A DNA stretch of 64,000 nucleotides from Achromobacter pestifer (GTDB taxonomy: Bacteria; Pseudomonadota; Gammaproteobacteria; Burkholderiales; Burkholderiaceae_B), in contig NZ_CP053985.1 of assembly GCF_013267355.1 (NCBI RefSeq), positions 7,006,001 to 7,070,000 on the forward strand, read 5' to 3'. Shown here piece by piece: positions 1-64,000 of the stretch. The notes beneath the pieces are model-generated. The model was not told where the DNA came from, did not search any database, and saw only the letters and a list, made by a program, of their open reading frames with translations. Made by a program: the position numbers and the translations under genes. Position 1 is the first letter of the stretch; the number at the start of each line of letters is the position of its first letter.

Positions 1-806
1 ATGTCAGCCTGTTCGCCTCGCCCACCATCGTGCAGCGCATGGTGCGCCACGCCCGCCAGACCCATGGGCCGCAACCGGGCTTGCGCACCCTGATCGTGGG
101 CGGTGCACCGTTCTATATCGAAGACATCAAGGACGCGGTCGCCTGCTACGGCCCGCGCGTGGCGCAGATCTACGGACAGGGCGAAAGTCCAATGTCGATC
201 TCCGCGCTATCCGCGGCCCAGATCGCCGATGCCGTGGCCAACAACGACGATACGCTGCTGGGATCGGTGGGCTACGTCCAGTCTTCCATGGACGTCGAAA
301 TCCGCGAGGCCAGCGGGCGGCCAGCCGCCCCCGGCGAATTGGGCGAAGTCGTCGTCAGCGGCCCGACGGTGATGCACGGCTACTGGAACAATCCGCGCGC
401 CAGCGCCGACACCCTGGCCGGCGGCTGGCTCCATACGGGGGATATCGGCATCCTCGACCAGCGCGGCCTGCTGCACCTGAAGGACCGTTCCAAGGACGTC
501 ATCATCAGCGGCGGCACCAATATCTATCCGCGCGAAGTGGAAGAGGCGCTGATGCGCCACGACGCCGTGCAGGAAGTCTCGGTGGTGGGCAGCCCCGATC
601 CCGAATGGGGCGAGTCGGTGCTGGCCTTCGTGGTGCTCAAGCCGGGCGCCCGGGCCACGGACCAGGACCTGGACCGCCTGTGCCTGGAATCCATCGCGCG
701 CTTCAAGCGTCCCAAGCGCTACGTCTTTCTGGAGGAGCTGCCGAAAAACAGCACCGGCAAAGTGTTAAAACGCGAACTCCAACAACGCGCGCTTCCGACT
801 CCATGA
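1..806 (+). CDS. AMP-dependent acyl-CoA synthetase/ligase, C-terminal part (5' end outside window)
   Basis: The reading frame is open from the window edge, so only about 267 C-terminal residues are present. It shows hallmarks of the acyl-adenylate-forming family: a YGQGESPM stretch in the adenylate-binding region, the HTGDIG motif, the LKDRSKDVIISGG hinge (A8) and the C-terminal PKNSTGKVLKRE motif with the catalytic lysine (A10). It would activate a carboxylic acid to its CoA thioester in the cytoplasm; the substrate cannot be read from this part. Its stop codon overlaps the start of the following GntR gene (ATGA), so the two are translationally coupled and the regulator probably senses a related acid or CoA ester. 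Confidence 0.9.
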   Translation, partial: VSLFASPTIVQRMVRHARQTHGPQPGLRTLIVGGAPFYIEDIKDAVACYGPRVAQIYGQGESPMSISALSAAQIADAVANNDDTLLGSVGYVQSSMDVEIREASGRPAAPGELGEVVVSGPTVMHGYWNNPRASADTLAGGWLHTGDIGILDQRGLLHLKDRSKDVIISGGTNIYPREVEEALMRHDAVQEVSVVGSPDPEWGESVLAFVVLKPGARATDQDLDRLCLESIARFKRPKRYVFLEELPKNSTGKVLKRELQQRALPTP

Positions 807-1531
807 CCCAGTCCTCTCCCCTCTTTGGCCGCCCGGCTGTCAGCCAGACCGAAAAGGCCTATGGCGCCCTGGAGGAAATGATCGTCACTGGCGAATTGCC
901 GCCCGGCAGCCAGTGGTCGGAAACCACCCTGAGCGAGCGCGTCGGCATCGGCCGCTCGCCGGTGCGCGACGCCCTGCAGAAACTGGCGTTCCAGCGCCTG
1001 GTGGAAATCGCGCCGCGCCAGGGCATCTTCATCTCCGAGATCGACTACCAAGGACAGCTGAAGATCATCCAGGCGCGGCGCGAGATCGAACGGCTGATCG
1101 TGGCGCAGGCGGCGCAATGGGCCGACGACGGCGAGCGCGCCGAACTGGCGCGCCTGGCCCGCGAACTGGAAGACCTGAAGGCCGTCAACGACATGCGCAT
1201 GTACATGCGCCTGCATTTCACGCTGACCAGCCAGATCGGCGCTGCCTCGCGCAACAGCTACGCGGCCGAGTTCCACGCCATGCTGCAGACGCTGGCGCGG
1301 CGCTTCCTGTACTTCCACCAGAAGCGCCATCCGGACCTGGTGCAGATCTGTGAGCTGCACATCCAGCAGATCAACGCCATCGTCGAAGGCTCGGTGGAAC
1401 GCGCCATCGCCACGGCGGAGGCGCGCAACGACTACGCCGAAAACCTGGCGCGCAATATCCTGATGGAGCTGATCGTCACGTCGGCGGTCACCATCAGCTC
1501 CCCGCCGCGCGGCAGGAGCAGCGCGGACTGA
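803..1531 (+). CDS. GntR family transcriptional regulator (FadR/FCD subfamily)
   Basis: This 242-residue protein has an N-terminal winged helix-turn-helix (about residues 15-80, with the typical SERVGIGRSPVRDALQKL recognition region) and an all-helical FCD ligand-binding domain (about 90-220). The start at 803 was chosen because it gives the 4-bp ATGA overlap with the ligase stop codon and the usual GntR N-terminus. FCD regulators usually repress catabolic operons and are released by a carboxylate or acyl-CoA. The coupling suggests it controls the upstream ligase operon, most of which lies outside the window. Confidence 0.9.
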   Translation: MTQSSPLFGRPAVSQTEKAYGALEEMIVTGELPPGSQWSETTLSERVGIGRSPVRDALQKLAFQRLVEIAPRQGIFISEIDYQGQLKIIQARREIERLIVAQAAQWADDGERAELARLARELEDLKAVNDMRMYMRLHFTLTSQIGAASRNSYAAEFHAMLQTLARRFLYFHQKRHPDLVQICELHIQQINAIVEGSVERAIATAEARNDYAENLARNILMELIVTSAVTISSPPRGRSSAD

Positions 1532-1546
1532 AGCGCGGGCGCGGCC

Positions 1547-2515
1547 TCAGCGCCCTGAGTCCGCCAGGTTCTGCCAGGCGCCGGTGCTGCGCCCCTCTTC
1601 GGCCAGGAACTCCACCAGCGTCGGCAAGGCCGCATCCATGGGCCGGTTGGCCTGCATCCGCATCACGTAGCCCCAGGAGCCCGGCATGCGCAGGTGCGGC
1701 ACCAGGGGCACCAGCCGGCCGCTGGCGAGTTCCTCGTCGATCAGCGGCGCGCGCCCCAGGGCGATACCGACCCCGGCGGCCGCGGCCGCCGCGACCGTGC
1801 TCAGGCCGCTCAGCACCATGGGCTCCTGCCAGTCGGATTCGGCCAGGCCCAGGCGCGGGCTCCAGGTGCGCCAGTCGGTCTCGGGGCTGTCCACGTGCTT
1901 TTCCTCCAGCCAGCGATGGCGCAGGAACACGGCGGGATCGCCGCGATCGGCCGGATCGACCAGCGACGGGCTGCAAACTGGCACCACCGTTTCGGTCATG
2001 AGCGGGATGTCGCCGGGTTCCGCGATATGCGGCCCCATGGCGCGCACGTGCAGGAACGCCAGGTCAATATCCTGGCTTTTCCAGGCCGGGTCCTGGCTGG
2101 CGTGCAGGTACACCTGGATGTCGATGCCGGGATGCAGCTCGATAAAGCGCCCGATGCGCGGGGCCAGCCACATGGCGGCCAGCGAGGGATTGGCGGAAAC
2201 ATTCAGGGTATCGCGCCGTTTGCCGCGGGCCGAGGCCCGCACGTTGCGGCAGGCGGTCTCCAGCAGGGTCAAGGCCTGTTGCACCGACGCCAGCAGGTCC
2301 GCGCCCGCCGCCGTGGTTTCGGCGCGGCGCACCGTACCGCCGCGGCGCAGCAGGGCCACCCCCAAGTCCGCTTCCAGCGCCCGCAACTGATGGCTGACGG
2401 CGCTCTTGGTGACGTGGAGTTCGGCGGCGGCGCGGCTCAGGCTGCCCAGGCGGGCAACGGCCTCGAAGGCGCGCAGAGCAGCCAGGGGCGGTGTGTGGTT
2501 GGGTAGATCGGCCAT
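1547..2515 (-). CDS. LysR family transcriptional regulator, GcvA-like
   Basis: This 322-residue protein carries an N-terminal LysR helix-turn-helix (residues 11-70, LSRAAAELHVTKSAVSHQLRALE) followed by a periplasmic-binding-protein-like effector domain. The opening LAALRAFEAVARLGS and the sequence around ANPSLAAMWLAPRIGRF resemble the GcvA/AmpR group. It is transcribed away from the fused ABC exporter at 2608, with 92 bp between the starts, so that exporter is the most likely target. It converges on the GntR gene with a gap of only 15 bp. Confidence 0.88.
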   Translation of the reverse strand: MADLPNHTPPLAALRAFEAVARLGSLSRAAAELHVTKSAVSHQLRALEADLGVALLRRGGTVRRAETTAAGADLLASVQQALTLLETACRNVRASARGKRRDTLNVSANPSLAAMWLAPRIGRFIELHPGIDIQVYLHASQDPAWKSQDIDLAFLHVRAMGPHIAEPGDIPLMTETVVPVCSPSLVDPADRGDPAVFLRHRWLEEKHVDSPETDWRTWSPRLGLAESDWQEPMVLSGLSTVAAAAAAGVGIALGRAPLIDEELASGRLVPLVPHLRMPGSWGYVMRMQANRPMDAALPTLVEFLAEEGRSTGAWQNLADSGR

Positions 2516-2523
2516 GGGTCAAG

Positions 2524-2540
2524 TCTAGCTCAACCCTAGA
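2524..2540. promoter_or_regulatory. Candidate LysR operator
   Basis: A perfect dyad TCTAG-N7-CTAGA lies in the 92-bp gap between the divergent LysR gene and the ABC exporter gene, 9 bp upstream of the LysR start codon. It satisfies the T-N11-A rule of LysR sites. The position suits autoregulation and control of the exporter. Confidence 0.45.
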
Positions 2541-2607
2541 TTGAAAAACTATCGCTTTCGCCGGGGCGCGCGATCAGTGACCATGCCAGCACTGAAAGGA
2601 GTTTGCT

Positions 2608-5600
2608 ATGTATTTCGATTCGCGCCTATGGCAGTTGACGGCGGGCCTGCGCGCCGGCATGGCGGGCGGCATTTTCCTGGGCCTGCTGGCCCTGGCCGTC
2701 GGCATCGCCCGCTACGTGTTCCTGGGCCAGCTGCTGGCTCGCGTGTTCGACGGCGCACCGTCTCAGGACTGGCTCGCGCCCGCGCTGTGCGCCGCCGCCA
2801 TGGTGCTGCTGCGCGCCTTCCTGGACCACTGGCGCACCGTGCAGGCCAACCGCTGCGCCGCCACCGTGCAGCACGCGCTGCGCGCCCGGCTCTATGACCG
2901 CATCGTGACCCTGGGCCCGGCCTGGTTCGCCAACCAGCGCACGGGCGGCGTGATGCTGACCGTGGTGGACGGGGTCGAGCAGTTGCAGGCTTTCTTCGGC
3001 CAGTACCTGCCGCAAGTCGCGATTGCCGCCGCCGCCCCCTTCGCCATCTTCGCCGTGATCGCCTTCTGGGACGTGCCCACCGCGCTGGTGTTCCTGGCGG
3101 CCGCGCTGTTCGCGCTGTTCGGACCCATGGCGGTGCACATGCTGGACCGCCGCGCCAGCCTGGCGCGCACCAAGTCGCTGAACGATTTCGGCGAGGACTT
3201 CCTGGACGCGGTGCAAGGCCTGCCCACCCTGAAGTCCTATGGCCAGGGCAAGGCCTGGGGCCAGCGGCTGGCCGCCCGCGCCCGCAGCCTGTCGGACAAT
3301 ACCTTCTGGGTGCTGTCGGTCAGCCTCTTGACGCGCGGCATCAGCGACCTGGGCGTGGCCCTGGGCGCGGCGCTGGCGCTGACGCTGGGCGCCTGGCGCG
3401 TGGCCCACGGCGACATGAGCGTGGAAGCCCTGCTGATCGTGCTAATGGCCGGCACCGAGATCTTCCGCCCGCTGCGCGACCTGCGTTCGGTGCTGCACCG
3501 GGGCATGCTGGGCCAGTCGGCCGCCGCCAGCATCCATGCGCTGACCGACGCACAGCCGCTGACGCCTGCGCCCGCCGCCGGCGGCAAAGCCCCGGGCCGG
3601 CTCGCGCCCACCATCGAATTCGACAATGTCGCCTTCTCCTACACGCCCGAGCGCCGCGCCCACCAGGGCTTGAGCTTCCGTATCGCGGCGGGCGAACGCG
3701 TCGGCGTGGTCGGCCCCAGCGGCGCCGGCAAGTCCACCATCGTGCGCCTGCTGCTGCGCGAATGCGTGCCCCAGTCCGGCCGCATCCGCATCGGCGGCCA
3801 TGACGTGAACGAACTGGACACGCAGGCGCTGCTGTCTCACATCGCGCTGGTCAGCCAGGACATCACGCTGTTCCACGGCACCATCGACGACAACCTGCGG
3901 CTGGGACGCCCCGACGCCACCCACGAACAGGTGCGCGCCGCTGCCCGCGCCGCGAATATCGACGACTTCATCATGGCGCTGCCCGAGGGCTACGCCACCC
4001 GCATCGGCGAGCGCGGCCTGCAGCTGTCCGGCGGCCAGCGCCAGCGCGTGGCCATCGCCCGCGCCCTGCTGCGCGACGCGCCCATCCTGATCCTGGACGA
4101 GGCGCTGTCTTCGGTGGATACCGAGAACGAGGCGCTGATCCAGCAGGCGCTGGACCGCCTGATGGCCGGCCGCACAACCTTGATCCTGGCGCACCGCCTG
4201 GCCAGCGTCATCGGCGCCGACCGCTGCCTGGTGCTGGACCAGGGCCGGGTCGCGGAGGAAGGGCCGCATGCCGAACTGATGCGGCAAGGCGGCCTGTACT
4301 ACCGCCTGATGCACGAACAGGCGGCCGCGCACCGCAATCCGTCGGCGGGATCCGCCGCCCCAGCCACCGCCGCCCCCGCGCAGGCCACGAACCGCGACGC
4401 CTCCGGCCAGGAATCCGGCGGACAAGGCCCTGCCCTGCGCTCGCTGGACGCGGATGCGGTCCAGGTCGGCTGGCGCGCCACGCTCGGCACCTTGCTTGCG
4501 GTGGTGCGGCCGTGGCGCGGCACGCTGACCGCCACGATCCTGTTGGGCGTGGCGCGCGTCGCGGCCTACATCGGCGTAGGCGTGTTCAGCGCGCTGATCG
4601 TCGCCGCCATCCGCGACGGCCGCGACTACTCGGCCCTGATCGTCGGCCTGCTGATCGCCGCGCCCCTGGCCGCGCTGTTCCACTGGCTGGAATCCTGGCT
4701 GGCGCACGCCATGGCCTACCAACTGCTGGCCGACATGCGGGTCAAGCTCTACGACAAGCTGGAGCGCCTGGCCCCGGCCTACCTGTTGCAGCGCCGCTCC
4801 GGCGACCTGGTGGCGCTGGCTACCCAGGACGTGGAAATGGTGGAGTACTTCTACGCCCACACCATCGCCCCGGCCATCGTCTCGGTGCTGGTGCCGCTGT
4901 CGGTGCTGGGTTTCCTGGGCGTCTACAGCTGGCCGGTGGCGCTGGCGCTGCTGCCCTTCCTGGCCTATGCGCTGGTGTCGCCGGTGCGCGGACGCCGCAA
5001 GGTCGACGCGCTGGGCGACAAGGCGCGCGAGGCGCTGGGCGAAATGAGCGCCCACACCACCGACACCATCCAGGGCCTGGCCGACCTGACCGCCTTCCAG
5101 GCCACCGGCCGCCGGCGCGATGAGTTCCTGCGCGTGGCGGACCATTACCGGACACGCCGGCTGGACATCATGGATGACCTGTCCCGGCAGACCGCGGGCT
5201 TTGAGATCGCGATGGGTCTGGGCGGCGTGGCCGTGGCGGTCGTAGGCGCGTTGCAGGTATCGGCCGGCGCGCTCTCGGCCGGCATGCTGCCCCTGCTGGT
5301 GCTGATCGCCCTGGCCACTTTCCTGCCGGTGTCCGAGATCTCACAGGTCAGCCGGCAACTGGCCGACACCATCGCCGCCACCCGCCGCCTGCACGTGGTC
5401 GCCAATGAACCCGAGCCGGTGACCGACGGACCGCTGGCGGCGCCCGTCTCCGTCCACGGCCTGTCGCTGGCCTTCGACCACGTCAGCTTTGCCTATCCGG
5501 GCAAAAGCGTGGACACCTTGCGCGACCTGAGCTTCAAGGTTCCGGCCGGCGCCACCGTGGCCGTGGTGGGCGCGTCCGGCGCGGGCAAGAGCACGGTCGC

Positions 5601-6219
5601 CAGCCTGCTGCTGCGTTTCTGGGATCCACGCGCGGGACAGGTCAAGCTGGATGGCGTGGACCTGCGCCAACTGCAGCTGGACGGCCTGCGCGAACGCGTG
5701 GCGCTGGTGACGCAGGACACCTACCTGTTCAACGACACGCTGGAGGGCAATATCCGGCTGGCCCGGCCCGAAGCCAGCCCCGAGGACCTGGCGCGCGCGC
5801 TGGAACAGGCGGCGCTGGCGGACTTCGTGCGCGCTCTGCCAGAGGGCCTGGCGACGCGCGTGGGCGAACGCGGCATGCAGCTGTCGGGCGGCCAGCGCCA
5901 ACGCATCTCGATTGCCCGCGCCTTCCTGAAGAACGCGCCGGTGCTGATCCTGGACGAAGCCACCTCGCACCTGGACACGCTGTCGGAAATGCAGGTGCGC
6001 GGCGCGCTGGACGTGCTGATGCGCCACCGCACCACGCTGGTCATCGCGCACCGCCTGTCGACGATACGCGATGCCGACCTGATCCTGGTGCTGGAACGCG
6101 GCACGCTGGCGGAGGCCGGCACGCACGACCAGTTGCTCAAGCGGCAAGGAGTCTATGCGCGCCTGGCCAGCCACCAGGGCGGCTACGCCGTCAGTAGCGC
6201 AACGTCTCTACCGACTTAG
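2608..6219 (+). CDS. Fused double ABC exporter (two permease-ATPase halves in one chain, CydDC-like layout)
   Basis: This 1203-residue protein consists of two complete exporter half-units in tandem: membrane domain (about 15-300), ATPase (about 330-575), an Ala/Pro-rich linker (about 575-610), second membrane domain (about 625-900) and second ATPase (about 940-1195). Walker A motifs are GPSGAGKST near residue 369 and GASGAGKST near 988; both halves have LSGGQ signatures and D-E-A Walker B segments. The first membrane domain resembles CydD (TLKSYGQGKAWGQRL). CydDC exports glutathione/cysteine or haem-related compounds, but the substrate here is not determined. An AGGAG ribosome site lies 7 nt before the ATG. 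The gene overlaps the convergent penicillin acylase gene by 29 bp at the 3' ends. Confidence 0.9.
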   Translation: MYFDSRLWQLTAGLRAGMAGGIFLGLLALAVGIARYVFLGQLLARVFDGAPSQDWLAPALCAAAMVLLRAFLDHWRTVQANRCAATVQHALRARLYDRIVTLGPAWFANQRTGGVMLTVVDGVEQLQAFFGQYLPQVAIAAAAPFAIFAVIAFWDVPTALVFLAAALFALFGPMAVHMLDRRASLARTKSLNDFGEDFLDAVQGLPTLKSYGQGKAWGQRLAARARSLSDNTFWVLSVSLLTRGISDLGVALGAALALTLGAWRVAHGDMSVEALLIVLMAGTEIFRPLRDLRSVLHRGMLGQSAAASIHALTDAQPLTPAPAAGGKAPGRLAPTIEFDNVAFSYTPERRAHQGLSFRIAAGERVGVVGPSGAGKSTIVRLLLRECVPQSGRIRIGGHDVNELDTQALLSHIALVSQDITLFHGTIDDNLRLGRPDATHEQVRAAARAANIDDFIMALPEGYATRIGERGLQLSGGQRQRVAIARALLRDAPILILDEALSSVDTENEALIQQALDRLMAGRTTLILAHRLASVIGADRCLVLDQGRVAEEGPHAELMRQGGLYYRLMHEQAAAHRNPSAGSAAPATAAPAQATNRDASGQESGGQGPALRSLDADAVQVGWRATLGTLLAVVRPWRGTLTATILLGVARVAAYIGVGVFSALIVAAIRDGRDYSALIVGLLIAAPLAALFHWLESWLAHAMAYQLLADMRVKLYDKLERLAPAYLLQRRSGDLVALATQDVEMVEYFYAHTIAPAIVSVLVPLSVLGFLGVYSWPVALALLPFLAYALVSPVRGRRKVDALGDKAREALGEMSAHTTDTIQGLADLTAFQATGRRRDEFLRVADHYRTRRLDIMDDLSRQTAGFEIAMGLGGVAVAVVGALQVSAGALSAGMLPLLVLIALATFLPVSEISQVSRQLADTIAATRRLHVVANEPEPVTDGPLAAPVSVHGLSLAFDHVSFAYPGKSVDTLRDLSFKVPAGATVAVVGASGAGKSTVASLLLRFWDPRAGQVKLDGVDLRQLQLDGLRERVALVTQDTYLFNDTLEGNIRLARPEASPEDLARALEQAALADFVRALPEGLATRVGERGMQLSGGQRQRISIARAFLKNAPVLILDEATSHLDTLSEMQVRGALDVLMRHRTTLVIAHRLSTIRDADLILVLERGTLAEAGTHDQLLKRQGVYARLASHQGGYAVSSATSLPT

Positions 6220-8773
6220 CGTTGGCGCGCACTTCCGCATCCGTGAACCAGACCCGCTTGTTGCCGAAGCCGGTGTACAGGTCGAACTGGTCGCGGGTGT
6301 GGGCCGACGGCGTGCCGTCCGGGGCGACGAAACCGCTCTGCCCCGGCGCCACCACGTCCACCGCGCGCACGCCGCGGCCGTCGAACACCGTCATGTTGTT
6401 CTCGGTGCCGCGATTCTGCGTGGCCGGGAAGCTCAACACCGCCTTGGCGTCCGCCTGCGGCACGCCCAGGAAGTTCTTGGGCGCGAACACCATGGGCGGC
6501 GCGGGTATGCGCCAGCTTGCGGGATCCTGGCCGTAGGCTTTCTGCAACGCCCCCAGCGCATCGTCCAACGCGGCCAGGCTCAGGTCCTGCGGCCGCTGGC
6601 CGTTGAAGAAATCGTACTTTTGCGGCACGCCCGCGTCGCGGCCGGCCAGCGCGTTGAACAACACCTTCACCCCCACCGTCAAATTGACCGAACCGGTAGC
6701 GGGCGCCGCCTGCGTCGGATAGCCGGTGGCGCTGTACCACTTGAAGAAATCGGCGGGCATCTCGTCGGCCAGCGTGCGCTTGAGCATGGCGCGCAGCCAG
6801 GCGTCCATCACGGCAGGCCCCGCGTTGTCGTAGTAGCCCGCCTGCTTTTCGCTGGTGCCCATGCCGTCCCAGGACGCCAGCCCCGCAACCAGCTGCGCCC
6901 GCGCATCGTCGGCCGGCAGCCCTTGCACCGCTTGCTGTAGGAACGGCAGGAAATGGCGGCGGTTCACGTCGGCATAACTGGTGGTGCGGATCAAGTCCCA
7001 CATCTGCTGCGCGCTGACCTTGCCGCCATTGGCCGTCATGGCTTTCAGGCGGGTCTCGATCTCGGCGTAGCGGTCCGCCTGGCCCCACACGATGGCGAAC
7101 AGGTCGGTGGACGGATAGCCGCGCATCGGTTGGTTGTTCCAGTTGGCGATGAAGCCCTGGCGCGGGTTGTAGACCTGCGGGTTGGTCGAGAACGGCAGCA
7201 TGCCGTCCCAGTCCATCTCGCCAGTGCCCGGCACGGGCAGGCGCGGATCATGGCCTGGACGGCGCTTGGGATAGAAGCCCGTGTGCGCGTAGCCGATGTT
7301 GCCCTTGTCATCGGCGTAATACCAGTTGATGGTCAAGGCGTGGCGCGCGGCCTGCTGCTTCCATTGATCCCAGTTGCGCGACTGCGCCTTGTGGGTCCAG
7401 GCCATCAGCGATTGCAGTTCATAGCCTTCCCAGGCCCGCGCCTTGGCATAGGCCACGTGCTGCTTGTCGTCGAACTTGGTGACGATGCCGTGCACCGTGC
7501 GGTACACGTCCATCACCACCGGCTGCGCATCCTGGACCTCGATGAGCTCGGTGCGCTTTTCCATCGTCTTCCAGACGCCGTCGTGGAAGTAGCGGGTGCG
7601 ATCGTTGGGGTCGAGCTTTTCGGCGTAGATGTCCACGTCGTCGCCAAAACCGGCGGTCGAGCCCCAGGTCACGTGCGCATTGTGGCCGAACAGGATGCTG
7701 GGATAGGCGAACGGCGTGTTGCCCACCACATCGAAGCCCGCGCCGTGCAGACCGATGCCGTAGGTGTAGGCGGGATTCCACCAGCCGAACTGCGGCCCGT
7801 TCAACAGGATGGAACGGGCGTCCTTGGCATGGTCGCGGCCCACGATCCACATATTGCTGGTGGTCGGAAAACCGGCGATGCCCGGTTGCCCGGATTCCGC
7901 GAACTGCGCCAGCAGCCGCGCCGGCGCGGCAGCGGGCGCCTCGTCCAGCACGCCGCGCGTCTGCGGATCGCGCGCCACGCGCTCAAGCATGGGCGGCGTG
8001 CCGTCGTAGCGCGGCAGCGCATAGGACAGCTTGGCAGGCGGCCTGGCGCCATCGGGCCGGTACACGCCCTCTTCCTCGGGCACGGTGGTGGGGGCGCGGC
8101 TGTCGGTCATCCAACGCAGCTGGTTGAAGATCTGCATGGCGCGTTCCTCGCCGTGCTGGTCCTTCAGCGCGGTCAGCAGCGCCAGGTTGTCGATCTCGCT
8201 GTTGGCATCGGAAAAACGGTTGGCCATGGTGCCCACGAACACCATCGCCACGTCATAGGCCGTCCAGTCCGCGGGCTGGAAGCGCAAGTCGTTGAATTCC
8301 TTGGGCATCAGGCTACCGGGCTCGGCGCGCACCCGCGCGATCCAGGCGTTCATGCCAGCCGCGTAGCCGTCCAGGATCTGGCGCTCGGAGGCCGGCAGCG
8401 CGGCCAACTGGCGCTGAATGCGCTCGGGCGAGAAATTGCCGCGGATGGATTTGTCGAACGCCACCATGGGCTGGCCCAGCACCTCGGCCACTCGGCCCTG
8501 GGTACTGCGCCGCGCCATCTCCATCTGGAACAACCGGTCCTGCGCCACCGCATAGCCGTAGCCATAGAAAATGCCGTACACGGTGTTGGCGTACACGTGC
8601 GGCATGCCATAGCCGTCGCGCCGTATCGTGACCTGGCCGCTGGCCGCGCCCGCCGGGCGCATCGCGGCCTCGGGCTGCTTCTGGGCGTTCTGCTGGACTT
8701 CCTGGGCCTGGACTTGAGCGCCCATGGCCGCGCAGGCCGCCAGGATGGCGGCCGACAACAAGTGCTGCTTCAT
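6191..8773 (-). CDS. pac: Penicillin G acylase precursor (N-terminal nucleophile hydrolase)
   Basis: This 860-residue precursor closely follows the E. coli/Achromobacter penicillin G acylase pattern. It has a signal peptide (residues 1-24, ending AQVQAQ), an alpha chain, a spacer, and a beta chain that should begin at Ser306 in TTSNMWIVG, the autocatalytic cleavage site and nucleophile (codon at 7856-7858). Downstream are NGPQFGWWNPAYTYGIGLHG and the ANWNN segment holding the oxyanion-hole Asn. The mature enzyme works in the periplasm and cleaves phenylacetyl amides such as benzylpenicillin; its natural substrate is debated. The start was set at the MKQHLL methionine because the signal peptide begins there and GGAG lies upstream. 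A LysR gene is divergent. Confidence 0.95.
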   Translation of the reverse strand: MKQHLLSAAILAACAAMGAQVQAQEVQQNAQKQPEAAMRPAGAASGQVTIRRDGYGMPHVYANTVYGIFYGYGYAVAQDRLFQMEMARRSTQGRVAEVLGQPMVAFDKSIRGNFSPERIQRQLAALPASERQILDGYAAGMNAWIARVRAEPGSLMPKEFNDLRFQPADWTAYDVAMVFVGTMANRFSDANSEIDNLALLTALKDQHGEERAMQIFNQLRWMTDSRAPTTVPEEEGVYRPDGARPPAKLSYALPRYDGTPPMLERVARDPQTRGVLDEAPAAAPARLLAQFAESGQPGIAGFPTTSNMWIVGRDHAKDARSILLNGPQFGWWNPAYTYGIGLHGAGFDVVGNTPFAYPSILFGHNAHVTWGSTAGFGDDVDIYAEKLDPNDRTRYFHDGVWKTMEKRTELIEVQDAQPVVMDVYRTVHGIVTKFDDKQHVAYAKARAWEGYELQSLMAWTHKAQSRNWDQWKQQAARHALTINWYYADDKGNIGYAHTGFYPKRRPGHDPRLPVPGTGEMDWDGMLPFSTNPQVYNPRQGFIANWNNQPMRGYPSTDLFAIVWGQADRYAEIETRLKAMTANGGKVSAQQMWDLIRTTSYADVNRRHFLPFLQQAVQGLPADDARAQLVAGLASWDGMGTSEKQAGYYDNAGPAVMDAWLRAMLKRTLADEMPADFFKWYSATGYPTQAAPATGSVNLTVGVKVLFNALAGRDAGVPQKYDFFNGQRPQDLSLAALDDALGALQKAYGQDPASWRIPAPPMVFAPKNFLGVPQADAKAVLSFPATQNRGTENNMTVFDGRGVRAVDVVAPGQSGFVAPDGTPSAHTRDQFDLYTGFGNKRVWFTDAEVRANAKSVETLRY

Positions 8774-8927
8774 TCGAATCTGTCTCCGTATTTGACGAGC
8801 CGCGCCGCGGTGCGAGTCCCGGACGCGGTTTGCGGCGCCTCTCGCGGGCGCCGTCTGCGGACCATGATACGAACAGCCCATCTATAATTCCAATGCATTT
8901 ATTTCATAGTATTTATGCGATCTGAAC

Positions 8928-9866
8928 ATGGATTTTCAGAAACTCAAGCACCTGCTGGCGGTGGTCGAGCACGGCACCTATTCGCGCGCCGCGCAAGCGG
9001 TCAACTTGTCGCAACCGGCGCTCAGCCGCAGCATCCAGGCGCTGGAAGCCGAACTGGGCTTGCCCCTGCTGGACCGCGGCACCCGCCGCGTGCGCCTGAC
9101 GCCCTACGGCGCCTGCGTGGCTGAACGCGCGCGCCGCATGCGCTTCGAGGAAGCGGAGCTGCAGCGCGAACTGAAAACCCTGCACAGCGGCGAATCGGGC
9201 ACGCTGTCCATCGGGCTGAGCCCGGCGCCCGCATCCCTGTTGCTATCGCCCTTCCTGGCCCATATGGCCGAGCGCCATCCCCAGGTGCGCGTGGGCGTCG
9301 AACTGGGCGCCACCGCCGCCTTGCTGGAGATGCTGCGCAACGAACGCATCGACGCCATGGTCTGCGACGCCCGCATGCTGTATGACGCGGCCGACCTGGA
9401 AACCCGCCCCTTGCCCCCGCTGCGCGCGGGCCTGGTGTGCCGCAAGGGCCATCCCATCCTCGCCCACAAGCGGCCAGGCATCGAACAGATCCGCCAGTAC
9501 CCGGTGGCTTCCACCACGCTCAGCCCGGAAGTCTCGCTGCGGCTGGCGGAAACACTGGGGCCGGGCGGCGCGCCAGAACACATGGTCAGCCACCGCTGCG
9601 AAAACCTGGACGCGCTGGTGGAGCTGGCGCTGCGCACGGACGCCTTGCTGCTAGGAGTGATCTGCGTCACCCGCCAGCAGCAGGAAGCCGGGCTGCTGGT
9701 CGAAGTGCCGATCCCGTCCGATCCGCAGCGCCAGGGGCACTATGCGCTGGCCCGGCTGGCGGGGCGCACGCCCTTGACGGTGCAGGACGCGTTGTACGAC
9801 TTTACGCGCCAGTGTTGGGACGGCTTTGCGGCGTTCAGGCCGAAAGCCCAGGCCGGGAATTATTGA
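8928..9866 (+). CDS. LysR family transcriptional regulator, divergent from pac
   Basis: This 312-residue protein has a clear LysR helix-turn-helix (residues 1-60, TYSRAAQAVNLSQPALSRSIQALE) and an effector-binding domain. It is transcribed away from the penicillin acylase gene, with 154 bp between the start codons. That stretch contains AT-rich promoter-like sequence near 8880-8915. By the usual LysR arrangement it probably controls pac and itself; the inducer, perhaps an aromatic acid, is a guess. Confidence 0.88.
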   Translation: MDFQKLKHLLAVVEHGTYSRAAQAVNLSQPALSRSIQALEAELGLPLLDRGTRRVRLTPYGACVAERARRMRFEEAELQRELKTLHSGESGTLSIGLSPAPASLLLSPFLAHMAERHPQVRVGVELGATAALLEMLRNERIDAMVCDARMLYDAADLETRPLPPLRAGLVCRKGHPILAHKRPGIEQIRQYPVASTTLSPEVSLRLAETLGPGGAPEHMVSHRCENLDALVELALRTDALLLGVICVTRQQQEAGLLVEVPIPSDPQRQGHYALARLAGRTPLTVQDALYDFTRQCWDGFAAFRPKAQAGNY

Positions 9867-9983
9867 TCCGGGCTGGGTCCAGCCACACCGGCTATCGGCG
9901 CGTCGCCCCGGCGGCCAACGCGGCAATCCCGATAGGCGCGCGATACCGCGCGGATGCAGCGTTCATTCCTTACATTAATATAT

Positions 9984-9995
9984 GTACGTTCGTAC
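9984..9995. promoter_or_regulatory. Candidate TetR operator
   Basis: A perfect dyad GTACG-TT-CGTAC lies 50 bp upstream of the TetR start codon in an AT-rich patch with a -10-like TATAGTAT. Short-spacer dyads of this type are common TetR autoregulatory operators. Confidence 0.5.
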
Positions 9996-10045
9996 TTATA
10001 GTATCATGGGGAAATGGCACTCGTGCAAGCAAAGAACCTGGCGTG

Positions 10046-10672
10046 ATGAACCCGTTGCCTCCCTCCCCCCCGCCCGATGGCCGCCGGCTGCGCGGCGAGC
10101 GCGCGCGTACCCGCGTGCTGGACGAAGCCGTGAAACTTCTCTCCGTCGAAGGACTGGGCGGCCTGACCTTCGGGCAGGTGGCCGAAAGGGCTGCAGTGGG
10201 GAAAAGCAATCTCCAGGTTCTGTTCGGCGACAAGGAAAACCTGCAATTGGCAGCCTTGGCCCATGCGATCGCCCTGTACCAGGTCCAGGTGGTTGAACCA
10301 GCCCTGCGCAAGCGCACGCCGCTGTCGCGGCTACGCGCCCTGATGAACGGCTGGTTCGACTTCGTGGAGACCCGCCAGCTTCCGGGCGGCTGCGTCATCA
10401 CTGCGGTAAGCAGCGAATACCGTGCGCGTCCCGGCCCCTTGCGCGACGCCATCCAGCAATACCGCGAGTCGGGCCGCCAGCGCCTTTACGCGCTGATCCG
10501 CGAAGCCCGGGCACAGGGGCAAATTGCCGCCGATGCCGACGAGGCGAAACTGGTCACGGAGCTGCTGGCCTACCAGGCATACGCCAACGTTGCCGCATCG
10601 ATGGACGACAGCGCGGAATTCGGCCGCGCCAAGGCAGCCGTCACGGAATTGCTGGCACAAGCGGCTCGCTGA
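10046..10672 (+). CDS. TetR family transcriptional regulator
   Basis: This 208-residue protein has the TetR helix-turn-helix at about residues 20-65 (GLTFGQVAERAAVGKSNLQVLFGDKENL) and a helical C-terminal ligand-binding domain resembling the YcdC/TetR_C-type groups. The start at 10046 was chosen because the DNA-binding domain then sits at the usual distance from the N-terminus; the frame is open further upstream but that part overlaps the LysR gene. No obvious target gene is adjacent on the same strand, so it may act on itself or on a distant locus. Confidence 0.87.
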   Translation: MNPLPPSPPPDGRRLRGERARTRVLDEAVKLLSVEGLGGLTFGQVAERAAVGKSNLQVLFGDKENLQLAALAHAIALYQVQVVEPALRKRTPLSRLRALMNGWFDFVETRQLPGGCVITAVSSEYRARPGPLRDAIQQYRESGRQRLYALIREARAQGQIAADADEAKLVTELLAYQAYANVAASMDDSAEFGRAKAAVTELLAQAAR

Positions 10673-10704
10673 CAACAGCGAACCACGCTCCCCGACAAGA
10701 CCGC

Positions 10705-11619
10705 CTACGCTTTTGGCCGGCCTGGCTCTTGCTTCGCCGCCTGCGTGCTCAGCCAGTGCGCCACGGCCTGAACAGGCGCCGACGGCGGCCGGTCGGCGAG
10801 CATGGCCAGATGGTAGGTATGCCCGGCTATCACCGGCCCAAAGGGCTGCACGAGATGGCCTGCTTCCAGCTCCTCGGCGATCAAGGCCAAGCTGACCAGC
10901 GCCACGCCATGGCCGGCGACGGCCGCCTGTATGGCATGGCCTTCATCGGAAAAGCGCAGCTGGCTGGCCTGCCGCGGCAAGGAACGCTGCGCGACCGCGA
11001 ACCAGCGCTCCCAGGTCGGATTCTCCGGGTGGGACCACTTCCAGTTGAAACGGATCAATGGCACGCCGGCCAGATCGTCCGGTGACGCAATGCCCAGCCG
11101 CGGATTCGCCACGGGCGCGAACCGGTCGGTGAACAGCGGCTGCGCGACGAGGCCCGGATACGGCCCACGGCCATAGCGGACCGCGATGTCCACGGCGGCC
11201 GATCGCAGGTCGACCACGTCGTCGCTGGCCTGCAACTGCAAATCAATGCCGGGATGCTGGCTGCGGAAATCCGCCATGCGCGGCACCAGCCATTTCACCG
11301 TGAATGCATTGGTCGCGGAGATGGTCACTTGCATCCGCGCGCGCTGCTGCGTCAGGCGCGCCAGCGCCGCTTCGAAAGCGTCGAACCCGTCGCGCAGCAC
11401 CGGATAGAGCTGCGCGCCCGCCTCAGTCAGCGACACCCTGCGCACGTGGCGGTCGAACAGCGCCAGCCCGGTCTGCGCTTCCAGCGCACGGATCTGGTGG
11501 CTGACGGCCGTCGGCGTGACGGCCAATTCCTGGGCAGCGGCCTTGAAACTGCCCAGGCGCGCGGCGGCTTCGAATACGCGCAATCCGGAAAGCGGAAGAG
11601 ATCGACGTTGCATGATCAT
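10705..11619 (-). CDS. LysR family transcriptional regulator, GcvA-like
   Basis: This 304-residue protein has a LysR helix-turn-helix (about residues 12-70, SFKAAAQELAVTPTAVSHQIRALE) and a GcvA/AmpR-type effector domain (ATNAFTVKWLVPRMADF). It is divergent from the RidA-like and ene-reductase genes, with 133 bp between starts that hold two strong dyads. It is therefore the probable regulator of that two-gene operon. Two closely spaced ATGs (residues 1 and 3) are possible starts. Confidence 0.88.
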   Translation of the reverse strand: MIMQRRSLPLSGLRVFEAAARLGSFKAAAQELAVTPTAVSHQIRALEAQTGLALFDRHVRRVSLTEAGAQLYPVLRDGFDAFEAALARLTQQRARMQVTISATNAFTVKWLVPRMADFRSQHPGIDLQLQASDDVVDLRSAAVDIAVRYGRGPYPGLVAQPLFTDRFAPVANPRLGIASPDDLAGVPLIRFNWKWSHPENPTWERWFAVAQRSLPRQASQLRFSDEGHAIQAAVAGHGVALVSLALIAEELEAGHLVQPFGPVIAGHTYHLAMLADRPPSAPVQAVAHWLSTQAAKQEPGRPKA

Positions 11620-11622
11620 AAA

Positions 11623-11635
11623 TGAGATTATCTCA
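11623..11635. promoter_or_regulatory. Dyad TGAGAT-T-ATCTCA in the LysR/RidA intergenic region
   Basis: A perfect 13-bp palindrome lies 4 bp upstream of the LysR start codon on the divergent side. It is well placed for LysR autorepression, but binding is inferred. Confidence 0.45.
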
Positions 11636-11642
11636 CCTTATA

Positions 11643-11666
11643 GCTGACAAATGAACCTTTGTCAGC
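11643..11666. promoter_or_regulatory. Dyad GCTGACAAA-N6-TTTGTCAGC, probable LysR recognition site
   Basis: Nine-base perfect arms with a 6-bp spacer sit midway between the divergent LysR gene and the RidA-like gene. This is among the strongest inverted repeats in the window and is the best candidate for the main activator-binding site. Confidence 0.55.
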
Positions 11667-11752
11667 ATTACTCTGCATCCCTACATTTACGGCATGGATC
11701 AGCGATTTCCACGCTGTTCCACCGACCCACCATAAATGAAGGAAATCGCATC

Positions 11753-12148
11753 ATGCTACAGCGCGTCATCACCCAGCCCGACAACTACGAACCCTTCCTG
11801 CTGTCGCAGGGCATCCAGTTCGGCAACCTGTTGTTCATCTCCGGCCAGGCAGGCGCCGGCGATGACGGCAAGATCGTGGCCGGCGGCTTTCTGGCCCAGG
11901 GCGAGCAAGCCTTCCTGAACTTGCGCCGCGCGCTCGAAGCCGGCGGCTCCAGCCTGAAGGACGTCATCAAGGTCACCATCTTCGTCACCGACATGGGACA
12001 TTTCGAGGACGTGGTGACGCTGCGCCGCCGCTTCTTCTCGGCCCCCTATCCCGCTGACACGATCGCGGAGATCAAGGCGCTCTACGACCCGGCCGCCATG
12101 ATCGAGATCGAGGCCATCGCCGCCGTGCGTCCCCAGGAGGGCCGCTGA
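11753..12148 (+). CDS. RidA family protein (YjgF/YER057c/UK114)
   Basis: This 131-residue protein is the full length of a single-domain RidA protein, with the family segments LLFISGQAG, VIKVTIFVTDMGHF and a C-terminal MIEIEAIAAV. RidA proteins form trimers that hydrolyse reactive enamines/imines or act in specific catabolic deaminations. The start at 11753 follows a GAAGGAAA ribosome site. It is the first gene of an operon with the ene-reductase, whose AGGAGG site lies inside its 3' end, so an imine/enamine intermediate related to that enzyme is possible. Confidence 0.9.
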   Translation: MLQRVITQPDNYEPFLLSQGIQFGNLLFISGQAGAGDDGKIVAGGFLAQGEQAFLNLRRALEAGGSSLKDVIKVTIFVTDMGHFEDVVTLRRRFFSAPYPADTIAEIKALYDPAAMIEIEAIAAVRPQEGR

Positions 12149-12149
12149 C

Positions 12150-13319
12150 ATGAACGCGCTCGACTATCGTCCGAACGGCGCTGCGCAGGCCGGATTGTTC
12201 ACGCCGCTGCGGCTGGACAGAGGGCTGACCCTGGCCAATCGTCTCGCCGTCGCGCCCATGACCCGGGTCAGCGCCACCGAAGATGGCCGCGCCACGCCGC
12301 AAATGGCCGATTACTACGCAGCCTTTGCAGCCGGCGGCTTCGGTCTGGTGATCACCGAAGGCATCTATACCGACCGTGCCCATGCGCAGGGCTACCTGTT
12401 CCAGCCCGGCCTGACCGACGACGCCCAGCGCGACGCCTGGCGCGCCGTGGTCGACCGCGTGCATGCGCACGGCGGCCGCATCATCGCGCAGCTCATGCAT
12501 GCGGGCGCACTGTCGCAGGGCAATCCCCATCGCGGCACGACGCAAGGGCCGTCGGCCGTACAGCCCAAGGGGCAGCAGATGGCGTTCTATCGGGGAGACG
12601 GGCCGTACCGGATGCCTGAAGCCATGTCGGACAAGGACATCGCAGAGGCCGTCGACGGCTTTGCGCAGGCGGCGCGCAGGGCGCAGGAAGCCGGCTTCGA
12701 CGGCGTCGAGATACACGGCGCCAACGGCTACCTGCTGGACCAGTTCCTCACGAGCCACACCAATCTGCGCGCAGACCGCTATGGCGGCAGCCTGGAAAAC
12801 CGGCTGCGCCTGACCGTGGAGGTCATAGCCGCCGTGCGCCGCGCGACGGGACAGCGCTTTGTCGTGGGCGTGCGCAGTTCGCAGGGCAAGGTCAATGACT
12901 TCAGCCACAAATGGGAAGGCGGCGAGGCGGACGCGGCGCAGATCTACCAGACGCTGGGCGCGCAGCCCATCGACTACCTGCACACGACCGAATTCGAGGC
13001 CTGGCGTCCGGCTTTTGGAGATCGGGGACCCAGCCTCGCGGCATTGGCGCGGCAGCACGCTCCGGTCCCGGTGCTGGCCAATGGGTCGCTGCATGAGCCG
13101 ATGGCGGCGGACGGGATGATGGCGCGGCAGGAGGCGGACTTCGTTTCGCTCGGACGTGGCGCGCTGACGCATTCCGATTGGCCTGCAAGATTGCGCGACG
13201 GCGCGGCGCTTGAGAGTTTTGATCGGGGGCTGCTGGCGCCGATTGCGGACCTTGCCAATGCGGAGCGGCATCGCGAAGAGCGCTTGTCATCTGTTCTTGG
13301 GCTTGGTTCGAAGCGATAG
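12150..13319 (+). CDS. NADH:flavin oxidoreductase/alkene reductase (Old Yellow Enzyme family)
   Basis: This 389-residue TIM-barrel flavoprotein has the OYE marks: PMTRVSA near the N-terminus, the active-site HGANGYLLDQFL (His-x-x-Asn pair for binding the substrate carbonyl), NLRADRYGGSLENR and the FMN phosphate-binding VSLGRG region. It should reduce activated C=C bonds with NAD(P)H. It starts 1 bp after the RidA-like stop behind a perfect AGGAGG. The length matches classical OYEs such as NemA. The substrate is unknown; pairing with RidA suggests catabolism or detoxification of an unsaturated nitrogen compound. Confidence 0.9.
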   Translation: MNALDYRPNGAAQAGLFTPLRLDRGLTLANRLAVAPMTRVSATEDGRATPQMADYYAAFAAGGFGLVITEGIYTDRAHAQGYLFQPGLTDDAQRDAWRAVVDRVHAHGGRIIAQLMHAGALSQGNPHRGTTQGPSAVQPKGQQMAFYRGDGPYRMPEAMSDKDIAEAVDGFAQAARRAQEAGFDGVEIHGANGYLLDQFLTSHTNLRADRYGGSLENRLRLTVEVIAAVRRATGQRFVVGVRSSQGKVNDFSHKWEGGEADAAQIYQTLGAQPIDYLHTTEFEAWRPAFGDRGPSLAALARQHAPVPVLANGSLHEPMAADGMMARQEADFVSLGRGALTHSDWPARLRDGAALESFDRGLLAPIADLANAERHREERLSSVLGLGSKR

Positions 13320-13569
13320 GATGAATCAATGATCGAAATCTTGATCTGATCTTCCGCCCTGCGGCCCGAAGCTGCCCCCCCTAAATCTCTGAATTTGAAT
13401 TCGTGCTGATACAGCCAACCTGAAGCAGTTTCATCCAAATACTCGAAATGGCACGAAAAACAATGGCTATTGAATCCACCACGCGTGAACGATTTATGTA
13501 TTATTTTGAGGATATTTCACACCACTTTCGAGCCACTCCCTCAAAGAGATTTTTCTCTTTTACAGATTC
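13320..13569. other. AT-richer 250-bp gap before the helicase remnant
   Basis: This stretch is clearly lower in GC than the flanking genes and contains no gene I can support. It marks the left edge of a probably foreign segment that continues through the degenerate helicase gene. Confidence 0.4.
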
Positions 13570-14428
13570 ATGCCTGTTAAAAAAAATGATGATTCCAAGC
13601 GCAAATCGGAGAGTGTAGATTTCGGTTTTTCATTTGCGGCAGGTGGATTCAATCAGCTCCAGGGCGATGCGCTGAACAGTGCTTTCGCAGATTACAAAAC
13701 CAAGATCATGGATTCGATCACCACCAAAAGTGGTGATTTGACCAAGCAATCCATTGACGTCCAGCAAGGCTTCACTGCAGAAGCCCACCAAGTAGGCTCA
13801 TTCAACATCGAAGCCGCTGCAAAGGGGCAACTCAACCACAGGGCTACGCTCGATGTCGGGCAGGTCAATGACCCAGTAGCAGATATCCGTGTGCACACCC
13901 CTGACGGTAGCCACGACTATCAGGTCAAGTTCTACAAGGATGGAAAACGGAGAGGTGCAGGTGCCACGATGGCAGTTCAGGAACCTGGCAGACAACCACC
14001 AGATCATTGGTGTCACCTGCAACCAGATTGATCACCTGCTGGACGTGGATAGCGAGGACTTCGATCTGGTCATCGTTGATGAATGCTCCAAGGCCACCTT
14101 GCCTGAATGGATCATGGCCATGTGCGTTGCCCGCAAGTGCATCTTGGTCGGCGACCACAAGCAGCTGCCGCCGACGTTCTGTGAAGAAGAGAACGACGCG
14201 CTGGATACCGTTGATGCATTCCAAGGACGCCAAGCCGACATCGTTTTCTTTTCATTTGTGCGCACGACCGGGCCCGCCACCTTCTACGGTGATTCGCGCC
14301 GAATGAACGTGGCCATCTCGCGCGCACGTGATGCCGTCTACCTTGTCGGCGATCTGAAGTACATCAAAAGCAAGAATATTGAGGTGCTGAAAAAACTCGC
14401 GAAACTTGGCGTAGTGGAAGCTGATTAA
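13570..14428 (+). pseudogene. Remnant of a superfamily 1 (UPF1-like) helicase gene joined to an unrelated or upstream N-terminal fragment
   Basis: Two overlapping frames are seen. The first (13570-14031) encodes an unrecognised Lys/Gln-rich N-terminus (MPVKKNDDSK...) of which about 128 residues look authentic before out-of-frame sequence. The second (in frame from about 13945 to 14428) encodes helicase pieces: VDECSKA (motif II), GDHKQLPP (motif III), then directly DAFQGRQADIVFFSF (motif V) and RRMNVAISRAR (motif VI). Walker A/motif I, motif Ia and motif IV are missing. This indicates at least two internal deletions and a frame change. Base composition is lower than in the neighbours, so this is probably a decayed island or defence gene. 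Confidence 0.75.
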
Positions 14429-14509
14429 CTGCCGCTCCCAAAAGAATGCTGGCGGCGAATCGCAAGACCGCAACACGATGAATTAAGATGGCTTTATCCC
14501 AACAAACCA

Positions 14510-14522
14510 TGAATTTTTATCA
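14510..14522. promoter_or_regulatory. Candidate MetR box overlapping the metR-like start codon
   Basis: TGAA-TTTTT-ATCA matches 7 of 8 fixed positions of the MetR consensus TGAA-N5-TTCA and overlaps the ATG of the regulator gene, so it could mediate autorepression. Confidence 0.35.
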
Positions 14523-15412
14523 TGCTCGATCGTGTCCATCTATCCATCGTGCAAGAGGTGGAAAAGCAGGGTTCGCTGACCGCGGCCGCAGGCGTCCTGC
14601 ACGTGACGCAGTCGGCCTTGAGCCACAGCATGAAGAAGCTGGAGCAGCAACTGGGCACCGACATCTGGCTACGTGAAGGCCGCAGCCTGAGACTCACGCA
14701 AGCCGGTCAATACCTGTTGGCGGTGGCCAACCGGGTGTTGCCGCAACTGACCCTGGCCGAAGAGCGTCTGCGTCAGTTCGCCCAGGGAGAGCGCGGGTCA
14801 TTGCGCATCGGCATGGAATGCCATCCCTGCTACCAGTGGCTGCTGAAAATTGTCTCCCCGTATCTGGCAGCGTGGCCGGACGTGGACGTGGATGTGAAGC
14901 AGAAATTTCAGTTCGGGGGCATCGGAGCGCTGTTCGGCTACGAAATCGACCTGCTGGTCACGCCCGATCCATTGAACAAGCCCGGGCTAGTGTTCGAGCC
15001 TGTGTTCGACTACGAACAGGTGCTGGTCGTCGCCGGCAATCATCCTCTTGCCAAGGATGAGTACGTCACCCCCAAACAGCTCGCCAGCGAAGTGCTGGTG
15101 GCTTATCCGGTGCCAGTCGACAGGCTCGATATCTACAACATGTTCCTGACGCCGGCCGGCATCACGCCCAAGCGCCACAAGGCCATCGAGACCACGGACA
15201 TCATGCTGCAGATGGTCGCCAGCGGCCGTGGGGTGGCGGCGTTGCCGCGCTGGCTGGTGCTGGAGTACGCCGACACGATGAACGTGGTGCCCGTCCGGCT
15301 GGGCAAGAAAGGCATCGCTAAACACATCTTTCTGGGTGCTCGCGAGGCCGACGTGGGGATCGACTACCTGCGCGCATTTATTGCACAGGCGAAAAGGCCC
15401 GCCGCGATTTGA
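14522..15412 (+). CDS. metR: MetR-like LysR family regulator of methionine synthesis
   Basis: This 296-residue LysR protein has its DNA-binding domain at residues 1-60 (GSLTAAAGVLHVTQSALSHSMKKLE) and a C-terminal domain with MetR-like features (GMECHPCYQWLLKIVSPYL, FDYEQVLVVAGNHPLAKDEYVTP). MetR proteins use homocysteine as co-inducer to activate methionine synthase genes. The gene lies directly upstream of mesX-mesD on the same strand with a 246-bp gap holding a MetR-like box, so it most likely controls them. The symbol is by homology. Confidence 0.85.
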   Translation: MLDRVHLSIVQEVEKQGSLTAAAGVLHVTQSALSHSMKKLEQQLGTDIWLREGRSLRLTQAGQYLLAVANRVLPQLTLAEERLRQFAQGERGSLRIGMECHPCYQWLLKIVSPYLAAWPDVDVDVKQKFQFGGIGALFGYEIDLLVTPDPLNKPGLVFEPVFDYEQVLVVAGNHPLAKDEYVTPKQLASEVLVAYPVPVDRLDIYNMFLTPAGITPKRHKAIETTDIMLQMVASGRGVAALPRWLVLEYADTMNVVPVRLGKKGIAKHIFLGAREADVGIDYLRAFIAQAKRPAAI

Positions 15413-15499
15413 CTCTGCGAGCAGCGTCTGCTCGCTGGGCGGCCAAATCCGCGAGCAGACCGGCCGCACGCCCATCCATGAATACAACTAATGGATTGA

Positions 15500-15512
15500 T
15501 GAGATCAATTCA
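15500..15512. promoter_or_regulatory. Candidate MetR box upstream of mesX
   Basis: TGAG-ATCAA-TTCA matches 7 of 8 fixed positions of TGAA-N5-TTCA about 150 bp upstream of the mesX start. The palindrome ATTCATGAAT lies close by at 15518-15527. Together they form a plausible activator site for the methionine synthase operon. Confidence 0.4.
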
Positions 15513-15658
15513 CTTTTATTCATGAATTGCCCGACATAAACTACGCCCCCTGCATCGTCAATGCCAAGACTGCTGAATAAGAAAGAAAAATTGAGCAGCG
15601 CTGAAAATGCAAGACATGGACGCAGGTTTTATCTCAGGATTTAGGGCAGCAGATCACC

Positions 15659-16642
15659 ATGAGTAAAGAGTTTACATTTGCCATCAAGAGCATTTGTTTC
15701 GATGAAGACTATCGTCCTTCAGACAATACGCGGATCACCACCAATTTTGCCAATCTAGCCCGGGGGACGAGTCGCCAGGAGAACCTGCGCAACACCCTCA
15801 GGATGATAGACAATCGTTTCAATGCCTTGGCGCATTGGGACAATCCCAAAGGCGATCGCTATACCGTCAACCTTGAAATCATCTCCGTCGAGATGAGCAT
15901 AGCCGGCGCAAGCGGTGGCAATGCCCTCCCTTTGATTGAAATATTGAAGACGAGCATTGTTGACGGCAAAACCAACGAACGCATTGAAGGCATCGTAGGG
16001 AATAACTTTTCCTCGTACGTGCGGGATTATGACTTCAGCGTGCTGCTGCTGGAACACACCAAGAATCAGCCCGGGTTCAGCACTCCAGAAAATTTTGGGG
16101 ACCTGCATGGGAAGCTGTTCAAGTGCTTCGTGAATTCAAGCACTTACAAGGATCACTTCAGCAAACCGCCCGTCATATGCCTGAGCGTATCGAGCAGCAA
16201 GACCTATCATCGGACTGAAAACCAGCACCCTGTCTTGGGCGTTGAATACCAGCAAGATGAATATTCCCTGACTGACGAATATTTCAAAAAAATGGGAATG
16301 AAGGTTCGCTACTTCATGCCGCCGAACAGTGCGGCGCCGTTGGCCTTCTACCATTCCGGTGATTTGCTGGGTGATTACACCAATCTTGAGCTGATCAGCA
16401 CCATCAGCACGATGGACACCTTCCAGAAGATTTACCGGCCAGAGATCTACAACGCGAATTCCGCGGCAGGAAAATCCTATCAGCCCAGCTTGAATCACCA
16501 GGATTATTCGCTAACCCGGATTGTCTACGATCGAGAGGAACGTAGCCAGCTGGCTATTGAGCAGGGACGGTTTGTCGAGGAACACTTCATCAAACCATAC
16601 CAAGCGATTCTTGAGCAGTGGTCCGCCAACTACCCTCTTTGA
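15659..16642 (+). CDS. mesX: DUF1852 protein, MesX, putative oxygenase needed by MesD
   Basis: This 327-residue protein is recognised as the DUF1852 family from its N-terminal FAIKSICFDEDYRPSDNTR and TTNFANLARG segments and its place directly before the core methionine synthase. It has no signal peptide or membrane segment. Published genetics on other aerobic bacteria showed that MesD-type synthases need the DUF1852 partner and oxygen but neither methyl-folate nor cobalamin. MesX is therefore thought to help supply the methyl group, perhaps as an oxygenase. No cofactor motif can be read directly. Its stop lies 27 bp before mesD. Confidence 0.85.
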   Translation: MSKEFTFAIKSICFDEDYRPSDNTRITTNFANLARGTSRQENLRNTLRMIDNRFNALAHWDNPKGDRYTVNLEIISVEMSIAGASGGNALPLIEILKTSIVDGKTNERIEGIVGNNFSSYVRDYDFSVLLLEHTKNQPGFSTPENFGDLHGKLFKCFVNSSTYKDHFSKPPVICLSVSSSKTYHRTENQHPVLGVEYQQDEYSLTDEYFKKMGMKVRYFMPPNSAAPLAFYHSGDLLGDYTNLELISTISTMDTFQKIYRPEIYNANSAAGKSYQPSLNHQDYSLTRIVYDREERSQLAIEQGRFVEEHFIKPYQAILEQWSANYPL

Positions 16643-16669
16643 CCAATCAAAAGCACCAAGGCATCTATC

Positions 16670-17698
16670 GTGAAAAAATTGCTACCCACTTCCACTGCCG
16701 GCAGCTTGCCTAAACCTTCCTGGCTCGCAGAGCCCGAAAAACTCTGGTCGCCCTGGAAATTGCAGGACGAGGGCTTGACCGAGGGCAAGCAGGATGCGCT
16801 GCGCTTGTCTCTGCAGGAACAGCAGCACGCAGGTATCGATATCGTCAGTGATGGCGAACAAACGCGTCAGCATTTCGTGACGACGTTTATCGAGCATCTG
16901 GACGGCGTTGATTTCGAGAACCGCAAGACCGTCAGAATCCGTGATCGCTACGATGCGAGCGTGCCGACGGTCGTGGGTGCCGTGGCCCGCCGCAAGCCGG
17001 TGTTTGTCGAGGATGCCAAGTTCTTGCGCCAGCAGACCAAGCAACCGATCAAATGGGCTTTGCCCGGTCCCATGACGATGATCGATACGCTATATGACAG
17101 CCACTATCAAAGCCGCGAAAAACTGGCGTGGGAATTCGCCAAGATTCTCAATCAGGAAGCCAAGGAATTGGAGGCCGCGGGTGTCGATATCATCCAGTTC
17201 GACGAGCCCGCCTTCAACGTGTTCTTTGACGAGGTGAATGATTGGGGCGTTGCCACGCTGGAAAGAGCCATCGAAGGGCTCAAGTGTGAAACCGCCGTCC
17301 ACATCTGCTATGGCTACGGCATCAAAGCCAATACGGATTGGAAGAAGACGCTGGGATCAGAGTGGCGGCAATACGAAGAAGCTTTTCCCAAGCTGCAAAA
17401 ATCCAGTATCGACATCATCTCGCTGGAATGCCACAACTCTCGCGTTCCCATGGATCTGATCGAGCTGATTCGGGGCAAGAAAGTGATGGTAGGCGCCATT
17501 GACGTGGCGACCGACACCATTGAAACCCCCGAGGAAGTCGCCAACACCCTGCGCAAGGCGTTGCAGTTTGTAGACGCCGATAAGCTCTATCCTTGCACCA
17601 ACTGCGGCATGGCGCCCTTGTCCCGTGGCGTCGCGAGAGGCAAGCTGAGCGCCTTGAGCGCCGGCGCGGAAATCGTCCGCAAGGAACTCTCGAACTGA
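16670..17698 (+). CDS. mesD: MesD, core methionine synthase (MetE C-terminal-domain type)
   Basis: At 342 residues it matches only the catalytic C-terminal barrel of cobalamin-independent methionine synthase; the N-terminal folate-binding barrel of MetE (about 750 residues) is absent. The zinc ligands are recognisable: His211 and Cys213 (VHICYG), Glu253 (ISLECHNS) and Cys312 (CTNCGMAP). It methylates homocysteine to methionine in the cytoplasm. Because MesX precedes it, the MesD family is the best assignment, with a methyl donor other than methyl-folate. The start is GTG with AAGG upstream. A nearby MetR-like regulator supports the role. Confidence 0.88.
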   Translation: MKKLLPTSTAGSLPKPSWLAEPEKLWSPWKLQDEGLTEGKQDALRLSLQEQQHAGIDIVSDGEQTRQHFVTTFIEHLDGVDFENRKTVRIRDRYDASVPTVVGAVARRKPVFVEDAKFLRQQTKQPIKWALPGPMTMIDTLYDSHYQSREKLAWEFAKILNQEAKELEAAGVDIIQFDEPAFNVFFDEVNDWGVATLERAIEGLKCETAVHICYGYGIKANTDWKKTLGSEWRQYEEAFPKLQKSSIDIISLECHNSRVPMDLIELIRGKKVMVGAIDVATDTIETPEEVANTLRKALQFVDADKLYPCTNCGMAPLSRGVARGKLSALSAGAEIVRKELSN

Positions 17699-17715
17699 TC
17701 CCCAGGCGGGAAATG

Positions 17716-17740
17716 GTCGTCGCGAGCGGTTCGCGACGAC
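17716..17740. terminator. Strong hairpin between mesD and the flavin reductase gene
   Basis: Perfect 10-bp arms (GTCGTCGCGA and its complement) enclose a 5-nt loop, 17 bp after the mesD stop. No T-run follows, so termination is uncertain; it could also limit read-through into or protect mRNA upstream of the flavin reductase gene. Confidence 0.45.
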
Positions 17741-17772
17741 CCCGCACGGACTGCACCCAGTATCTAACCCCC

Positions 17773-18282
17773 ATGTCACTTTCCAGTACTGCGATCGAGC
17801 CCAGGCGCTTTCGCGAAGCGCTCGGACACTACGCGTCCGGCATCACGGTGATTACATCGCAGATCGAAGGCGAGCCGATAGGCTTCACCTGCCAGTCGTT
17901 CCATAGCGTTTCAATGAATCCGCCGCTGGTGTCGTTCAACGTGATGTGCAGTTCCGCCAGCTATCCCAAAATTCGCAGCGCGGGTCGATTCGTGGTCAAT
18001 ATCCTGTCGGATGAGCAGGTCAGGATTTCCAACCAATTCGCTCAGCGAGGCACGGACAAGTGGCACGGAGTCGAGTGGCGGGAATCGCCGCTAGGGAATC
18101 CGATCATTGCCGGCAGCCTGCACTGGCTTGATTGCGAGATTCATGCCGAACACGCTGCAGGTGACCATCTGATCGTGATTGGCGAAGTAAAAGCCTTAGA
18201 TCTGCAAGAAACTGCTTCCACGCAGCCATTGCTGTATTTCAAGGGCCAGTATCGCAACATCGCCGCGCACCGCGCGGTTTGA
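17773..18282 (+). CDS. Flavin reductase-like protein (FMN-binding split barrel)
   Basis: This 169-residue protein has the flavin reductase fold signature: REALGHYASGITVITS near the N-terminus, GFTCQSFHSVSMNPPLVSFNV (flavin-binding strand), VVNILSDEQ and the C-terminal PLLYFKGQYR. Such small proteins provide reduced FMN/FAD to two-component oxygenases. The ATG at 17773 gives the normal family N-terminus. It follows mesX-mesD on the same strand after 74 bp that include a strong hairpin, so it may be a reductant supplier for MesX or a separate unit. The link is inferred from position. Confidence 0.87.
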   Translation: MSLSSTAIEPRRFREALGHYASGITVITSQIEGEPIGFTCQSFHSVSMNPPLVSFNVMCSSASYPKIRSAGRFVVNILSDEQVRISNQFAQRGTDKWHGVEWRESPLGNPIIAGSLHWLDCEIHAEHAAGDHLIVIGEVKALDLQETASTQPLLYFKGQYRNIAAHRAV

Positions 18283-18301
18283 GGGTTGACCTCCACTGCC
18301 T

Positions 18302-18345
18302 GGCCGGATCGAAGAGGACCGGCACCGATTCCAAGCGATCCGGCC
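18302..18345. terminator. Long inverted repeat, possible terminator of the flavin reductase gene
   Basis: Ten-base perfect arms (GGCCGGATCG and its complement) are separated by 24 bp, just after the flavin reductase stop and before the Fur box. No T-run is seen. Confidence 0.35.
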
Positions 18346-18374
18346 TCTTGCCGGCGCATCGCCACTCACTTTAG

Positions 18375-18393
18375 AATGCGGATGATTCTCATT
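18375..18393. promoter_or_regulatory. Fur box upstream of the FecI-type sigma factor gene
   Basis: The 19-bp sequence AATGCGGATGATTCTCATT closely fits the classical Fur consensus, especially its right half GATGATTCTCATT. It lies 50 bp before the sigma factor start, so the sigma/anti-sigma pair is probably repressed by Fe2+-Fur. Confidence 0.7.
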
Positions 18394-18442
18394 TTTCCCG
18401 GGCGCCGGTTTCCTCCTGGCCCGCGACGAGCCGGAGGGCCGC

Positions 18443-18949
18443 ATGTCCGCGACCGAGTTTGCAGTGCCGCCGCAGGGCATCGATGCCCTATACGCGAATC
18501 ACCACGGCTGGCTGAAGGGATGGCTGCGGCGGCGGCTCGGTAATTCTTCGGATGCGGCCGATCTCGCGCACGACACATTCTTGCGTCTGCTGGTCCGGGG
18601 CGAGACCGTTGCGGTGCGCGAACCGCGCGCGCTGCTGACCACGGTGGCGCAGGGCGTGGTGTCCAATTTCATGCGGCGCCGCAGGATCGAAGAGGCCTAT
18701 CTGGCCAGCCTGGCCAACCTGCCGGAGCGGGAAGCGCCTGGCCCCGAGACGCGCGCCATCCTGCTTGAGACGCTGATCGAACTGGACCGCCGCCTGGATA
18801 CGCTGGCCGCCCCGGTACGCCAGGCATTCCTGCTCTCCCAGCTTGAAGGCATGAAGCAGGCGGACATTGCCACGACGTTGAACGTTTCCCTCGCCACCGT
18901 GCAGCGCCATATCGCGAAAGCGGCGCACCTGTGCTTTTTCGGCGCCTGA
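18443..18949 (+). CDS. fecI: ECF RNA polymerase sigma factor, FecI-like (iron starvation)
   Basis: This 168-residue protein contains sigma region 2 (about residues 10-75, DAADLAHDTFLRLLVR) and sigma region 4 (about 115-165, KQADIATTLNVSLATVQRHIAKA), as in FecI/PupI. It starts behind GGAGGG and downstream of a Fur box. It should direct transcription of the following siderophore receptor gene when released by FecR. Because that receptor is truncated, the regulatory circuit is probably broken at this locus. Confidence 0.92.
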   Translation: MSATEFAVPPQGIDALYANHHGWLKGWLRRRLGNSSDAADLAHDTFLRLLVRGETVAVREPRALLTTVAQGVVSNFMRRRRIEEAYLASLANLPEREAPGPETRAILLETLIELDRRLDTLAAPVRQAFLLSQLEGMKQADIATTLNVSLATVQRHIAKAAHLCFFGA

Positions 18950-18986
18950 GCATCGGCCTCCTCCTGCGGCCGCGACCGACACCGCC

Positions 18987-20012
18987 ATGCCCCTCTCGTC
19001 CACGGATCCGAGCCCGACCGTGTTCCCCCAGCTGGACGGCCCGCCGCTGCCCGCGAGCGTCAGCCTGCGCGCCGTGGAATGGCTGGTCGCGCTGCAAGCC
19101 GCCGATGCCAGCAACGCCACGCGCGAGGCCTGCCAGCGCTGGCGCCAGGCGCACCCCGACCATGAGCGCGCCTGGCGGCACATCGAGACCTTCGGCCAGC
19201 AACTGCGGGAATTGAACACGCCGCTCGCGCGCGGCACGCTGGCGCATGAGGACCGCAGCGGCCGGGCGCGCCGCCGGGCGGTCAAGACGCTGGCCCTGGC
19301 CCTGTTCGCCGGCGGCGGCGGCTGGCTGGCGCGCGACAAGCTGCGGCGCGGCTGGCAGGACTGGCAGGCCGACTACCACACGCATGCCGGCGAGCGCCTG
19401 GGTATCACGCTGGCCGACGCCAGCCGCATCGACCTGGACACCGGCAGCGCCATCGATGTGCGCTTCGACGGCGCGCAGCGCCTGGTGCGGCTGCTGCACG
19501 GCCAGATCCTCGTCACCACCGCCTCCGATCCGGCCTCCCCTATCGCACGCCCGTTCGTGGTGGAAACAGCCCAGGGCCGCGTGCGCGCGCTGGGCACCCG
19601 TTACAGCGTGCGCCAGTTGCCCGATCGCAGTCACGTCGTGGTGTTCGAAGGCGCGGTGGAGATCCGCCCCGATCTCCAGGCGGACGCACCGCGGCTGATC
19701 CAGGCGGGCGCGCAGGCCTCGTTCACCCGCGACGCCGTCAGCCCCGCCCAGCCTGCGGGCCCGCGCGACGCATCATGGTCCGTGGGCATGCTGGTCGCGC
19801 AGGACATGCCGCTGGCCGAGTTCATCGCGGAACTTGCGCGGTACGTCCCCGGCCGGCTGGCCTGCGATGCCGATGCCGGCCGCTTGAAGGTTTCCGGCAT
19901 CTATCCGCTGGACAACACCGATCGGGTGCTCGACATGCTGCGCCGCACGCTTCCCATCGAAGTGGACCGATTGACGCGATATTGGATCACCGTGCGCCTG
20001 CGCGCCGCCTAG
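18987..20012 (+). CDS. fecR: FecR family anti-sigma/signal transduction protein
   Basis: This 341-residue inner-membrane protein has an N-terminal cytoplasmic anti-sigma domain (residues 20-85, with WLVALQAADAS and RWRQAHPDHERAWRHIE), a single transmembrane segment at about 93-110 and a periplasmic FecR domain (VETAQGRVRALGTRYSVR, VVVFEGAVEIRP) with a C-terminal STN-like part. It normally passes the signal from the receptor's STN domain to the sigma factor. It lies 37 bp after fecI and before the receptor gene in the standard order. Confidence 0.92.
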   Translation: MPLSSTDPSPTVFPQLDGPPLPASVSLRAVEWLVALQAADASNATREACQRWRQAHPDHERAWRHIETFGQQLRELNTPLARGTLAHEDRSGRARRRAVKTLALALFAGGGGWLARDKLRRGWQDWQADYHTHAGERLGITLADASRIDLDTGSAIDVRFDGAQRLVRLLHGQILVTTASDPASPIARPFVVETAQGRVRALGTRYSVRQLPDRSHVVVFEGAVEIRPDLQADAPRLIQAGAQASFTRDAVSPAQPAGPRDASWSVGMLVAQDMPLAEFIAELARYVPGRLACDADAGRLKVSGIYPLDNTDRVLDMLRRTLPIEVDRLTRYWITVRLRAA

Positions 20013-20129
20013 CGCCGCAGCGCGCAAAACCATCTGTCTGGATTCTTTTCGGGCAAACGTGAGGGGTTTCCGATTTTCAAGTGGCAAACCTAGTAGAAGC
20101 CACACTTTTCACCGGAAACCGGACCTCTC

Positions 20130-21407
20130 ATGGACTACCGCCTGTACCAGCGCGCCGCGCGCCTCATCACACGCAACACCCTGGCGCTGGCCGCTAGCCG
20201 CGCCTTCTGGCTCACGGCGACGGGCATCGCCTTGGGCGCCGGCGCGCACCCCGTCCAGGCACAGCCCAGCGCCAGAGCCTACGCCATCCCCGCCGGCACG
20301 TTGGAAAGCGCGCTGACCCGCTATGCGCTCGAAAGCGGGCTGATGCTGTCCTACTCCGCAAGCGATATCGCGGACAAGCGCAGTTCCGGCCTGCAAGGCA
20401 GCTTCGAGGCGTCGGAGGCGTTGGCCAGGCTGCTGGCGGGCACGGGGCTGGCGGCCCGGCTACAGCCGAATGGCGGCTACGTGCTGCGGCCCCTGCCCGG
20501 CGGGCAGGCAGGCCAGGAGTCCGCGCAGACCTTGCCCGCGATCACGGTCGCGGGCGTCCACGAGGAATCCGCCTCCGGCCCGGTGCAAGGATTCGTCGCC
20601 CATCGCAGCGCCACCGCCACCAAGACCGACACGGCGCTGCACGAAACGCCCCAGTCCGTATCGGTGATTCCGCGCGACCAAGTCGTCGCGCAGGCGGCGG
20701 ACTCGCTGGACCAGGCGCTGGGCTACACCGCCAGCGTCATGTCGCTGGAAGGCGGCGCGCTCAGGCACATAGGCACCCGCTTCACGGTCCGCGGCTTCAA
20801 CATCACGGGCGCGGCCCCGCTGTATCTGAACGGCACCAAGTTCCCCATCAACTCGCTCAGCGGCGCAATCGAGCCCTACAACTTCGAGCGCATCGAACTG
20901 CTCAAGGGGCCGGCCTCGATCCTGTATGGCCAGGCCGCGCCGGGCGGGATCATCAACCTGGTCAGCAAGCGCCCCACGGCGGAACCCCTGCGCGAGTTCG
21001 AACTGCAGACAGGCAGCTGGAACAAGAAACAGATCGCCATGGACCTGGGCGGCCCGGTGACAGAGGACGGAAATGTGCGCTACCGCCTCACCGGCCTGGC
21101 GCGCGACAGCGACACCATGATCGATTACATCAACAATGACCGTACCTCGCTGGCCGGCGCGCTGGAGTGGCAGATCAGCGACGCCACCTTGATCACGCTG
21201 CTGGCCAGCTACAGCCGGACCGACAGCCCCTACGATTCAGGCAAACCGCTGGAAGGCACGTTGCTATCCAACCCCAACGGCCCGATATCGCGCTCACGCT
21301 TCGTCGGCGAACCCGGCTTCGACCGATATGTCGTGAAGGGCACGACCGTGGGCTACCTGTCACTCGCTACAGCGATGGCACGAAGAACAACGAATAGTCC
21401 GTCTTGA
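20130..21407 (+). pseudogene. TonB-dependent siderophore receptor, truncated in the beta-barrel
   Basis: The 425-codon frame begins with a signal peptide (cleavage near VQA-44), an STN signalling domain (about 50-115), a TonB-box/plug region (about 165-275, HETPQSVSVIPRDQV, TRFTVRGFNITG, ILYGQAAPGGIINLVSKRP) and the first barrel strands. Homology stops after about residue 409 (VVKGTTVGY); the last 16 residues come from the adjoining foreign sequence. Intact FpvA/FecA-type receptors have about 800 residues, so half of the barrel is missing and an outer-membrane transporter cannot form. The partner STAND gene on the other strand ends at exactly the same place. Confidence 0.9.
21350..21365. other. 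Recombination junction between the receptor gene and the STAND ATPase segment
   Basis: Receptor homology on the plus strand ends here and the minus-strand ATPase frame ends at 21353-21355, where its stop codon is supplied by receptor sequence. Both genes thus lose their 3' ends at one breakpoint. No transposase, terminal repeat or target duplication was seen. Confidence 0.65.
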
Positions 21408-23335
21408 ATGATGGGCTTCGTCTGCTCAACGAGCCAACTTTTGGCGAACTGCATTGCGCTGCCGACATCTTCTCGCAGAAGCGCTTCTTCGATTTCGAGG
21501 CATGGCCACCAAGCCGACTCTCTTGCAGAGGGATGTGCGCAGACAATTTGTAGCAACCTGGGCGGAACAGCAGAAGGATTACCGCGTATCAGGTTGAAAG
21601 CCGAATTTCGGAGATCCTGTAGAAGTTCAGCGCCGGCGGGTTCCTCGGACACCATGTCAACGACGCCTTGAAGCAGGTTGATGCCGTCCGTGGACCATGG
21701 ATCTGAGCGCAATCTCAGGTGAGCAAGCTTGGCGGCATGTCCTAGCGAGTCCGAGTCGATCGCACCTATCAACTCGAATGCCTGGTCCAGGAGACTGCGG
21801 CGTAGATTTGAGCCCGAGCCTCTGGCATTGAAGCGTTCCAGGCACCATTGGACAAATTTTCTCGGTGAGGCCAGACGCACCTGCATCGCGGCCTCTGCGA
21901 GGCATTCATCCCGCGACTTCAGCGACAGGCTGAGATCCGGCACATGCGACCCCTCTCTTTTGGACGCATCCGCGGACGACGCCCTGTCGTAAAAGTCGAA
22001 CACCGCCAGACGCGCGCTATCGAGATGAGAAGGATCCCTTGCTTCGAGATCCGCAATGAGATGATCGCGAACCTTTTCGTGCATGTCGTACACGTCAGGC
22101 GATGCCTGCCGGAATATGACTTCCTGAAATACGTCGCTTGCCAGGTAGCCGTCAAATGCAGGCATCCTCTGCGAGATGAGGAACTCCCAGAGCTCCCTTC
22201 TGATGTGTGTTGGTACCGCAAGCGTGCGCAATACGTTTCGCATCCCTGGATCCAGGTGATCGAAGAACCGGTCCAGGATCTCGCGGTGAGTGCGTGGAAC
22301 ATCCGGTGCCGTGACGGCTGCGCCCGCCAGCTGACGCATCTGGCAGTACCGGATTCCGACGGCAAGCGACAGAGGATGGCCCTCTGCTGCGTCTTTCAAT
22401 GCCTTCCGGACATCGGATGCATCGATCCGTCCTGCATCCAGCATGGCATCAACTGCGCCCCGACCCAGGGCATCCAGGGGCACGCTGACGATCCATGGCG
22501 CCCATGTAGGATCAATATCCTTCCATGCAACCCGTCGCCTGCCTGCAATGACAAAGAGACAGCCCTTCGCTTCCTCTGCAAAGCGGCGCAGCCAGTTGTC
22601 TCCACCAAGATCGGAGATGGCGCCGCCCGCCGGACGATCGCGCCACAATGCCTCGTAGGTGTCAAAAATGAGCACTGGCCTGCGCTGCGGGTGGTCACGC
22701 AAGAAGGCGGCTATGTCATAGCCAAGGAACATCGGCAAGGAATCTGCCACTTTCTGTGCGCCGATCTCATTGAGCTGCTCCAGGACGTCCACGCCCCGGG
22801 TTCGGTACCAAGCAGATACTTTATTCGACAGCCGAGCGAGCAGTGACACCGCCAGCCCTGCGCCTGGCATGTAATCGGCTGCTTCTACCCCGATGTCGAC
22901 CAACTCACCGAAGATACTGTCTTCCTTGAACCGGAATAGCTCTGGGTAGTCCTTGGTCAGATCCCGACCCGGCCGGGTCAACGCGAAGTGGCGAGCGAAC
23001 GCCATATCGAAGGCATGCGTTGCCACCCTCGCTGCGCGCAACTGGTTTCGAACAGTGAACAGTCCATCGACAGCGTCGCGATGGCTCGTGATCGCCATGT
23101 CCAGGCGCACCAGGGGACGTGTAGAACAATCTGGGTCCGAAAGCCGCCGCGCAAAACGGTCCAGCAGCGTGGTCTTGCCCTGGCCCCCGACACCATACAT
23201 GGATAGAACCTGATAATCCATGTTTGGCATGGCGGGCCAGAGCAGGTTCTCGAACACCTGCAACTCGCCCTCTCGCCCCACAAACGGCAAGTTTCTTAAG
23301 CGGCTTGGCAGGGTATGGGAAGGCGCTGGACACAT
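21353..23335 (-). CDS. STAND-type NTPase (NACHT/AAA-like), probably 3'-truncated
   Basis: The 660-residue protein has a P-loop GVGGQGKTT (residues 48-56), a Walker B-like VLIFDTYEAL (221-230) and a helical region further on (DMHEKVRDHLIADLE about 400-430). This fits STAND ATPases, which act as signalling or antiphage switches. The ATPase domain begins almost at the N-terminus (PFVGREGELQVFE at 17-29), so no N-terminal effector is present. The C-terminus ends at the junction with the receptor gene and may lack its sensor repeats. GC is lower than in the neighbours, suggesting transfer. No strong ribosome site precedes the start, and function as an intact gene is doubtful. Confidence 0.7.
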   Translation of the reverse strand: MCPAPSHTLPSRLRNLPFVGREGELQVFENLLWPAMPNMDYQVLSMYGVGGQGKTTLLDRFARRLSDPDCSTRPLVRLDMAITSHRDAVDGLFTVRNQLRAARVATHAFDMAFARHFALTRPGRDLTKDYPELFRFKEDSIFGELVDIGVEAADYMPGAGLAVSLLARLSNKVSAWYRTRGVDVLEQLNEIGAQKVADSLPMFLGYDIAAFLRDHPQRRPVLIFDTYEALWRDRPAGGAISDLGGDNWLRRFAEEAKGCLFVIAGRRRVAWKDIDPTWAPWIVSVPLDALGRGAVDAMLDAGRIDASDVRKALKDAAEGHPLSLAVGIRYCQMRQLAGAAVTAPDVPRTHREILDRFFDHLDPGMRNVLRTLAVPTHIRRELWEFLISQRMPAFDGYLASDVFQEVIFRQASPDVYDMHEKVRDHLIADLEARDPSHLDSARLAVFDFYDRASSADASKREGSHVPDLSLSLKSRDECLAEAAMQVRLASPRKFVQWCLERFNARGSGSNLRRSLLDQAFELIGAIDSDSLGHAAKLAHLRLRSDPWSTDGINLLQGVVDMVSEEPAGAELLQDLRNSAFNLIRGNPSAVPPRLLQIVCAHPSARESAWWPCLEIEEALLREDVGSAMQFAKSWLVEQTKPIIQDGLFVVLRAIAVASDR

Positions 23336-23415
23336 TGGGACGACGCGTCAAGGTTGACTTAGGGGAGCTTCACAAACCTGGCTGCACGCTGTCAAGTCGC
23401 CGCGGATTCCACCTG

Positions 23416-24456
23416 CTACTTTTTTCCTCCCCCAAAAGGATGAAGTATTGCCTGGCTTGGGTCGAAACCAGGCGTTGATGATTCCACTTCGGCCAATGGC
23501 CCGACCGCAATCGCGATCTTTCCCCGCACTCCGTGGTTGGGACTCTCCAGCCGCGCATGCGCAATCGGAATCTCGGCAAGCGCATAAACAGCGCCCACGT
23601 GCGGCCGCAGCTGGCCGCGCGCCACCAGCGCGCTCAACTCGTCGAGCTTGCCGCGGTTCTGCCGCGTGAACACGAAGTGGTAACTCGCGTTCTTGCCCCA
23701 GGCCTGGATCAGGTTTTGCGGCTGGGCTAGGTCCACGATGGAGACGAGCCGCCCCAGCTGCGCAAGCGCATCGGGGCTGCGCGCAAGCGTGTTGCCGCCG
23801 ATGGTGTCGAATACGACATCGACGCCGCGCCCCCCCGTCTCCCGCATGACGGCGTCGACGTAGTCTTCCTTTTCATAGTCGATGACCACATCGGCGCCCA
23901 TGCTGCGCGCGAACTCGGCGTTGGCGGCGCGCACGGTCGTGTACACCTGTGCTCCGATGGCCTTCGCCAGCTGGATCGCAACATGGCCGACGCCGCCCGC
24001 GCCGCCGTGCACCAGGATGCTCTCCCCGACTCTCAGCCCCGCGCGTACGACCAGCGCTTCCCACGCCGTGCCGCCGACCAGGCTCAGGCTTGCCGCCTCA
24101 AGATGGCTGAGCGCGGGCGGCTTCTTCCCGACGATGCCTTCGGCGGCGGCGTGGTACTCGGCATAGCTGCCCGGCCCATCGAAGATTTGCGGGGTGTACC
24201 AGACTTCGTCGCCAGCAGCGAAAGCGGTCACGCCCGGCCCGACGGCTTCGACCACGCCCGAAACGTCGTGCCCGGTAATGGCCGGCAACGGCACCAGTTC
24301 GGAATAATCGCCGCGCCGGACCTGGTAATCCAGGGGATTGATCGAGGTTGCGTGTACCCGGACCAGGACTTGTCCCGCCTGCGGCACAGGCTTGGGCAGG
24401 TCGCGGAGTTCGAACGATTCCGGGCCGCCAAATGATTGGAGTGTCATCGCTTTCAT
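23416..24456 (-). CDS. Zinc-type alcohol dehydrogenase-like/quinone oxidoreductase (MDR family)
   Basis: This 346-residue medium-chain reductase has the QOR-like N-terminal domain ([20 protein letters not shown]) and an NADPH-binding Rossmann fold ([20 protein letters not shown]). It lacks zinc-ligand cysteines, so it is probably a quinone or enone reductase. The last 20 or so residues ([18 protein letters not shown]) look unlike the family end and run toward the foreign STAND segment, so the 3' end may have been altered. It follows an ArsR gene on the same strand, with an ArsR-type operator between them. Confidence 0.87.
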
Positions 24457-24482
24457 GGTTTTCCTTGATTCGAAAAATAGGG

Positions 24483-24502
24483 ATATCGGGAAATACCGAT
24501 AT
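24483..24502. promoter_or_regulatory. ArsR-type operator upstream of the oxidoreductase gene
   Basis: ATATCGG-N6-CCGATAT is a 20-bp inverted repeat nearly identical to the palindrome before the ArsR gene. It lies 27 bp upstream of the oxidoreductase start, giving it its own repressible promoter. Confidence 0.65.
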
Positions 24503-24517
24503 TTACCGGCAAAAAAA

Positions 24518-24820
24518 TTACAGCTCTTTCCCGATGATCGAGGCCAGAGCGCTGATGGTTGCTTCGTTCCGCTTGTAATAGGTCCACTGCCCGATGCGTC
24601 TGGCTTCGACCAGGCCCGCGCGCTGCAGCGTCGCCAGATAGTCGGACACCGTCGACTGCGACAGCCCCACTCCTTCCTGGATACTGCTGACGCAGACGCC
24701 CACCGTATGAACGTCGCCTTCGTCCTGGGGCGGGAAGTTCCTTGCGGGGTCCTTCAGTCCTTTGAGGATCTCAAGACGGGTACGGTTGGAGAGGGCTTTG
24801 AATATTTCGAGCAGATCCAT
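24518..24820 (-). CDS. ArsR family transcriptional repressor
   Basis: This 100-residue winged-helix protein has the ArsR pattern: [22 protein letters not shown], then [34 protein letters not shown]. It has only one cysteine (VGVCVSS, about residue 45) and no metal-binding ELCVCDL box, so it probably senses redox state, a quinone or another electrophile rather than arsenite. Two matching palindromes, before itself and before the oxidoreductase gene, indicate control of both. Confidence 0.9.
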
Positions 24821-24829
24821 GCCGCCATG

Positions 24830-24849
24830 ATATCGGGATTTCCCGATAT
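24830..24849. promoter_or_regulatory. ArsR autoregulatory operator
   Basis: The perfect palindrome ATATCGGG-ATTT-CCCGATAT starts 10 bp upstream of the ArsR start codon. It matches the operator at 24483 in both arms and spacing. Confidence 0.7.
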
Positions 24850-24871
24850 GTCAATAAATAGGAGTCGCGCC

Positions 24872-25528
24872 CTACTTGTCGACCGACCGCATGTCGCAAG
24901 TCGTCTCCGACGACGAGCAGATACCGCGAAACCACGCCCGCCCACGCGTGCGGTCCTTGGGCGCCAGCGGCTCGAACTTGTCGCTGTTGCGCATCTCGTA
25001 GTCCAGCAACAGCCATTCGCCCTCGCAGGCGACGATGCCGCGCAGCGTGGCCCTCTCGGTCAGCCAGTCGCCGCCCAGATCCAGCAGCCGCTCGCTGCCG
25101 GCGTCCGGGCGGGCGTAGCCCCGCGCAGACTGGATGCCTACCTGCGCATCCCCCGCTTCGATCCAGCCCTCGCCCCGATACACGGGCCGAGGCTTGCTCT
25201 GCTCGTCGCCGGTCTTGTCATCGCTGGCGTTCCTGATCTTGAGCCAGCCGTCGCGCGCCTCGGTCACGTCGAAGGTCACGCTGTAGTAGTCGATGTTGGG
25301 ATCGGGGCCGTCACCGCGCGTCGTCGGCAGGCTGCCCACCACCGCCGCTTGGGCGGACGCCGCCGCGCGCACCTGGATGGCGGGTTTCACGTCGGTCGTC
25401 CAACTGGAGAAGCTGCATGCCGTGGGGCCCGGCGGGGTCCAGGCCGCAAGCTTGGAAGTTGTCTGGGCGCTGATGGCAGGCGACAGGGCCAGCGCGGCAA
25501 ACGCCAGGAGTATCCGTCGCACAGTCAT
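24872..25528 (-). CDS. Exported protein of unknown function
   Basis: The 218-residue protein starts with a clear signal peptide (MTVRRILLAFAALALSPAISA). Translation could also begin 4 or 16 residues earlier; the start at 25528 was chosen for the signal peptide. The mature part holds an SH3-like segment (IQVRAAASAQAAVVGSLPTT) and four cysteines that could form disulfides. I do not recognise a named family. It follows the small lipoprotein gene on the same strand with a short gap, so the two may be co-transcribed and act together in the envelope. Confidence 0.7.
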   Translation of the reverse strand: MTVRRILLAFAALALSPAISAQTTSKLAAWTPPGPTACSFSSWTTDVKPAIQVRAAASAQAAVVGSLPTTRGDGPDPNIDYYSVTFDVTEARDGWLKIRNASDDKTGDEQSKPRPVYRGEGWIEAGDAQVGIQSARGYARPDAGSERLLDLGGDWLTERATLRGIVACEGEWLLLDYEMRNSDKFEPLAPKDRTRGRAWFRGICSSSETTCDMRSVDK

Positions 25529-25557
25529 GGGTTTGATCATGTCGTAGATTGGGCGGG

Positions 25558-25809
25558 TCAGTTGCTGTTGATCCATTCCTGCGTATCCCGGACGAACCAG
25601 GGCAGATTCAAGCGCTCCCCTTCGCCGGACTGTATGGTCAGGCGTTGGTCCGAGGATCCAGGCGTGTTGTTCGTGCCCTGCCCCGTGGACGGGGAGCGGC
25701 TGCGGTAGTCCAGCTCGGTTTGCTGGGCAGGTTTATCCGCGCAGGCGGCGATCAAGGCGCACGTGGCCGCGGCGAGGACAGTCCGCAGTGCCGGACGAAG
25801 GATCTTCAT
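25558..25809 (-). CDS. Small lipoprotein
   Basis: This 83-residue protein has a lipoprotein signal peptide with lipobox LIAAC (Cys23). The mature 60 residues are Gln/Ser/Asn-rich with a short C-terminal NLPWFVRDTQEWINSN. No function is recognisable. It is followed by the exported protein gene. Confidence 0.7.
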   Translation of the reverse strand: MKILRPALRTVLAAATCALIAACADKPAQQTELDYRSRSPSTGQGTNNTPGSSDQRLTIQSGEGERLNLPWFVRDTQEWINSN

Positions 25810-25922
25810 GATGTTCGGGTTCCTGCTGAAGGCACAGGCCCAGGTGCCGGAAATTCAGGGCCTATAGCCCATACCTTACTCGCAATATGGAGCCCTGGCT
25901 TCGGGCATGACATACAGACCCC

Positions 25923-26708
25923 TTAGCCTGCGCCGCGCGACTCCTGCACCGCCACCGTATAGTTCAGCGCCAGCCGGCCGCCATCCGCGTACACCGTCTG
26001 CCCGGTCACATAACTGGCGTCGTCACTTGCCAGGAATACCGCCACCTTGGCGACTTCGTCCGTCGATCCCAGCCGCTGCATCGGGATGCGCGACAGCACG
26101 GTCCTGCGGGCCTCGGGATTGCTGGTGATCGTGGCCAGGATTTCGGTGTCGATGCTGCCGGGGCCGATGGCGTTGACGCGGATGCCGTGCGGCGCCAGGG
26201 ACAGCGCCATCGACTTGGTCATCTGGCGCACCGCGCCCTTGCTGGCGCCGTAGGCCAACTGGTCCGGCATCGCCAGTTCCGCCGTCATCGAGGACAGGGT
26301 CACGATGGCGCCATCGCCGCGGCCGCCCGCCACCATGGCGCGCGCGGCGGCCTGCGCGACCAGGAAGGTGCCGCGCACGTTGACGTTCATGACCGCGTCC
26401 AGGTCTTCGAGCTTCAGGTCCAGGAAATCCGCCGCACGGATCACGCCGGCGTTGCAGACGCAGATGTCCAGGCTGCCCCAGCGCCGCACGCACTCATCGG
26501 CCAGCTTCTGGGCGTCGGCGGGATCGGTCACGTCGGCCACCAGTGCGGCAGCGCGTTCCCCCAGCGAACGGGCCGCGGCCAACAGTTCGGCCTCCTTGCG
26601 GTCCGCCAGCAGCACGTAGGCGCCCTCGGCCACGAAGCGCCGCGCGATCGCCAGTCCGATGCCCCCGGCCGCGCCGGTGACCAGCGCCACTTTGTCCTGC
26701 AATCTCAT
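25923..26708 (-). CDS. Short-chain dehydrogenase/reductase
   Basis: This 261-residue SDR has the cofactor motif TGAAGGIGLAIA (residues 11-22), NAG in VCNAGVI, catalytic Ser and YGASK (Tyr-x-x-x-Lys) and the C-terminal PG motif. It is the last gene of the catabolic/Liv operon and starts 1 bp after the LivF stop. In this setting a dihydrodiol dehydrogenase making a catechol is a reasonable guess, but the sequence alone gives only the SDR class. Confidence 0.88.
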   Translation of the reverse strand: MRLQDKVALVTGAAGGIGLAIARRFVAEGAYVLLADRKEAELLAAARSLGERAAALVADVTDPADAQKLADECVRRWGSLDICVCNAGVIRAADFLDLKLEDLDAVMNVNVRGTFLVAQAAARAMVAGGRGDGAIVTLSSMTAELAMPDQLAYGASKGAVRQMTKSMALSLAPHGIRVNAIGPGSIDTEILATITSNPEARRTVLSRIPMQRLGSTDEVAKVAVFLASDDASYVTGQTVYADGGRLALNYTVAVQESRGAG

Positions 26709-26709
26709 C

Positions 26710-27408
26710 TCAGACTCCTACGTAGGCGGCCACCAGGTCGGGCCGCTCTGACAATTCCGCCGAGCTGCCGCGCCACACCGTCACCCCCTTGTCGAGGATG
26801 ACGTTGCGGTCCGACAAGCGCAGCAAGGCCGTGGTGTTCTTGTCCACCACGATCATCGACAAACCTTCGGCCTTCAGTTGCGCCAGCACGCGCCAGATCT
26901 CGGCGCGCACCACCGGCGCCAGGCCTTCGGTGGCTTCGTCCAGCACCAGCAGGCTGGGGTTGGTCATCAGCGCACGGCCCAGCGCCAGCATCTGCTGCTC
27001 GCCACCGGACAGCTGGGTGCCCAGGTTGGCGCGGCGTTCGCGCAGGCGCGGGAACAGTTCGTACACGCGCTCCAGCGTCCAGGCACTGGCGCCGCCGCGG
27101 TCCATGGCCGTGGCGATCAGGTTCTCTTCCACCGTCAGGGTCGGGAAGATCTGGCGCCCCTCGGGCACCAGCGACAGCCCCATACGGCCGATGCGGTACG
27201 GCGCCAGCCCGCGCAGCGAGCGCTCGCCATACCGGATGCTGCCCTGGCTGGCCGGCAGCAGGCCGAACAGGCACTTGATGACGGTGCTGCGGCCCATGCC
27301 GTTGCGGCCGATCAGGCCCACGACCTCGCCCTGGCCCACGTCCAGGTCTACGCCGAACAAGGCCTGGCAATGCCCGTAGGCCGCCGTCAATCCGCTGATG
27401 CTCAACAT
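26710..27408 (-). CDS. livF: Branched-chain-type ABC transporter ATP-binding protein LivF
   Basis: This 232-residue ATPase has a P-loop variant GRNGMGRST (family usually GRNGMGKTT), LSGGEQQMLALGRAL and the LivF-specific AYGHCQALFGVDLDV. It energises the importer with LivG, LivH and LivM. The substitution of Lys by Arg in the Walker A motif (GMGRST) is noteworthy and could weaken ATP hydrolysis at this site. It lies 9 bp after livG. Confidence 0.9.
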   Translation of the reverse strand: MLSISGLTAAYGHCQALFGVDLDVGQGEVVGLIGRNGMGRSTVIKCLFGLLPASQGSIRYGERSLRGLAPYRIGRMGLSLVPEGRQIFPTLTVEENLIATAMDRGGASAWTLERVYELFPRLRERRANLGTQLSGGEQQMLALGRALMTNPSLLVLDEATEGLAPVVRAEIWRVLAQLKAEGLSMIVVDKNTTALLRLSDRNVILDKGVTVWRGSSAELSERPDLVAAYVGV

Positions 27409-27417
27409 GGCGGCTCC

Positions 27418-28191
27418 TTATGCGTCGGCGTCGTCGCCCAGATAGGCGCGGCGCACGTCCGGGTGGTTGCGTATCTGGTCCGCGCTGCCGGTGGCGATGA
27501 TCTTGCCGTAGACCAGCACGCTGATGCGGTCGGCCAAGGCGAACACGGCGTTCATGTCGTGTTCGACCAGCACGATGGTGTAGCGGCCCTTCAGGCTTTG
27601 CAGCAAGGCGATCACGCCGGCGCTTTCGGCCGCGCTCATGCCGGCCATGGGTTCGTCCAGCAGCAGCACCGACGGCTCGCCCGCCAAGGCCATGGCGATC
27701 TCCAGCTGGCGGCGCTGGCCATAAGCCAGGCTGTCCACCTGCGCCTCGGCCACGTCTTCCAGCTTGCAGGCCCGCAGCGCCTCGGTCGCGGCGCCGACCA
27801 CGTCGGCGCAATCGCGCAAGGCGGTCCAGGCCGACAGGCGCCGGCGGCGCTTGCGCAAGGCGGCCAGGCAGGCGTTGTCCAGCACCGTGTAGCTGTCGAA
27901 CACCGAAGTCACCTGGTAGGAGCGCAGCATGCCCAGCGCCACGCGCTCCTGCACCGTGGCGCGGGAAACGTCGGCGGCGCCCAGGCGCACGGCGCCGCCA
28001 TCGGGACGCAGCTCGCCCGACAGCAGGTTGATCAGGGTGGTCTTGCCCGCGCCATTGGGGCCGATCAGCGCGTGCAGTTCGCCGGGGGCCACATCCAGCG
28101 ACACCCCATCGGTGGCCTTGAGGCCGCCGAAGCGGCGCACCAGGTCCTGCGTGGTCAATCCCGCGGGCGCGGCGGCGGTTCGCATGTTCAT
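27418..28191 (-). CDS. livG: Branched-chain-type ABC transporter ATP-binding protein LivG
   Basis: This 257-residue ATPase has GPNGAGKTTLINLLSG, a signature region AYGQRRQLEIAMALA, and LLLDEPMAGMS. The LivG-specific RFGGLKATDGVSLDV is near the N-terminus. The start overlaps the livM stop by 4 bp (ATGA). It forms the importer with LivF, LivH and LivM. Confidence 0.92.
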   Translation of the reverse strand: MNMRTAAAPAGLTTQDLVRRFGGLKATDGVSLDVAPGELHALIGPNGAGKTTLINLLSGELRPDGGAVRLGAADVSRATVQERVALGMLRSYQVTSVFDSYTVLDNACLAALRKRRRRLSAWTALRDCADVVGAATEALRACKLEDVAEAQVDSLAYGQRRQLEIAMALAGEPSVLLLDEPMAGMSAAESAGVIALLQSLKGRYTIVLVEHDMNAVFALADRISVLVYGKIIATGSADQIRNHPDVRRAYLGDDADA

Positions 28192-29219
28192 GCCGAGGCC
28201 TCCTTGCGCAGCGCGTCCGGCGGCCGGCGGTCCTGCTGCCCGTCGCCTGCAGGCGGCAGGCTTGCGGGCGCGACCGGAGGCGGACGCCGCAGCCAGGCCA
28301 GCGAGTTGGCATAGCCGCCCTTGGCCACCATGGCGATGATCACCACCGCCGGTCCCATCAGCAGCATCCAATGCTGCGTCATGCTCTTGAAGGCTTCTTC
28401 CATCAGCAGGTAGGCCACCGCGCCGAAGATCGGACCCAGCACATTGCCCAGCCCGCCTATCACCACCATGACGATGAGCTCGCCCGACACCGGCCAGGAC
28501 ATGTAGCTGGGCGAAGCGAAGGCGGTCAGGTTGGCCAGCAGCAGCCCGGCCACGCCGGTCAGCACGCCGGAAGCCACGTAGGCCGTCAGACGCACGCCGA
28601 ACACCGAATAGCCCAGCGCGTCCACGCGGCGCGGGTTGGCGTGGGTGGCGCGCAAAATCATGCCGAAGGGCGAGCGGCGCAGGCGCAGCATGGCCAGGCT
28701 GGACACCAACAGCACCGCCCAGGCCGCCCAGTACACGGGCTGGCTGCCGCCCAGGTCGAACAGGCCGAAGGAACTGGCTTCGTAGATGTTCAGGCCATCG
28801 TCGCCGCCGTACTCGCGCAGGCTGACCGCCAGGAAATAGAACATCTGCGCAAACGCCAGCGTGATCATGATGAAGCCGATGCCCGAGGTGCGCAGGCAGA
28901 CCGTGCCGACGACCAGCGCCACCAGCGCGCACACCGCGATGCACACGGCCAACTGCAGCCAACCGTTGCCAAAACCGTAATAGCTGAGGATGCCCACGGC
29001 ATAACAGCCCAGGCCCAGGAACATGGCGTGGCCGAAGCTCACCAGCCCGGCGAAGCCCAGCACCAGGTTCAGCGCCAGCGCGGCCAGCGCGTAGATCAGG
29101 ATGCGCGCGCCCAGCGTCACGTAGAAGGGTTCGCCCAGCCATTGCGCCACGAAGGGCACGGCGGCCAGGACCAGGAACAGCAAGGGCAGCGCCCAGCGCC
29201 GGTATTTGTGTTCGTGCAT
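28188..29219 (-). CDS. livM: Branched-chain-type ABC transporter permease LivM
   Basis: This 343-residue membrane protein carries LivM features (LNLVLGFAGLVSFGHAMFLGLGCYAVG, LRTSGIGFIMITLAFAQMF) and about 9-10 transmembrane segments. The C-terminal tail of about 30 residues is Pro/Ala-rich. It is 28 bp after livH and overlaps livG. Confidence 0.92.
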   Translation of the reverse strand: MHEHKYRRWALPLLFLVLAAVPFVAQWLGEPFYVTLGARILIYALAALALNLVLGFAGLVSFGHAMFLGLGCYAVGILSYYGFGNGWLQLAVCIAVCALVALVVGTVCLRTSGIGFIMITLAFAQMFYFLAVSLREYGGDDGLNIYEASSFGLFDLGGSQPVYWAAWAVLLVSSLAMLRLRRSPFGMILRATHANPRRVDALGYSVFGVRLTAYVASGVLTGVAGLLLANLTAFASPSYMSWPVSGELIVMVVIGGLGNVLGPIFGAVAYLLMEEAFKSMTQHWMLLMGPAVVIIAMVAKGGYANSLAWLRRPPPVAPASLPPAGDGQQDRRPPDALRKEASA

Positions 29220-29247
29220 GATGATCGAATCCCAGGACAGGCGCGCG

Positions 29248-30168
29248 TCAACGCCGCGCCGAGAAGACCAGGCCTTGCGGCCGGAACGCCAGCACCACGG
29301 CCATCAGCACGTAGATAAGCATGGAGGCCAGGGCAGGCCCAACCGCGTTGGCGACGGACGCGTCGAACACGGCGCGCAGCATGTCGGGCAGGAAGGCCCG
29401 GCCCAGCGTGTCTATCATGGCGATCAGCAAGGCCGCCACCAGCGTGCCGCGCACCGAGCCTATGCCGCCCACCACGATCACCACCAGCGCCAGGATCAGC
29501 ACGGGCTCGCCCATGCCGGACTGCACCGACAGAATCGGCCCCGCCAGCGCGCCCGCCACGCCTGCCAGCACCGCGCCCAGCAGGAACAGCAGCGTCTTCT
29601 GCAGGTCCACGTTGGCGCCCAGCACGCTGGCCATGGGCGCGTTGCTGGCGCCGGCGCGGATCAGCATGCCGAAGCGCGTGCGCTGGATCAGGAACCAGGC
29701 GCCCACCGCCACCAGCGCGCCCACGCCGATGATCATCAGGCGATACACCGGGTAGTCGTTGCCGAACAGGCTGACGGCCCCTTCCAGCCCCTGCGGCACG
29801 GCGGCGTAATACGGCCGGCTGCCCCAGATGACCGAGGCCAGTTCGTTGAAGAACATCATCAGCCCGAACGTGGCCAGCACCTGGTAGAGGTGGTCATGCT
29901 TGTACAGCGGCCGCGCGATCAGGCGCTCCAGCGCCACGCCCACCAGGCCGCTGCCCGTCACCGCCGCCAGGATGGCGAAGGCGAACGAGCCGCTGGCGTT
30001 GTAGGCGGTGGCGCCCAGGAAGGCGCCGATCATGTACAGCGACCCGTGCGCCAGGTTGATGAAGTTCATGATGCCGAAGATCAGGGTCAGCCCCGAGGAC
30101 AGCAGGAACAGCAAGGCGCCGAGCTGCAGGCCATTGAGCATCTGCGACAACAGCAAGGATCCGTTCAT
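29248..30168 (-). CDS. livH: Branched-chain-type ABC transporter permease LivH
   Basis: This 306-residue membrane protein has the LivH signatures SSGLTLIFGIMNFINLAHGSLYMIGAF and VVIVVGGIGSVRGTL. With LivM it forms the translocation channel. It lies 19 bp after the solute-binding protein gene. Confidence 0.92.
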   Translation of the reverse strand: MNGSLLLSQMLNGLQLGALLFLLSSGLTLIFGIMNFINLAHGSLYMIGAFLGATAYNASGSFAFAILAAVTGSGLVGVALERLIARPLYKHDHLYQVLATFGLMMFFNELASVIWGSRPYYAAVPQGLEGAVSLFGNDYPVYRLMIIGVGALVAVGAWFLIQRTRFGMLIRAGASNAPMASVLGANVDLQKTLLFLLGAVLAGVAGALAGPILSVQSGMGEPVLILALVVIVVGGIGSVRGTLVAALLIAMIDTLGRAFLPDMLRAVFDASVANAVGPALASMLIYVLMAVVLAFRPQGLVFSARR

Positions 30169-30187
30169 GGGGCGTCTCCCGGGACGG

Positions 30188-31363
30188 TTACTTCAGCGGG
30201 CAGTCCGCCACGTAGGCGTCCTGGTGGTCGGTGAACACCTTGGCCAGCTGCTTCAGGCCCACGCTGTCGCCTTCCTTCACGACCTGGTAGGCATACAGGT
30301 CCTGCACCGGCATGTTGTTGCTGTTGAAGCGGAACTTGCCGCGCACCGTCGGGAAGTTCGCGCCGGCGGCCTTGACCGCCGCGGCCAGGGCCTTGCTGTC
30401 GCCGACCTTTCCGCCCTGCTGCTTGACGGCCGCATCCAGCAGGAAGGCCGCGTCGTAGCCGCCCACTGCGTACTCCGACGGCAGGCGCCCATACTTGGCC
30501 TTGAAGGCTTCGACGAACTTGCGGTTCTGCGGGTTGTCCAGCGTGGTGGCCCAGGGCGTACCGTAGATCGCACCCACCGCCTGCTCCTTCAGCGCGGTCA
30601 GCGTGTTCGAGTCGATCAGGCTTTCCGAGAAGAACGGCAGCTTGTCCATCAGGCCGGCCTGGCGCAGCTGGCGCACGAAGTTCACGCCCACCCCGCCGGT
30701 ATAGAACACGAACAGCGCATCGGGCGAGGCCGCCTGCATGCGCGAGATCTCCGCCGAATAATCCAGCTGGCCCAGCTGGGTGTAGATCTCGTCGGCGGGA
30801 GCGGCGCCATAGAAGCGCTTGAAGCCCGCCAGCTTGTCCTTGCCGGCCTGGTAGTTGGACGACATCAGGTAGGCGCGCTTGTAGCCCTGGTCCTTGACGT
30901 ACTTGCCCATGGCTTCGGACATGCTGTCGTTCTGCCAGCCCAGCACGAACAGGTTGGGCAGGCACATGCGGCCGGCGATGGGCGCGGGCCCGGCGTTGGT
31001 GGACAGCGCCACCACGCCCGATTCCTTGATGCGCCGCAATTCGGCCATCAACACGTTGGAGAAGCCCAGGCCGACGATCACGTCCACCTTGTCCTTCTCG
31101 ATGAATTTCTGCACGATCTGCGCGCCCACGTCGGGCTTGAGCTGGTCGTCGTCGCGGATCACCACGGCCTTCTGGCCACCCAGGCTGCCGCCCAGTTGTT
31201 CGATGCCCAGCATCAGGCCGTCGTACTGGTCCTGGCCCAGTGCCGCCTGGGGGCCGGACAGCACTCCGGTAAAGCCAATGCGGATGTCCGCCATTGCGGC
31301 ATTGGCCGCGGTCAGGGCCGCGACCGCGGCCAGCGCGGACAGCCCGCGTGCGTATGCTTGCAT
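30188..31363 (-). CDS. Liv-type ABC transporter substrate-binding protein
   Basis: This 391-residue periplasmic protein begins with a signal peptide (residues 1-25, ending ANAAMA) and has the Leu/Ile/Val-binding fold (IRIGFTGVLSGPQAALGQDQYDG). Members of this subfamily often bind aromatic acids. Its position between the ring-cleavage genes and the permeases suggests it delivers the substrate of the meta-cleavage pathway. Confidence 0.9.
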   Translation of the reverse strand: MQAYARGLSALAAVAALTAANAAMADIRIGFTGVLSGPQAALGQDQYDGLMLGIEQLGGSLGGQKAVVIRDDDQLKPDVGAQIVQKFIEKDKVDVIVGLGFSNVLMAELRRIKESGVVALSTNAGPAPIAGRMCLPNLFVLGWQNDSMSEAMGKYVKDQGYKRAYLMSSNYQAGKDKLAGFKRFYGAAPADEIYTQLGQLDYSAEISRMQAASPDALFVFYTGGVGVNFVRQLRQAGLMDKLPFFSESLIDSNTLTALKEQAVGAIYGTPWATTLDNPQNRKFVEAFKAKYGRLPSEYAVGGYDAAFLLDAAVKQQGGKVGDSKALAAAVKAAGANFPTVRGKFRFNSNNMPVQDLYAYQVVKEGDSVGLKQLAKVFTDHQDAYVADCPLK

Positions 31364-31437
31364 GCTAAGTCTCCTTGGGGGATGGACGGCGGCGCCGTTC
31401 TGCGCGGCGCCTGCCGGTACTGGGGCCTGCTTACACG

Positions 31438-32892
31438 TCAGAGCTTCACGCAGACATTGCGCAGCTCCGTGTAGAACTCGAGCGAATGCACGCCGCCTTC
31501 GCGGCCGATGCCGGACTGCTTGGATCCGCCAAAGGCCGTGCGCAGGTCGCGCAGGAACCAGGAATTGATCCAGCAGATGCCCACTTCCAGGGCCTGTCCC
31601 ATGCGATGGGCGGTGCCCACGTTGCTGGTCCAGACCGAGGCCGCCAGGCCGTAGGGCGTGGCGTTGGCCAGGGCGACGGCTTCTTCTTCCGTGTCAAAGG
31701 GCGCGATATGGCAGCAGGGTCCGAAGATCTCCTGCTGGATCACGGCCGAGGTTTCCGGCAGGCCGGTCCACACGGTGGGCTGGATCCACGCGCCGCCGGC
31801 CAATTCATCCGCCATGTCCGGCACGCCGCCGCCCGCCACCACCGTGGCGCCCTCTTCGCGGGCGCGGGCGTAGTAGCCCAGCACCTTGTCGCGATGGCGC
31901 TGCGAGATCAGCGGCCCCAGGTTGACGCCGGGATCCTTCGGACGGCCCAGCTTGAAGCCGCGGGCGCGCTCGCCCAGCGCGGCCACGAAGCGGTCGAAAA
32001 TCGGCCGCTGCACATAGACGCGCTCAGTGCCCAGGCAGACCTGCCCGGTATTGTCGAAGGCGGCGCGCGCAATGCCGGCCACCGCCTTGTCGAAATCCGC
32101 ATCGGCGAACACGATGCCCGCGTTCTTGCCGCCCAGCTCGAAGGACACGGGCCGCACGCCCACCGCCGCCGCCTGCATGATGGCTTCGCCAGTGCGGGTT
32201 TCGCCGGTGAAGGTGATGCCGTCGACCAGCGGATGGCGCGTAAGCTTTTCGCCGGCCGAGCCGGGGCCGCGGCCATGCACCACGTTGTAGACGCCGGGCG
32301 GCACGCCGACCTCGTTCATGACTTCACCCAGCAGCGTGGCCGTGGCCGGGGTGTCTTCAGAAGGCTTGACCACCACGGTGTTGCCGCAGGCCAGGGCCGG
32401 GCCCACCTTCCAGGTCATCAGCAGCAGCGGCAGGTTCCAGGGGCAGATCACGCCGATCACGCCGCGCGGCACGCGCACGCCGTAGTTCAGGGCATGGCCG
32501 CCATCCGGCGTTTCCAGGTCGAAGGTCTCGTTGGGGATGTTGCGCACCAGGTCGGCGAAGATCTTGAAGTTCGCCGCGCCGCGCGGAATGTCCAGATGGC
32601 TGGCCAGGTCGTAGGGCTTGCCGGTGTCGGCGATCTCGGCGTCGACGAAGTCGTCGAAGCGGCGGATGATGCCGTCGGCCACCGCGTGCAGCAACTCCAC
32701 GCGCTGCTGCGTCTTGAGCTTGGCCCAGGGACCGCGCAATGCCGCCTTGGCGGCCCGCACCGCGGCGTCGACCTCGGCGTCGCCGGCCTCGTGGATGCGC
32801 CCGATCAGGCGGTTGTCAACCGGATCGCGGTTGTCGAACGTCTTGCCGGTGGCGACCCATTCGCCGTTGATGAAATTGCGGAAATCGGTCAT
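31438..32892 (-). CDS. 2-hydroxymuconic semialdehyde dehydrogenase-like aldehyde dehydrogenase
   Basis: This 484-residue protein is a complete aldehyde dehydrogenase: catalytic Cys in NTGQVCLGTERVYV, catalytic Glu in VSFELGGKNAG and FTGETRTG for NAD binding. The sequence (FINGEWVATGKTFDNRDPVD, WKVGPALACGNTVVVKPSE, GREGGVHSLEFYTELRNVCVKL) most resembles hydroxymuconic/aminomuconic semialdehyde dehydrogenases. These oxidise the meta-cleavage product to the dicarboxylate. Its ATG overlaps the stop of the aldolase gene. Confidence 0.88.
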   Translation of the reverse strand: MTDFRNFINGEWVATGKTFDNRDPVDNRLIGRIHEAGDAEVDAAVRAAKAALRGPWAKLKTQQRVELLHAVADGIIRRFDDFVDAEIADTGKPYDLASHLDIPRGAANFKIFADLVRNIPNETFDLETPDGGHALNYGVRVPRGVIGVICPWNLPLLLMTWKVGPALACGNTVVVKPSEDTPATATLLGEVMNEVGVPPGVYNVVHGRGPGSAGEKLTRHPLVDGITFTGETRTGEAIMQAAAVGVRPVSFELGGKNAGIVFADADFDKAVAGIARAAFDNTGQVCLGTERVYVQRPIFDRFVAALGERARGFKLGRPKDPGVNLGPLISQRHRDKVLGYYARAREEGATVVAGGGVPDMADELAGGAWIQPTVWTGLPETSAVIQQEIFGPCCHIAPFDTEEEAVALANATPYGLAASVWTSNVGTAHRMGQALEVGICWINSWFLRDLRTAFGGSKQSGIGREGGVHSLEFYTELRNVCVKL

Positions 32893-33614
32893 TGCGTCCT
32901 CGGTTGTGACAGGTCTGCCAGCGCCGCTTCAGGGTCGCCGGCGGTCAGGTATTCCCACATGCGCTCGTAGATGCGGCCCGTGCCCACGGCGCGGGCCGCC
33001 GCCTCTTCGGGCGAGAGCGTGGGCGCGCCTTCGGCCAGGCCGGCCGAGCGCAATTGCCATTCGATGCGCGCCGCGTCCTCCAGATACCAGGTCAGCACCA
33101 CCGCATGCATCAGGGATTCGGCCGCCACCACCGCGCCGTTGCCACGCATGGCCACCGCGCGCGCCGCGCCCAGGGCCTGGGCCACGCCACGCGCCTGGGC
33201 ATCGCTGCGTACCAGCTGCGGGTCGTCCCAGAGCGCCACGGCCGGAGAAAAATACGAGCCCATGCCGTGGCGCGGCTGCGGCGTCACGCGGGCCGAGGAC
33301 AGCGTCATGACCGTGGGCGGCATGGAACGCACCACCCCACCCACTTCGGGACGCATGCGGTAGATATGCTGGTGGATGCGGACCTCGCCCAGCACGCCTT
33401 CGGGCAGCTCGCCATGCACCGGCACCACCGTGCCCGCCTCGCCCGGCTCGATCAGCCCCATGGGCCGCGCCGCGCACACCAGGAAGTGGCCGGCGTCGAG
33501 CCGGCTGCTGCAATGGCCGTAGGCGTGGACCAGGCCGGCACGGGCCAGGCCGCGCGCCGCCACCCGCACCAGGGCTTCCTGGCCGGCGTCAACCTTCATC
33601 GGCACGGCGCTCAC
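32889..33614 (-). CDS. Class II aldolase/adducin family protein, probable decarboxylase of the meta-cleavage pathway
   Basis: This 241-residue protein shows the class II aldolase fold: HAYGHCSSR, VRIHQHIYRMRPEVGGVV (metal-binding His-x-His) and a third His in ESLMHAVVLTWYLEDAARIE. The fold also includes decarboxylases of carboxylated ring-cleavage products, such as CmtD-type enzymes, which fits the neighbours. The usual second HSHP-like motif reads RSMPP. GTG at 33614 was chosen because it overlaps the dioxygenase stop (GTGA) and has GGAG 8 nt upstream; ATG at 33599 has no ribosome site. Confidence 0.8.
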   Translation of the reverse strand: MSAVPMKVDAGQEALVRVAARGLARAGLVHAYGHCSSRLDAGHFLVCAARPMGLIEPGEAGTVVPVHGELPEGVLGEVRIHQHIYRMRPEVGGVVRSMPPTVMTLSSARVTPQPRHGMGSYFSPAVALWDDPQLVRSDAQARGVAQALGAARAVAMRGNGAVVAAESLMHAVVLTWYLEDAARIEWQLRSAGLAEGAPTLSPEEAAARAVGTGRIYERMWEYLTAGDPEAALADLSQPRTQ

Positions 33615-34474
33615 GTCTTGAACTCCGGGATGTCGGGCTTGGCGCCCCACATGCAGAACGAGGACGGCACGGCGGGAAAGCTGCGCGGACGATAGGTCTT
33701 CTCGTCTTCGGCGCTGATCAGGCGCACGCCGGTGGAGTATTCGTAGATCATGCCGTCGGGCCCATCGAAGTACAGGAACATCGCTCCCGACGTCGGATGC
33801 CGCCCCGGGCCGAAGCGGATCGGCACGTTCCATTCCTTCAGCTGATACCAGGCGCGCATGATGTCGTCGATGCTCTCGACCTGGTGGTTGATGTGCTGCA
33901 CGCCCGGAAAGCTGGACGGGAACAGCGCGATCTTGTGGTGCACTTCGTCGATGCGCAGCAGCGGCGCTTCGCCGATGCGGTCGCTGACCCGCGCCGACAA
34001 CAGGCCGGTCCAGAAGGCCTCGTCGCGCCGCGCGTCCAGCGTGCGCAGGCCGATGTGCGAAAAGCCCGTCACGCCGGCATCGCGGCTGGGAAAATAGCGG
34101 CGGCCGCTGTGATGCGGCGCGTGCACCAGCTCGATGCGGTTGCCGGAGGGGTCGACGAAGCTGAGAAAATCGCGCACGTAGCGCTGCTCGGCGTCCTCGC
34201 GCTTGCCCGCGGCGACCTGATAGCCGCTGCGCTCCAGCACCGCGCCGGCGTGCTCCAGCTCTTCGGGCGTATCCACCTCGAACGCCGTGGTGTGGTCGCG
34301 CGGATCGCCTTCGAAGTAGCACAGCGTGTGGTCGCGCGAGTCGGACTTGAAATAGACCGCGCCGTGCTCCTTGCGCGCCACTTCCAGCCCCAGCACCGCG
34401 GTCGCGTAGCGGACCGCGGATTCCAGGTCGCGGGTACCCAGCCGGACGTACCGGATGTCATGTAGCCGTATCAC
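33611..34474 (-). CDS. Extradiol ring-cleavage dioxygenase (VOC/type I family)
   Basis: The 287-residue protein has two repeats of the glyoxalase/VOC fold, as in BphC and catechol 2,3-dioxygenases. The C-terminal repeat keeps the Fe(II) ligands: His in GFSHIGLRT, His in VQHINHQVES and Glu in GMIYEYSTG. It should open a catechol-type ring next to the hydroxyls. GTG at 34474 was chosen because GGAG lies 8 nt upstream and the protein then begins MIRLHDIRYVRLGTRDL, typical for the family. It is the first gene of the operon, divergent from a GntR gene. Confidence 0.87.
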   Translation of the reverse strand: MIRLHDIRYVRLGTRDLESAVRYATAVLGLEVARKEHGAVYFKSDSRDHTLCYFEGDPRDHTTAFEVDTPEELEHAGAVLERSGYQVAAGKREDAEQRYVRDFLSFVDPSGNRIELVHAPHHSGRRYFPSRDAGVTGFSHIGLRTLDARRDEAFWTGLLSARVSDRIGEAPLLRIDEVHHKIALFPSSFPGVQHINHQVESIDDIMRAWYQLKEWNVPIRFGPGRHPTSGAMFLYFDGPDGMIYEYSTGVRLISAEDEKTYRPRSFPAVPSSFCMWGAKPDIPEFKT

Positions 34475-34552
34475 TGCTTGTCTCCAGGTTGCGCCTGCCG
34501 CCGGCTGCATGCCGGTCGTATTCGCGACGCTTTTTTCTACGATAAGCAGCAT

Positions 34553-34585
34553 AAATCTCGGCGTCAATAATTTTTATCGAGATTT
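34553..34585. promoter_or_regulatory. Inverted repeat in the dioxygenase/GntR intergenic region
   Basis: Arms AAATCTCG and CGAGATTT are separated by 17 bp in the AT-rich 137-bp gap between the divergent genes. They could form a double operator for the adjacent GntR regulator. Confidence 0.4.
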
Positions 34586-34611
34586 TTTGGACGCAGTGAT
34601 AAAGTAGCTCC

Positions 34612-35325
34612 ATGTCAGACGGCGCCACCCTCCCCCCGCTTGCCCATTCCGCCTCGGCCAACACCCTGGTCGGCGCGGCCTATGTCAACCTGCGCCGCGA
34701 CATCATCCAGGGTGTGCACCCGCCAGGCTCGCGGCTGCGGGTCGAGCATCTGAAGGACGATTACGGCGTGGGCGCGGGCACGCTGCGCGAAGCGCTGGCG
34801 CTGCTGGTGTCGGATGCGCTGGTCATCGCGCAAGGACAGCGCGGCTTCCACGTCACGCCGATCTCGCTGGAAGATTTCCGCGACATCACCGAGAACCGCG
34901 TGCTGCTCGAAACCCAGGCGTTGCGCCAGTCCATTGCGCTAGGCGACGACGACTGGGAAAGCGCGGTGCTCGCCGCCTTCCACCGCCTGAGCAAGGCCGA
35001 GCAGCGCCTGGCAGCCGACCCCGACACCCGCTTTGAAGAGTGGGAGCAGCGCAACCGCGAGTTCCACCGCGAACTGATCCGCGCCTGTCCCTCGCGCTGG
35101 CTGCATCACTTCCTGGGCATCCTGTACCAGCAGGCCGAGCGCTACCGCCGCCTGACCGTCACGCGCAAACCCATTGCGCGCAACCTGGACGACGAGCACA
35201 AAGGCATCCTGGACGCCACGCTGGCCCGCGATGCCGACCGCGCCTGTGACTTGCTGGCCGCTCACATCCGCCTGACCTACGACGCCGTGGCGCGCCTGCC
35301 GCCGGATCTGTTCACGCGCGATTGA
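34612..35325 (+). CDS. GntR family transcriptional regulator (FCD subfamily) of the meta-cleavage operon
   Basis: This 237-residue protein has a winged helix-turn-helix (about 25-90, HLKDDYGVGAGTLREALALLVSDALV) and an FCD domain (about 95-225) with the metal/ligand residues RVLLETQALRQSIALGD and HKGILDATLARD. It resembles CsiR/PcaR-type repressors. The divergent layout indicates that it controls the dioxygenase-Liv operon. Confidence 0.9.
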   Translation: MSDGATLPPLAHSASANTLVGAAYVNLRRDIIQGVHPPGSRLRVEHLKDDYGVGAGTLREALALLVSDALVIAQGQRGFHVTPISLEDFRDITENRVLLETQALRQSIALGDDDWESAVLAAFHRLSKAEQRLAADPDTRFEEWEQRNREFHRELIRACPSRWLHHFLGILYQQAERYRRLTVTRKPIARNLDDEHKGILDATLARDADRACDLLAAHIRLTYDAVARLPPDLFTRD

Positions 35326-35330
35326 AAACC

Positions 35331-35360
35331 GCGCCAGTTGAAAAAAACCCACACTGGCGC
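35331..35360. terminator. Hairpin after the GntR gene
   Basis: Perfect arms GCGCCAGT and ACTGGCGC with a 14-nt A-rich loop begin 6 bp after the GntR stop. There is no T-run behind it, so its role as a terminator is likely from position only. Confidence 0.45.
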
Positions 35361-35462
35361 GTGCTTACCCGTTGATTCGCCTACACCACTTCTATAGAAT
35401 CTTCAATTCGGGCCTCTGCCCATTACTTTTCCCCCACATCTCACACCACTGGGAGGCGCAAG

Positions 35463-35513
35463 ATGATGAATCCGCATACCGCCATCCCGCGCGTGTCTCC
35501 GCGACGCCGTTAA
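35463..35513 (+). CDS. Putative leader peptide (16 residues, Pro/Arg-rich)
   Basis: The small frame encodes MMNPHTAIPRVSPRRR and ends in TAA. It has a strong GGGAGG ribosome site 6 nt upstream and lies about 55 nt after a good sigma70 promoter. The C-terminal PRRR resembles the style of leader peptides that stall ribosomes or sense Mg2+/proline/arginine, as in the mgtA leader. It is followed by hairpins and, 163 nt later, by the ABC exporter gene. Translation is predicted only. Confidence 0.45.
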   Translation: MMNPHTAIPRVSPRRR

Positions 35514-35531
35514 GTCGTCGCCCGCGCGGAC

Positions 35532-35560
35532 CCATCGCTGGATGCCTATCTAGCGACTGG
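35532..35560 (+). other. Bulged hairpin after the leader ORF
   Basis: CCATCGCT pairs with AGCGACTGG with one bulge around a short loop, 19 nt after the leader ORF stop. A ribosome stalled on the leader ORF could affect its folding. Confidence 0.35.
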
Positions 35561-35645
35561 TCCTCCGTGCCCGCCCCAAAAATCTAAACGCAATCGCCCG
35601 CGCCTCGCTGCGCAGGCCGTTCCTTCCTCTTTCTACACAAGGACT

Positions 35646-35668
35646 CCCGGCGTCCTGGTGCCGCCGGG
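35646..35668 (+). other. Hairpin just upstream of the exporter start codon
   Basis: Arms CCCGGCG and CGCCGGG with a 9-nt loop end 8 nt before the ATG at 35677. It occupies the place where a ribosome site is expected; the AAGGA sequence lies just before its left arm. Confidence 0.45.
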
Positions 35669-35676
35669 CCATTGCA

Positions 35677-37563
35677 ATGGCTAGAAAAAAAATCGATCTA
35701 CGAGGGCAGACCTTCAAGGATGTCCTGGGCTTTACCTTCCGCCATTGGCGCGCGCAGCCCTGGCGTACCTCCGGCATCATCGTGCTCGCCCTGCTGTCGG
35801 CGTTGACCGATGTGCTGACGCCGCTGTACGCCGGCAAACTGGTTGACGCCGTGGCCTCGGGCGCGGCCGGCGACGAAATCGTCTGGAGCGCGGCCATCAC
35901 CGCATTCTGGCTGCTGATCGCGCTGGGCATCGGCGGCACGCTGCTGCGCCAGGCCATATTCCAGAACATCATCACCTTCACGCTGAAGATGATGAACGGA
36001 ATCGTGTCCAACGCGTTCTACCGCGTGCAGCGCTTTTCCACGGATTGGCACGCCAACAGCTTCGCCGGCTCCACGGTGCGCAAGGTCACGCGCGGCATGT
36101 GGGCGGTGGACATCCTGAACGACACGCTGCTGATCGCGCTGCTGCCTTCGGTCGTGATGCTGGTGGGCGCCACCGCCCTGCTGGGCGCGCACTGGCCCAT
36201 CATGGGCCTGGTGGTGGGCCTGGGCTCGGTGCTGTACATCGCCGTGACCGCGGCGCTGTCGCTGGGCTATGTTGCCCCGGCGGCGCGTCTGGGCAACGCC
36301 TGGGACACGCGCATGGGCGGCGCTTTGGCCGACGCCGTCAGCTGCAATGCGGTCGTCAAGACCTTCGGCGCCGAAGAACGCGAAGAAGTCAGGCTGGACC
36401 GCGTGGTCGACAAATGGCGCCGCCGCACCCGCCGCACCTGGATCCGCGGCACGATCAACGGCGGCATCCAGGGCGCGATGCTGGTCGCCATGCAGGCGGG
36501 CATCCTGGGCGCGTCGCTGCTGCTGTGGTCGCGCGGCCAGGCCAGCGTGGGCGACATCACCTTCGCCCTCACGATGTTCTTCATGCTGCAGGGCTACCTG
36601 CGCGACGTGGGCATGCACATCCGCAACCTGCAGCGTTCGGTCAACGACATGGAAGAATTGGTCGCGCTGGAAAAGCAGCCGCTGGGCGTGGACGACCGGC
36701 CTGGCGCGAGCGAGCTGCGCGTCACGGCCGGCGAGATCCGCTTCGAGGACGTGACGTTCCGCTATGGCGCGCACGACAAGGCGTTGTACGACCATTTCTC
36801 GGTGCGCATCGCGCCGGGCGAACGGGTCGGCCTGGTCGGCCATTCGGGCTCGGGCAAGACCACGTTCATCAAGCTGATCCAGCGCTTGTATGACGTGAAC
36901 GACGGCCGCATCACGATCGACGGGCAGGACATCGCCCAAGCACGCCAGGCGTCCTTGCGCAGCCAGATCGCCATCGTGCAGCAGGAGCCGGTGCTGTTCC
37001 ACCGCACGCTGGCGGAGAACATCGCCTATGCCCGCCCCGGCGCCACGCAGGCCGAGATCGAGCAGGCGGCGCGGCTGGCCAGCGCCCATGACTTCATCAT
37101 GGCGCTGCCCAAGGGCTACGACACGCTGGTCGGCGAACGCGGCGTCAAGCTGTCGGGCGGCGAACGCCAGCGCGTGGCCCTGGCCCGCGCCTTCCTGGCC
37201 GATGCGCCCATCCTGATCCTGGACGAAGCCACGTCCAGCCTGGACAGCGAAAGCGAGGTGCTGATCCAGCAGGCCATGGACCGCCTGATGGTGGGCCGCA
37301 CGACGCTGGTGGTGGCGCACCGCCTGTCCACGGTGCGCGCGCTGGACCGCCTGCTGGTGATGGACCGCGGCCGCATCATCGAGGAAGGTAGCCACGATGC
37401 GCTGATCCGTCTGAAAGGCGGACTGTACCGGCGCCTGTTCGAACGCCAGGCGCTGGAACTGACCAAGGGCCTGACGCAGTCGGAACTGCTGGAAGACGGC
37501 GCGATTCCGCCGCAGCCGAAGGACGAAGAGACGGACGAGTCCTCTTACGCCTACGCCAAGTAA
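35677..37563 (+). CDS. ABC exporter half-transporter (permease-ATPase, MsbA-like)
   Basis: This 628-residue protein has an N-terminal six-helix membrane domain (about 30-330) and a C-terminal ATPase with Walker A GHSGSGKTT (about 388), Q-loop, LSGGERQRVALARAFL, and ILILDEATSSLD. It would work as a homodimer exporting a lipid, peptide or drug; the substrate is not identifiable. The C-terminal tail is acidic (KDEETDESS). It is monocistronic and preceded by an unusual long leader with a small ORF. Confidence 0.9.
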   Translation: MARKKIDLRGQTFKDVLGFTFRHWRAQPWRTSGIIVLALLSALTDVLTPLYAGKLVDAVASGAAGDEIVWSAAITAFWLLIALGIGGTLLRQAIFQNIITFTLKMMNGIVSNAFYRVQRFSTDWHANSFAGSTVRKVTRGMWAVDILNDTLLIALLPSVVMLVGATALLGAHWPIMGLVVGLGSVLYIAVTAALSLGYVAPAARLGNAWDTRMGGALADAVSCNAVVKTFGAEEREEVRLDRVVDKWRRRTRRTWIRGTINGGIQGAMLVAMQAGILGASLLLWSRGQASVGDITFALTMFFMLQGYLRDVGMHIRNLQRSVNDMEELVALEKQPLGVDDRPGASELRVTAGEIRFEDVTFRYGAHDKALYDHFSVRIAPGERVGLVGHSGSGKTTFIKLIQRLYDVNDGRITIDGQDIAQARQASLRSQIAIVQQEPVLFHRTLAENIAYARPGATQAEIEQAARLASAHDFIMALPKGYDTLVGERGVKLSGGERQRVALARAFLADAPILILDEATSSLDSESEVLIQQAMDRLMVGRTTLVVAHRLSTVRALDRLLVMDRGRIIEEGSHDALIRLKGGLYRRLFERQALELTKGLTQSELLEDGAIPPQPKDEETDESSYAYAK

Positions 37564-37578
37564 GCCTGACCGCTGGTT

Positions 37579-37596
37579 CCGCGGCGCAAGCCGCGG
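37579..37596. terminator. GNRA-capped hairpin between convergent genes
   Basis: CCGCGGC-GCAA-GCCGCGG forms a 7-bp stem with a GCAA tetraloop between the ends of the ABC exporter and LysE genes. It probably ends or stabilises transcripts in both directions; there is no T-run. Confidence 0.5.
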
Positions 37597-37606
37597 GGCC
37601 GGCGGC

Positions 37607-38239
37607 TCAGGCTGGCCGCTGGGCCACGGTCAGGCGCAGGCCGAAACCGATCAACGCCAGCCCGAACACCCGGCTCTGGATCTTCTGCGCCCGCGGGCTG
37701 GCCGACATCCAGCGCCCCACCGCCCCGCCCGCCAACGCGCACAGCACGTCCAGCGCCAGGCCCAGGCTGACCAGGATCACGCCCAGCACAGCGAACTGCT
37801 GGCCTATCGGGCCCTGGGCGGGCGACACGAATTGCGGCAGCAGCACCGAGCAGAACAGCAGGGCCTTGGGATTGAGCACATTGGTCAGCACGCCGCTCAA
37901 TAGCGCCGGCCCCAGCCCCGCGCCGCTCGCGGGCGCCTGTCCGGTGGCGTCGTAGGAAACCGGTCCCGCGCGCAACAGCCGCACTCCCAACCAGACCAGA
38001 TAGCAACCGCCCACCGTGCGCGCCGCATCGAATGCCCAGGGATGGGTCTTGAACAGCGCCGCCAGTCCCAGCGCGGCCAGGGTCACGTGCGCGGCCCGCG
38101 CAATGGCCAGCCCCGCGGCCACCGCCAGCGCCTGCCCCCTGCCACGCAGCACGCCGGTCTCCAGCAGCAAGATCATGTCGGGTCCCGGCACCACGTAGAC
38201 GATCAGCAAGGCCCCTAGAAACATCGCCATATCCGCCAT
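37607..38239 (-). CDS. LysE/RhtB family amino acid exporter
   Basis: This 210-residue membrane protein has six predicted helices and the family motif VPGPDMILLLETGVLRGRGQALAVAAGLA near the N-terminus and NVLNPKALLFCSVLLPQFV. It exports an amino acid or derivative. The ATG at 38239 was chosen because GGAG lies 8 nt upstream. A divergent Lrp-type gene is the expected regulator, as in LysG/LysE-type pairs. Confidence 0.9.
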   Translation of the reverse strand: MADMAMFLGALLIVYVVPGPDMILLLETGVLRGRGQALAVAAGLAIARAAHVTLAALGLAALFKTHPWAFDAARTVGGCYLVWLGVRLLRAGPVSYDATGQAPASGAGLGPALLSGVLTNVLNPKALLFCSVLLPQFVSPAQGPIGQQFAVLGVILVSLGLALDVLCALAGGAVGRWMSASPRAQKIQSRVFGLALIGFGLRLTVAQRPA

Positions 38240-38372
38240 TTCCCCGCTCCTTTTCATCCTGTCCCAGGCGATCATTCTAGGAAAACGGGGCTGGCATGTG
38301 CATCCTATTCATGCCATTGGATTTATGATGATTGGCATATTCCACCAATCAAACGAACCAAATCCTAACTCA

Positions 38373-38855
38373 ATGCCAAAACGCGAATTGGATGCCTACG
38401 ACCGCCGCATCCTCGAAGCCCTGCAGCAGAACGGCCGGCTGACCAATGTGGAACTCGCCGAACAGATCGGCCTGTCCCCTTCGCCTTGCCTGCGGCGGGT
38501 GCGGCTGCTGGAAGAAGCCGGCGTCATCCAGGGCTACGAAGCCCGTCTGGCGCCGGACGAAGTCGGCCTGGGCCTGACCGTCTTCGTCGGCATCAAGGTG
38601 GAGCGGCACCACGAACGCGACTCTGCCCTGTTCCGCGAGGAAGTCAGCACATTGCCGGAAGTCATTGCCGCGCATCTGGTGTCGGGCGAATCCGACTTTC
38701 TGCTGCAGGTCGTGGTGCCCGACCTGCGCGCCTACGAGCGCTTCCTGCTGGGCACGCTATTGAAGCTGCCAGGCGTGAAGGACATACGCAGCAACTTCGC
38801 GATCCAGACCGTCAAGCCGCAAAGTCCGCTGCCGCTGGACCATCTGGCGAAGTAA
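38373..38855 (+). CDS. Lrp/AsnC family transcriptional regulator
   Basis: This 160-residue protein has an N-terminal helix-turn-helix (LDAYDRRILEALQQNGRLTNVELAEQIGLSPSPCLRRVRLLE) and a RAM ligand-binding domain (VIAAHLVSGESDFLLQVVVPDL). The start at 38373 gives the standard Lrp N-terminus. It is divergent from the LysE exporter with a 133-bp AT-rich gap that has repeated ATTGG/CCAAT-like motifs, so it probably activates exporter synthesis when an amino acid accumulates. Confidence 0.92.
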   Translation: MPKRELDAYDRRILEALQQNGRLTNVELAEQIGLSPSPCLRRVRLLEEAGVIQGYEARLAPDEVGLGLTVFVGIKVERHHERDSALFREEVSTLPEVIAAHLVSGESDFLLQVVVPDLRAYERFLLGTLLKLPGVKDIRSNFAIQTVKPQSPLPLDHLAK

Positions 38856-38865
38856 GCGCGCCGCA

Positions 38866-38879
38866 CTCGCGTTCGCGAG
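38866..38879. terminator. Short hairpin between convergent lrp-like and DJ-1 genes
   Basis: CTCGCG-TT-CGCGAG lies 10 bp after the regulator stop and 7 bp from the DJ-1 stop. It may serve as a bidirectional terminator. Confidence 0.35.
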
Positions 38880-38886
38880 GACGGGT

Positions 38887-39561
38887 TCAAGCCATCGCCG
38901 CCGCGGCCCGCTCCACCGCCTGCGAGCGGCGCTCGAAGCGCGCCTGCGACATCTCCAGATAACGCTGCACCACGGCCGGCTCCGAGGTCTTGGGCGTGCC
39001 TCCAGGAAACGGCGGCTTGGGGTCGTATTCGATCTGCAGCTGGATCAGCTTGGCGACGTCCTCGCCGCACAGGTCCGCCACCACCTTCAACCCCATGTCG
39101 ATACCAGAGGTCACGCCGCCGGCGGTGTACAGCTTGCCGTCCACGCACATGCGCTCGTCGCTGGGAATGGCGCCGAAGCGCGACAGCAGTTCGCGCGCAC
39201 GCCAATGGCTGGAAGCGCGCCGGCCGCGCAGCAATCCGGCCGCGCCCAGCAGCAGCGAACCGGTGCAGATGCCGAACACATAGCTCGCCGCCAGCCCCTG
39301 CGCGCGCGTGAACGCTACCCAGTCGGCGTCGACAATGGCATCATCCGTGCCCGGCCCGCCTGGCACCACCAGCAGATCGCAGGGCGGCGCCGATGCGATG
39401 GTCTGCGTGGGCACGAAACATAACCCGCGATCGCTGCGCACCGGATCGCGCGTTTTTGCGACAAAATCCACGGTGAAGCCCGGCGCGTTCGCCAGCACTT
39501 CGTACGGCCCGGTCATATCCAGCTGGGTCAGCCCCTCGAACAAGAGAAAATTCGCATGCAT
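38887..39561 (-). CDS. DJ-1/PfpI family protein, isonitrile hydratase-like
   Basis: This 224-residue cytoplasmic protein has the class I amidotransferase-like fold: MHANFLLFEGLTQLDMTGPYEVL, LLVVPGGPGTDDAI, and the nucleophile elbow FGICTGSLLLGAAGLLRGRRASSHW with Cys at about residue 98. This pattern is close to cyclohexyl-isocyanide hydratase, but the substrate is unproven. It is divergent from a GlxA-like AraC regulator of the same fold, which probably controls it. Confidence 0.87.
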   Translation of the reverse strand: MHANFLLFEGLTQLDMTGPYEVLANAPGFTVDFVAKTRDPVRSDRGLCFVPTQTIASAPPCDLLVVPGGPGTDDAIVDADWVAFTRAQGLAASYVFGICTGSLLLGAAGLLRGRRASSHWRARELLSRFGAIPSDERMCVDGKLYTAGGVTSGIDMGLKVVADLCGEDVAKLIQLQIEYDPKPPFPGGTPKTSEPAVVQRYLEMSQARFERRSQAVERAAAAMA

Positions 39562-39627
39562 GACGATGCTCCGTTAGAAACGACGACTTCCAGCATAGGC
39601 GGACGCGCCAGGACGCGCGCGCCAAAT

Positions 39628-40527
39628 ATGGCGCCAGATGCGCCACTGCGCGTGCTGTTCGTCCTGTACGACGGCTTCCAGCCGCTGGATCTGGCCGGCC
39701 CCTGGCAGGCCTTCAGTTCGGCCAACGAGGAAGCCGGCCGCACGCTCTACCGCCTGGGCACCATCGCCGCCACGCCGCTGGTTTCCACCTGGGAACAGGG
39801 CCTGCGCATGCAGGTGGATGGCACCTTTGCCGACGATGGCGACGAGCCCCTGGACATGATGTTCGTTCCCGGCGGCCCCGGGGCGGATCTCGCGGGCGCC
39901 CATGCCGAGACGCGCGCCTGGCTGCGCCACCGCGACGCGGACGCCGGGCGCACCTGCAGCGTATGCACCGGCGCCTTCGTGCTGGCCGCGGCCGGCCTGC
40001 TGGACGGCCGCGCCGTCACCACCCACTGGCGTTCGGCCGACCGGCTGCGCCAGCTTCACCCCGCCCTGCGTGTCGAAGACGACCGCATCTACATCGAAAG
40101 CGGCAAGTACTGGACCTCTGCCGGCGTCACCGCCGGCATCGACCTGGCGCTGGCGCTGATCGAACGCGACTTCGGCGCGGACCTGTCGCAGCGGGTCGCG
40201 CGCCGGCTGGTGGTCTTCATGCGCCGCAACGGCGACCAGCGCCAGTACAGCCAGGCGCTGCGCTTGCAGGACCGCGTGGCCGCGCCGTTCCGGGATCTGG
40301 TGGAAAAAATCGAGGCGCAGCTGTCGGCGCGCTGGTCGGTCGACGACATGGCCGACGCCTGCCAGATGTCGCGCCGCACCTTCCAGCGCAAATTCGCCGC
40401 GCATTTCGGCGTGGCGCCCACGGAAGTGCTCAAGCGCCTGCGCCTGGAGCGGGCGCAGGCGCTGGCGGCGTCCGGCAAGATGTCCAGGAAGGAAATGGCG
40501 CGACTGGATCAAGCGCTTGCCGGCTAG
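39628..40527 (+). CDS. GlxA-like AraC family regulator with DJ-1 domain, C-terminally shortened
   Basis: The 299-residue protein has a DJ-1/PfpI-like domain (about 1-190, with CSVCTGAFVLAAAGLLDGRAVTTHW) and the beginning of an AraC DNA-binding domain (IEAQLSARWSVDDMADACQMSRRTFQRKFAAHFG). The second helix-turn-helix is nearly absent: after ERAQALAASGKMS the chain ends ARLDQALAG, about 25-30 residues short. The frame is open to 39556, but ATG 39628 begins the conserved fold. Its stop overlaps the convergent SDR gene by 4 bp. DNA binding may be impaired. Confidence 0.83.
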   Translation: MAPDAPLRVLFVLYDGFQPLDLAGPWQAFSSANEEAGRTLYRLGTIAATPLVSTWEQGLRMQVDGTFADDGDEPLDMMFVPGGPGADLAGAHAETRAWLRHRDADAGRTCSVCTGAFVLAAAGLLDGRAVTTHWRSADRLRQLHPALRVEDDRIYIESGKYWTSAGVTAGIDLALALIERDFGADLSQRVARRLVVFMRRNGDQRQYSQALRLQDRVAAPFRDLVEKIEAQLSARWSVDDMADACQMSRRTFQRKFAAHFGVAPTEVLKRLRLERAQALAASGKMSRKEMARLDQALAG

Positions 40528-41246
40528 CCGGCAAGCCCCACCGACACGCCGCCGCACACATACAGCATCTGTCCCGTCATGAAGCCCGCCCGCGGGTCCA
40601 TGAACATCGACACCGCATGCGCCACCTCTTCGGGCTGGCCCACGCGCCCCACCGGGATCGCCGCCTCCAGCGCCAGCGTCTGCGGCGCCCCCGGCGGATT
40701 GGACTGGTTGAACAGCTCGGTCGCGATGGGTCCGGGCGCCACGGTGTTCACCGTGATGCCGCTGCCCGCCAGCTCCAACGCCCAGGTCCGCGTCATCCCG
40801 GCCAACGCCGCCTTGGACGCGCCGTAAACGGTGCGCCCGTCCTTGCCCAGGGCGGCGCGGCTGCCGATGTTCACCACCCGCCCGTAGCCCGCCGCCCGCA
40901 TCCCGGGCAGCAGGGCCTGCATCAGCAGCACTGGCGCCGTGACGTTCAGCGCCATGATCCGCGCCATCTGCTCCTGGGTCACATCACCGATGCGCGCGAC
41001 CTGGATCATGCCGGCGTTGTTGACCAGATGCAGGACCCGGCGCTCGGCCGCCAACTCCCGCGCGGCGGCGATGGTGGCCGCTGAGTCGCCCAGGTCGACC
41101 GAGCGGAACGTCTCGCCGGGCAAGAGCGCCGCGGGCGCGCCGCGGCTGAAGTTGACGACCTCGAAGCCATCTTCGATCAGGCGCGCGATGATGGCGCGGC
41201 CTATGCCCCGGCTGCCGCCGGTGACCAGTGCGGTGGGCGTGTTCAT
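40524..41246 (-). CDS. Short-chain dehydrogenase/reductase (FabG-like)
   Basis: This 240-residue SDR has TGGSRGIGRAI (cofactor motif, residues 8-18), LVNNAGM and YGASKAALAGM with the catalytic Tyr-x-x-x-Lys. The ATG at 41246 overlaps the stop of the Bug-type binding protein gene (ATGA). It probably oxidises a hydroxy intermediate or reduces a ketone in the pathway of the neighbouring ligase and cyclase. Confidence 0.88.
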   Translation of the reverse strand: MNTPTALVTGGSRGIGRAIIARLIEDGFEVVNFSRGAPAALLPGETFRSVDLGDSAATIAAARELAAERRVLHLVNNAGMIQVARIGDVTQEQMARIMALNVTAPVLLMQALLPGMRAAGYGRVVNIGSRAALGKDGRTVYGASKAALAGMTRTWALELAGSGITVNTVAPGPIATELFNQSNPPGAPQTLALEAAIPVGRVGQPEEVAHAVSMFMDPRAGFMTGQMLYVCGGVSVGLAG

Positions 41247-42238
41247 TGCGCGGTGATTCCCTTGTCCTTGATGAGTCCGCCCCACTTCTTGCGTTCCCCG
41301 GCCTCGAAGGCCGCCAGGTCCGCGCCGAAGAGCGTGCCGGGCTTGGCGCCCATGCCGGCGAAGTTGGCGGTGACGGCCGGGTTCTTCAAGCCGCTGCGCG
41401 CGGCTTCGATCAGCTGCTTGACCACGGGCTCCGGGGTGTTGCGCGGGGCGTAGAGCGCAAACCAGGCAGTGACGTCAAAGCCCGGCAGTCCCGATTCCGC
41501 CACGGTGGGCAGATTAGGCACCGAGGCGTCGCGCGCGGCGGACGTGACGGCCACGCCCCGCACCAGATTGCCGTCCTTGATCTGCGCCAGTGCGCCCGGC
41601 AGGTTGTCGAACAACAGGTCGACCTGTCCGCCCGCCACCGCCGGCAGGGACGCGGACGTGCCCTTGAACGGCACGTGCAGCATGGTCACGCCGGCCATGG
41701 CCTCGAAATAGGCGCCGGTCAGATGCACGGAGGAACCGATGCCGGGCGACGCGTAGGTCAGCTTCTTGTCCTTGGACTGCTGGGCCGCCTTGATCACGTC
41801 GGCCACCGTCTTGTAGGGCGACTTGGCGCTGACGGCGATGACGTTGGGCGTGGTGGACACCAGCGCGATGGGCACCAGGTCGCGCTCGGGATCGAACGCC
41901 ATGTTGCTGTAGAGAAACTGGTTGATGGTCTGGGTGCCGATGGTGCCCAGGCCCAGCGTGTAGCCGTCGGGCTTGGCGCGCGCCACGTAGGCCATGCCGA
42001 TGTTGCCGCCCGCGCCGGGCTTGTTCTCGACCAGCACGGTCTGCTTCAGGCCCGGTTCCAGCGCGTGGGCAATGGCGCGGCCGAAGAGGTCGGCGCCGCC
42101 GCCCGGCGGATAAGGCACGACGACGGTGACGGGATGGTCGGGATAGCCGGCGGCATGCGCCGCGGGCAAGGTCAGGAAGGCCAGCGCGGCCAGGGCCGGC
42201 GCGGTGATCGCCAACCTGCGGTGCAGGAATTGCGTCAT
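41243..42238 (-). CDS. Tripartite tricarboxylate-type solute-binding protein (Bug/TctC family)
   Basis: This 331-residue periplasmic protein has a signal peptide (1-30, ending AAHAA) and Bug features (VTVVVPYPPGGGADLFGRAIA, VENKPGAGGNIGMAYVARA, DGYTLGLGT). The TctA/TctB membrane partners are not nearby, as is usual for Bug proteins in this family. It may sense or bind the carboxylate processed by the divergent cyclase-ligase operon. Confidence 0.9.
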   Translation of the reverse strand: MTQFLHRRLAITAPALAALAFLTLPAAHAAGYPDHPVTVVVPYPPGGGADLFGRAIAHALEPGLKQTVLVENKPGAGGNIGMAYVARAKPDGYTLGLGTIGTQTINQFLYSNMAFDPERDLVPIALVSTTPNVIAVSAKSPYKTVADVIKAAQQSKDKKLTYASPGIGSSVHLTGAYFEAMAGVTMLHVPFKGTSASLPAVAGGQVDLLFDNLPGALAQIKDGNLVRGVAVTSAARDASVPNLPTVAESGLPGFDVTAWFALYAPRNTPEPVVKQLIEAARSGLKNPAVTANFAGMGAKPGTLFGADLAAFEAGERKKWGGLIKDKGITAQ

Positions 42239-42284
42239 GGGCTTGTCTCCTATCGAACCCGCTGACTGCGGATTTCTTTTTAAA

Positions 42285-42300
42285 GTACGTAAATACGTAC
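42285..42300. promoter_or_regulatory. Operator-like dyad between the Bug gene and the cyclase gene
   Basis: GTACGT-AAAT-ACGTAC is a perfect 16-bp dyad in an AT-rich patch between the divergent starts. It is a strong candidate site for the GntR/HutC-type regulator encoded at the end of the plus-strand operon. Confidence 0.6.
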
Positions 42301-42341
42301 TATATTCATAAGAACATAGAAAACCTCCAGGAGACAAGCAG

Positions 42342-43382
42342 ATGAAACGCTGGACCCAACGCCCCGCAGGCTCCACCTGGGGCGACTTCGGCCCGGATGA
42401 CGAGATCGGCCGCCTGAACCTGCTGACCGAGGAAAAAGTGCTGCAGGCGGTGCGCGAAGTGCGCACGGGCAAGGTGTTCTGCCTGTCCCTGCCGCTGGAC
42501 CTGCCGGGCGGCAATGTGCTGAACCCGCGCCGCCACGCGCCGGTGCTCAAACCCACCTTCCGCGAAGGCACGCCCTACCTGAACTTCCAGATGTCCCAGG
42601 TGCAGCCCGAGGCCGTGGATGTACTGTCCGACGACCAGGTCACGCTGTCCATGCAGTACTCCACCCAATGGGACGGCCTGTGCCACGTGGGCGCGCTGTT
42701 CGACATCCAGGGCGACGGCCAGGCGCGCCGCGTCTACTACAACGGCTATGCGGCCGGCGTGGACGTGTTCGGCGGCGTGGACCCCGACGACTCTCCCGAC
42801 GCTTGCTGCCCGCCAGGCGGTTCGTATGCGCGCAAACTCAGCGTCAGCCGCTACGCCGAGAAGGGCATGCAGGGCCGCGGCGTGCTGGTGGACCTGGCGC
42901 GCGCCTACGGGCCGGGCCGCAGCGTCGTCGACCTGGCGGCCCTGCAAACCGCCATGCAGGCGCAGAACGTGTCGGTCGAAGCCGGCGACATGCTGGTGCT
43001 GCGCACGGGCTTTGCCGAAGAGATCGTGGCCATGAACGGCCAGCCAGACCCGCACAAACTCGAACAGACGGGCGCGGTCCTGGACGGATCCGACCCGGCG
43101 CTGCTGGACTGGATCACGCAATCCGGCATCGCCGCGATCTGCGCGGACAACTACGCGGTCGAAGCCTATCCGGCGCGCACGTCCGGCCCTGGGCACTCGA
43201 TCCTGCCGCTGCACCACCACTGCCTCTTCAAGCTGGGCGTGCCGTTGGCCGAACTCTGGTACCTGAAGGATCTGGCCGACTGGCTGCACGCGCAAGGCCG
43301 CAACCGCTTCCTGCTGACCGCCCCGCCCTTGCGCATGCCTGGCGCGGTGGGATCGCCCGTGACGCCCATCGCCACGGTGTAA
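42342..43382 (+). CDS. Cyclase family protein (kynurenine formamidase-like hydrolase)
   Basis: This 346-residue protein belongs to the PF04199 cyclase/formamidase-like family: TWGDFGPDDEIGRLNLL, a diverged metal motif TQWDGLCHVGALF (in place of the HxGTHxDxPxH form) and HSILPLHHHCLFKLGVPLAELWYL. It probably hydrolyses an amide or lactone bond in the cytoplasm. It is first in an operon with an acyl-CoA ligase 3 bp later. Confidence 0.85.
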   Translation: MKRWTQRPAGSTWGDFGPDDEIGRLNLLTEEKVLQAVREVRTGKVFCLSLPLDLPGGNVLNPRRHAPVLKPTFREGTPYLNFQMSQVQPEAVDVLSDDQVTLSMQYSTQWDGLCHVGALFDIQGDGQARRVYYNGYAAGVDVFGGVDPDDSPDACCPPGGSYARKLSVSRYAEKGMQGRGVLVDLARAYGPGRSVVDLAALQTAMQAQNVSVEAGDMLVLRTGFAEEIVAMNGQPDPHKLEQTGAVLDGSDPALLDWITQSGIAAICADNYAVEAYPARTSGPGHSILPLHHHCLFKLGVPLAELWYLKDLADWLHAQGRNRFLLTAPPLRMPGAVGSPVTPIATV

Positions 43383-43385
43383 GCC

Positions 43386-45002
43386 ATGAACCTGCCGTAC
43401 TCGACATTCTCCGAACACCTGGACGCGCTGGCTGCGCGCCGACCCGGCGCGCCCCTCCTGATCGACCAGGACCAGCCCGTCAGCGCCGAGCAATTGCGCG
43501 CCCAGAGCCGCGCGCTGGCCGCCGGACTGGCGCGCATCGGCGTGCAGCCCGGCCAGCGCGTGGCGGTCTGGCTGCCCAACTGCGCCGCCTGGGTGGAATC
43601 CTTCCTGGCCTGCGCGCACCTGGGCGCGCTGGTGCTGGCGGTCAACACGCGCTTCCGGGCGCTGGAGCTGGCCGATATCCTGGGACGCGGCAAGGCTGAC
43701 TGGCTGGTGTTCTGGCCCGGGTTCAAGGGCATAGACTTCCAGGCCATCCTGGGCGAGGTTGCGCCGGAACACCTGACTCGCCTGCAAGGCGTGATCGCGC
43801 TGGCTGGCGCCGAGGAAGCGCTGCCCTCCTCCCTGCACGGCATACCGGCGCACCGCTACCAGGACCTGCTGGCCTGCTCCGACCCGGCGCCGCCGGCCCA
43901 GCCGAATGCGGGCGTGCTGTGCTTCACCACGTCCGGTACCACGTCCAAGCCCAAGTTCGTGCTGCACGACCAGCGCACGCTGCTCAATCACGGTGCAGCC
44001 GTGGCCCAGGCCTATGGTTACGACGCGCGCAGCTGCGTGCTGGCCAGCGCGCCGTTCTGCGGCGCCTTCGGTTTCGCCACCCTGGCCGGCGGCCTGGCGC
44101 AAGGCGTGCCCGTGGTTTGCGCGCCCGTGTTCGACGCGGCGCAATCCGCCGCCGCGGTGCGCCGCCACGCGGTAACGCATACCTACGCCAACAACGAGGC
44201 CCTGGTCGGCATGATGCGGGCGGGAACGCAAGACGACTTCGCCTCGGCCCGGCTGTTCGGTTTCGCCAGCTTCACGCCGGCCTTGGACAATATGCTGGAC
44301 CTGGCCCGCGAAGCCGGCGTGCCGCTTACCGGCCTATACGGATCCAGCGAGCTGATCGCCCTGGTCGCCGGCCAACCCCGCGATCCGGCCGAGGGCGACG
44401 TGTCCGCGCGTCACCAGCCGGGCGGCACGCTGATCTACCCGGATGCCCGGGTGCGTGCGCGCGATCCCGCCACGGGCGAGATCCTGCCACAGGGTCAATC
44501 CGGTGAACTCGAAATCCTCTCGCCCAGCCTGATGCAGGGCTATCTGGACAATCCCGAGGCCACCCGCGGCGCCTTCACCGAGGACGGCTACTTCAAGACC
44601 GGCGATCTCGGCTACGCGCTGAACCCGCGCCAGTTCGTGTTCCAGACCCGCATGGGCGATTCGCTGCGCCTGTCCGGCTTCCTGGTCAATCCGGTGGAAA
44701 TCGAGCAGGTGGTCGAAACCCTGCCTGGCGTGCGCGCCTGCCAGGTGGTCGGCGCCACCCAAAAGGGCAAGACCGTACCCTACGCCTTCGTGCTGCTGCA
44801 GCCGGGCGCGGCGGCCGACCCGGCGGGCTGGACCGCCGCGTGCAAAGCCGCGATGGCGGGTTTCAAGACGCCGGCCGGCTTTACCGTGCTGGATGCCTTC
44901 CCCTCGGTGGAAAGCGCCAACTCGGTCAAGATCCAGAAGCACCGGCTGCGCGAAATGGCCGATGCCATACTCGCGGCTCCGACCATGATGCCCCCGGCCT
45001 GA
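43386..45002 (+). CDS. AMP-dependent acyl-CoA ligase
   Basis: This 538-residue protein has the complete adenylating-enzyme set: FTTSGTTSKPKFVL (phosphate loop), GLYGSSEL, YFKTGDLGYAL and near the C-terminus SVKIQKHRLRE with the catalytic lysine. It should convert an aromatic or medium-size acid, perhaps the product of the cyclase-family enzyme, to its CoA ester. The GntR gene starts 2 bp after its stop. Confidence 0.88.
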   Translation: MNLPYSTFSEHLDALAARRPGAPLLIDQDQPVSAEQLRAQSRALAAGLARIGVQPGQRVAVWLPNCAAWVESFLACAHLGALVLAVNTRFRALELADILGRGKADWLVFWPGFKGIDFQAILGEVAPEHLTRLQGVIALAGAEEALPSSLHGIPAHRYQDLLACSDPAPPAQPNAGVLCFTTSGTTSKPKFVLHDQRTLLNHGAAVAQAYGYDARSCVLASAPFCGAFGFATLAGGLAQGVPVVCAPVFDAAQSAAAVRRHAVTHTYANNEALVGMMRAGTQDDFASARLFGFASFTPALDNMLDLAREAGVPLTGLYGSSELIALVAGQPRDPAEGDVSARHQPGGTLIYPDARVRARDPATGEILPQGQSGELEILSPSLMQGYLDNPEATRGAFTEDGYFKTGDLGYALNPRQFVFQTRMGDSLRLSGFLVNPVEIEQVVETLPGVRACQVVGATQKGKTVPYAFVLLQPGAAADPAGWTAACKAAMAGFKTPAGFTVLDAFPSVESANSVKIQKHRLREMADAILAAPTMMPPA

Positions 45003-45004
45003 AC

Positions 45005-45748
45005 ATGCCCGACCCCAAGCTCTTCTCGCGCAGCCCCCAGCCGCTCTACCTGCAAGCGGCGGCGCTGTTTCGCAGCAATATCCAGAACCGCACCTGGCGG
45101 CCCGGCCAGCAGATCCCGCCGCTGGAAGCGCTGATGGAAACCTATGGCATCTCGCGGGCGACCATCCGCCAGGCATTCGGCCTGCTGGAAGACGATGGCC
45201 TGATCCGCCGTTCGCGCGGCTCGGGCACTTTCGTCAATGCCGAACTGCCCGAAACGCCCACTCTCTTGATTCCCAAGACCTGGGCCGAAACCGTGGAGCT
45301 GAGCAACCAGCTGGGCACGGTGTCGCTGGTGGAATCCAGCGCCGATTCGCCCCTGCCCGATACCCTGGGCATGCCCTGCGGCGCGGACCGCGGCGGCAGC
45401 TTCCAATACCTGCGGCGCGTGCACACCACCGATGGCGCCCCCTTCTGCTACAGCGAGGTCTTCCTGGACAGCGTGCTGTTCCGCAAGCACCGCGCCCGCA
45501 TCCGCAAGAGCACCGTGGCGCCGGTGCTGGACCAGTTCTACGGCGCGCGCATCAGCGAAGCGCGCCAGGTGCTGAACGTGATCGAAGCCGGCCAGGAATC
45601 CGCCGAATCCCTGCAGATCCCCGTGTCGTCACCCGTGGCGGAAATACGCCGCTACGCCTGCATCGACGGCCGCGTGGTGTATTTCGCGCGGCTGGAATTC
45701 CCGTTCCGCAAGGTGCGGATGGAATTCGACCTGCTGTCCCACCGCTAG
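45005..45748 (+). CDS. GntR family transcriptional regulator (HutC/UTRA subfamily)
   Basis: This 247-residue protein has the winged helix-turn-helix (MPDPKLF... GISRATIRQAFGLLEDDGLIRRSRGSGTFV, residues 15-80) and a UTRA effector domain (about 95-240). It is the last gene of the cyclase-ligase operon and most likely represses both divergent operons through the GTACGT dyad at 42285. Confidence 0.9.
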   Translation: MPDPKLFSRSPQPLYLQAAALFRSNIQNRTWRPGQQIPPLEALMETYGISRATIRQAFGLLEDDGLIRRSRGSGTFVNAELPETPTLLIPKTWAETVELSNQLGTVSLVESSADSPLPDTLGMPCGADRGGSFQYLRRVHTTDGAPFCYSEVFLDSVLFRKHRARIRKSTVAPVLDQFYGARISEARQVLNVIEAGQESAESLQIPVSSPVAEIRRYACIDGRVVYFARLEFPFRKVRMEFDLLSHR

Positions 45749-45873
45749 ACCGCTTTCACCACAAGGAGCCTCCCCACCGCGACCCGCCAGCGTAAGGCCA
45801 GAACAGAGCGCCGCAGCAGATCCCCCAAGCGCCAGCAGTATCCGAACAAGATCCGGCATAAAGGAGACCAACC

Positions 45874-47112
45874 ATGAAATGCCGTAGAACCCCCCGGATT
45901 TCCCTGAAGTTGCGCAGCACGCTAGCCCTGCTATCCGCCTTCGCCGCCGCGCCCTGCGCCATGGCGCAGGCGATCTCCGACGACGTGGTCCGCCTGGGCC
46001 TGATCCTGGACATGAGCGGCGTGTACGCCGACGTCACGGGCAAAGGCAGCGCGACCGCGGCCGAAATGGCCATCGCCGACTTCGGCGGCACGGTGCTCGG
46101 CAAGAAGATCGACCTGATGGTGGTGGACCACCAGAACAAGGCCGACATCGCCGCAGCCAAGGCGCGCGAGTGGTACGACACCCAGAAAGTCGACGCCATC
46201 ATGGACGTGGCGGGCTCCGCCCCCGCGCTGGCCGTGCTGGAAGTGGCCCGCGAGAAAAAGAGGATCGTGGTGTTCAGCGGGCCCGGCACCGAGCGCATCA
46301 CCAACGACCTGTGCTCGCCCTATTCCGTGCACTACACCTACGACACCTGGTCGCTGGCCAACACCACGGCGCGCGCCACGGTCGAGCAAGGCGGCAAGAG
46401 CTGGTACTTCCTGACGGCCGATTACGCTTTCGGCCACACCTTGCAGGCGTCCGCCACCGAGGTCGTCAAGGCCAACGGCGGCACCGTGCTGGGTGCGTCG
46501 CGCCATCCGCTGGGCTCCAGCGACTTCGCCTCGTACCTGCTGCAGGCCCAGGCCAGCCGCGCGCAGATCGTGGGCCTGGCCAACGCCGGCGGCGACACCG
46601 TCAACGCCATCAAGGCCGCCAGTGAATTCGGGCTGACCAAGGGCGGCCAGAAGATGGCCGGACTGCTGCTGTACATCAACGACATCCACGCCATCGGCCT
46701 GGACGCCGCCGCCGGACTGACGCTGACCGAAGCCTTCTACTGGGACATGAACGACCAGACCCGGGCCTGGTCCCAGCGTTACTACGACAAGCTCAAGAAG
46801 ATGCCCAACATGAGCCAGGCCGGCACGTATTCGTCAGTGATGCACTACCTGAAGTCGGTGCAGGCAGCCGGCACCGACGAGCCGACGGCAGTGATGAAGC
46901 AGATGAAGTCCATGCCCATCAACGACTTCTTCGCCACCAACGGCCGCATCCGCGAGGACGGCCGCATGGTGCACGACATGTACCTGTTCGAAGTGAAGAA
47001 GCCATCCGAGTCCAAGCGGCCCTGGGACTACTACAAGCTTGTGGCCACCCTGCCCGGCGACCAGGCCTTCATGCCGCTGTCGCGTTCGTCCTGCCCGCTG
47101 GTGAAGAAGTAG
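45874..47112 (+). CDS. Liv-type ABC transporter substrate-binding protein (orphan)
   Basis: This 412-residue periplasmic binding protein has a long signal peptide (1-32, ending CAMAQ) and the amino-acid-binding fold (VRLGLILDMSGVYADVTGKG, KIDLMVVDHQNKADIAAAKAREWY). No permease or ATPase gene is adjacent. It lies beside the hydantoin/imidazole cluster and could deliver its substrate to a distant Liv-type permease. The GGAG ribosome site is 10 bp before the ATG. Confidence 0.88.
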   Translation: MKCRRTPRISLKLRSTLALLSAFAAAPCAMAQAISDDVVRLGLILDMSGVYADVTGKGSATAAEMAIADFGGTVLGKKIDLMVVDHQNKADIAAAKAREWYDTQKVDAIMDVAGSAPALAVLEVAREKKRIVVFSGPGTERITNDLCSPYSVHYTYDTWSLANTTARATVEQGGKSWYFLTADYAFGHTLQASATEVVKANGGTVLGASRHPLGSSDFASYLLQAQASRAQIVGLANAGGDTVNAIKAASEFGLTKGGQKMAGLLLYINDIHAIGLDAAAGLTLTEAFYWDMNDQTRAWSQRYYDKLKKMPNMSQAGTYSSVMHYLKSVQAAGTDEPTAVMKQMKSMPINDFFATNGRIREDGRMVHDMYLFEVKKPSESKRPWDYYKLVATLPGDQAFMPLSRSSCPLVKK

Positions 47113-47120
47113 CGGCGGCG

Positions 47121-47141
47121 CGGGCGCCCGGTGGGCGCCCG
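47121..47141. terminator. Hairpin between convergent genes
   Basis: Perfect arms CGGGCGCC and GGCGCCCG around a 5-nt loop lie between the stops of the binding protein and carbamoylase genes, well placed as a two-way terminator. Confidence 0.5.
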
Positions 47142-47146
47142 TCTCG

Positions 47147-48409
47147 CTATGCCCGCAGCTTGCGGTCCAGTTCCAGCACGGATTGGTAAAGCACGCGGGT
47201 GCCGTCGAGCAGCTGCGCGGGCTCGATCCATTCTTCCGGACAGTGGCTGCGGCCGTTCAGGCACGGGATGAAGATCATGCCGATGGGGCCGGTGGGCGCC
47301 ATGTAGACCGCGTCGTGGCCCGCGCCGCTGGGCAGGCGCATGGAGGCGTAGCCCAGCTGATCGGCGGCGGCCTGCACCGCGTCCATCACCAGCGGCGTGC
47401 AGTCGGTGGGCCGGGCGCGGCTCAGCTGCGTGAAGCTGGCCGAGAGGCGCAGCGCCGTCAGGTCCGCGGCCACGCCAGCCATCAGGGTCTCGGGGAAGGC
47501 GTCCAGCACGGCGTCGCTGTCGCTGCGCATTTCCAGCGTCAGTTCGACGCGGCCGGGCACCGCGTTGGCGGCGTTCGGCGTCATGGACAGGCGGCCCACG
47601 GTGGCGACCACGTAATGCGGATTGCCGCTGGCCGCGCTGGCCTGGCGATGGGCCGCGTCGATGATGCGGGCTGCCCCCACCAGGGCGTCGCGGCGGATGT
47701 CCATGGGCGTGGTGCCGGCATGGTCGGGCTGGCCTTGCACCGTGATCAGCACGCGGCGGATGCCGACGATGTTGGTGACCACGCCGATGGGCAGGCCGCG
47801 GCTTTCCAGCACCGGGCCCTGTTCGATATGCAGCTCCACGAACGCCGCGGTGCCATCGGCAGCGCGCAACGGCGCGCCCAGCGCCGAGGGGTCGCCGCCG
47901 ATGCGGGTGATGCCGGCCGCCAGCGTCTCGCCCTCGGGGTTGCGGGCGGCCAGCATGTCGGGCGTCAACTGGCCGCAGAGAGCGCGGCTGCCGACGCAGG
48001 AGATGCCGTAGTCGCTGGGTTCCTCGGACAGGAAGTCGATGACCTCGAACGGGTGTTCCAGCTGCACGCCGTGCTCGCGCAGGGTGTGGGCGACTTCGAT
48101 GCCGGCCAGCACGCCGATGATGCCGTCGAAGCGGCCCCCGGCCATGACGGTGTCGCAGTGCGAGCCGGTGGCGATGGGCTTGCGCGCCGGATCGCGCCCG
48201 GCCAGCGTGCCTATCAGGTTGCCGCCGGCATCCAGGCGGGTCGTCAGGCCCGCGGCCTCGAATTCGCCGCGCAGCCAGGCGCGGGCCTCATCGAACAGCG
48301 GCGAGAATGCGCGGCGCGTCCAGGGGACGTCGGGCAGGGTGTATCGGGAAAGGGTTTCGACGCGGGCCCAGAGGCGCTCGGCGTTCAGGGGAGGAAATTG
48401 CACAGGCAT
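47147..48409 (-). CDS. Zn-dependent N-carbamoyl-L-amino acid hydrolase/allantoate amidohydrolase-type (M20 family)
   Basis: This 420-residue enzyme has the binuclear metal motifs of the hydantoinase/carbamoylase branch of M20: ATGSHCDTVMAGGRFDGIIG, DFLSEEPSDYG, ELHIEQGPVLE and GRSHCPEEW. It would remove the carbamoyl group from an N-carbamoyl amino acid, releasing CO2 and ammonia. It starts 11 bp after the hydantoinase-like gene, the order of a hydantoin pathway. For an imidazole-derived hydantoin-propionate the product would be L-glutamate. Confidence 0.88.
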   Translation of the reverse strand: MPVQFPPLNAERLWARVETLSRYTLPDVPWTRRAFSPLFDEARAWLRGEFEAAGLTTRLDAGGNLIGTLAGRDPARKPIATGSHCDTVMAGGRFDGIIGVLAGIEVAHTLREHGVQLEHPFEVIDFLSEEPSDYGISCVGSRALCGQLTPDMLAARNPEGETLAAGITRIGGDPSALGAPLRAADGTAAFVELHIEQGPVLESRGLPIGVVTNIVGIRRVLITVQGQPDHAGTTPMDIRRDALVGAARIIDAAHRQASAASGNPHYVVATVGRLSMTPNAANAVPGRVELTLEMRSDSDAVLDAFPETLMAGVAADLTALRLSASFTQLSRARPTDCTPLVMDAVQAAADQLGYASMRLPSGAGHDAVYMAPTGPIGMIFIPCLNGRSHCPEEWIEPAQLLDGTRVLYQSVLELDRKLRA

Positions 48410-48420
48410 TGCCGTGTCCC

Positions 48421-49776
48421 TCAAGCCTGGCGCGGACGCAGGAAGCGGCCGTCGCCCTTCTGGTTGACGATGCGCTTTCCGTCGTAGACCTGCTGGCCGC
48501 GGCACCAGGTGCCCGCGACGCGCACGGTGAACTCGCGGCCTTCGAACGAACTCCAGTGCACCGCCGACAGGCTGGCCGACGGATCAAAGGCATGGCGCTC
48601 CGGTTTGAGGATGACGATGTCGGCGTCCTTGCCCACCTCCAACGAACCCTTGCGGTCATCCAGCAGGAAGTGCTGCGCGGGGTTGCGGCTCAGTTGGCGC
48701 ACCACCATGGACGGCGCGATGCCATGCTCTTCGCAGCCCGTCCAGAAGGCGGGCAACAGCGTTTCCAGGCCGGGGCCGCCGGACGAGTTCTTGAATACGT
48801 TCGGATTCTGCTTGCGCTCCAGGCCCCAGCTGACATGGTCCGACGACACGAAGGTGCATTCGTCCTTGGCGATATGAGTCCAGAGCAGATCGACCTCGGC
48901 CTTGGGGCGGATCGGCGGATAGTGCTTGGTCTTCGCGCCGAAGCGGCGGGTGTGCTCTTCATGGTTCAGCATCAGGTACTGCACGCAGGTTTCAATGCTG
49001 GCGCGGTGGCCGTTGCGGCGGTACATATTGCAGATCTCGAAGCCGCGGGCAGTCGACACGTGCACCGCGTGGGCGCGCGCGCCGGTTTCGGCGCCTATCT
49101 CATAGATCAGCGCGGTCGCCAGGTTCTCGATCAGCGGCGTATGGGCCCGCATGAAAGCGTCCCAGCCCGTGTCGTCCGCCTCGATCAGCCGCGCGATGTT
49201 CTTGCGGGTCAGTTCCTGCATCTGGTTATGCACGCCGCACACCAATCCGGACGGAGCGATCAGGCGGAAGGCTTCGTACAGGTCGTCTTCCTCGATGCGG
49301 GGAAAACGGCCCGGCGTGGCTTCGAAGGTAGAGAACTTGAAGGCGCAGACGCCGCCTTCGATGAGGCCTGCCGCGGCCCCCACGCCGTGCTGGGTGTTCA
49401 AGGTGCCAAACAGCGCCACATCCACGTGGCAATCGCGCTCGACCTCGGCGATCTTGGCGTCCAGCTGCGGGCGCGAAGCCACGGGTTCCGGATCGTCGTA
49501 GGGCATGTCGACCATGACCGTGACCCCGCCGGCGGCCGCCGCGCGCGACGCCCAACCGAGTCCTTCCTGATTCAGCTGGCTGCCCGAGTGCACCTGGCCG
49601 TCGACCACGCCCGGCACGACCCACTGGCCGCGCGCATCCACGCTGTCGCGGCCCGCGGGGGCCGGGCCGGCGCCGCGCGCCGCGATCTTGCCGTCCCTCA
49701 CCGCCAGCCAGCCGTCCATCGCCACGCCATCCGGGTCGACGATATTGCCGCGCACCACCAAATCGAAATCGCTCAT
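48421..49776 (-). CDS. Hydantoinase/dihydropyrimidinase-like cyclic amidohydrolase
   Basis: This 451-residue amidohydrolase resembles allantoinase/dihydropyrimidinase. The carbamylated Lys (CAFKFST, Lys147), His183 (GVHNQ), His239 (HAVHVST) and a metal Asp (VSSDHVSWG) are present. However the first metal motif, normally Asp-x-His-x-His, reads D59-G-Q61-V-H63, so one metal ligand is Gln. Activity may need one metal only or a different substrate. It would open a hydantoin ring, followed by the M20 carbamoylase 11 bp downstream. The LysR gene is divergent with 99 bp between starts. Confidence 0.85.
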   Translation of the reverse strand: MSDFDLVVRGNIVDPDGVAMDGWLAVRDGKIAARGAGPAPAGRDSVDARGQWVVPGVVDGQVHSGSQLNQEGLGWASRAAAAGGVTVMVDMPYDDPEPVASRPQLDAKIAEVERDCHVDVALFGTLNTQHGVGAAAGLIEGGVCAFKFSTFEATPGRFPRIEEDDLYEAFRLIAPSGLVCGVHNQMQELTRKNIARLIEADDTGWDAFMRAHTPLIENLATALIYEIGAETGARAHAVHVSTARGFEICNMYRRNGHRASIETCVQYLMLNHEEHTRRFGAKTKHYPPIRPKAEVDLLWTHIAKDECTFVSSDHVSWGLERKQNPNVFKNSSGGPGLETLLPAFWTGCEEHGIAPSMVVRQLSRNPAQHFLLDDRKGSLEVGKDADIVILKPERHAFDPSASLSAVHWSSFEGREFTVRVAGTWCRGQQVYDGKRIVNQKGDGRFLRPRQA

Positions 49777-49854
49777 GACCGCCACCATCCTGTGTTGAGT
49801 GCAGGCAGTGTAGGAGCGGCCATCCAAAACGTCTTATGCTTATATGTGCGTGAG

Positions 49855-49870
49855 AATTAACATCAGGTTA
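49855..49870. promoter_or_regulatory. LysR recognition site 1 (near regulator start)
   Basis: AATTAACATCAGGTTA lies 5 bp before the LysR start codon in the hydantoinase/LysR gap. It matches 13 of 16 bases with the site at 50855 upstream of the DUF917 gene, and its core TAACATCAGGTTA is an imperfect dyad. Confidence 0.55.
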
Positions 49871-49875
49871 AGCAT

Positions 49876-50766
49876 ATGAAATTGAATCTGCGGCAGATCG
49901 AAGTTTTCCGGGCGATCATGCTCAGCGGCTCCATCAGCGGCGCATCCAAGCTTCTGTTCGTGTCCCAGCCCGCGGTCAGCCGGCTCATCGCCTATACGGA
50001 GCAGCGCCTGGGGCTGATGCTGTTCCAGCGCATCAAGGGCCGTCTGTATCCCACCCCTGAAGCCCACCGGCTGTTCGTGGAGGTCACGGCGCTGTACCAG
50101 AACGTGCAACGCGTGAACGAAGTGGCCGAGAACCTGGCGGAAAACCGCGAAGGCCAACTGCGGCTGTCGTGCAGCCCCAGCCTCGGCCAATCTCTGCTGC
50201 CCCGCGCGATCGCGCAGTTCCGGCGGCAATTCCCGGAAGTGCGCATCGTCCTGCAGACCTTGATCCCCACGGTGATGCAGCAGTCGCTGTTGACGCAGCA
50301 GGTGGAGCTGGGCGTGGCCTACATGCCGGTGGACCACCCCAGCCTGGCGTGGCAGCCGCTGTACGAGAACCAGATCGTGGCGGTACTGCCCAAAGGGCAC
50401 CCGCTGGCGGCACGCGGCCGCGTGACGGTGCACGATCTGGCCGAAGAGCCACTGATCGGTTACAGCGCGGACATTCCCTTCGGAATATTGATCAACAAGC
50501 TGTTCGGCGGTGAACATGCGCAACCCGAACCACGCATCGAGGTCCAGCAGGCCCACGTCGCCTGCGCCCTGGTCCAAGCCGGCGCCGGCGTAGCGCTGGT
50601 GGACGAGATCACGGTGGCCGGGCCGATCTGGTCGGAAGTGGTGACCCTGCCGATCATCGGCACCGTGAACGCGCCGGTCAATGTGTTCCATCTCGAGCTC
50701 CAGCCCCTGTCTCGGCTGGCGCTAGCCTTCATCGACGTGCTCCACAAGCTCGACCAGCGCGGCTAA
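49876..50766 (+). CDS. LysR family transcriptional regulator of the imidazole/hydantoin-type catabolic cluster
   Basis: This 296-residue protein has a LysR helix-turn-helix (residues 5-65, GSISGASKLLFVSQPAVSRLIAYTEQRLG) and an effector domain resembling those sensing amino acid-type ligands. It sits between the hydantoinase operon (divergent) and the DUF917-urocanase operon (downstream), each preceded by a similar AATTAACAT dyad. It therefore probably controls both. Confidence 0.9.
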   Translation: MKLNLRQIEVFRAIMLSGSISGASKLLFVSQPAVSRLIAYTEQRLGLMLFQRIKGRLYPTPEAHRLFVEVTALYQNVQRVNEVAENLAENREGQLRLSCSPSLGQSLLPRAIAQFRRQFPEVRIVLQTLIPTVMQQSLLTQQVELGVAYMPVDHPSLAWQPLYENQIVAVLPKGHPLAARGRVTVHDLAEEPLIGYSADIPFGILINKLFGGEHAQPEPRIEVQQAHVACALVQAGAGVALVDEITVAGPIWSEVVTLPIIGTVNAPVNVFHLELQPLSRLALAFIDVLHKLDQRG

Positions 50767-50788
50767 ATCAGGCTTCGGCCTCGATCAC

Positions 50789-50813
50789 GCGCCTAGGGAT
50801 ATCCCTCAGGCGC
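50789..50813. terminator. Hairpin after the LysR gene
   Basis: The inner palindrome AGGGATATCCCT is flanked by GCGCCT and AGGCGC arms with one bulged base, 22 bp after the regulator stop, followed by ATTCTCC. It probably separates the LysR transcript from the catabolic operon. Confidence 0.5.
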
Positions 50814-50854
50814 ATTCTCCGCTGCGCCACCGCTCCGCTATGAGCGCGCGGGAC

Positions 50855-50870
50855 AATTAACATGATGTTA
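50855..50870. promoter_or_regulatory. LysR recognition site 2 (operon promoter)
   Basis: AATTAACATGATGTTA contains the perfect 13-bp palindrome TAACATGATGTTA and resembles site 1 at 49855. It lies about 115 bp upstream of the DUF917 start, ahead of an AT-rich promoter-like stretch. Confidence 0.6.
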
Positions 50871-50933
50871 TGTGTAAAGCATAAAAGGTAATACGACATT
50901 ATCAAACCTGCTTCCTATGATCCCCCCGTCCAT

Positions 50934-50950
50934 CCCGCAACCGTTGCGGG
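50934..50950 (+). other. Hairpin in the operon leader
   Basis: CCCGCAAC-C-GTTGCGGG is a perfect dyad in the untranslated leader 35 bp before the DUF917 start. No T-run follows; it may stabilise mRNA or tune translation. Confidence 0.4.
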
Positions 50951-50985
50951 AATCATTGAAATCAGCAATCGGGAGGAAAGGCGTC

Positions 50986-52077
50986 ATGGGAAGAATTTTG
51001 ACGATGCAAGATGTCGAAGCCGCGGTTCGAGGCGGATCGGTCTTCGCCTGCGGCGGAGGCGGCTGGGCCGAGCATGGGCGTGAGCTGGGCTCGCTTGCCG
51101 TCACCATCGGCCGCCCTGAATTGGTGACCATGGACGAGGTGCCGGACGACGCGTGGATTGCCACCGCGGCCGCGATTGGCGCGCCGGGCGGACTCACCGA
51201 CTGGCAAATGCTGGGCATCGATTACGTCAAGGCCGCTCAGCGGCTGCAGGACGCGCTCGGAGAGCGCGTCTACGGACTGATCATCGGCCAGAACGGCATG
51301 TCCAGCACCTTGAACGGCTGGCTGCCCTCCGCCGTGCTGGGCACCAAGGTCGTCGACGCCGTGGGCGACATCCGCGCCCACCCCACCGGCGACATGGGTT
51401 CGCTGGGACTGGCAGGCAGCCCCGAACCGATGATCCAGTGCGCCGTGGGCGGCAATCGCGCCAGCAACTCCTATATGGAGCTGACCGTCCATGGCGCCAC
51501 CGGCAAGGTATCGCCGGTGCTGCGCAAGGCGGCCGACATGGCGGGCGGCTTCATCGCCAGCTGCCGCAATCCGATCCGCGCATCCTACGTGCGCCGCCAT
51601 GCCGCCCTGGGCGGCATCAGCAAGGCGCTGGCGTTGGGCGAGGCCATCATCGCCGCGCAGCCGCGCGGCGGCAGCGCGGTCATCGACGCAATCTGCAAGG
51701 CGACCCAAGGCGAAATCATTGCTTCCGGCAAGGTGGTGCGCAACACCCTGCGCTACACCGAGGAGGCCTTCGACATCGGCACCGTCGAAATCGGCGAAGG
51801 CGCGGGCAAGCGCGTGATCCACGTGATGAACGAGCACATGGCCGTGACCGACAGCCACGGCGCACGGGTCGCCTGCTATCCGGACGTGATCACCACCCTG
51901 GACGCCGAAGGCAATCCGGTCAGCGCGGGCCAGCTGCGTGTAGGCCTGGAGGTCAGCGTCCTGCACGTGCGCAAGCAGCACATCCCCTTGTCTTCCAGCG
52001 TCACCGACCCATCTGTCTACCCCATCGTGGAAAAGGCGCTGGGCATGAACTTCACCGACTACGCATTGGCATCCTGA
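50986..52077 (+). CDS. DUF917 family protein (S-methyl-thiohydantoin desulfurase-like/hydantoin-related)
   Basis: This 363-residue protein is recognised as DUF917 by its N-terminus MGRILTMQDVEAAVRGGSVFACGGGGW and the EVPDDAWIATAAAIGAPGG region. To my recollection Pfam now links this family (PF06032) with S-methyl thiohydantoin desulfurase of S-methyl-ergothioneine breakdown. ATG 50986 was chosen over 50917 because AGGA precedes it and it gives the family N-terminus. It starts the operon and is 10 bp from the urocanase-like gene, which supports a reaction on the urocanase product. Confidence 0.82.
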   Translation: MGRILTMQDVEAAVRGGSVFACGGGGWAEHGRELGSLAVTIGRPELVTMDEVPDDAWIATAAAIGAPGGLTDWQMLGIDYVKAAQRLQDALGERVYGLIIGQNGMSSTLNGWLPSAVLGTKVVDAVGDIRAHPTGDMGSLGLAGSPEPMIQCAVGGNRASNSYMELTVHGATGKVSPVLRKAADMAGGFIASCRNPIRASYVRRHAALGGISKALALGEAIIAAQPRGGSAVIDAICKATQGEIIASGKVVRNTLRYTEEAFDIGTVEIGEGAGKRVIHVMNEHMAVTDSHGARVACYPDVITTLDAEGNPVSAGQLRVGLEVSVLHVRKQHIPLSSSVTDPSVYPIVEKALGMNFTDYALAS

Positions 52078-52087
52078 GGTAAACGGC

Positions 52088-53764
52088 GTGAAACGAGAAT
52101 TCAATATCCCCGGCGGCAACACCCTGCGTTGCAAAGGCTGGCGCCAGGAAGCGCTGCTGCGCCTGCTGGAAAACGTGCTGGCGGTGGGTGAAGACCCGGC
52201 CAACCTGGTGGTCTACGCCGCGTTGGGCCGCGCCGCGCGCGACTGGCCCGCGCATGACGCCATGGTCCAGGCCTTGATGGAACTGGAGGAAGATCAGACG
52301 CTCATTGTCCAATCGGGCAAGCCCATCGGCGTGCTGCGCACGCATCCGCAAGCGCCGATCGTGATCATGGCCAACTGCAACATGGTCGGCCAGTGGGCTC
52401 GCGCCGAGAATTTCTACCAGATGGAACGCGACAACCTGATCTGCTGGGGCGGGCTGACGGCGGGCGACTGGCAGTACATCGGCTCGCAGGGCGTGATCCA
52501 GGGCACCTACGAGATCTTCTCGCGCATTGCCGAACGCCACTTCGACAACGATCTGCGCGGCCGCTTCATCCTGACGGCGGGCATGGGCGGCATGGGCGGC
52601 GCGCAGCCGCTGGCCGGCCGCATGGCGAACGCCGCCATCCTCACCGTGGAAATCAATCCGGAACGCATCGAGAAACGCATCAAGGCGGGTTTCCTCGAAC
52701 GGCGCGCGGACTCGCTGGACGAGGCCCTGGCGCTGATCCAACAAGCGCAGGCCCGCCGCGAGCCGATCTCGGTGGGTCTGCTGGGCAACGCCGCCGACGT
52801 CTACCCCGAAATCCTGGCCCGCGGCATCGTGCCCGATATCGTCACCGACCAGACCTCGGCGCACGACTTGGTCTACGGCTACATTCCCGCCGGGCATACG
52901 CTGGAACAAGTGGCCGACATGCGCCGCAATGACGTTCCTGGCCTGATGGACGCCAGCCGCGCCTCCATCGTCCGCCATGTCACCGCGATGTTGGGATTCC
53001 AGGACCGGGGCTCGATCGTCTTCGACAACGGCAACCTGATCCGCACCCATGCGAAACAGGGCGGCGTGGAACGCGCCTTCGAGATCCCGGTGTTCACCGA
53101 GGCGTTTCTGCGGCCCCTGTTCGCGCGCGCCATCGGTCCGTTCCGCTGGATCGCGCTATCGAACGACGCCGACGACATCCGCAAGATCGACGATTTCCTG
53201 CTGCAACGCTTTCCCGACAACTTCATCGTCTCCAACTGGATCCGACTTGCGCGCAAGGAAGTGCCGTTCGAAGGCCTGCCCGCCCGCATCGCCTGGCTGG
53301 GACACGGCGAGCGCACCGAGCTGGCGCTGGAAGTGAACCGGATGGTGCGCGAAGGCGTGCTCAGCGCGCCCGTCGCCTTCACGCGGGACCATCTTGACGC
53401 CGGCGCCATGGCTCATCCGAACATCATGACGGAAAACATGCGCGACGGTTCCGACGCCATCGCCGACTGGCCGCTGCTCAACGCCATGATCAACTGCTCG
53501 TCCAGCGCCGACCTGGTGGCGATCCACTCCGGCGGCGGCGGATACAGCGGCTACATGACCAGCGCCGGCGTCACGGTGGTGGCGGACGGCACCGCGGCCG
53601 CCGACCAGCGGCTGCGCCTGTCGATGACCAACGACACGGCCAGCGGCGTGCTGCGGTATGCCGACGCCGGCTACGAGGACGCCCTGGATGAGGTGCGGAA
53701 AAAGAACATCGCCCGCATCGACACCGCCCAGTACGCCCACTGCAGCCCTGGACACGGCGACTAG
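52088..53764 (+). CDS. Urocanate hydratase family protein, diverged (likely modified-urocanate hydratase)
   Basis: This 558-residue protein follows urocanase throughout: NAD-binding LTAGMGGMGGAQPLAGRM (about 162-179), GLLGNAADVYPEIL, GSDAIADWPLLNAMIN and ADAGYEDALD at the end. It differs at key places: the urocanase active-site Cys in ARICWVG is Ala402 (ARIAWLG), and the GFSQHSG segment after the glycine run is GYMTSAG near residue 487. This points to a substrate other than urocanate, for example thiourocanate, S-methyl-thiourocanate or N-methylurocanate. The start is GTG with AGGT upstream. Confidence 0.87.
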   Translation: MKREFNIPGGNTLRCKGWRQEALLRLLENVLAVGEDPANLVVYAALGRAARDWPAHDAMVQALMELEEDQTLIVQSGKPIGVLRTHPQAPIVIMANCNMVGQWARAENFYQMERDNLICWGGLTAGDWQYIGSQGVIQGTYEIFSRIAERHFDNDLRGRFILTAGMGGMGGAQPLAGRMANAAILTVEINPERIEKRIKAGFLERRADSLDEALALIQQAQARREPISVGLLGNAADVYPEILARGIVPDIVTDQTSAHDLVYGYIPAGHTLEQVADMRRNDVPGLMDASRASIVRHVTAMLGFQDRGSIVFDNGNLIRTHAKQGGVERAFEIPVFTEAFLRPLFARAIGPFRWIALSNDADDIRKIDDFLLQRFPDNFIVSNWIRLARKEVPFEGLPARIAWLGHGERTELALEVNRMVREGVLSAPVAFTRDHLDAGAMAHPNIMTENMRDGSDAIADWPLLNAMINCSSSADLVAIHSGGGGYSGYMTSAGVTVVADGTAAADQRLRLSMTNDTASGVLRYADAGYEDALDEVRKKNIARIDTAQYAHCSPGHGD

Positions 53765-53769
53765 CAACC

Positions 53770-54957
53770 ATGGACAGAAAGATGCTTGAAGGCGTGCGCG
53801 TGCTCGATTTCACGCGGGTGCTGGCGGGACCGTACTGCACGGCGATGCTGGCCGACCTGGGCGCCGAGGTCATCAAGGTCGAACCGCCGCAGGGCGACGA
53901 CCAACGCCACATGGGACGCATGGTGCAAGGCGAAAGCACCAACTTCATCCTCAACAATCGGGGTAAGAAGAGCATCCGGCTGGACCTCAAGCGGGACGAA
54001 GGCCGGCGCATCGCGAGGGAGCTGGCCGCCAGGAGCGATGTGCTCATCGAGAACTTCAAGCCGGGCGTGGCCGGCAAGCTGGGGATCGGCTATGCCGAAT
54101 TGTCCGAGCTGTTCCCGCGGCTGGTGTATTGCAGCATCTCGGGCTTCGGACAGAACGGTCCGAACGCCGCCCGCCCCTCCTACGACGTGGTGGCCCAGGC
54201 CATGAGCGGCTTGATGAGCCTGACCGGCGAGGCCGACGGCGCGCCCACCTTGATCGGCGAATCCGTCGGCGACATCTGCGCCGGCATGTTCGCCGCCTGG
54301 GGTGTGATGGCGGCGCTGTATGACCGCGAACGCGGCGGACGCGGCAGGCACGTGGACGTGGCGATGTTCGATTCGCTACTGGCGATGCAGCCCACGGCCT
54401 TGGCGCAGTATCTGTTCGGCGGCGCGGCGCCGGCGCGCGTCGGCAACCGCCACCCGCTGAGTTCGCCGTTCGGCGCCTACGCGGCCAATGACGGCCATCT
54501 GGTGATCGCGGCGGCAAATGACAAGCTGTTTCAGGCGGTCGCGGATACCATCGGCCGCCCCGAGCTGCCGGCCGACCCCCGCTTTCGCACCGATGGCGAG
54601 CGCAGCCGAAACGACGCCGAACTGCGTCCGCTGATCGAAGCCTGGAGCAGGACGCTGAGCGTGCAGGAAGCCGTGGCGGCCATGTCTCGCGCCGGCGTCC
54701 CGGCGGCGCCCATCCAGGACACCGCGCAGGCAGTCGACAGCGAACAGGCGCGGGTACGCCAGTTGACCACCCGTGCCCCCCACCCTGTCCTGGGAGAGAC
54801 GGCGCTGGTCGAGCAGCCCGTGCATTTCTCCGGCATGCGGCGAGGCGAACTGGCCACCGCTCCGGCGCTGGGCCAGCACAGCGCTGAGGTATTGGCCCAG
54901 GTATTGGGAATGGACGCCAGCGCGATTGAAGGCCTGCGCGCGGCAGGCGTGATCTAA
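53770..54957 (+). CDS. Family III CoA-transferase (CaiB/BaiF)
   Basis: This 395-residue protein shows LEGVRVLDFTRVLAGPYCTAMLADLGAEVIKVEPP, NRGKKSIRLDLK and the catalytic Asp in IGESVGDICAGM (about residue 166). It moves CoA between an acyl-CoA and a free acid. It starts 5 bp after the urocanase-like gene and precedes two acyl-CoA dehydrogenases, so it probably activates a saturated propionate-type side chain for desaturation. Confidence 0.9.
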   Translation: MDRKMLEGVRVLDFTRVLAGPYCTAMLADLGAEVIKVEPPQGDDQRHMGRMVQGESTNFILNNRGKKSIRLDLKRDEGRRIARELAARSDVLIENFKPGVAGKLGIGYAELSELFPRLVYCSISGFGQNGPNAARPSYDVVAQAMSGLMSLTGEADGAPTLIGESVGDICAGMFAAWGVMAALYDRERGGRGRHVDVAMFDSLLAMQPTALAQYLFGGAAPARVGNRHPLSSPFGAYAANDGHLVIAAANDKLFQAVADTIGRPELPADPRFRTDGERSRNDAELRPLIEAWSRTLSVQEAVAAMSRAGVPAAPIQDTAQAVDSEQARVRQLTTRAPHPVLGETALVEQPVHFSGMRRGELATAPALGQHSAEVLAQVLGMDASAIEGLRAAGVI

Positions 54958-54968
54958 GGAGCATGGGA

Positions 54969-56171
54969 ATGGAAATGCGGTTCAGCCCGGAAGAAGAACG
55001 CTTCCGCAGCGAAGTGCGCGATTTCATCGCCGCCAACCTGCCGGCGGACATCCGGCGCAAAGTCGAACTGGGCCTGCGCCTGGAGCGCAGCGATTACACG
55101 CGTTGGCAGGACATCCTGGCGGCGCGCGGCTGGTACGCGGTGAACTGGCCGGAACAATACGGCGGCCCCGGCTGGAGTCCGGTGCAGAAGTACCTATTCC
55201 AACAGGAGTACGGCGCGCAGCCCTGTCCGCCGCTGGTGCAGTTTGGCGTCAACATGGTCGGCCCGGTGATCTACACCTACGGCAACGAAGCCCAGAAGAC
55301 CCGCTTCCTGCCGCGCATCCTGGCCAACCAGGACTGGTGGTGCCAGGGATACTCGGAACCCGGATCCGGCTCCGACCTGGCGTCGCTGCGCACGACCGCC
55401 GTGCGCGACGGAGATGATTACATCGTCAACGGCTCCAAGATCTGGACCACCTGGGCGCAATGGGCGGATTGGATGTTCGCGCTGGTGCGCACCAGCAAAG
55501 AGGAGCGGCCGCAGCAAGGCATCTCCTTCCTGTTGCTGGACCTGCGTTCGCCCGGCATCAGCCAGCGGCCGATACGCATGCTGGACGGTGACGCCGAAGT
55601 CAACGAGGTGTTCTTCGACAACGTACGCGTGCCGGCCGCCCAACTGGTGGGAGGCGAAGGCACGGGCTGGTCCTACGGCAAGTTCCTGCTGGAACACGAG
55701 CGCTTCGTGATCTCCGGGGTCGCCCGATCCAAGCGTCTGCTGGCACGGGTCAAGGGTGTGGCGCAACGCCTGCCGGACGGCATGGGCGGGAACCGCCTGG
55801 ACGATCCGGCGCTGCGCTTGCGCGTGGCGGATCTGGAAATGCAGCTGTGCGCGCTCGAATACACCGAATTGCGTTTCCTGAGCGCCATGAATGCCGGGCA
55901 GAGCCCCGGCAGCGCCGCCTCGATCCTGAAAATACGCGGCACCGAAATCGAACAGGCCATCAGCGAACTGGCGATGGATTGCCTGGGGGAAGACGCGTTG
56001 GCGCTGGACGAGGCGCTGCTGGACAGTCTGAGCGCCGACTCCCAAGCGCTGGGTCCGGATTTCGCGGCCGCAGCGGGCCCGCTGTACTTCAACTTGCGCA
56101 AGGTGACGATCTGGGGCGGCTCGAACGAGATCCAGCGCAACATCCTCGCCAAGCACGTGCTGGGATTGTAG
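54969..56171 (+). CDS. Acyl-CoA dehydrogenase, large/catalytic subunit-type
   Basis: This 400-residue flavoprotein has QGYSEPGSGSDLASLRTTA (FAD/substrate loop), GSKIWTTWAQWADWMFALVRT and the C-terminal IWGGSNEIQRNILAKHVLGL. It resembles PimC/FadE-type subunits of heteromeric enzymes, with a candidate base in FLLEHERF. ATG 54969 was chosen because GGAG is 7 nt upstream; the ATG at 54963 is too close. It should introduce a C=C bond next to the thioester. Confidence 0.9.
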   Translation: MEMRFSPEEERFRSEVRDFIAANLPADIRRKVELGLRLERSDYTRWQDILAARGWYAVNWPEQYGGPGWSPVQKYLFQQEYGAQPCPPLVQFGVNMVGPVIYTYGNEAQKTRFLPRILANQDWWCQGYSEPGSGSDLASLRTTAVRDGDDYIVNGSKIWTTWAQWADWMFALVRTSKEERPQQGISFLLLDLRSPGISQRPIRMLDGDAEVNEVFFDNVRVPAAQLVGGEGTGWSYGKFLLEHERFVISGVARSKRLLARVKGVAQRLPDGMGGNRLDDPALRLRVADLEMQLCALEYTELRFLSAMNAGQSPGSAASILKIRGTEIEQAISELAMDCLGEDALALDEALLDSLSADSQALGPDFAAAAGPLYFNLRKVTIWGGSNEIQRNILAKHVLGL

Positions 56172-56180
56172 GAGACCACG

Positions 56181-57317
56181 ATGGATTTTTCTTTCAACGA
56201 TCTGCAGCGCATGCTGCATGAAAGCGCCGAAACCTACGCCCGCGACCACGGCGATTTCGAACGTCGGCGCCGCCTCATGGCCAGCGCCGCCGGCTACGCG
56301 CAGGAAGACTGGAAGCTGATGGCCGACCTGGGCTGGCTGGCGTTGCTGCTGCCGGAGGAATTAGGCGGCGTGGGCGGCGGACCGGTCGAAACCATGATCA
56401 TCATGGAAGCGCTGGGCAAGGCGCTGGCGGGCGAGCCCTACCTGTCGACCGCGGTACTTGGCGCCGGATGCCTGCTGCGGCACGGTACGCCCGCGCAGCG
56501 CGACGCCTGCCTGGGCCCGCTGGCGCTCGGCGACTACCGGATGGCGCTCGCGCATCGCGAACAGGACTCCCACGAGAACCGTCATGCCGTGGCCCTGCGG
56601 GCGCGGCGGGATGGCGCAGGCTATGTATTGGACGGCGCCAAGCAGACTGTGTTCGACGCGCCCGGCGCGCAGGCTTTCATGGTCTCGGCGCGTACGGACG
56701 GCGCGTCGTGCGCGCGCGACGGCATCACCATGTTCCTGGTCCCGGCCACTGCCGCCGGTCTCACGCAGCGGCCATTCCGCAGGTTGGACGGCGGCCGCGC
56801 CTCGCATCTCGCATTCGAGGGCGTGCGCGTGGACGACGGCGCAGTGCTGGGCCGCCGGGACGATGGCGCAGCGGTGCTGGACGATCTGTACGCGCACGCG
56901 ATCGGCGCGCTTTGCGGCGAAGCCCTGGGCGCGATGCAGGCGATGCACGACGCCGCGCTCGATTATCTGAAAGTCCGGCGACAGTTCGGCCGTCCCATCG
57001 GAACGTTCCAGGCGTTGCAACATCGGCAGGTGGACATGTACACGGCGCTCGAAGAAGCGCGGTCGTTGACCCTGGCCGCCAACATGGCGCTGGCCGAATC
57101 CATGCCGGAAGCGGAGCGGCTGCTTTCCATGGCCAAGGCCCAGGTAGGCAAGTCCGCCCGCATCGTCGGGCAAGGCGCCATCCAGCTGCATGGCGGCATC
57201 GGCATGACCGAAGAGCTGCAGGTCGGCGCGCACTTCAAACGGACAACCGTGATCGAAGCCATGTTCGGCTCGCGCCAGCACCATCTGGCGCGCCTGATTC
57301 AGGACCGGCAGGCATAG
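56181..57317 (+). CDS. Acyl-CoA dehydrogenase, small/second subunit-type
   Basis: This 378-residue protein is a second, more diverged acyl-CoA dehydrogenase. The N-terminal half is present but the FAD motif is weak (LAHREQDSHEN), while RRQFGRPIGTFQALQHRQVDM and QLHGGIGMTEE are kept. Such pairs (PimC/PimD, FadE28/29-like) form alpha2beta2 enzymes. It starts 9 bp after the large subunit with AGGAG upstream. Confidence 0.88.
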   Translation: MDFSFNDLQRMLHESAETYARDHGDFERRRRLMASAAGYAQEDWKLMADLGWLALLLPEELGGVGGGPVETMIIMEALGKALAGEPYLSTAVLGAGCLLRHGTPAQRDACLGPLALGDYRMALAHREQDSHENRHAVALRARRDGAGYVLDGAKQTVFDAPGAQAFMVSARTDGASCARDGITMFLVPATAAGLTQRPFRRLDGGRASHLAFEGVRVDDGAVLGRRDDGAAVLDDLYAHAIGALCGEALGAMQAMHDAALDYLKVRRQFGRPIGTFQALQHRQVDMYTALEEARSLTLAANMALAESMPEAERLLSMAKAQVGKSARIVGQGAIQLHGGIGMTEELQVGAHFKRTTVIEAMFGSRQHHLARLIQDRQA

Positions 57318-57410
57318 CAGCAAGACACAACCGCAGGGCCGAGGGGCAGCGGTTCATTTTTACGTTTTTTCAGAGCGTGCTCCAAGCGCGCATGATTCCA
57401 GGGGAAAGAA

Positions 57411-58751
57411 ATGAAAGACATCACGATCAATCCCGGAGCCGGGGTTCCGCCCGGCCGTCCGGCGCATCAGGCCACGGCGCACGAGCGCAGCGGCCGCAAG
57501 GCAGTGATTGCCGCGTCGGCCGGCAATGCCCTCGAATGGTATGACTTCACCGTCTATGCCCTGTTCGCGGTCTATATCGGGCAGAACTTCTTCCATAACG
57601 CCGATCCCACCGTGCAATTGATGGCTTCGTTCCTGGCCTTCGGCCTGGGCTTCGTGGTGCGGCCCCTGGGCGCGCTGGTGCTGGGTTCCTATGGCGACCG
57701 CGCCGGACGCAAGGCAGCGTTGACCTTGACCATCATGCTGATGGCCGTGGGCACGCTGCTGATCGCCGCGGCGCCGCCCTATGCCGCGATCGGCGTGGGC
57801 GCCCCCCTATTGATCGTGTGCGGCCGCGTGCTGCAAGGTTTCTCGGCCGGCGGCGAGGTCGGTGGCGCCACCGCCTTCCTGGTCGAGCATGCGCCGGAAG
57901 GCAAGCGCGGTCAGTATGCCTCGTGGCTGCAGGCCAGCATGGGCATTTCCAACCTGCTGGGCGCACTGGTCGCTACCCTGGTCACCACGCTGCTGACCGA
58001 ACAGCAGGTCGGAGAATGGGGTTGGCGCGTGCCGTTCATCATCGGCCTTGCGATCGCGCCTGTCGGCCTGTGGATGCGCCGTGCGCTGGACGAAACGCCG
58101 CATTTCCGCGAAGAACAGGCGCGCCAGGCGCGTCAGGGCGACCATGTCAAGGCGCCGCTGCTGTCGGTCCTGCGGGACTATCCCAAGGAGCTGCTGACCG
58201 GCCTGTGCATGTCGGTGCTCTGGGCCGTCGGCCCCTACGCGCTGATCATTTTCATGCCCATCTATGTGCAGAAATCGCTGGGGTTCTCCAGTTCACAGGC
58301 CTTCACGGCAGCGCTCGTGGGCAATCTGTTCCTGATCGGGGGTTGCGTGTTCTCCGGCACGCTGTCGGACCGTTACGGTCGCCGCACCGTGCTGCGCGCA
58401 GCGGCGCTGATCCTGCTGCTCGCGGTCTACCCGCTGATGATGTGGCTGAAGGCATCGCACACCCTGGGCACGCTCATCGTGGTGCAGTCGCTGTTCTGCC
58501 TGATGGTGGCCATGTACGTGGGCGTGGCCCCGGCGGCGCTGTCCGAAGTGTTTCCCACCGCCGTGCGCTCTTCGGGCATGTCCCTGTCGTACAACACGGC
58601 AGTCACGGTCCTGGGCGGATTCGCCCCCGTCATTCTTACCTGGATCACCTACACCACGGGCGTGGCGTTCGCGCCCGCACTGTACGTCATGGGAGCCAGC
58701 GTGGTCGCGCTGATTGCATTGACCGTTCTGCCGCAGGGCCGCCATGTTTAA
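57411..58751 (+). CDS. MFS transporter, metabolite:H+ symporter type (ProP/ShiA-like)
   Basis: This 446-residue membrane protein has twelve predicted helices and the MHS-family marks NALEWYDFTVYALFAVYIG, GDRAGRKAALTL and RVLQGFSAGGEVGGATAFLVEHAPEGKRG. It imports organic acids or betaines; ergothioneine-like betaines or imidazole acids would suit the cluster. It overlaps the next gene by 8 bp. Confidence 0.9.
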   Translation: MKDITINPGAGVPPGRPAHQATAHERSGRKAVIAASAGNALEWYDFTVYALFAVYIGQNFFHNADPTVQLMASFLAFGLGFVVRPLGALVLGSYGDRAGRKAALTLTIMLMAVGTLLIAAAPPYAAIGVGAPLLIVCGRVLQGFSAGGEVGGATAFLVEHAPEGKRGQYASWLQASMGISNLLGALVATLVTTLLTEQQVGEWGWRVPFIIGLAIAPVGLWMRRALDETPHFREEQARQARQGDHVKAPLLSVLRDYPKELLTGLCMSVLWAVGPYALIIFMPIYVQKSLGFSSSQAFTAALVGNLFLIGGCVFSGTLSDRYGRRTVLRAAALILLLAVYPLMMWLKASHTLGTLIVVQSLFCLMVAMYVGVAPAALSEVFPTAVRSSGMSLSYNTAVTVLGGFAPVILTWITYTTGVAFAPALYVMGASVVALIALTVLPQGRHV

Positions 58752-59835
58752 GGTATCCAAGACACTGGCCGCGGCCGCGGCGCTCGCGCTGGCCGGCTTT
58801 TGCTCGACGCCGCTGGCGGCGGAATCGCCGCGGACCACCGAGCTGGTTCTGCTGGGCGTGGCCGGCGGCCCGACCTGGTATGGCGCCGAGTCGCCGCACG
58901 GGATTTCTTCGGCAGTGCTGGTGGACGGACGGGCCTACATCGTCGACCTGGGCTCTGGCGCTTACCGCCAGTTGCGCCGCGCCGGCGTCAAACCCGGCGC
59001 CGAACAAGCCGTGTTCCTGACCCACCTGCACACCGACCACATCATCGATCTGGCGAACCTGCTGATGTACGACCCGAGCGCCCGCCGCCGCGCCAAGGCG
59101 TCCATGCAGATATACGGCCCCGGACGGCGCGGCGTCCTGCCGCCGCTCGCGCCCGGCATGAAGGACGACCCGGTGATCCACGCGGAAAATCCTTCCGCCG
59201 GCACGCGCGATCTGGTCGAGTCGGTCATCGCCGGCATGTCGGCCGATCTGAACATACGGGTGCGCAGCGAAGGCGTGCCGGATATCCGGCAGTTCTTCCA
59301 GGCTCATGACATCGAGGTTCCGGCCGGCGTGGTCAAGGATCCGAACACCGAACCGGCTCCGCCGATGGATCCGTTTCCCGTCTGGCAGGATGAGCGTGTC
59401 AAGGTCAGCGCCATCCTGGTGCCGCACGGTCTGGTGTACCCCAACTTCGCCTACCGCTTCGACACCGCGGCAGGCTCCGTGGTGTTCTCGGGCGATACGG
59501 CGGTCAGCGAAAACCTGATCAAGCTGGCCCACGGCGCCGACATCCTGGTGCACGAGGCGATCGACCCGGCCTGGGTCGACCACATCGTCGGCGCCAAGCC
59601 CTGGGACGCCCGCCAACAAGCGTTGGCCAAGCAACTGCTGGAGGCCCACACCACGCCGCAGCAAGTGGGCGAAGTCGCCACCCGCGCCGGCGTCAAGACG
59701 CTTGTGCTGTCACATCTGGTGCCGGGTGACGCGCCTGCGGAGCATTGGCTGCAGGCGCGCCAGACCTTCCGCGGACCCGTCGTGTTGGGACAGGACCTGC
59801 TGCGCCTGCCCCTGGGCGCGCAGCGCCAACCCTAG
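58744..59835 (+). CDS. Exported metallo-beta-lactamase-fold hydrolase
   Basis: This 363-residue protein has a signal peptide (1-26, ending TPLAA), the metal motif THLHTDHIIDL, and further ligands in SGDTAVSENL, and His in LVLSHLVPG. It resembles ribonuclease Z/arylsulfatase-like MBL proteins but is exported. The reaction is unknown. It overlaps the MFS gene and precedes the exported lyase, so both could act on the substrate before uptake. Confidence 0.87.
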   Translation: MFKVSKTLAAAAALALAGFCSTPLAAESPRTTELVLLGVAGGPTWYGAESPHGISSAVLVDGRAYIVDLGSGAYRQLRRAGVKPGAEQAVFLTHLHTDHIIDLANLLMYDPSARRRAKASMQIYGPGRRGVLPPLAPGMKDDPVIHAENPSAGTRDLVESVIAGMSADLNIRVRSEGVPDIRQFFQAHDIEVPAGVVKDPNTEPAPPMDPFPVWQDERVKVSAILVPHGLVYPNFAYRFDTAAGSVVFSGDTAVSENLIKLAHGADILVHEAIDPAWVDHIVGAKPWDARQQALAKQLLEAHTTPQQVGEVATRAGVKTLVLSHLVPGDAPAEHWLQARQTFRGPVVLGQDLLRLPLGAQRQP

Positions 59836-59933
59836 CCGCCCCGCACGCTTTCCTGCTCCGCCCCGACACCGCGGGCCGCTTGGCGGTCCGCGGCGCCGCC
59901 GCGCCCGTTTCTTTCCCCAAGCCAGGAGTCGCA

Positions 59934-61670
59934 ATGTCCATGCAGCACTCGCCGTCCTCCCCTGCCCGGCCGTATCGGGCAGCCATCCGCCGATCCACTG
60001 GCATCGCCGCGCTGCTGGGCGTATTGCTCGCGCCCATGGCAGCCGTCGCGGCCGCCTGCGCGCCCATCGTTCTGGACGGCCAGTCGCTTACCCTGGCGCA
60101 GATCGAATCCGTGGCCAGGCAAGGCTGCGGCGTGACGCTGGCCGATGAGGCCATGCGGCGCGCGCAACGCTCCTACGACCTGCTGCTGGCCTACGCGCGC
60201 CTGGACCGCCCCGTATACGGACTGAACCGGGGGGTCGGGTTGAACAAGGATCAGACCATTTTCAAAGGAGGAGAAATTTCGCCCGAGGTGCGCAGATTGT
60301 CGGAGCAGTTCAACCGCAACCTGCTGCGTTCGCACAGCGCGGCCTACGGCGCCGAGGCGCCTCGGGAGCTCACTCGGGCGGCCATGCTCATCCGGCTGAA
60401 CACCGCGCTGTTCGGCGGCTCCGGATTGCAGCCTGCCGTGCTGCGCCAGTACGCCGAGTTTCTCAATCGCGGCATCACCCCAGTGATGTTCGGCGAAGGC
60501 TCGGTCGGCGAAGCCGACATCACGATACTTCCGCAGATCGGGTTGGCGATGATGGGCGAAGGCCAGGCCTATTACCGCGGCCAGCGCTTGCCCGCGGCGC
60601 AGGCGTTGCGCCAGGCTGGCCTCGACCCGGTGCAGCCCTTCGGCAAGGACGCCTTGGCCATCGTCAGTTCCAACGCCTACGGCGCCGCCGTCGCGTCGCT
60701 GGCGGCGCTGGATGCCGCCAGGTTGCTTGCCCTGGCCGACACCGTCGCCGCACTGTCGCTCGAAGGGCTGAACGGCAACCTGGCGCCGGTACTGTCCGCA
60801 TCGCAGGCCCAACGCCCCTACGAGGGGCAAGCGAGTACGGCCGGACACATCAGAACCCTATTGCGTGGCAGCTCCCTGTGGCAGCAGGACCCGCAGCGCG
60901 CGCTGCAGGATCCATTGAGCTTTCGCACAGTGAGCCAGGCCCACGGCGCGGCGCGAGACATGTTGGATCTGCTGCAGCGGCAACTGCTGCTGCAGATCAA
61001 CAGTTCCGACGACAACCCCACCGTGGCGCTGGATGCCCAGCCCGGCGAGCATGCCGAAGCTTACGAATTGCAGTTCTACGTCACGGAAGGCCCGGTTCGA
61101 GGCGCCGTGCTGCCCAACGCCGGTTTCGATCCCAGCGCCTGGGCACTGCCTTTGCAGGGCATGGGCGTAGCCTTGTCCCAGGTAGCGCAATTGTCTGCCC
61201 AGCGCACGCTGCGGCTGACCGACACCGCATTCACGGGCCTCCCCCGGTTTCTCAGCCCGGGCAACGGTGCCATCGGCTATGGCCCGATTCAGAAAACGGT
61301 GTCGTCGCTTGCGGCAGAGGTAAGAATGCTGGCGTTGCCGATGGTGACCGACGTGCAGCCCCAGGCTGGAAATATCGAAGACGTGGGAACCAACGCGCCA
61401 GCCACGGGCCGCAGGCTGGCCGCCCAGATCGACCGGTTGACGATGCTGCTGGCGGTGGAACTGATGCACGCCGCCCAGGCCGTGGACCTGCGCGTGGCCC
61501 AGCGTCCCGATTTCATGGTCGGAGCGGGGACCAGCGCCCTCAAGCGCGAGTTCCGCAAGCAGGTCCCCTACATGGCCGAAGATCGGCGCAACGATGAAGA
61601 CATCGTCCGCGCCGTTGATTTCCTCGTGCGGCACCGCCAAGCGTTGGCAGGGGCTGGCGCGGCGCCCTGA
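59934..61670 (+). CDS. Exported histidine ammonia-lyase family protein lacking the MIO triad
   Basis: The 578-residue protein aligns with HAL/PAL enzymes: VYGLNRGVGLNKDQ (catalytic Tyr95), QDPLSFRTVSQAHGAARDMLDLL, QINSSDDNPTVALDA and AVELMHAAQAVDLR. The cofactor-forming loop, GSVGASGD in HAL, reads GSVGEAD (189-195): Ala-Ser-Gly is missing, so no MIO group can form. A signal sequence (RR at 19-20, hydrophobic 23-40) suggests export. HAL homologues without MIO include ergothionase, which eliminates trimethylamine. ATG 59934 was chosen for AGGAG 9 nt upstream. Confidence 0.85.
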   Translation: MSMQHSPSSPARPYRAAIRRSTGIAALLGVLLAPMAAVAAACAPIVLDGQSLTLAQIESVARQGCGVTLADEAMRRAQRSYDLLLAYARLDRPVYGLNRGVGLNKDQTIFKGGEISPEVRRLSEQFNRNLLRSHSAAYGAEAPRELTRAAMLIRLNTALFGGSGLQPAVLRQYAEFLNRGITPVMFGEGSVGEADITILPQIGLAMMGEGQAYYRGQRLPAAQALRQAGLDPVQPFGKDALAIVSSNAYGAAVASLAALDAARLLALADTVAALSLEGLNGNLAPVLSASQAQRPYEGQASTAGHIRTLLRGSSLWQQDPQRALQDPLSFRTVSQAHGAARDMLDLLQRQLLLQINSSDDNPTVALDAQPGEHAEAYELQFYVTEGPVRGAVLPNAGFDPSAWALPLQGMGVALSQVAQLSAQRTLRLTDTAFTGLPRFLSPGNGAIGYGPIQKTVSSLAAEVRMLALPMVTDVQPQAGNIEDVGTNAPATGRRLAAQIDRLTMLLAVELMHAAQAVDLRVAQRPDFMVGAGTSALKREFRKQVPYMAEDRRNDEDIVRAVDFLVRHRQALAGAGAAP

Positions 61671-61688
61671 CCCCTGCCGCGCTTGTAC

Positions 61689-61714
61689 GCCGTGGCCGCC
61701 TAGGCGGCCACGGC
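61689..61714. terminator. 26-bp palindrome at the convergent gene ends
   Basis: GCCGTGGCCGCC is followed by TA and then its exact complement. The palindrome overlaps the last codons of the DsbA-like isomerase gene and lies 19 bp after the lyase stop. It probably ends transcription from both sides. Confidence 0.55.
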
Positions 61715-62293
61715 CTCCTCCAGCATCTCCAGCCGGTCCTGGCCCCAGAATACCTCGCCCCGGTACACATAGGCGGGCGATCCGAACACCCCGGCTGCGA
61801 CCGCGTCGTTGGTGTTGCGGCGGTAGACGGCCTCGATGCCGGGCTCGGCCGCCGCGGCCAGCAGGGCTGGGGCGTCCAGCCCCTGCTGCTCCACGATGGC
61901 GCGCAAGGTGGCTGCGTCCGAGATGTCCTGCTCGTCGCACCATTCGGCTTTCAGGATGGCCTTGTACAACGCCGCCACCGGCAGGCCGGCGTGGTCCGCC
62001 GCGATGACGATGCGCGAGGCCAGGCTGGCATCCGGGCACATGTAGGCCGGCTGCGGATTGACGTGGGTGTCCAGCTTGCGGCACCAGCGCGCCAGTTCCG
62101 CCACCCGGTAGGCCTGGCGTTCGGGCGAACGCAGGCCCAGCAGGATGCCGCCGGTGCGGGCGTAGACCTCCGGCAGGTCCACCGGCAGGTAGCGGATTTC
62201 CGCCTGTTGGCGCGCCGCCAGCGCCTCCAGCCTGTCGGCGCCCAGGTAGGCCCAGTCGGAATTCATCCAGAAGTAGTAGTCGATGGTCTTCAT
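61700..62293 (-). CDS. DsbA-like 2-hydroxychromene-2-carboxylate isomerase family protein
   Basis: This 197-residue protein has the kappa-class GST/DsbA fold: IDYYFWMNSDWAYLGADRLEALAAR (no CxxC), LARWCRKLD, and FGSPAYVYRGEVFWGQDRLEML at the C-terminus. Such glutathione-dependent isomerases act in aromatic degradation. The gene overlaps the upstream MFS gene by 4 bp and shares its operon. Confidence 0.88.
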   Translation of the reverse strand: MKTIDYYFWMNSDWAYLGADRLEALAARQQAEIRYLPVDLPEVYARTGGILLGLRSPERQAYRVAELARWCRKLDTHVNPQPAYMCPDASLASRIVIAADHAGLPVAALYKAILKAEWCDEQDISDAATLRAIVEQQGLDAPALLAAAAEPGIEAVYRRNTNDAVAAGVFGSPAYVYRGEVFWGQDRLEMLEEAVAA

Positions 62294-63630
62294 GGCGTCC
62301 TCAAGTTGGCGCTAGCGGGCACCCGCAGGGCGCTGGCCATGGCGGACTCGCTGCGCATCAGCCAGGCGCTGAACAAGGCGATCACCCCCAGGATGCTCAA
62401 GTACCACACCACGTACTGAGGATCGCCCCCGCCCTTGGCCAGCAGCCAGGTCGCCACGATGGGCGCCAGGCCGCCGCCGATGGCGCCGGACACCTGCACC
62501 GCTAGCGAAATGCCGGTGTAGCGCACTTCGGCCGGAAACTGGCTGGAGAACAGGGTGCCTTCCGGCCCGTACAGGCAAGCGTAGACCAGACCCACCGCCA
62601 GGCATACCGCCAGGATGATCAGGCCGGTGTCGCGGGTACCCAGCAGGTGGAAAAAGACCGGCGCGCAGGCCAGGATGCCCAGGGTGCCAACCATGAACAC
62701 CCATTTGTGGCCGATCTTGTCGCCCAGCATGCCGAACAGCGGCATGGTGATCAACGCGACGGCCGCGCCCCATATGGTGGCGTCCAGCATGACAGAGCGT
62801 GCAATGCCCAGAGTGCCCGTGGCGTAGGCCAGCGAAAAGGTCACCACGGTGTAGAACCAGGTCACTTCCGCCAGCCTCGCGCCCACCACCACCAGCAGCG
62901 CGCGGCGATGGTGCTTCAATACCTCGGCCACCGGCACCTCGACCTTGGCGCCCTTCTCCTTCATCTGCTCGAAATCGGGCGACTCGGCCACCTTGACCCG
63001 GATGAACCAGCCCACCAGCAGCAGGACCACGCTGGCCAGGAACGGCAGGCGCCAGCCCCAGGCCAGCATGTCGGCCTCGGGCAAGCTGGCGACCGCGCCC
63101 ATTGCCAGCGACGACAGGATCAGGCCCGGCGCCACGCCGGCTTGCGGCAGGCTGCCGAAGAAGCCCTTCTTGCCCTCCGGCGCGTGCTCCACCGCCATCA
63201 GCACCGCTCCGCCCCATTCGCCGCCCACCGCGATCCCTTGCAGGAAGCGCATCAGCACCAGCAGCACGGCGGCCCAGTAGCCGATCTGCTCATACGACGG
63301 GATCAGCCCGATCAGGATGGTGGGCACGCCCATCAGCAACAACGTGATCAGCAGCATGGATTTGCGGCCGATCTTGTCGCCGTAATGGCCGAATATCACG
63401 CCGCCCAGCGGCCGCGCGAAGAAGCCCACGGAATAGGTGGCGAAAGCCGCCAGCGTGCCCGTCAGCGGGTCGAAGGCAGGAAAGAAGATCTTGTTGAAAA
63501 TCAGCGCGGCAGCAGTGCCATAAAGGAAAAAGTCGTACCACTCGATCGTGGTCCCCATCATGCTGGCCAGTCCGGCCGTCACGTAATCGCGGCGCGAACG
63601 CGCAGCCGCAGGCTTGGTCGTCATCATCAT
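62290..63630 (-). CDS. MFS transporter, metabolite:H+ symporter type
   Basis: This 446-residue membrane protein has twelve predicted helices and MHS-family marks (MMGTTIEWYDFFLYGTAAALIFNKIFFP, FGHYGDKIGRKSMLL, RFLQGIAVGGEWGGAVLMAVEHAPEGKKG). It probably imports an organic or aromatic acid for the class II aldolase/isomerase operon. Three tandem ATG codons begin the frame; the second or third is better spaced from GGAG. Confidence 0.9.
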   Translation of the reverse strand: MMMTTKPAAARSRRDYVTAGLASMMGTTIEWYDFFLYGTAAALIFNKIFFPAFDPLTGTLAAFATYSVGFFARPLGGVIFGHYGDKIGRKSMLLITLLLMGVPTILIGLIPSYEQIGYWAAVLLVLMRFLQGIAVGGEWGGAVLMAVEHAPEGKKGFFGSLPQAGVAPGLILSSLAMGAVASLPEADMLAWGWRLPFLASVVLLLVGWFIRVKVAESPDFEQMKEKGAKVEVPVAEVLKHHRRALLVVVGARLAEVTWFYTVVTFSLAYATGTLGIARSVMLDATIWGAAVALITMPLFGMLGDKIGHKWVFMVGTLGILACAPVFFHLLGTRDTGLIILAVCLAVGLVYACLYGPEGTLFSSQFPAEVRYTGISLAVQVSGAIGGGLAPIVATWLLAKGGGDPQYVVWYLSILGVIALFSAWLMRSESAMASALRVPASANLRTP

Positions 63631-63672
63631 GACTCCCCGAAAAAAGTGCTGGAGGAATGTAGCTGCGCGGTA

Positions 63673-64000
63673 TCAGGCGGCGGGCAGCGGCAAGGGCGGG
63701 ATGCCATGCGTCTGCCGTGCCCAGTAATTGAACGTCGCGTTGACGATCGAGGGCTTGAGCAGGTAATCGTGCGCCTCGCGCGCCAGTGCGTCGTCCACCG
63801 GCGTCAGCGGTCCGAAGGCCTGCGCGCGGATCTGCATGCGCGCCGCGCGTTCCAGGTACACCGACAGGTAGGTCGCCTCCTCGCAGGTAACGCCCGCCGT
63901 CAGGTAGCCGTGATGCGCCAGGATGATGGCGCGCTTCTTGCCCAGCGCGCCGGAGATGATCACGCCCTCCTGGTCCGCGATCGGCACGCCCGGCCATTCG
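63673..64000 (-). CDS. Class II aldolase/adducin family protein, C-terminal part (5' end outside window)
   Basis: About 109 C-terminal residues are present: GVPIADQEGVIISGALGKKRAIILAHHGYLTAGVTCEEATYLSVYLERAARMQIRA, with the metal-binding His of the AHHGYLTAG motif typical of class II aldolases. It is the first visible gene of the minus-strand operon with the MFS transporter and isomerase. Only the class can be assigned. Confidence 0.85.
   Translation of the reverse strand, partial: EWPGVPIADQEGVIISGALGKKRAIILAHHGYLTAGVTCEEATYLSVYLERAARMQIRAQAFGPLTPVDDALAREAHDYLLKPSIVNATFNYWARQTHGIPPLPLPAA

Follow-up and report, generated by a model that had tools for sequence, protein, structure and literature searches.

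A probable CoA-dependent second entrance to the ergothioneine utilization operon of Achromobacter

We have found that an ergothioneine utilization (ert) operon in the Achromobacter pestifer genome, located in the 64-kb stretch of DNA analyzed here (the window), fairly probably has a second, CoA-dependent entrance through which 2-thio-imidazolepropionate would be converted to thiourocanate; the saturated substrate is one that we infer. As judged from its sequence, the core of the locus is the ergothioneine utilization pathway already named in NCBIfam and is not new. The new part is a CoA-transferase with paired acyl-CoA dehydrogenases. An earlier note on this DNA had proposed that the locus serves to break down a modified imidazole, and each family that it named (HAL lyase, urocanase-type, DUF917, hydantoinase-like, carbamoylase, LysR, CoA-transferase and acyl-CoA dehydrogenase) was confirmed as an open frame. 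Its reading of the system is supported by the NCBIfam ert models that the proteins pass and by a lyase without MIO.

Ergothioneine is a mushroom antioxidant, and the Ert pathway has reportedly been published for Burkholderia sp. HME13. Four window proteins scored above the cut-offs of NCBIfam equivalog profiles: a thiohydantoin desulfurase of the DUF917/S-Me-THD family (50917-52077, + strand; NF058529, 597.5 bits from residue 26, cut-off 440), a urocanase-family thiourocanate hydratase (52088-53764, + strand; NF058530, 1043.3 bits, cut-off 930), the hydantoin-5-propionate amidohydrolase ErtD (48421-49827, - strand; NF058538, 694.9 bits, cut-off 600) and the M20-family N-carbamyl-L-glutamate amidohydrolase ErtE (47147-48505, - strand; NF058540, 672 bits, cut-off 520). 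The true start of the desulfurase may fall about 25 codons downstream of 50917. These four proteins and the MIO-less lyase are shared with the Ert pathway, to which the window adds the CoA-transferase, a two-subunit acyl-CoA dehydrogenase and a metallo-beta-lactamase (MBL)-fold protein, and from which it differs in a lyase that looks exported. The S-methyl-ergothioneine route (NF058531 and NF058532), to which PDB entries 8q9u and 8q9v presumably belong by their titles, uses the same protein families, but the window falls below both S-methyl cut-offs: the hydratase scored 750 against 880 with the S-methyl thiourocanate hydratase model, and the DUF917 protein 279.9 against 450 with the S-methyl thiohydantoin desulfurase model.

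The HAL-family, ergothionase-type lyase (59934-61670, + strand; PF00221) reads GSVGEADIT in place of GSVGASGD, with no ASG, and so is without the MIO tripeptide. Among PDB structures it is matched best by ergothionase 6s7j, and ergothionase is itself described as MIO-less in PMC13405746. The histidine ammonia-lyase model TIGR01225 was not passed (302.4 versus a cut-off of 539.15), and no lyase-naming model was matched in the NCBIfam search. Since the hydratase and desulfurase models were passed, the S-methyl models failed and the lyase has no MIO, the sequence evidence points to ergothioneine as the main substrate and away from S-methyl-ergothioneine, methylhistidine and histidine. Thus, of the candidates in the earlier note, ergothioneine is retained, whereas S-methyl-ergothioneine and methylhistidine are set aside as the main substrate.

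With intermediates as in the published route and the NCBIfam names, a periplasmic MIO-less lyase would split ergothioneine into trimethylamine and thiourocanate, a major facilitator superfamily (MFS) protein would carry thiourocanate into the cell, and the hydratase, the desulfurase (DUF917), ErtD and ErtE would take it via 3-(5-oxo-2-thioxoimidazolidin-4-yl)propionate, hydantoin-5-propionate and N-carbamoyl-glutamate to glutamate. The hut pathway follows the same lyase-hydratase-amidohydrolase logic to glutamate, and a related transferase and dehydrogenase are present in some hut operons; the window differs from hut in its lyase without MIO and in its amidohydrolases, ErtD and ErtE. A separate canonical hut locus lies elsewhere in the same Achromobacter genome.

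Although the open reading frame of the lyase (59745-61670) begins at TTG 59745, its translation most likely starts at ATG 59934. Signal-peptide-like N-termini make the ert lyases look exported, and the site of the lyase is probably periplasmic. Because the lyase would act outside the cytoplasm, acids, and not ergothioneine, would be the imported substrates; the proposed importer of both thiourocanate and the saturated acid is the MFS metabolite:H+ symporter (57411-58751, + strand; PF07690; TIGR00883, 392 bits, below the cut-off of 443). The MBL-fold protein (58744-59835, + strand; signal-peptide-like start) likewise looks exported and accompanies the lyase. Its gene occurs in 14/14 Achromobacter ert loci, module present or not, and in Bordetella trematum adjoins the lyase gene, away from the CoA module. 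For these reasons we rejected the protein as a thioesterase of the module. Both the MFS and the MBL-fold genes belong to the unit, and neither appeared in the text of the earlier note.

The earlier note had begun the unit at 45874. The gene at 45874-47112, which encodes a solute-binding protein, has no TAAC-N5-GTTA operator upstream and moves with the upstream neighbor block, and we therefore place the start of the ert unit at 47147. In agreement with the matching operators that the earlier note placed before two transcription units, the 64 kb contain exactly two copies of the palindrome TAAC-N5-GTTA, one at each of the two promoters: TAACATCAGGTTA at 49858-49870, between ErtD and a LysR-family regulator (49876-50766, + strand; PF00126 and PF03466), and TAACATGATGTTA at 50858-50870, upstream of the main operon. 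The expected mean is 0.02 sites per window, and two sites were seen in 0/100 shuffles. Both are conserved, with exactly two sites in 15 of the 16 ert loci of this family (our own and 15 fetched) and none in the remaining, diverged locus. From its position and these operators, the LysR protein is the likely regulator of the ert locus; this single regulator would work via TAAC-N5-GTTA. The strict form TTAAC-N5-GTTA has three sites in the Pandoraea-type genome G1463, all within the ert locus, but is not perfectly specific, with two further sites in our own genome and one in B. trematum.

The module lies within the operon, directly behind the hydratase gene, with intergenic gaps of 5, 5 and 9 bp. 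Its first gene encodes a family III CoA-transferase (53770-54957, + strand; PF02515) that retains Asp168 and is nearest, among solved structures, to 10uh (313 bits) and YfdE (284 bits), with CaiB at 94 bits. The acyl-CoA dehydrogenase large subunit (54963-56171, + strand) has FadE26 (4x28_A, 203 bits) as its best solved match; its Glu246, invariant in five ert sequences, aligns to chain position 247 of FadE26, and E247 is the residue that we take to be catalytic there. The pimD-like small subunit (56181-57317, + strand) lacks a C-terminal catalytic-type Glu, having FGSR where an aligned short-chain acyl-CoA dehydrogenase has YEGTS. This is the residue pattern of FadE26-FadE27, an alpha2beta2 enzyme (4x28) that acts on a steroid. 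The large subunits are alike, whereas the small subunit is closer to short-chain dehydrogenases (126 bits) than to 4x28_D (95.5 bits).

In the proposed side route, the transferase would put CoA on 3-(2-thioxo-imidazol-4-yl)propionate, the two-subunit dehydrogenase would oxidize the saturated CoA ester to thiourocanyl-CoA, and the transferase would pass the CoA to the next acid, freeing thiourocanate for the hydratase. As the CoA would be handed on in this manner, no ligase or thioesterase would be required. The carnitine shuttle CaiB/CaiA likewise joins a family III transferase to an acyl-CoA dehydrogenase acting on a betaine-derived acid, although the window transferase is nearer to 10uh and YfdE and the window dehydrogenase is a two-gene set. 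That shared layout leaves room for a module running in reverse, in which thiourocanate would serve as an electron sink and be reduced to the saturated acid, much as crotonobetaine is by CaiB/CaiA. UrdA is known to reduce urocanate likewise (PMC13320830). We nevertheless regard reversal as very unlikely: FadE26, the closest solved match of the large subunit, is a catabolic dehydrogenase, the operon itself ends in complete breakdown to glutamate, and Pandoraea-type genomes have the module with no thiourocanate-supplying lyase found.

Among 567 genomes, transferase orthologues with at least 66% identity were present in 4 of the 268 from this family and in 3 of the 299 from a second family, and all seven (7/7) sit in ert loci. 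Hydratase scans of the order and class samples recovered our own genome only (1/399 and 1/369, respectively). The module is missing from 11 of the 16 ert loci of the family, which otherwise look complete, and is not near the hydratase in 8/9 plasmid ert loci or 5/5 further loci from a phylum sample. In one Achromobacter strain, nested among module-bearing ones, a deletion scar marks the module site. Small-dehydrogenase matches were found at 30 loci, two of them in Achromobacter pulmonis and B. trematum. The other 28 (37-49% identity), several of which are short contigs, had no hydratase, desulfurase or lyase at E 1e-15 and are therefore taken to belong to other pathways. For the large subunit (42 rows), the one ert clade seen at first was weakened by wider sampling; in the larger tree (73 of 125 rows), the five ert rows fall in one 38-row branch, with context known for the ert rows alone.

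Plasmid pAMI4 of Paracoccus aminophilus has a transferase-dehydrogenase-dehydrogenase set beside its ert core. In a tree of 46 rows (five from loci, nine near, and every third of P0026-P0120), its transferase falls outside the group of betaproteobacterial ert transferases. The idea that P. aminophilus has no lyase was dropped, as a HAL-family gene lies 16-18 kb from the hydratase, outside the initial 12-kb flank.

The module follows the MFS gene in Pandoraea-type genomes and belongs there to a unit with its own operator. No ergothionase-type lyase was found in three such module-bearing genomes, in which all four PF00221 proteins have the MIO motif. Their ert loci, like that of Thalassospira, contain a UbiD gene, which could be the real entrance in place of the module. 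This UbiD gene, the optional nature of the module and the occurrence of same-subfamily transferases in other clusters would fit a module whose substrate is some unrelated carboxylic acid or a different compound derived from ergothioneine, such as a UbiD product, and which is at the locus for another reason. The operator common to the module and ert in Pandoraea-type genomes and the complete linkage of the orthologues argue against this explanation, and we consider it unlikely.

In 4 of 13 plasmid loci, a hand-picked set, a hut operon contains a related transferase and dehydrogenase pair adjoining hutU, as in Paracoccus aminophilus pAMI6 and P. alcaliphilus; at the other nine, the related transferases lie outside hut operons. 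The hut-embedded dehydrogenase is single and different from the ert pair (23-26% identity), whereas the transferases share 55%, so that the parallel between ert and hut rests on the transferase and its context. Four 53% transferases were set down as a different system after an NCBIfam look, a view abandoned when context gave hut linkage in G117 and G178; none was seen in G124 and G184. Such hut relatives raise the alternative that the module acts on plain imidazolepropionate, with the urocanate made feeding the separate hut pathway and the ert placement reflecting a shared inducer. It would accord with this that our own hut locus has no such pair within the 20 kb fetched. The alternative is distinctly unlikely, with the close orthologues all in ert and 0 in hut, and with ert and hut dehydrogenases that differ. 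Taken together, the ert linkage, the operator shared in Pandoraea-type genomes, the three module-bearing genomes in which no ergothionase-type lyase was found and the hut-embedded pairs support the extra entry via a saturated imidazolepropionate-type acid suggested in the earlier note, the thio acid being the presumed substrate.

Gut microbes use UrdA to make imidazole propionate, a metabolite that has been linked to cardiometabolic disease (PMC13320830). Within the open literature searched, which most subscription papers lie outside, no genes were named for the breakdown of imidazole propionate by a CoA route. With slightly less than even confidence, we propose that a CoA-transferase/acyl-CoA dehydrogenase shuttle is an unrecognized aerobic means of bringing reduced imidazole acids back into catabolism, with thiourocanate made from the thio acid in ert, urocanate made from imidazolepropionate in hut, and the two versions put together independently around different dehydrogenases; the ert lyase would act outside the cytoplasm, and acids, rather than ergothioneine, would be imported. 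The hut-embedded pairs are concrete candidates for imidazole propionate breakdown and may explain a soil-bacterial route, and the ert module would be their thio counterpart, for ergothioneine leftovers. The locus also suggests that ergothioneine is split outside the cytoplasm, which would alter the expected cargo of the transporter.

The ergothioneine utilisation (ert) unit lies at 47147-61670 of the window, in a genome of 7.18 Mb. ErtE (N-carbamyl-L-glutamate amidohydrolase) and ErtD (hydantoin-5-propionate amidohydrolase) are encoded on the minus strand, and the plus strand carries, in order, a LysR gene, a desulfurase, a hydratase, a family III CoA-transferase (53770-54957), the large (54963-56171) and small (56181-57317) subunits of an acyl-CoA dehydrogenase, an MFS gene, a metallo-beta-lactamase-fold (MBL) protein and a HAL-family lyase. 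Intergenic distances from the desulfurase through the lyase are 10, 5, 5, 9, 93, -8 and 98 bp, the last presuming a lyase start at 59934. Terminator-like sites were not enriched (7 observed vs 8.6 in shuffles). To the left, 42342-47112 holds a cyclase, an AMP-ligase, a GntR/UTRA regulator and a solute-binding protein; this block, in which no operator common with the ert unit was found, occupies the same position in several Achromobacter strains.

Four NCBIfam equivalogs were passed by the window's proteins: thiourocanate hydratase, thiohydantoin desulfurase, ErtD, ErtE. Neither S-methyl model was passed. No NCBIfam model gave a name to the lyase, which reads GSVGEADIT at the position of GSVGASGD in MIO enzymes; ergothionase 6s7j, aligned to it, has SIGEGDIT there. 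Ergothionase is described as lacking MIO and as releasing trimethylamine and thiourocanic acid (PMC13405746). A separate histidine utilisation (hut) locus of the same genome encodes HutH, HutU and HutI; the 20 kb fetched around it showed neither a transferase nor a dehydrogenase of the hut type. Taken together, the equivalog passes and the MIO-less lyase resembling ergothionase indicate that the core is, as judged by sequence, a known pathway for ergothioneine. The modified-imidazole catabolic system proposed in an earlier note is thereby narrowed to ergothioneine by the four equivalogs and the failed S-methyl models.

The same note had pointed to matching operators before two transcription units, and these were confirmed: the palindrome TAAC-N5-GTTA occurs twice in the 64 kb, at 49858 and 50858, against a chance mean of 0.02, and 0 of 100 shuffles held two copies. 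Exactly two copies were present in 15 of the 16 ert loci of the family (our own and 15 fetched), and none in the ert locus L077. In Bordetella trematum (G092) the MBL and lyase genes lie on a separate contig with an operator copy upstream of the pair. Genome-wide scans used the stricter TTAAC-N5-GTTA, with the reversed pattern as control (9 to 23 matches per genome). All three sites of G1463, a Pandoraea-type genome, fell within the ert locus, as did two of four in both our own genome and G041, and three of four in G092 were ert-related. One site of our own genome (L141, C2:3280110), whose letters recur identically in G041, has as neighbours a different LysR gene and an ABC permease of the branched-chain type.

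The hydratase model was passed by 16 of 268 family genomes, by our own genome alone in the order (399 genomes) and class (369) samples, and, across the phylum sample of 329 genomes, by 6 including our own. The transferase and dehydrogenase module was present in four of the 16 family ert loci (our own, G019, G041 and G092) and in none of the five further phylum-sample loci, while MFS directly followed the hydratase in 11 of the 16; neither was found in 20 kb at the G049 locus. When these 268 family genomes were searched for the transferase (E 1e-130 or better, best few candidates scored per genome), the four module-bearing genomes and four more at 53% were returned. In family f31 (299 genomes) three matches at 67-69% identity (E 1e-138 or better) all lay in loci ordered ErtD-LysR-desulfurase-hydratase-porin-UbiD-MFS-transferase-dehydrogenases. 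We term these Pandoraea-type because the L127 transferase is a 100% match to P0025 of Pandoraea norimbergensis; the hydratase of L127, the sole f31 locus tested, passes the thiourocanate model (1034.6). In all three, a third operator copy precedes the MFS-transferase-dehydrogenase genes, and the four PF00221 proteins of these genomes all carry the MIO motif. Among nine plasmid ert loci (hydratase identity 60-80%), module genes adjoined the ert core in one, Paracoccus aminophilus pAMI4 (transferase 53%, large dehydrogenase 56%, small 45% over 117 residues). In Rhizobium sp. CC-CFT758 (L107) the desulfurase gene at 10519-11599 was matched in three pieces and is therefore probably broken.

UbiD-family decarboxylases, 44% identical, occur in the ert loci of L127 (6304-7749) and Thalassospira (L104:13641-15059), with no ergothionase in the stretches read, and are possibly another entrance to thiourocanate. 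On a Microvirga plasmid (L118:12040-15873) a DUF917 protein that shares 68% identity with that of the window lies with an amidohydrolase and a Zn hydrolase; since no hydratase or lyase is annotated within 12 kb, thiohydantoins perhaps come from another source there.

Signal-peptide-like starts, judged by eye and hydropathy in 19 lyases, were seen in 13 of 15 MIO-less lyases of the betaproteobacterial/P. denitrificans type (L064 and L136 were less clear) and not in L105; L100, L113 and L121 had no readable start. The MBL-fold protein has such a start too. In four Achromobacter genomes (L134-L137) a second lyase without MIO (GSVGQADIT, ~60% identity) is encoded outside the ert locus, with no MBL gene in the stretch read.

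On a tree of 31 hydratases the module requires at least four changes. G001, whose hydratase nests with those of the module-bearing window and L065, retains the transferase's first codons fused to the spacer upstream of MFS, and on this sequence evidence is a case of module loss. The eight ert rows of a 42-row large-subunit tree form one group (100/99), and the five used in a 73-row tree fall in one 38-row branch (100/98). The P. aminophilus ert transferase is placed apart from its betaproteobacterial counterparts and may therefore have become associated with ert independently.

Related pairs occur in hut operons. P. aminophilus pAMI6 reads hutI-hutH-hutG-transferase-dehydrogenase-hutU, with overlapping gene ends and hutF divergent; its transferase is 55% identical to the window's and has one dehydrogenase alongside. 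P. alcaliphilus shares this order, and in Thioclava and Pseudorhodobacter the pair likewise lies upstream of hutU. Among 13 hand-picked plasmid loci with related transferases, fetched from 28 records, four were hut-embedded (L163, L165, L166, L167), L161 had hutC and a transporter adjoining the pair, and five (L162, L164, L168, L169, L170) had the pair with no hut genes found nearby. In L171, L172 and L173 a HAL-family lyase accompanies the transferase and other CoA enzymes. The lyase adjoins the transferase there (L171:7407-11869, L172:7407-11872, L173:8968-13337), in the company of a hydroxyacyl-CoA dehydrogenase plus an enoyl-CoA hydratase, or of SDR and MaoC proteins; these sets perhaps join a lyase step to beta-oxidation in the breakdown of a different amino acid or betaine. 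In Gemmobacter and Mesorhizobium (L168:3037-11338, L161:6983-15119) transferase and dehydrogenase lie by a ring-hydroxylating dioxygenase, an aminotransferase and an FAD oxidase. Within our own family, the pair closes a hut and transporter cluster in G117, the transferase adjoins hutD-I-F-G-H-U at a contig end in G178, and no hut genes were found near the pair in G124 and G184. Unlike the two ert subunits, the hut dehydrogenase is single and distant (23-26% identity), with a YEGSSEIQ tail.

The open-literature matches listed for ergothioneine catabolism, ergothionase and imidazole propionate included no description of the module, and full-text search found no paper combining imidazolepropionate, urocanate and CoA. 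Asp168 of the transferase and Glu246 of the large dehydrogenase subunit are conserved. A propionate-to-acrylate side-chain step would fall directly before the hydratase in the pathway chemistry, and on that ground we assign the module, from its context, a putative conversion of thio-imidazolepropionate to thiourocanate, in which the transferase would recycle CoA between acid and product.
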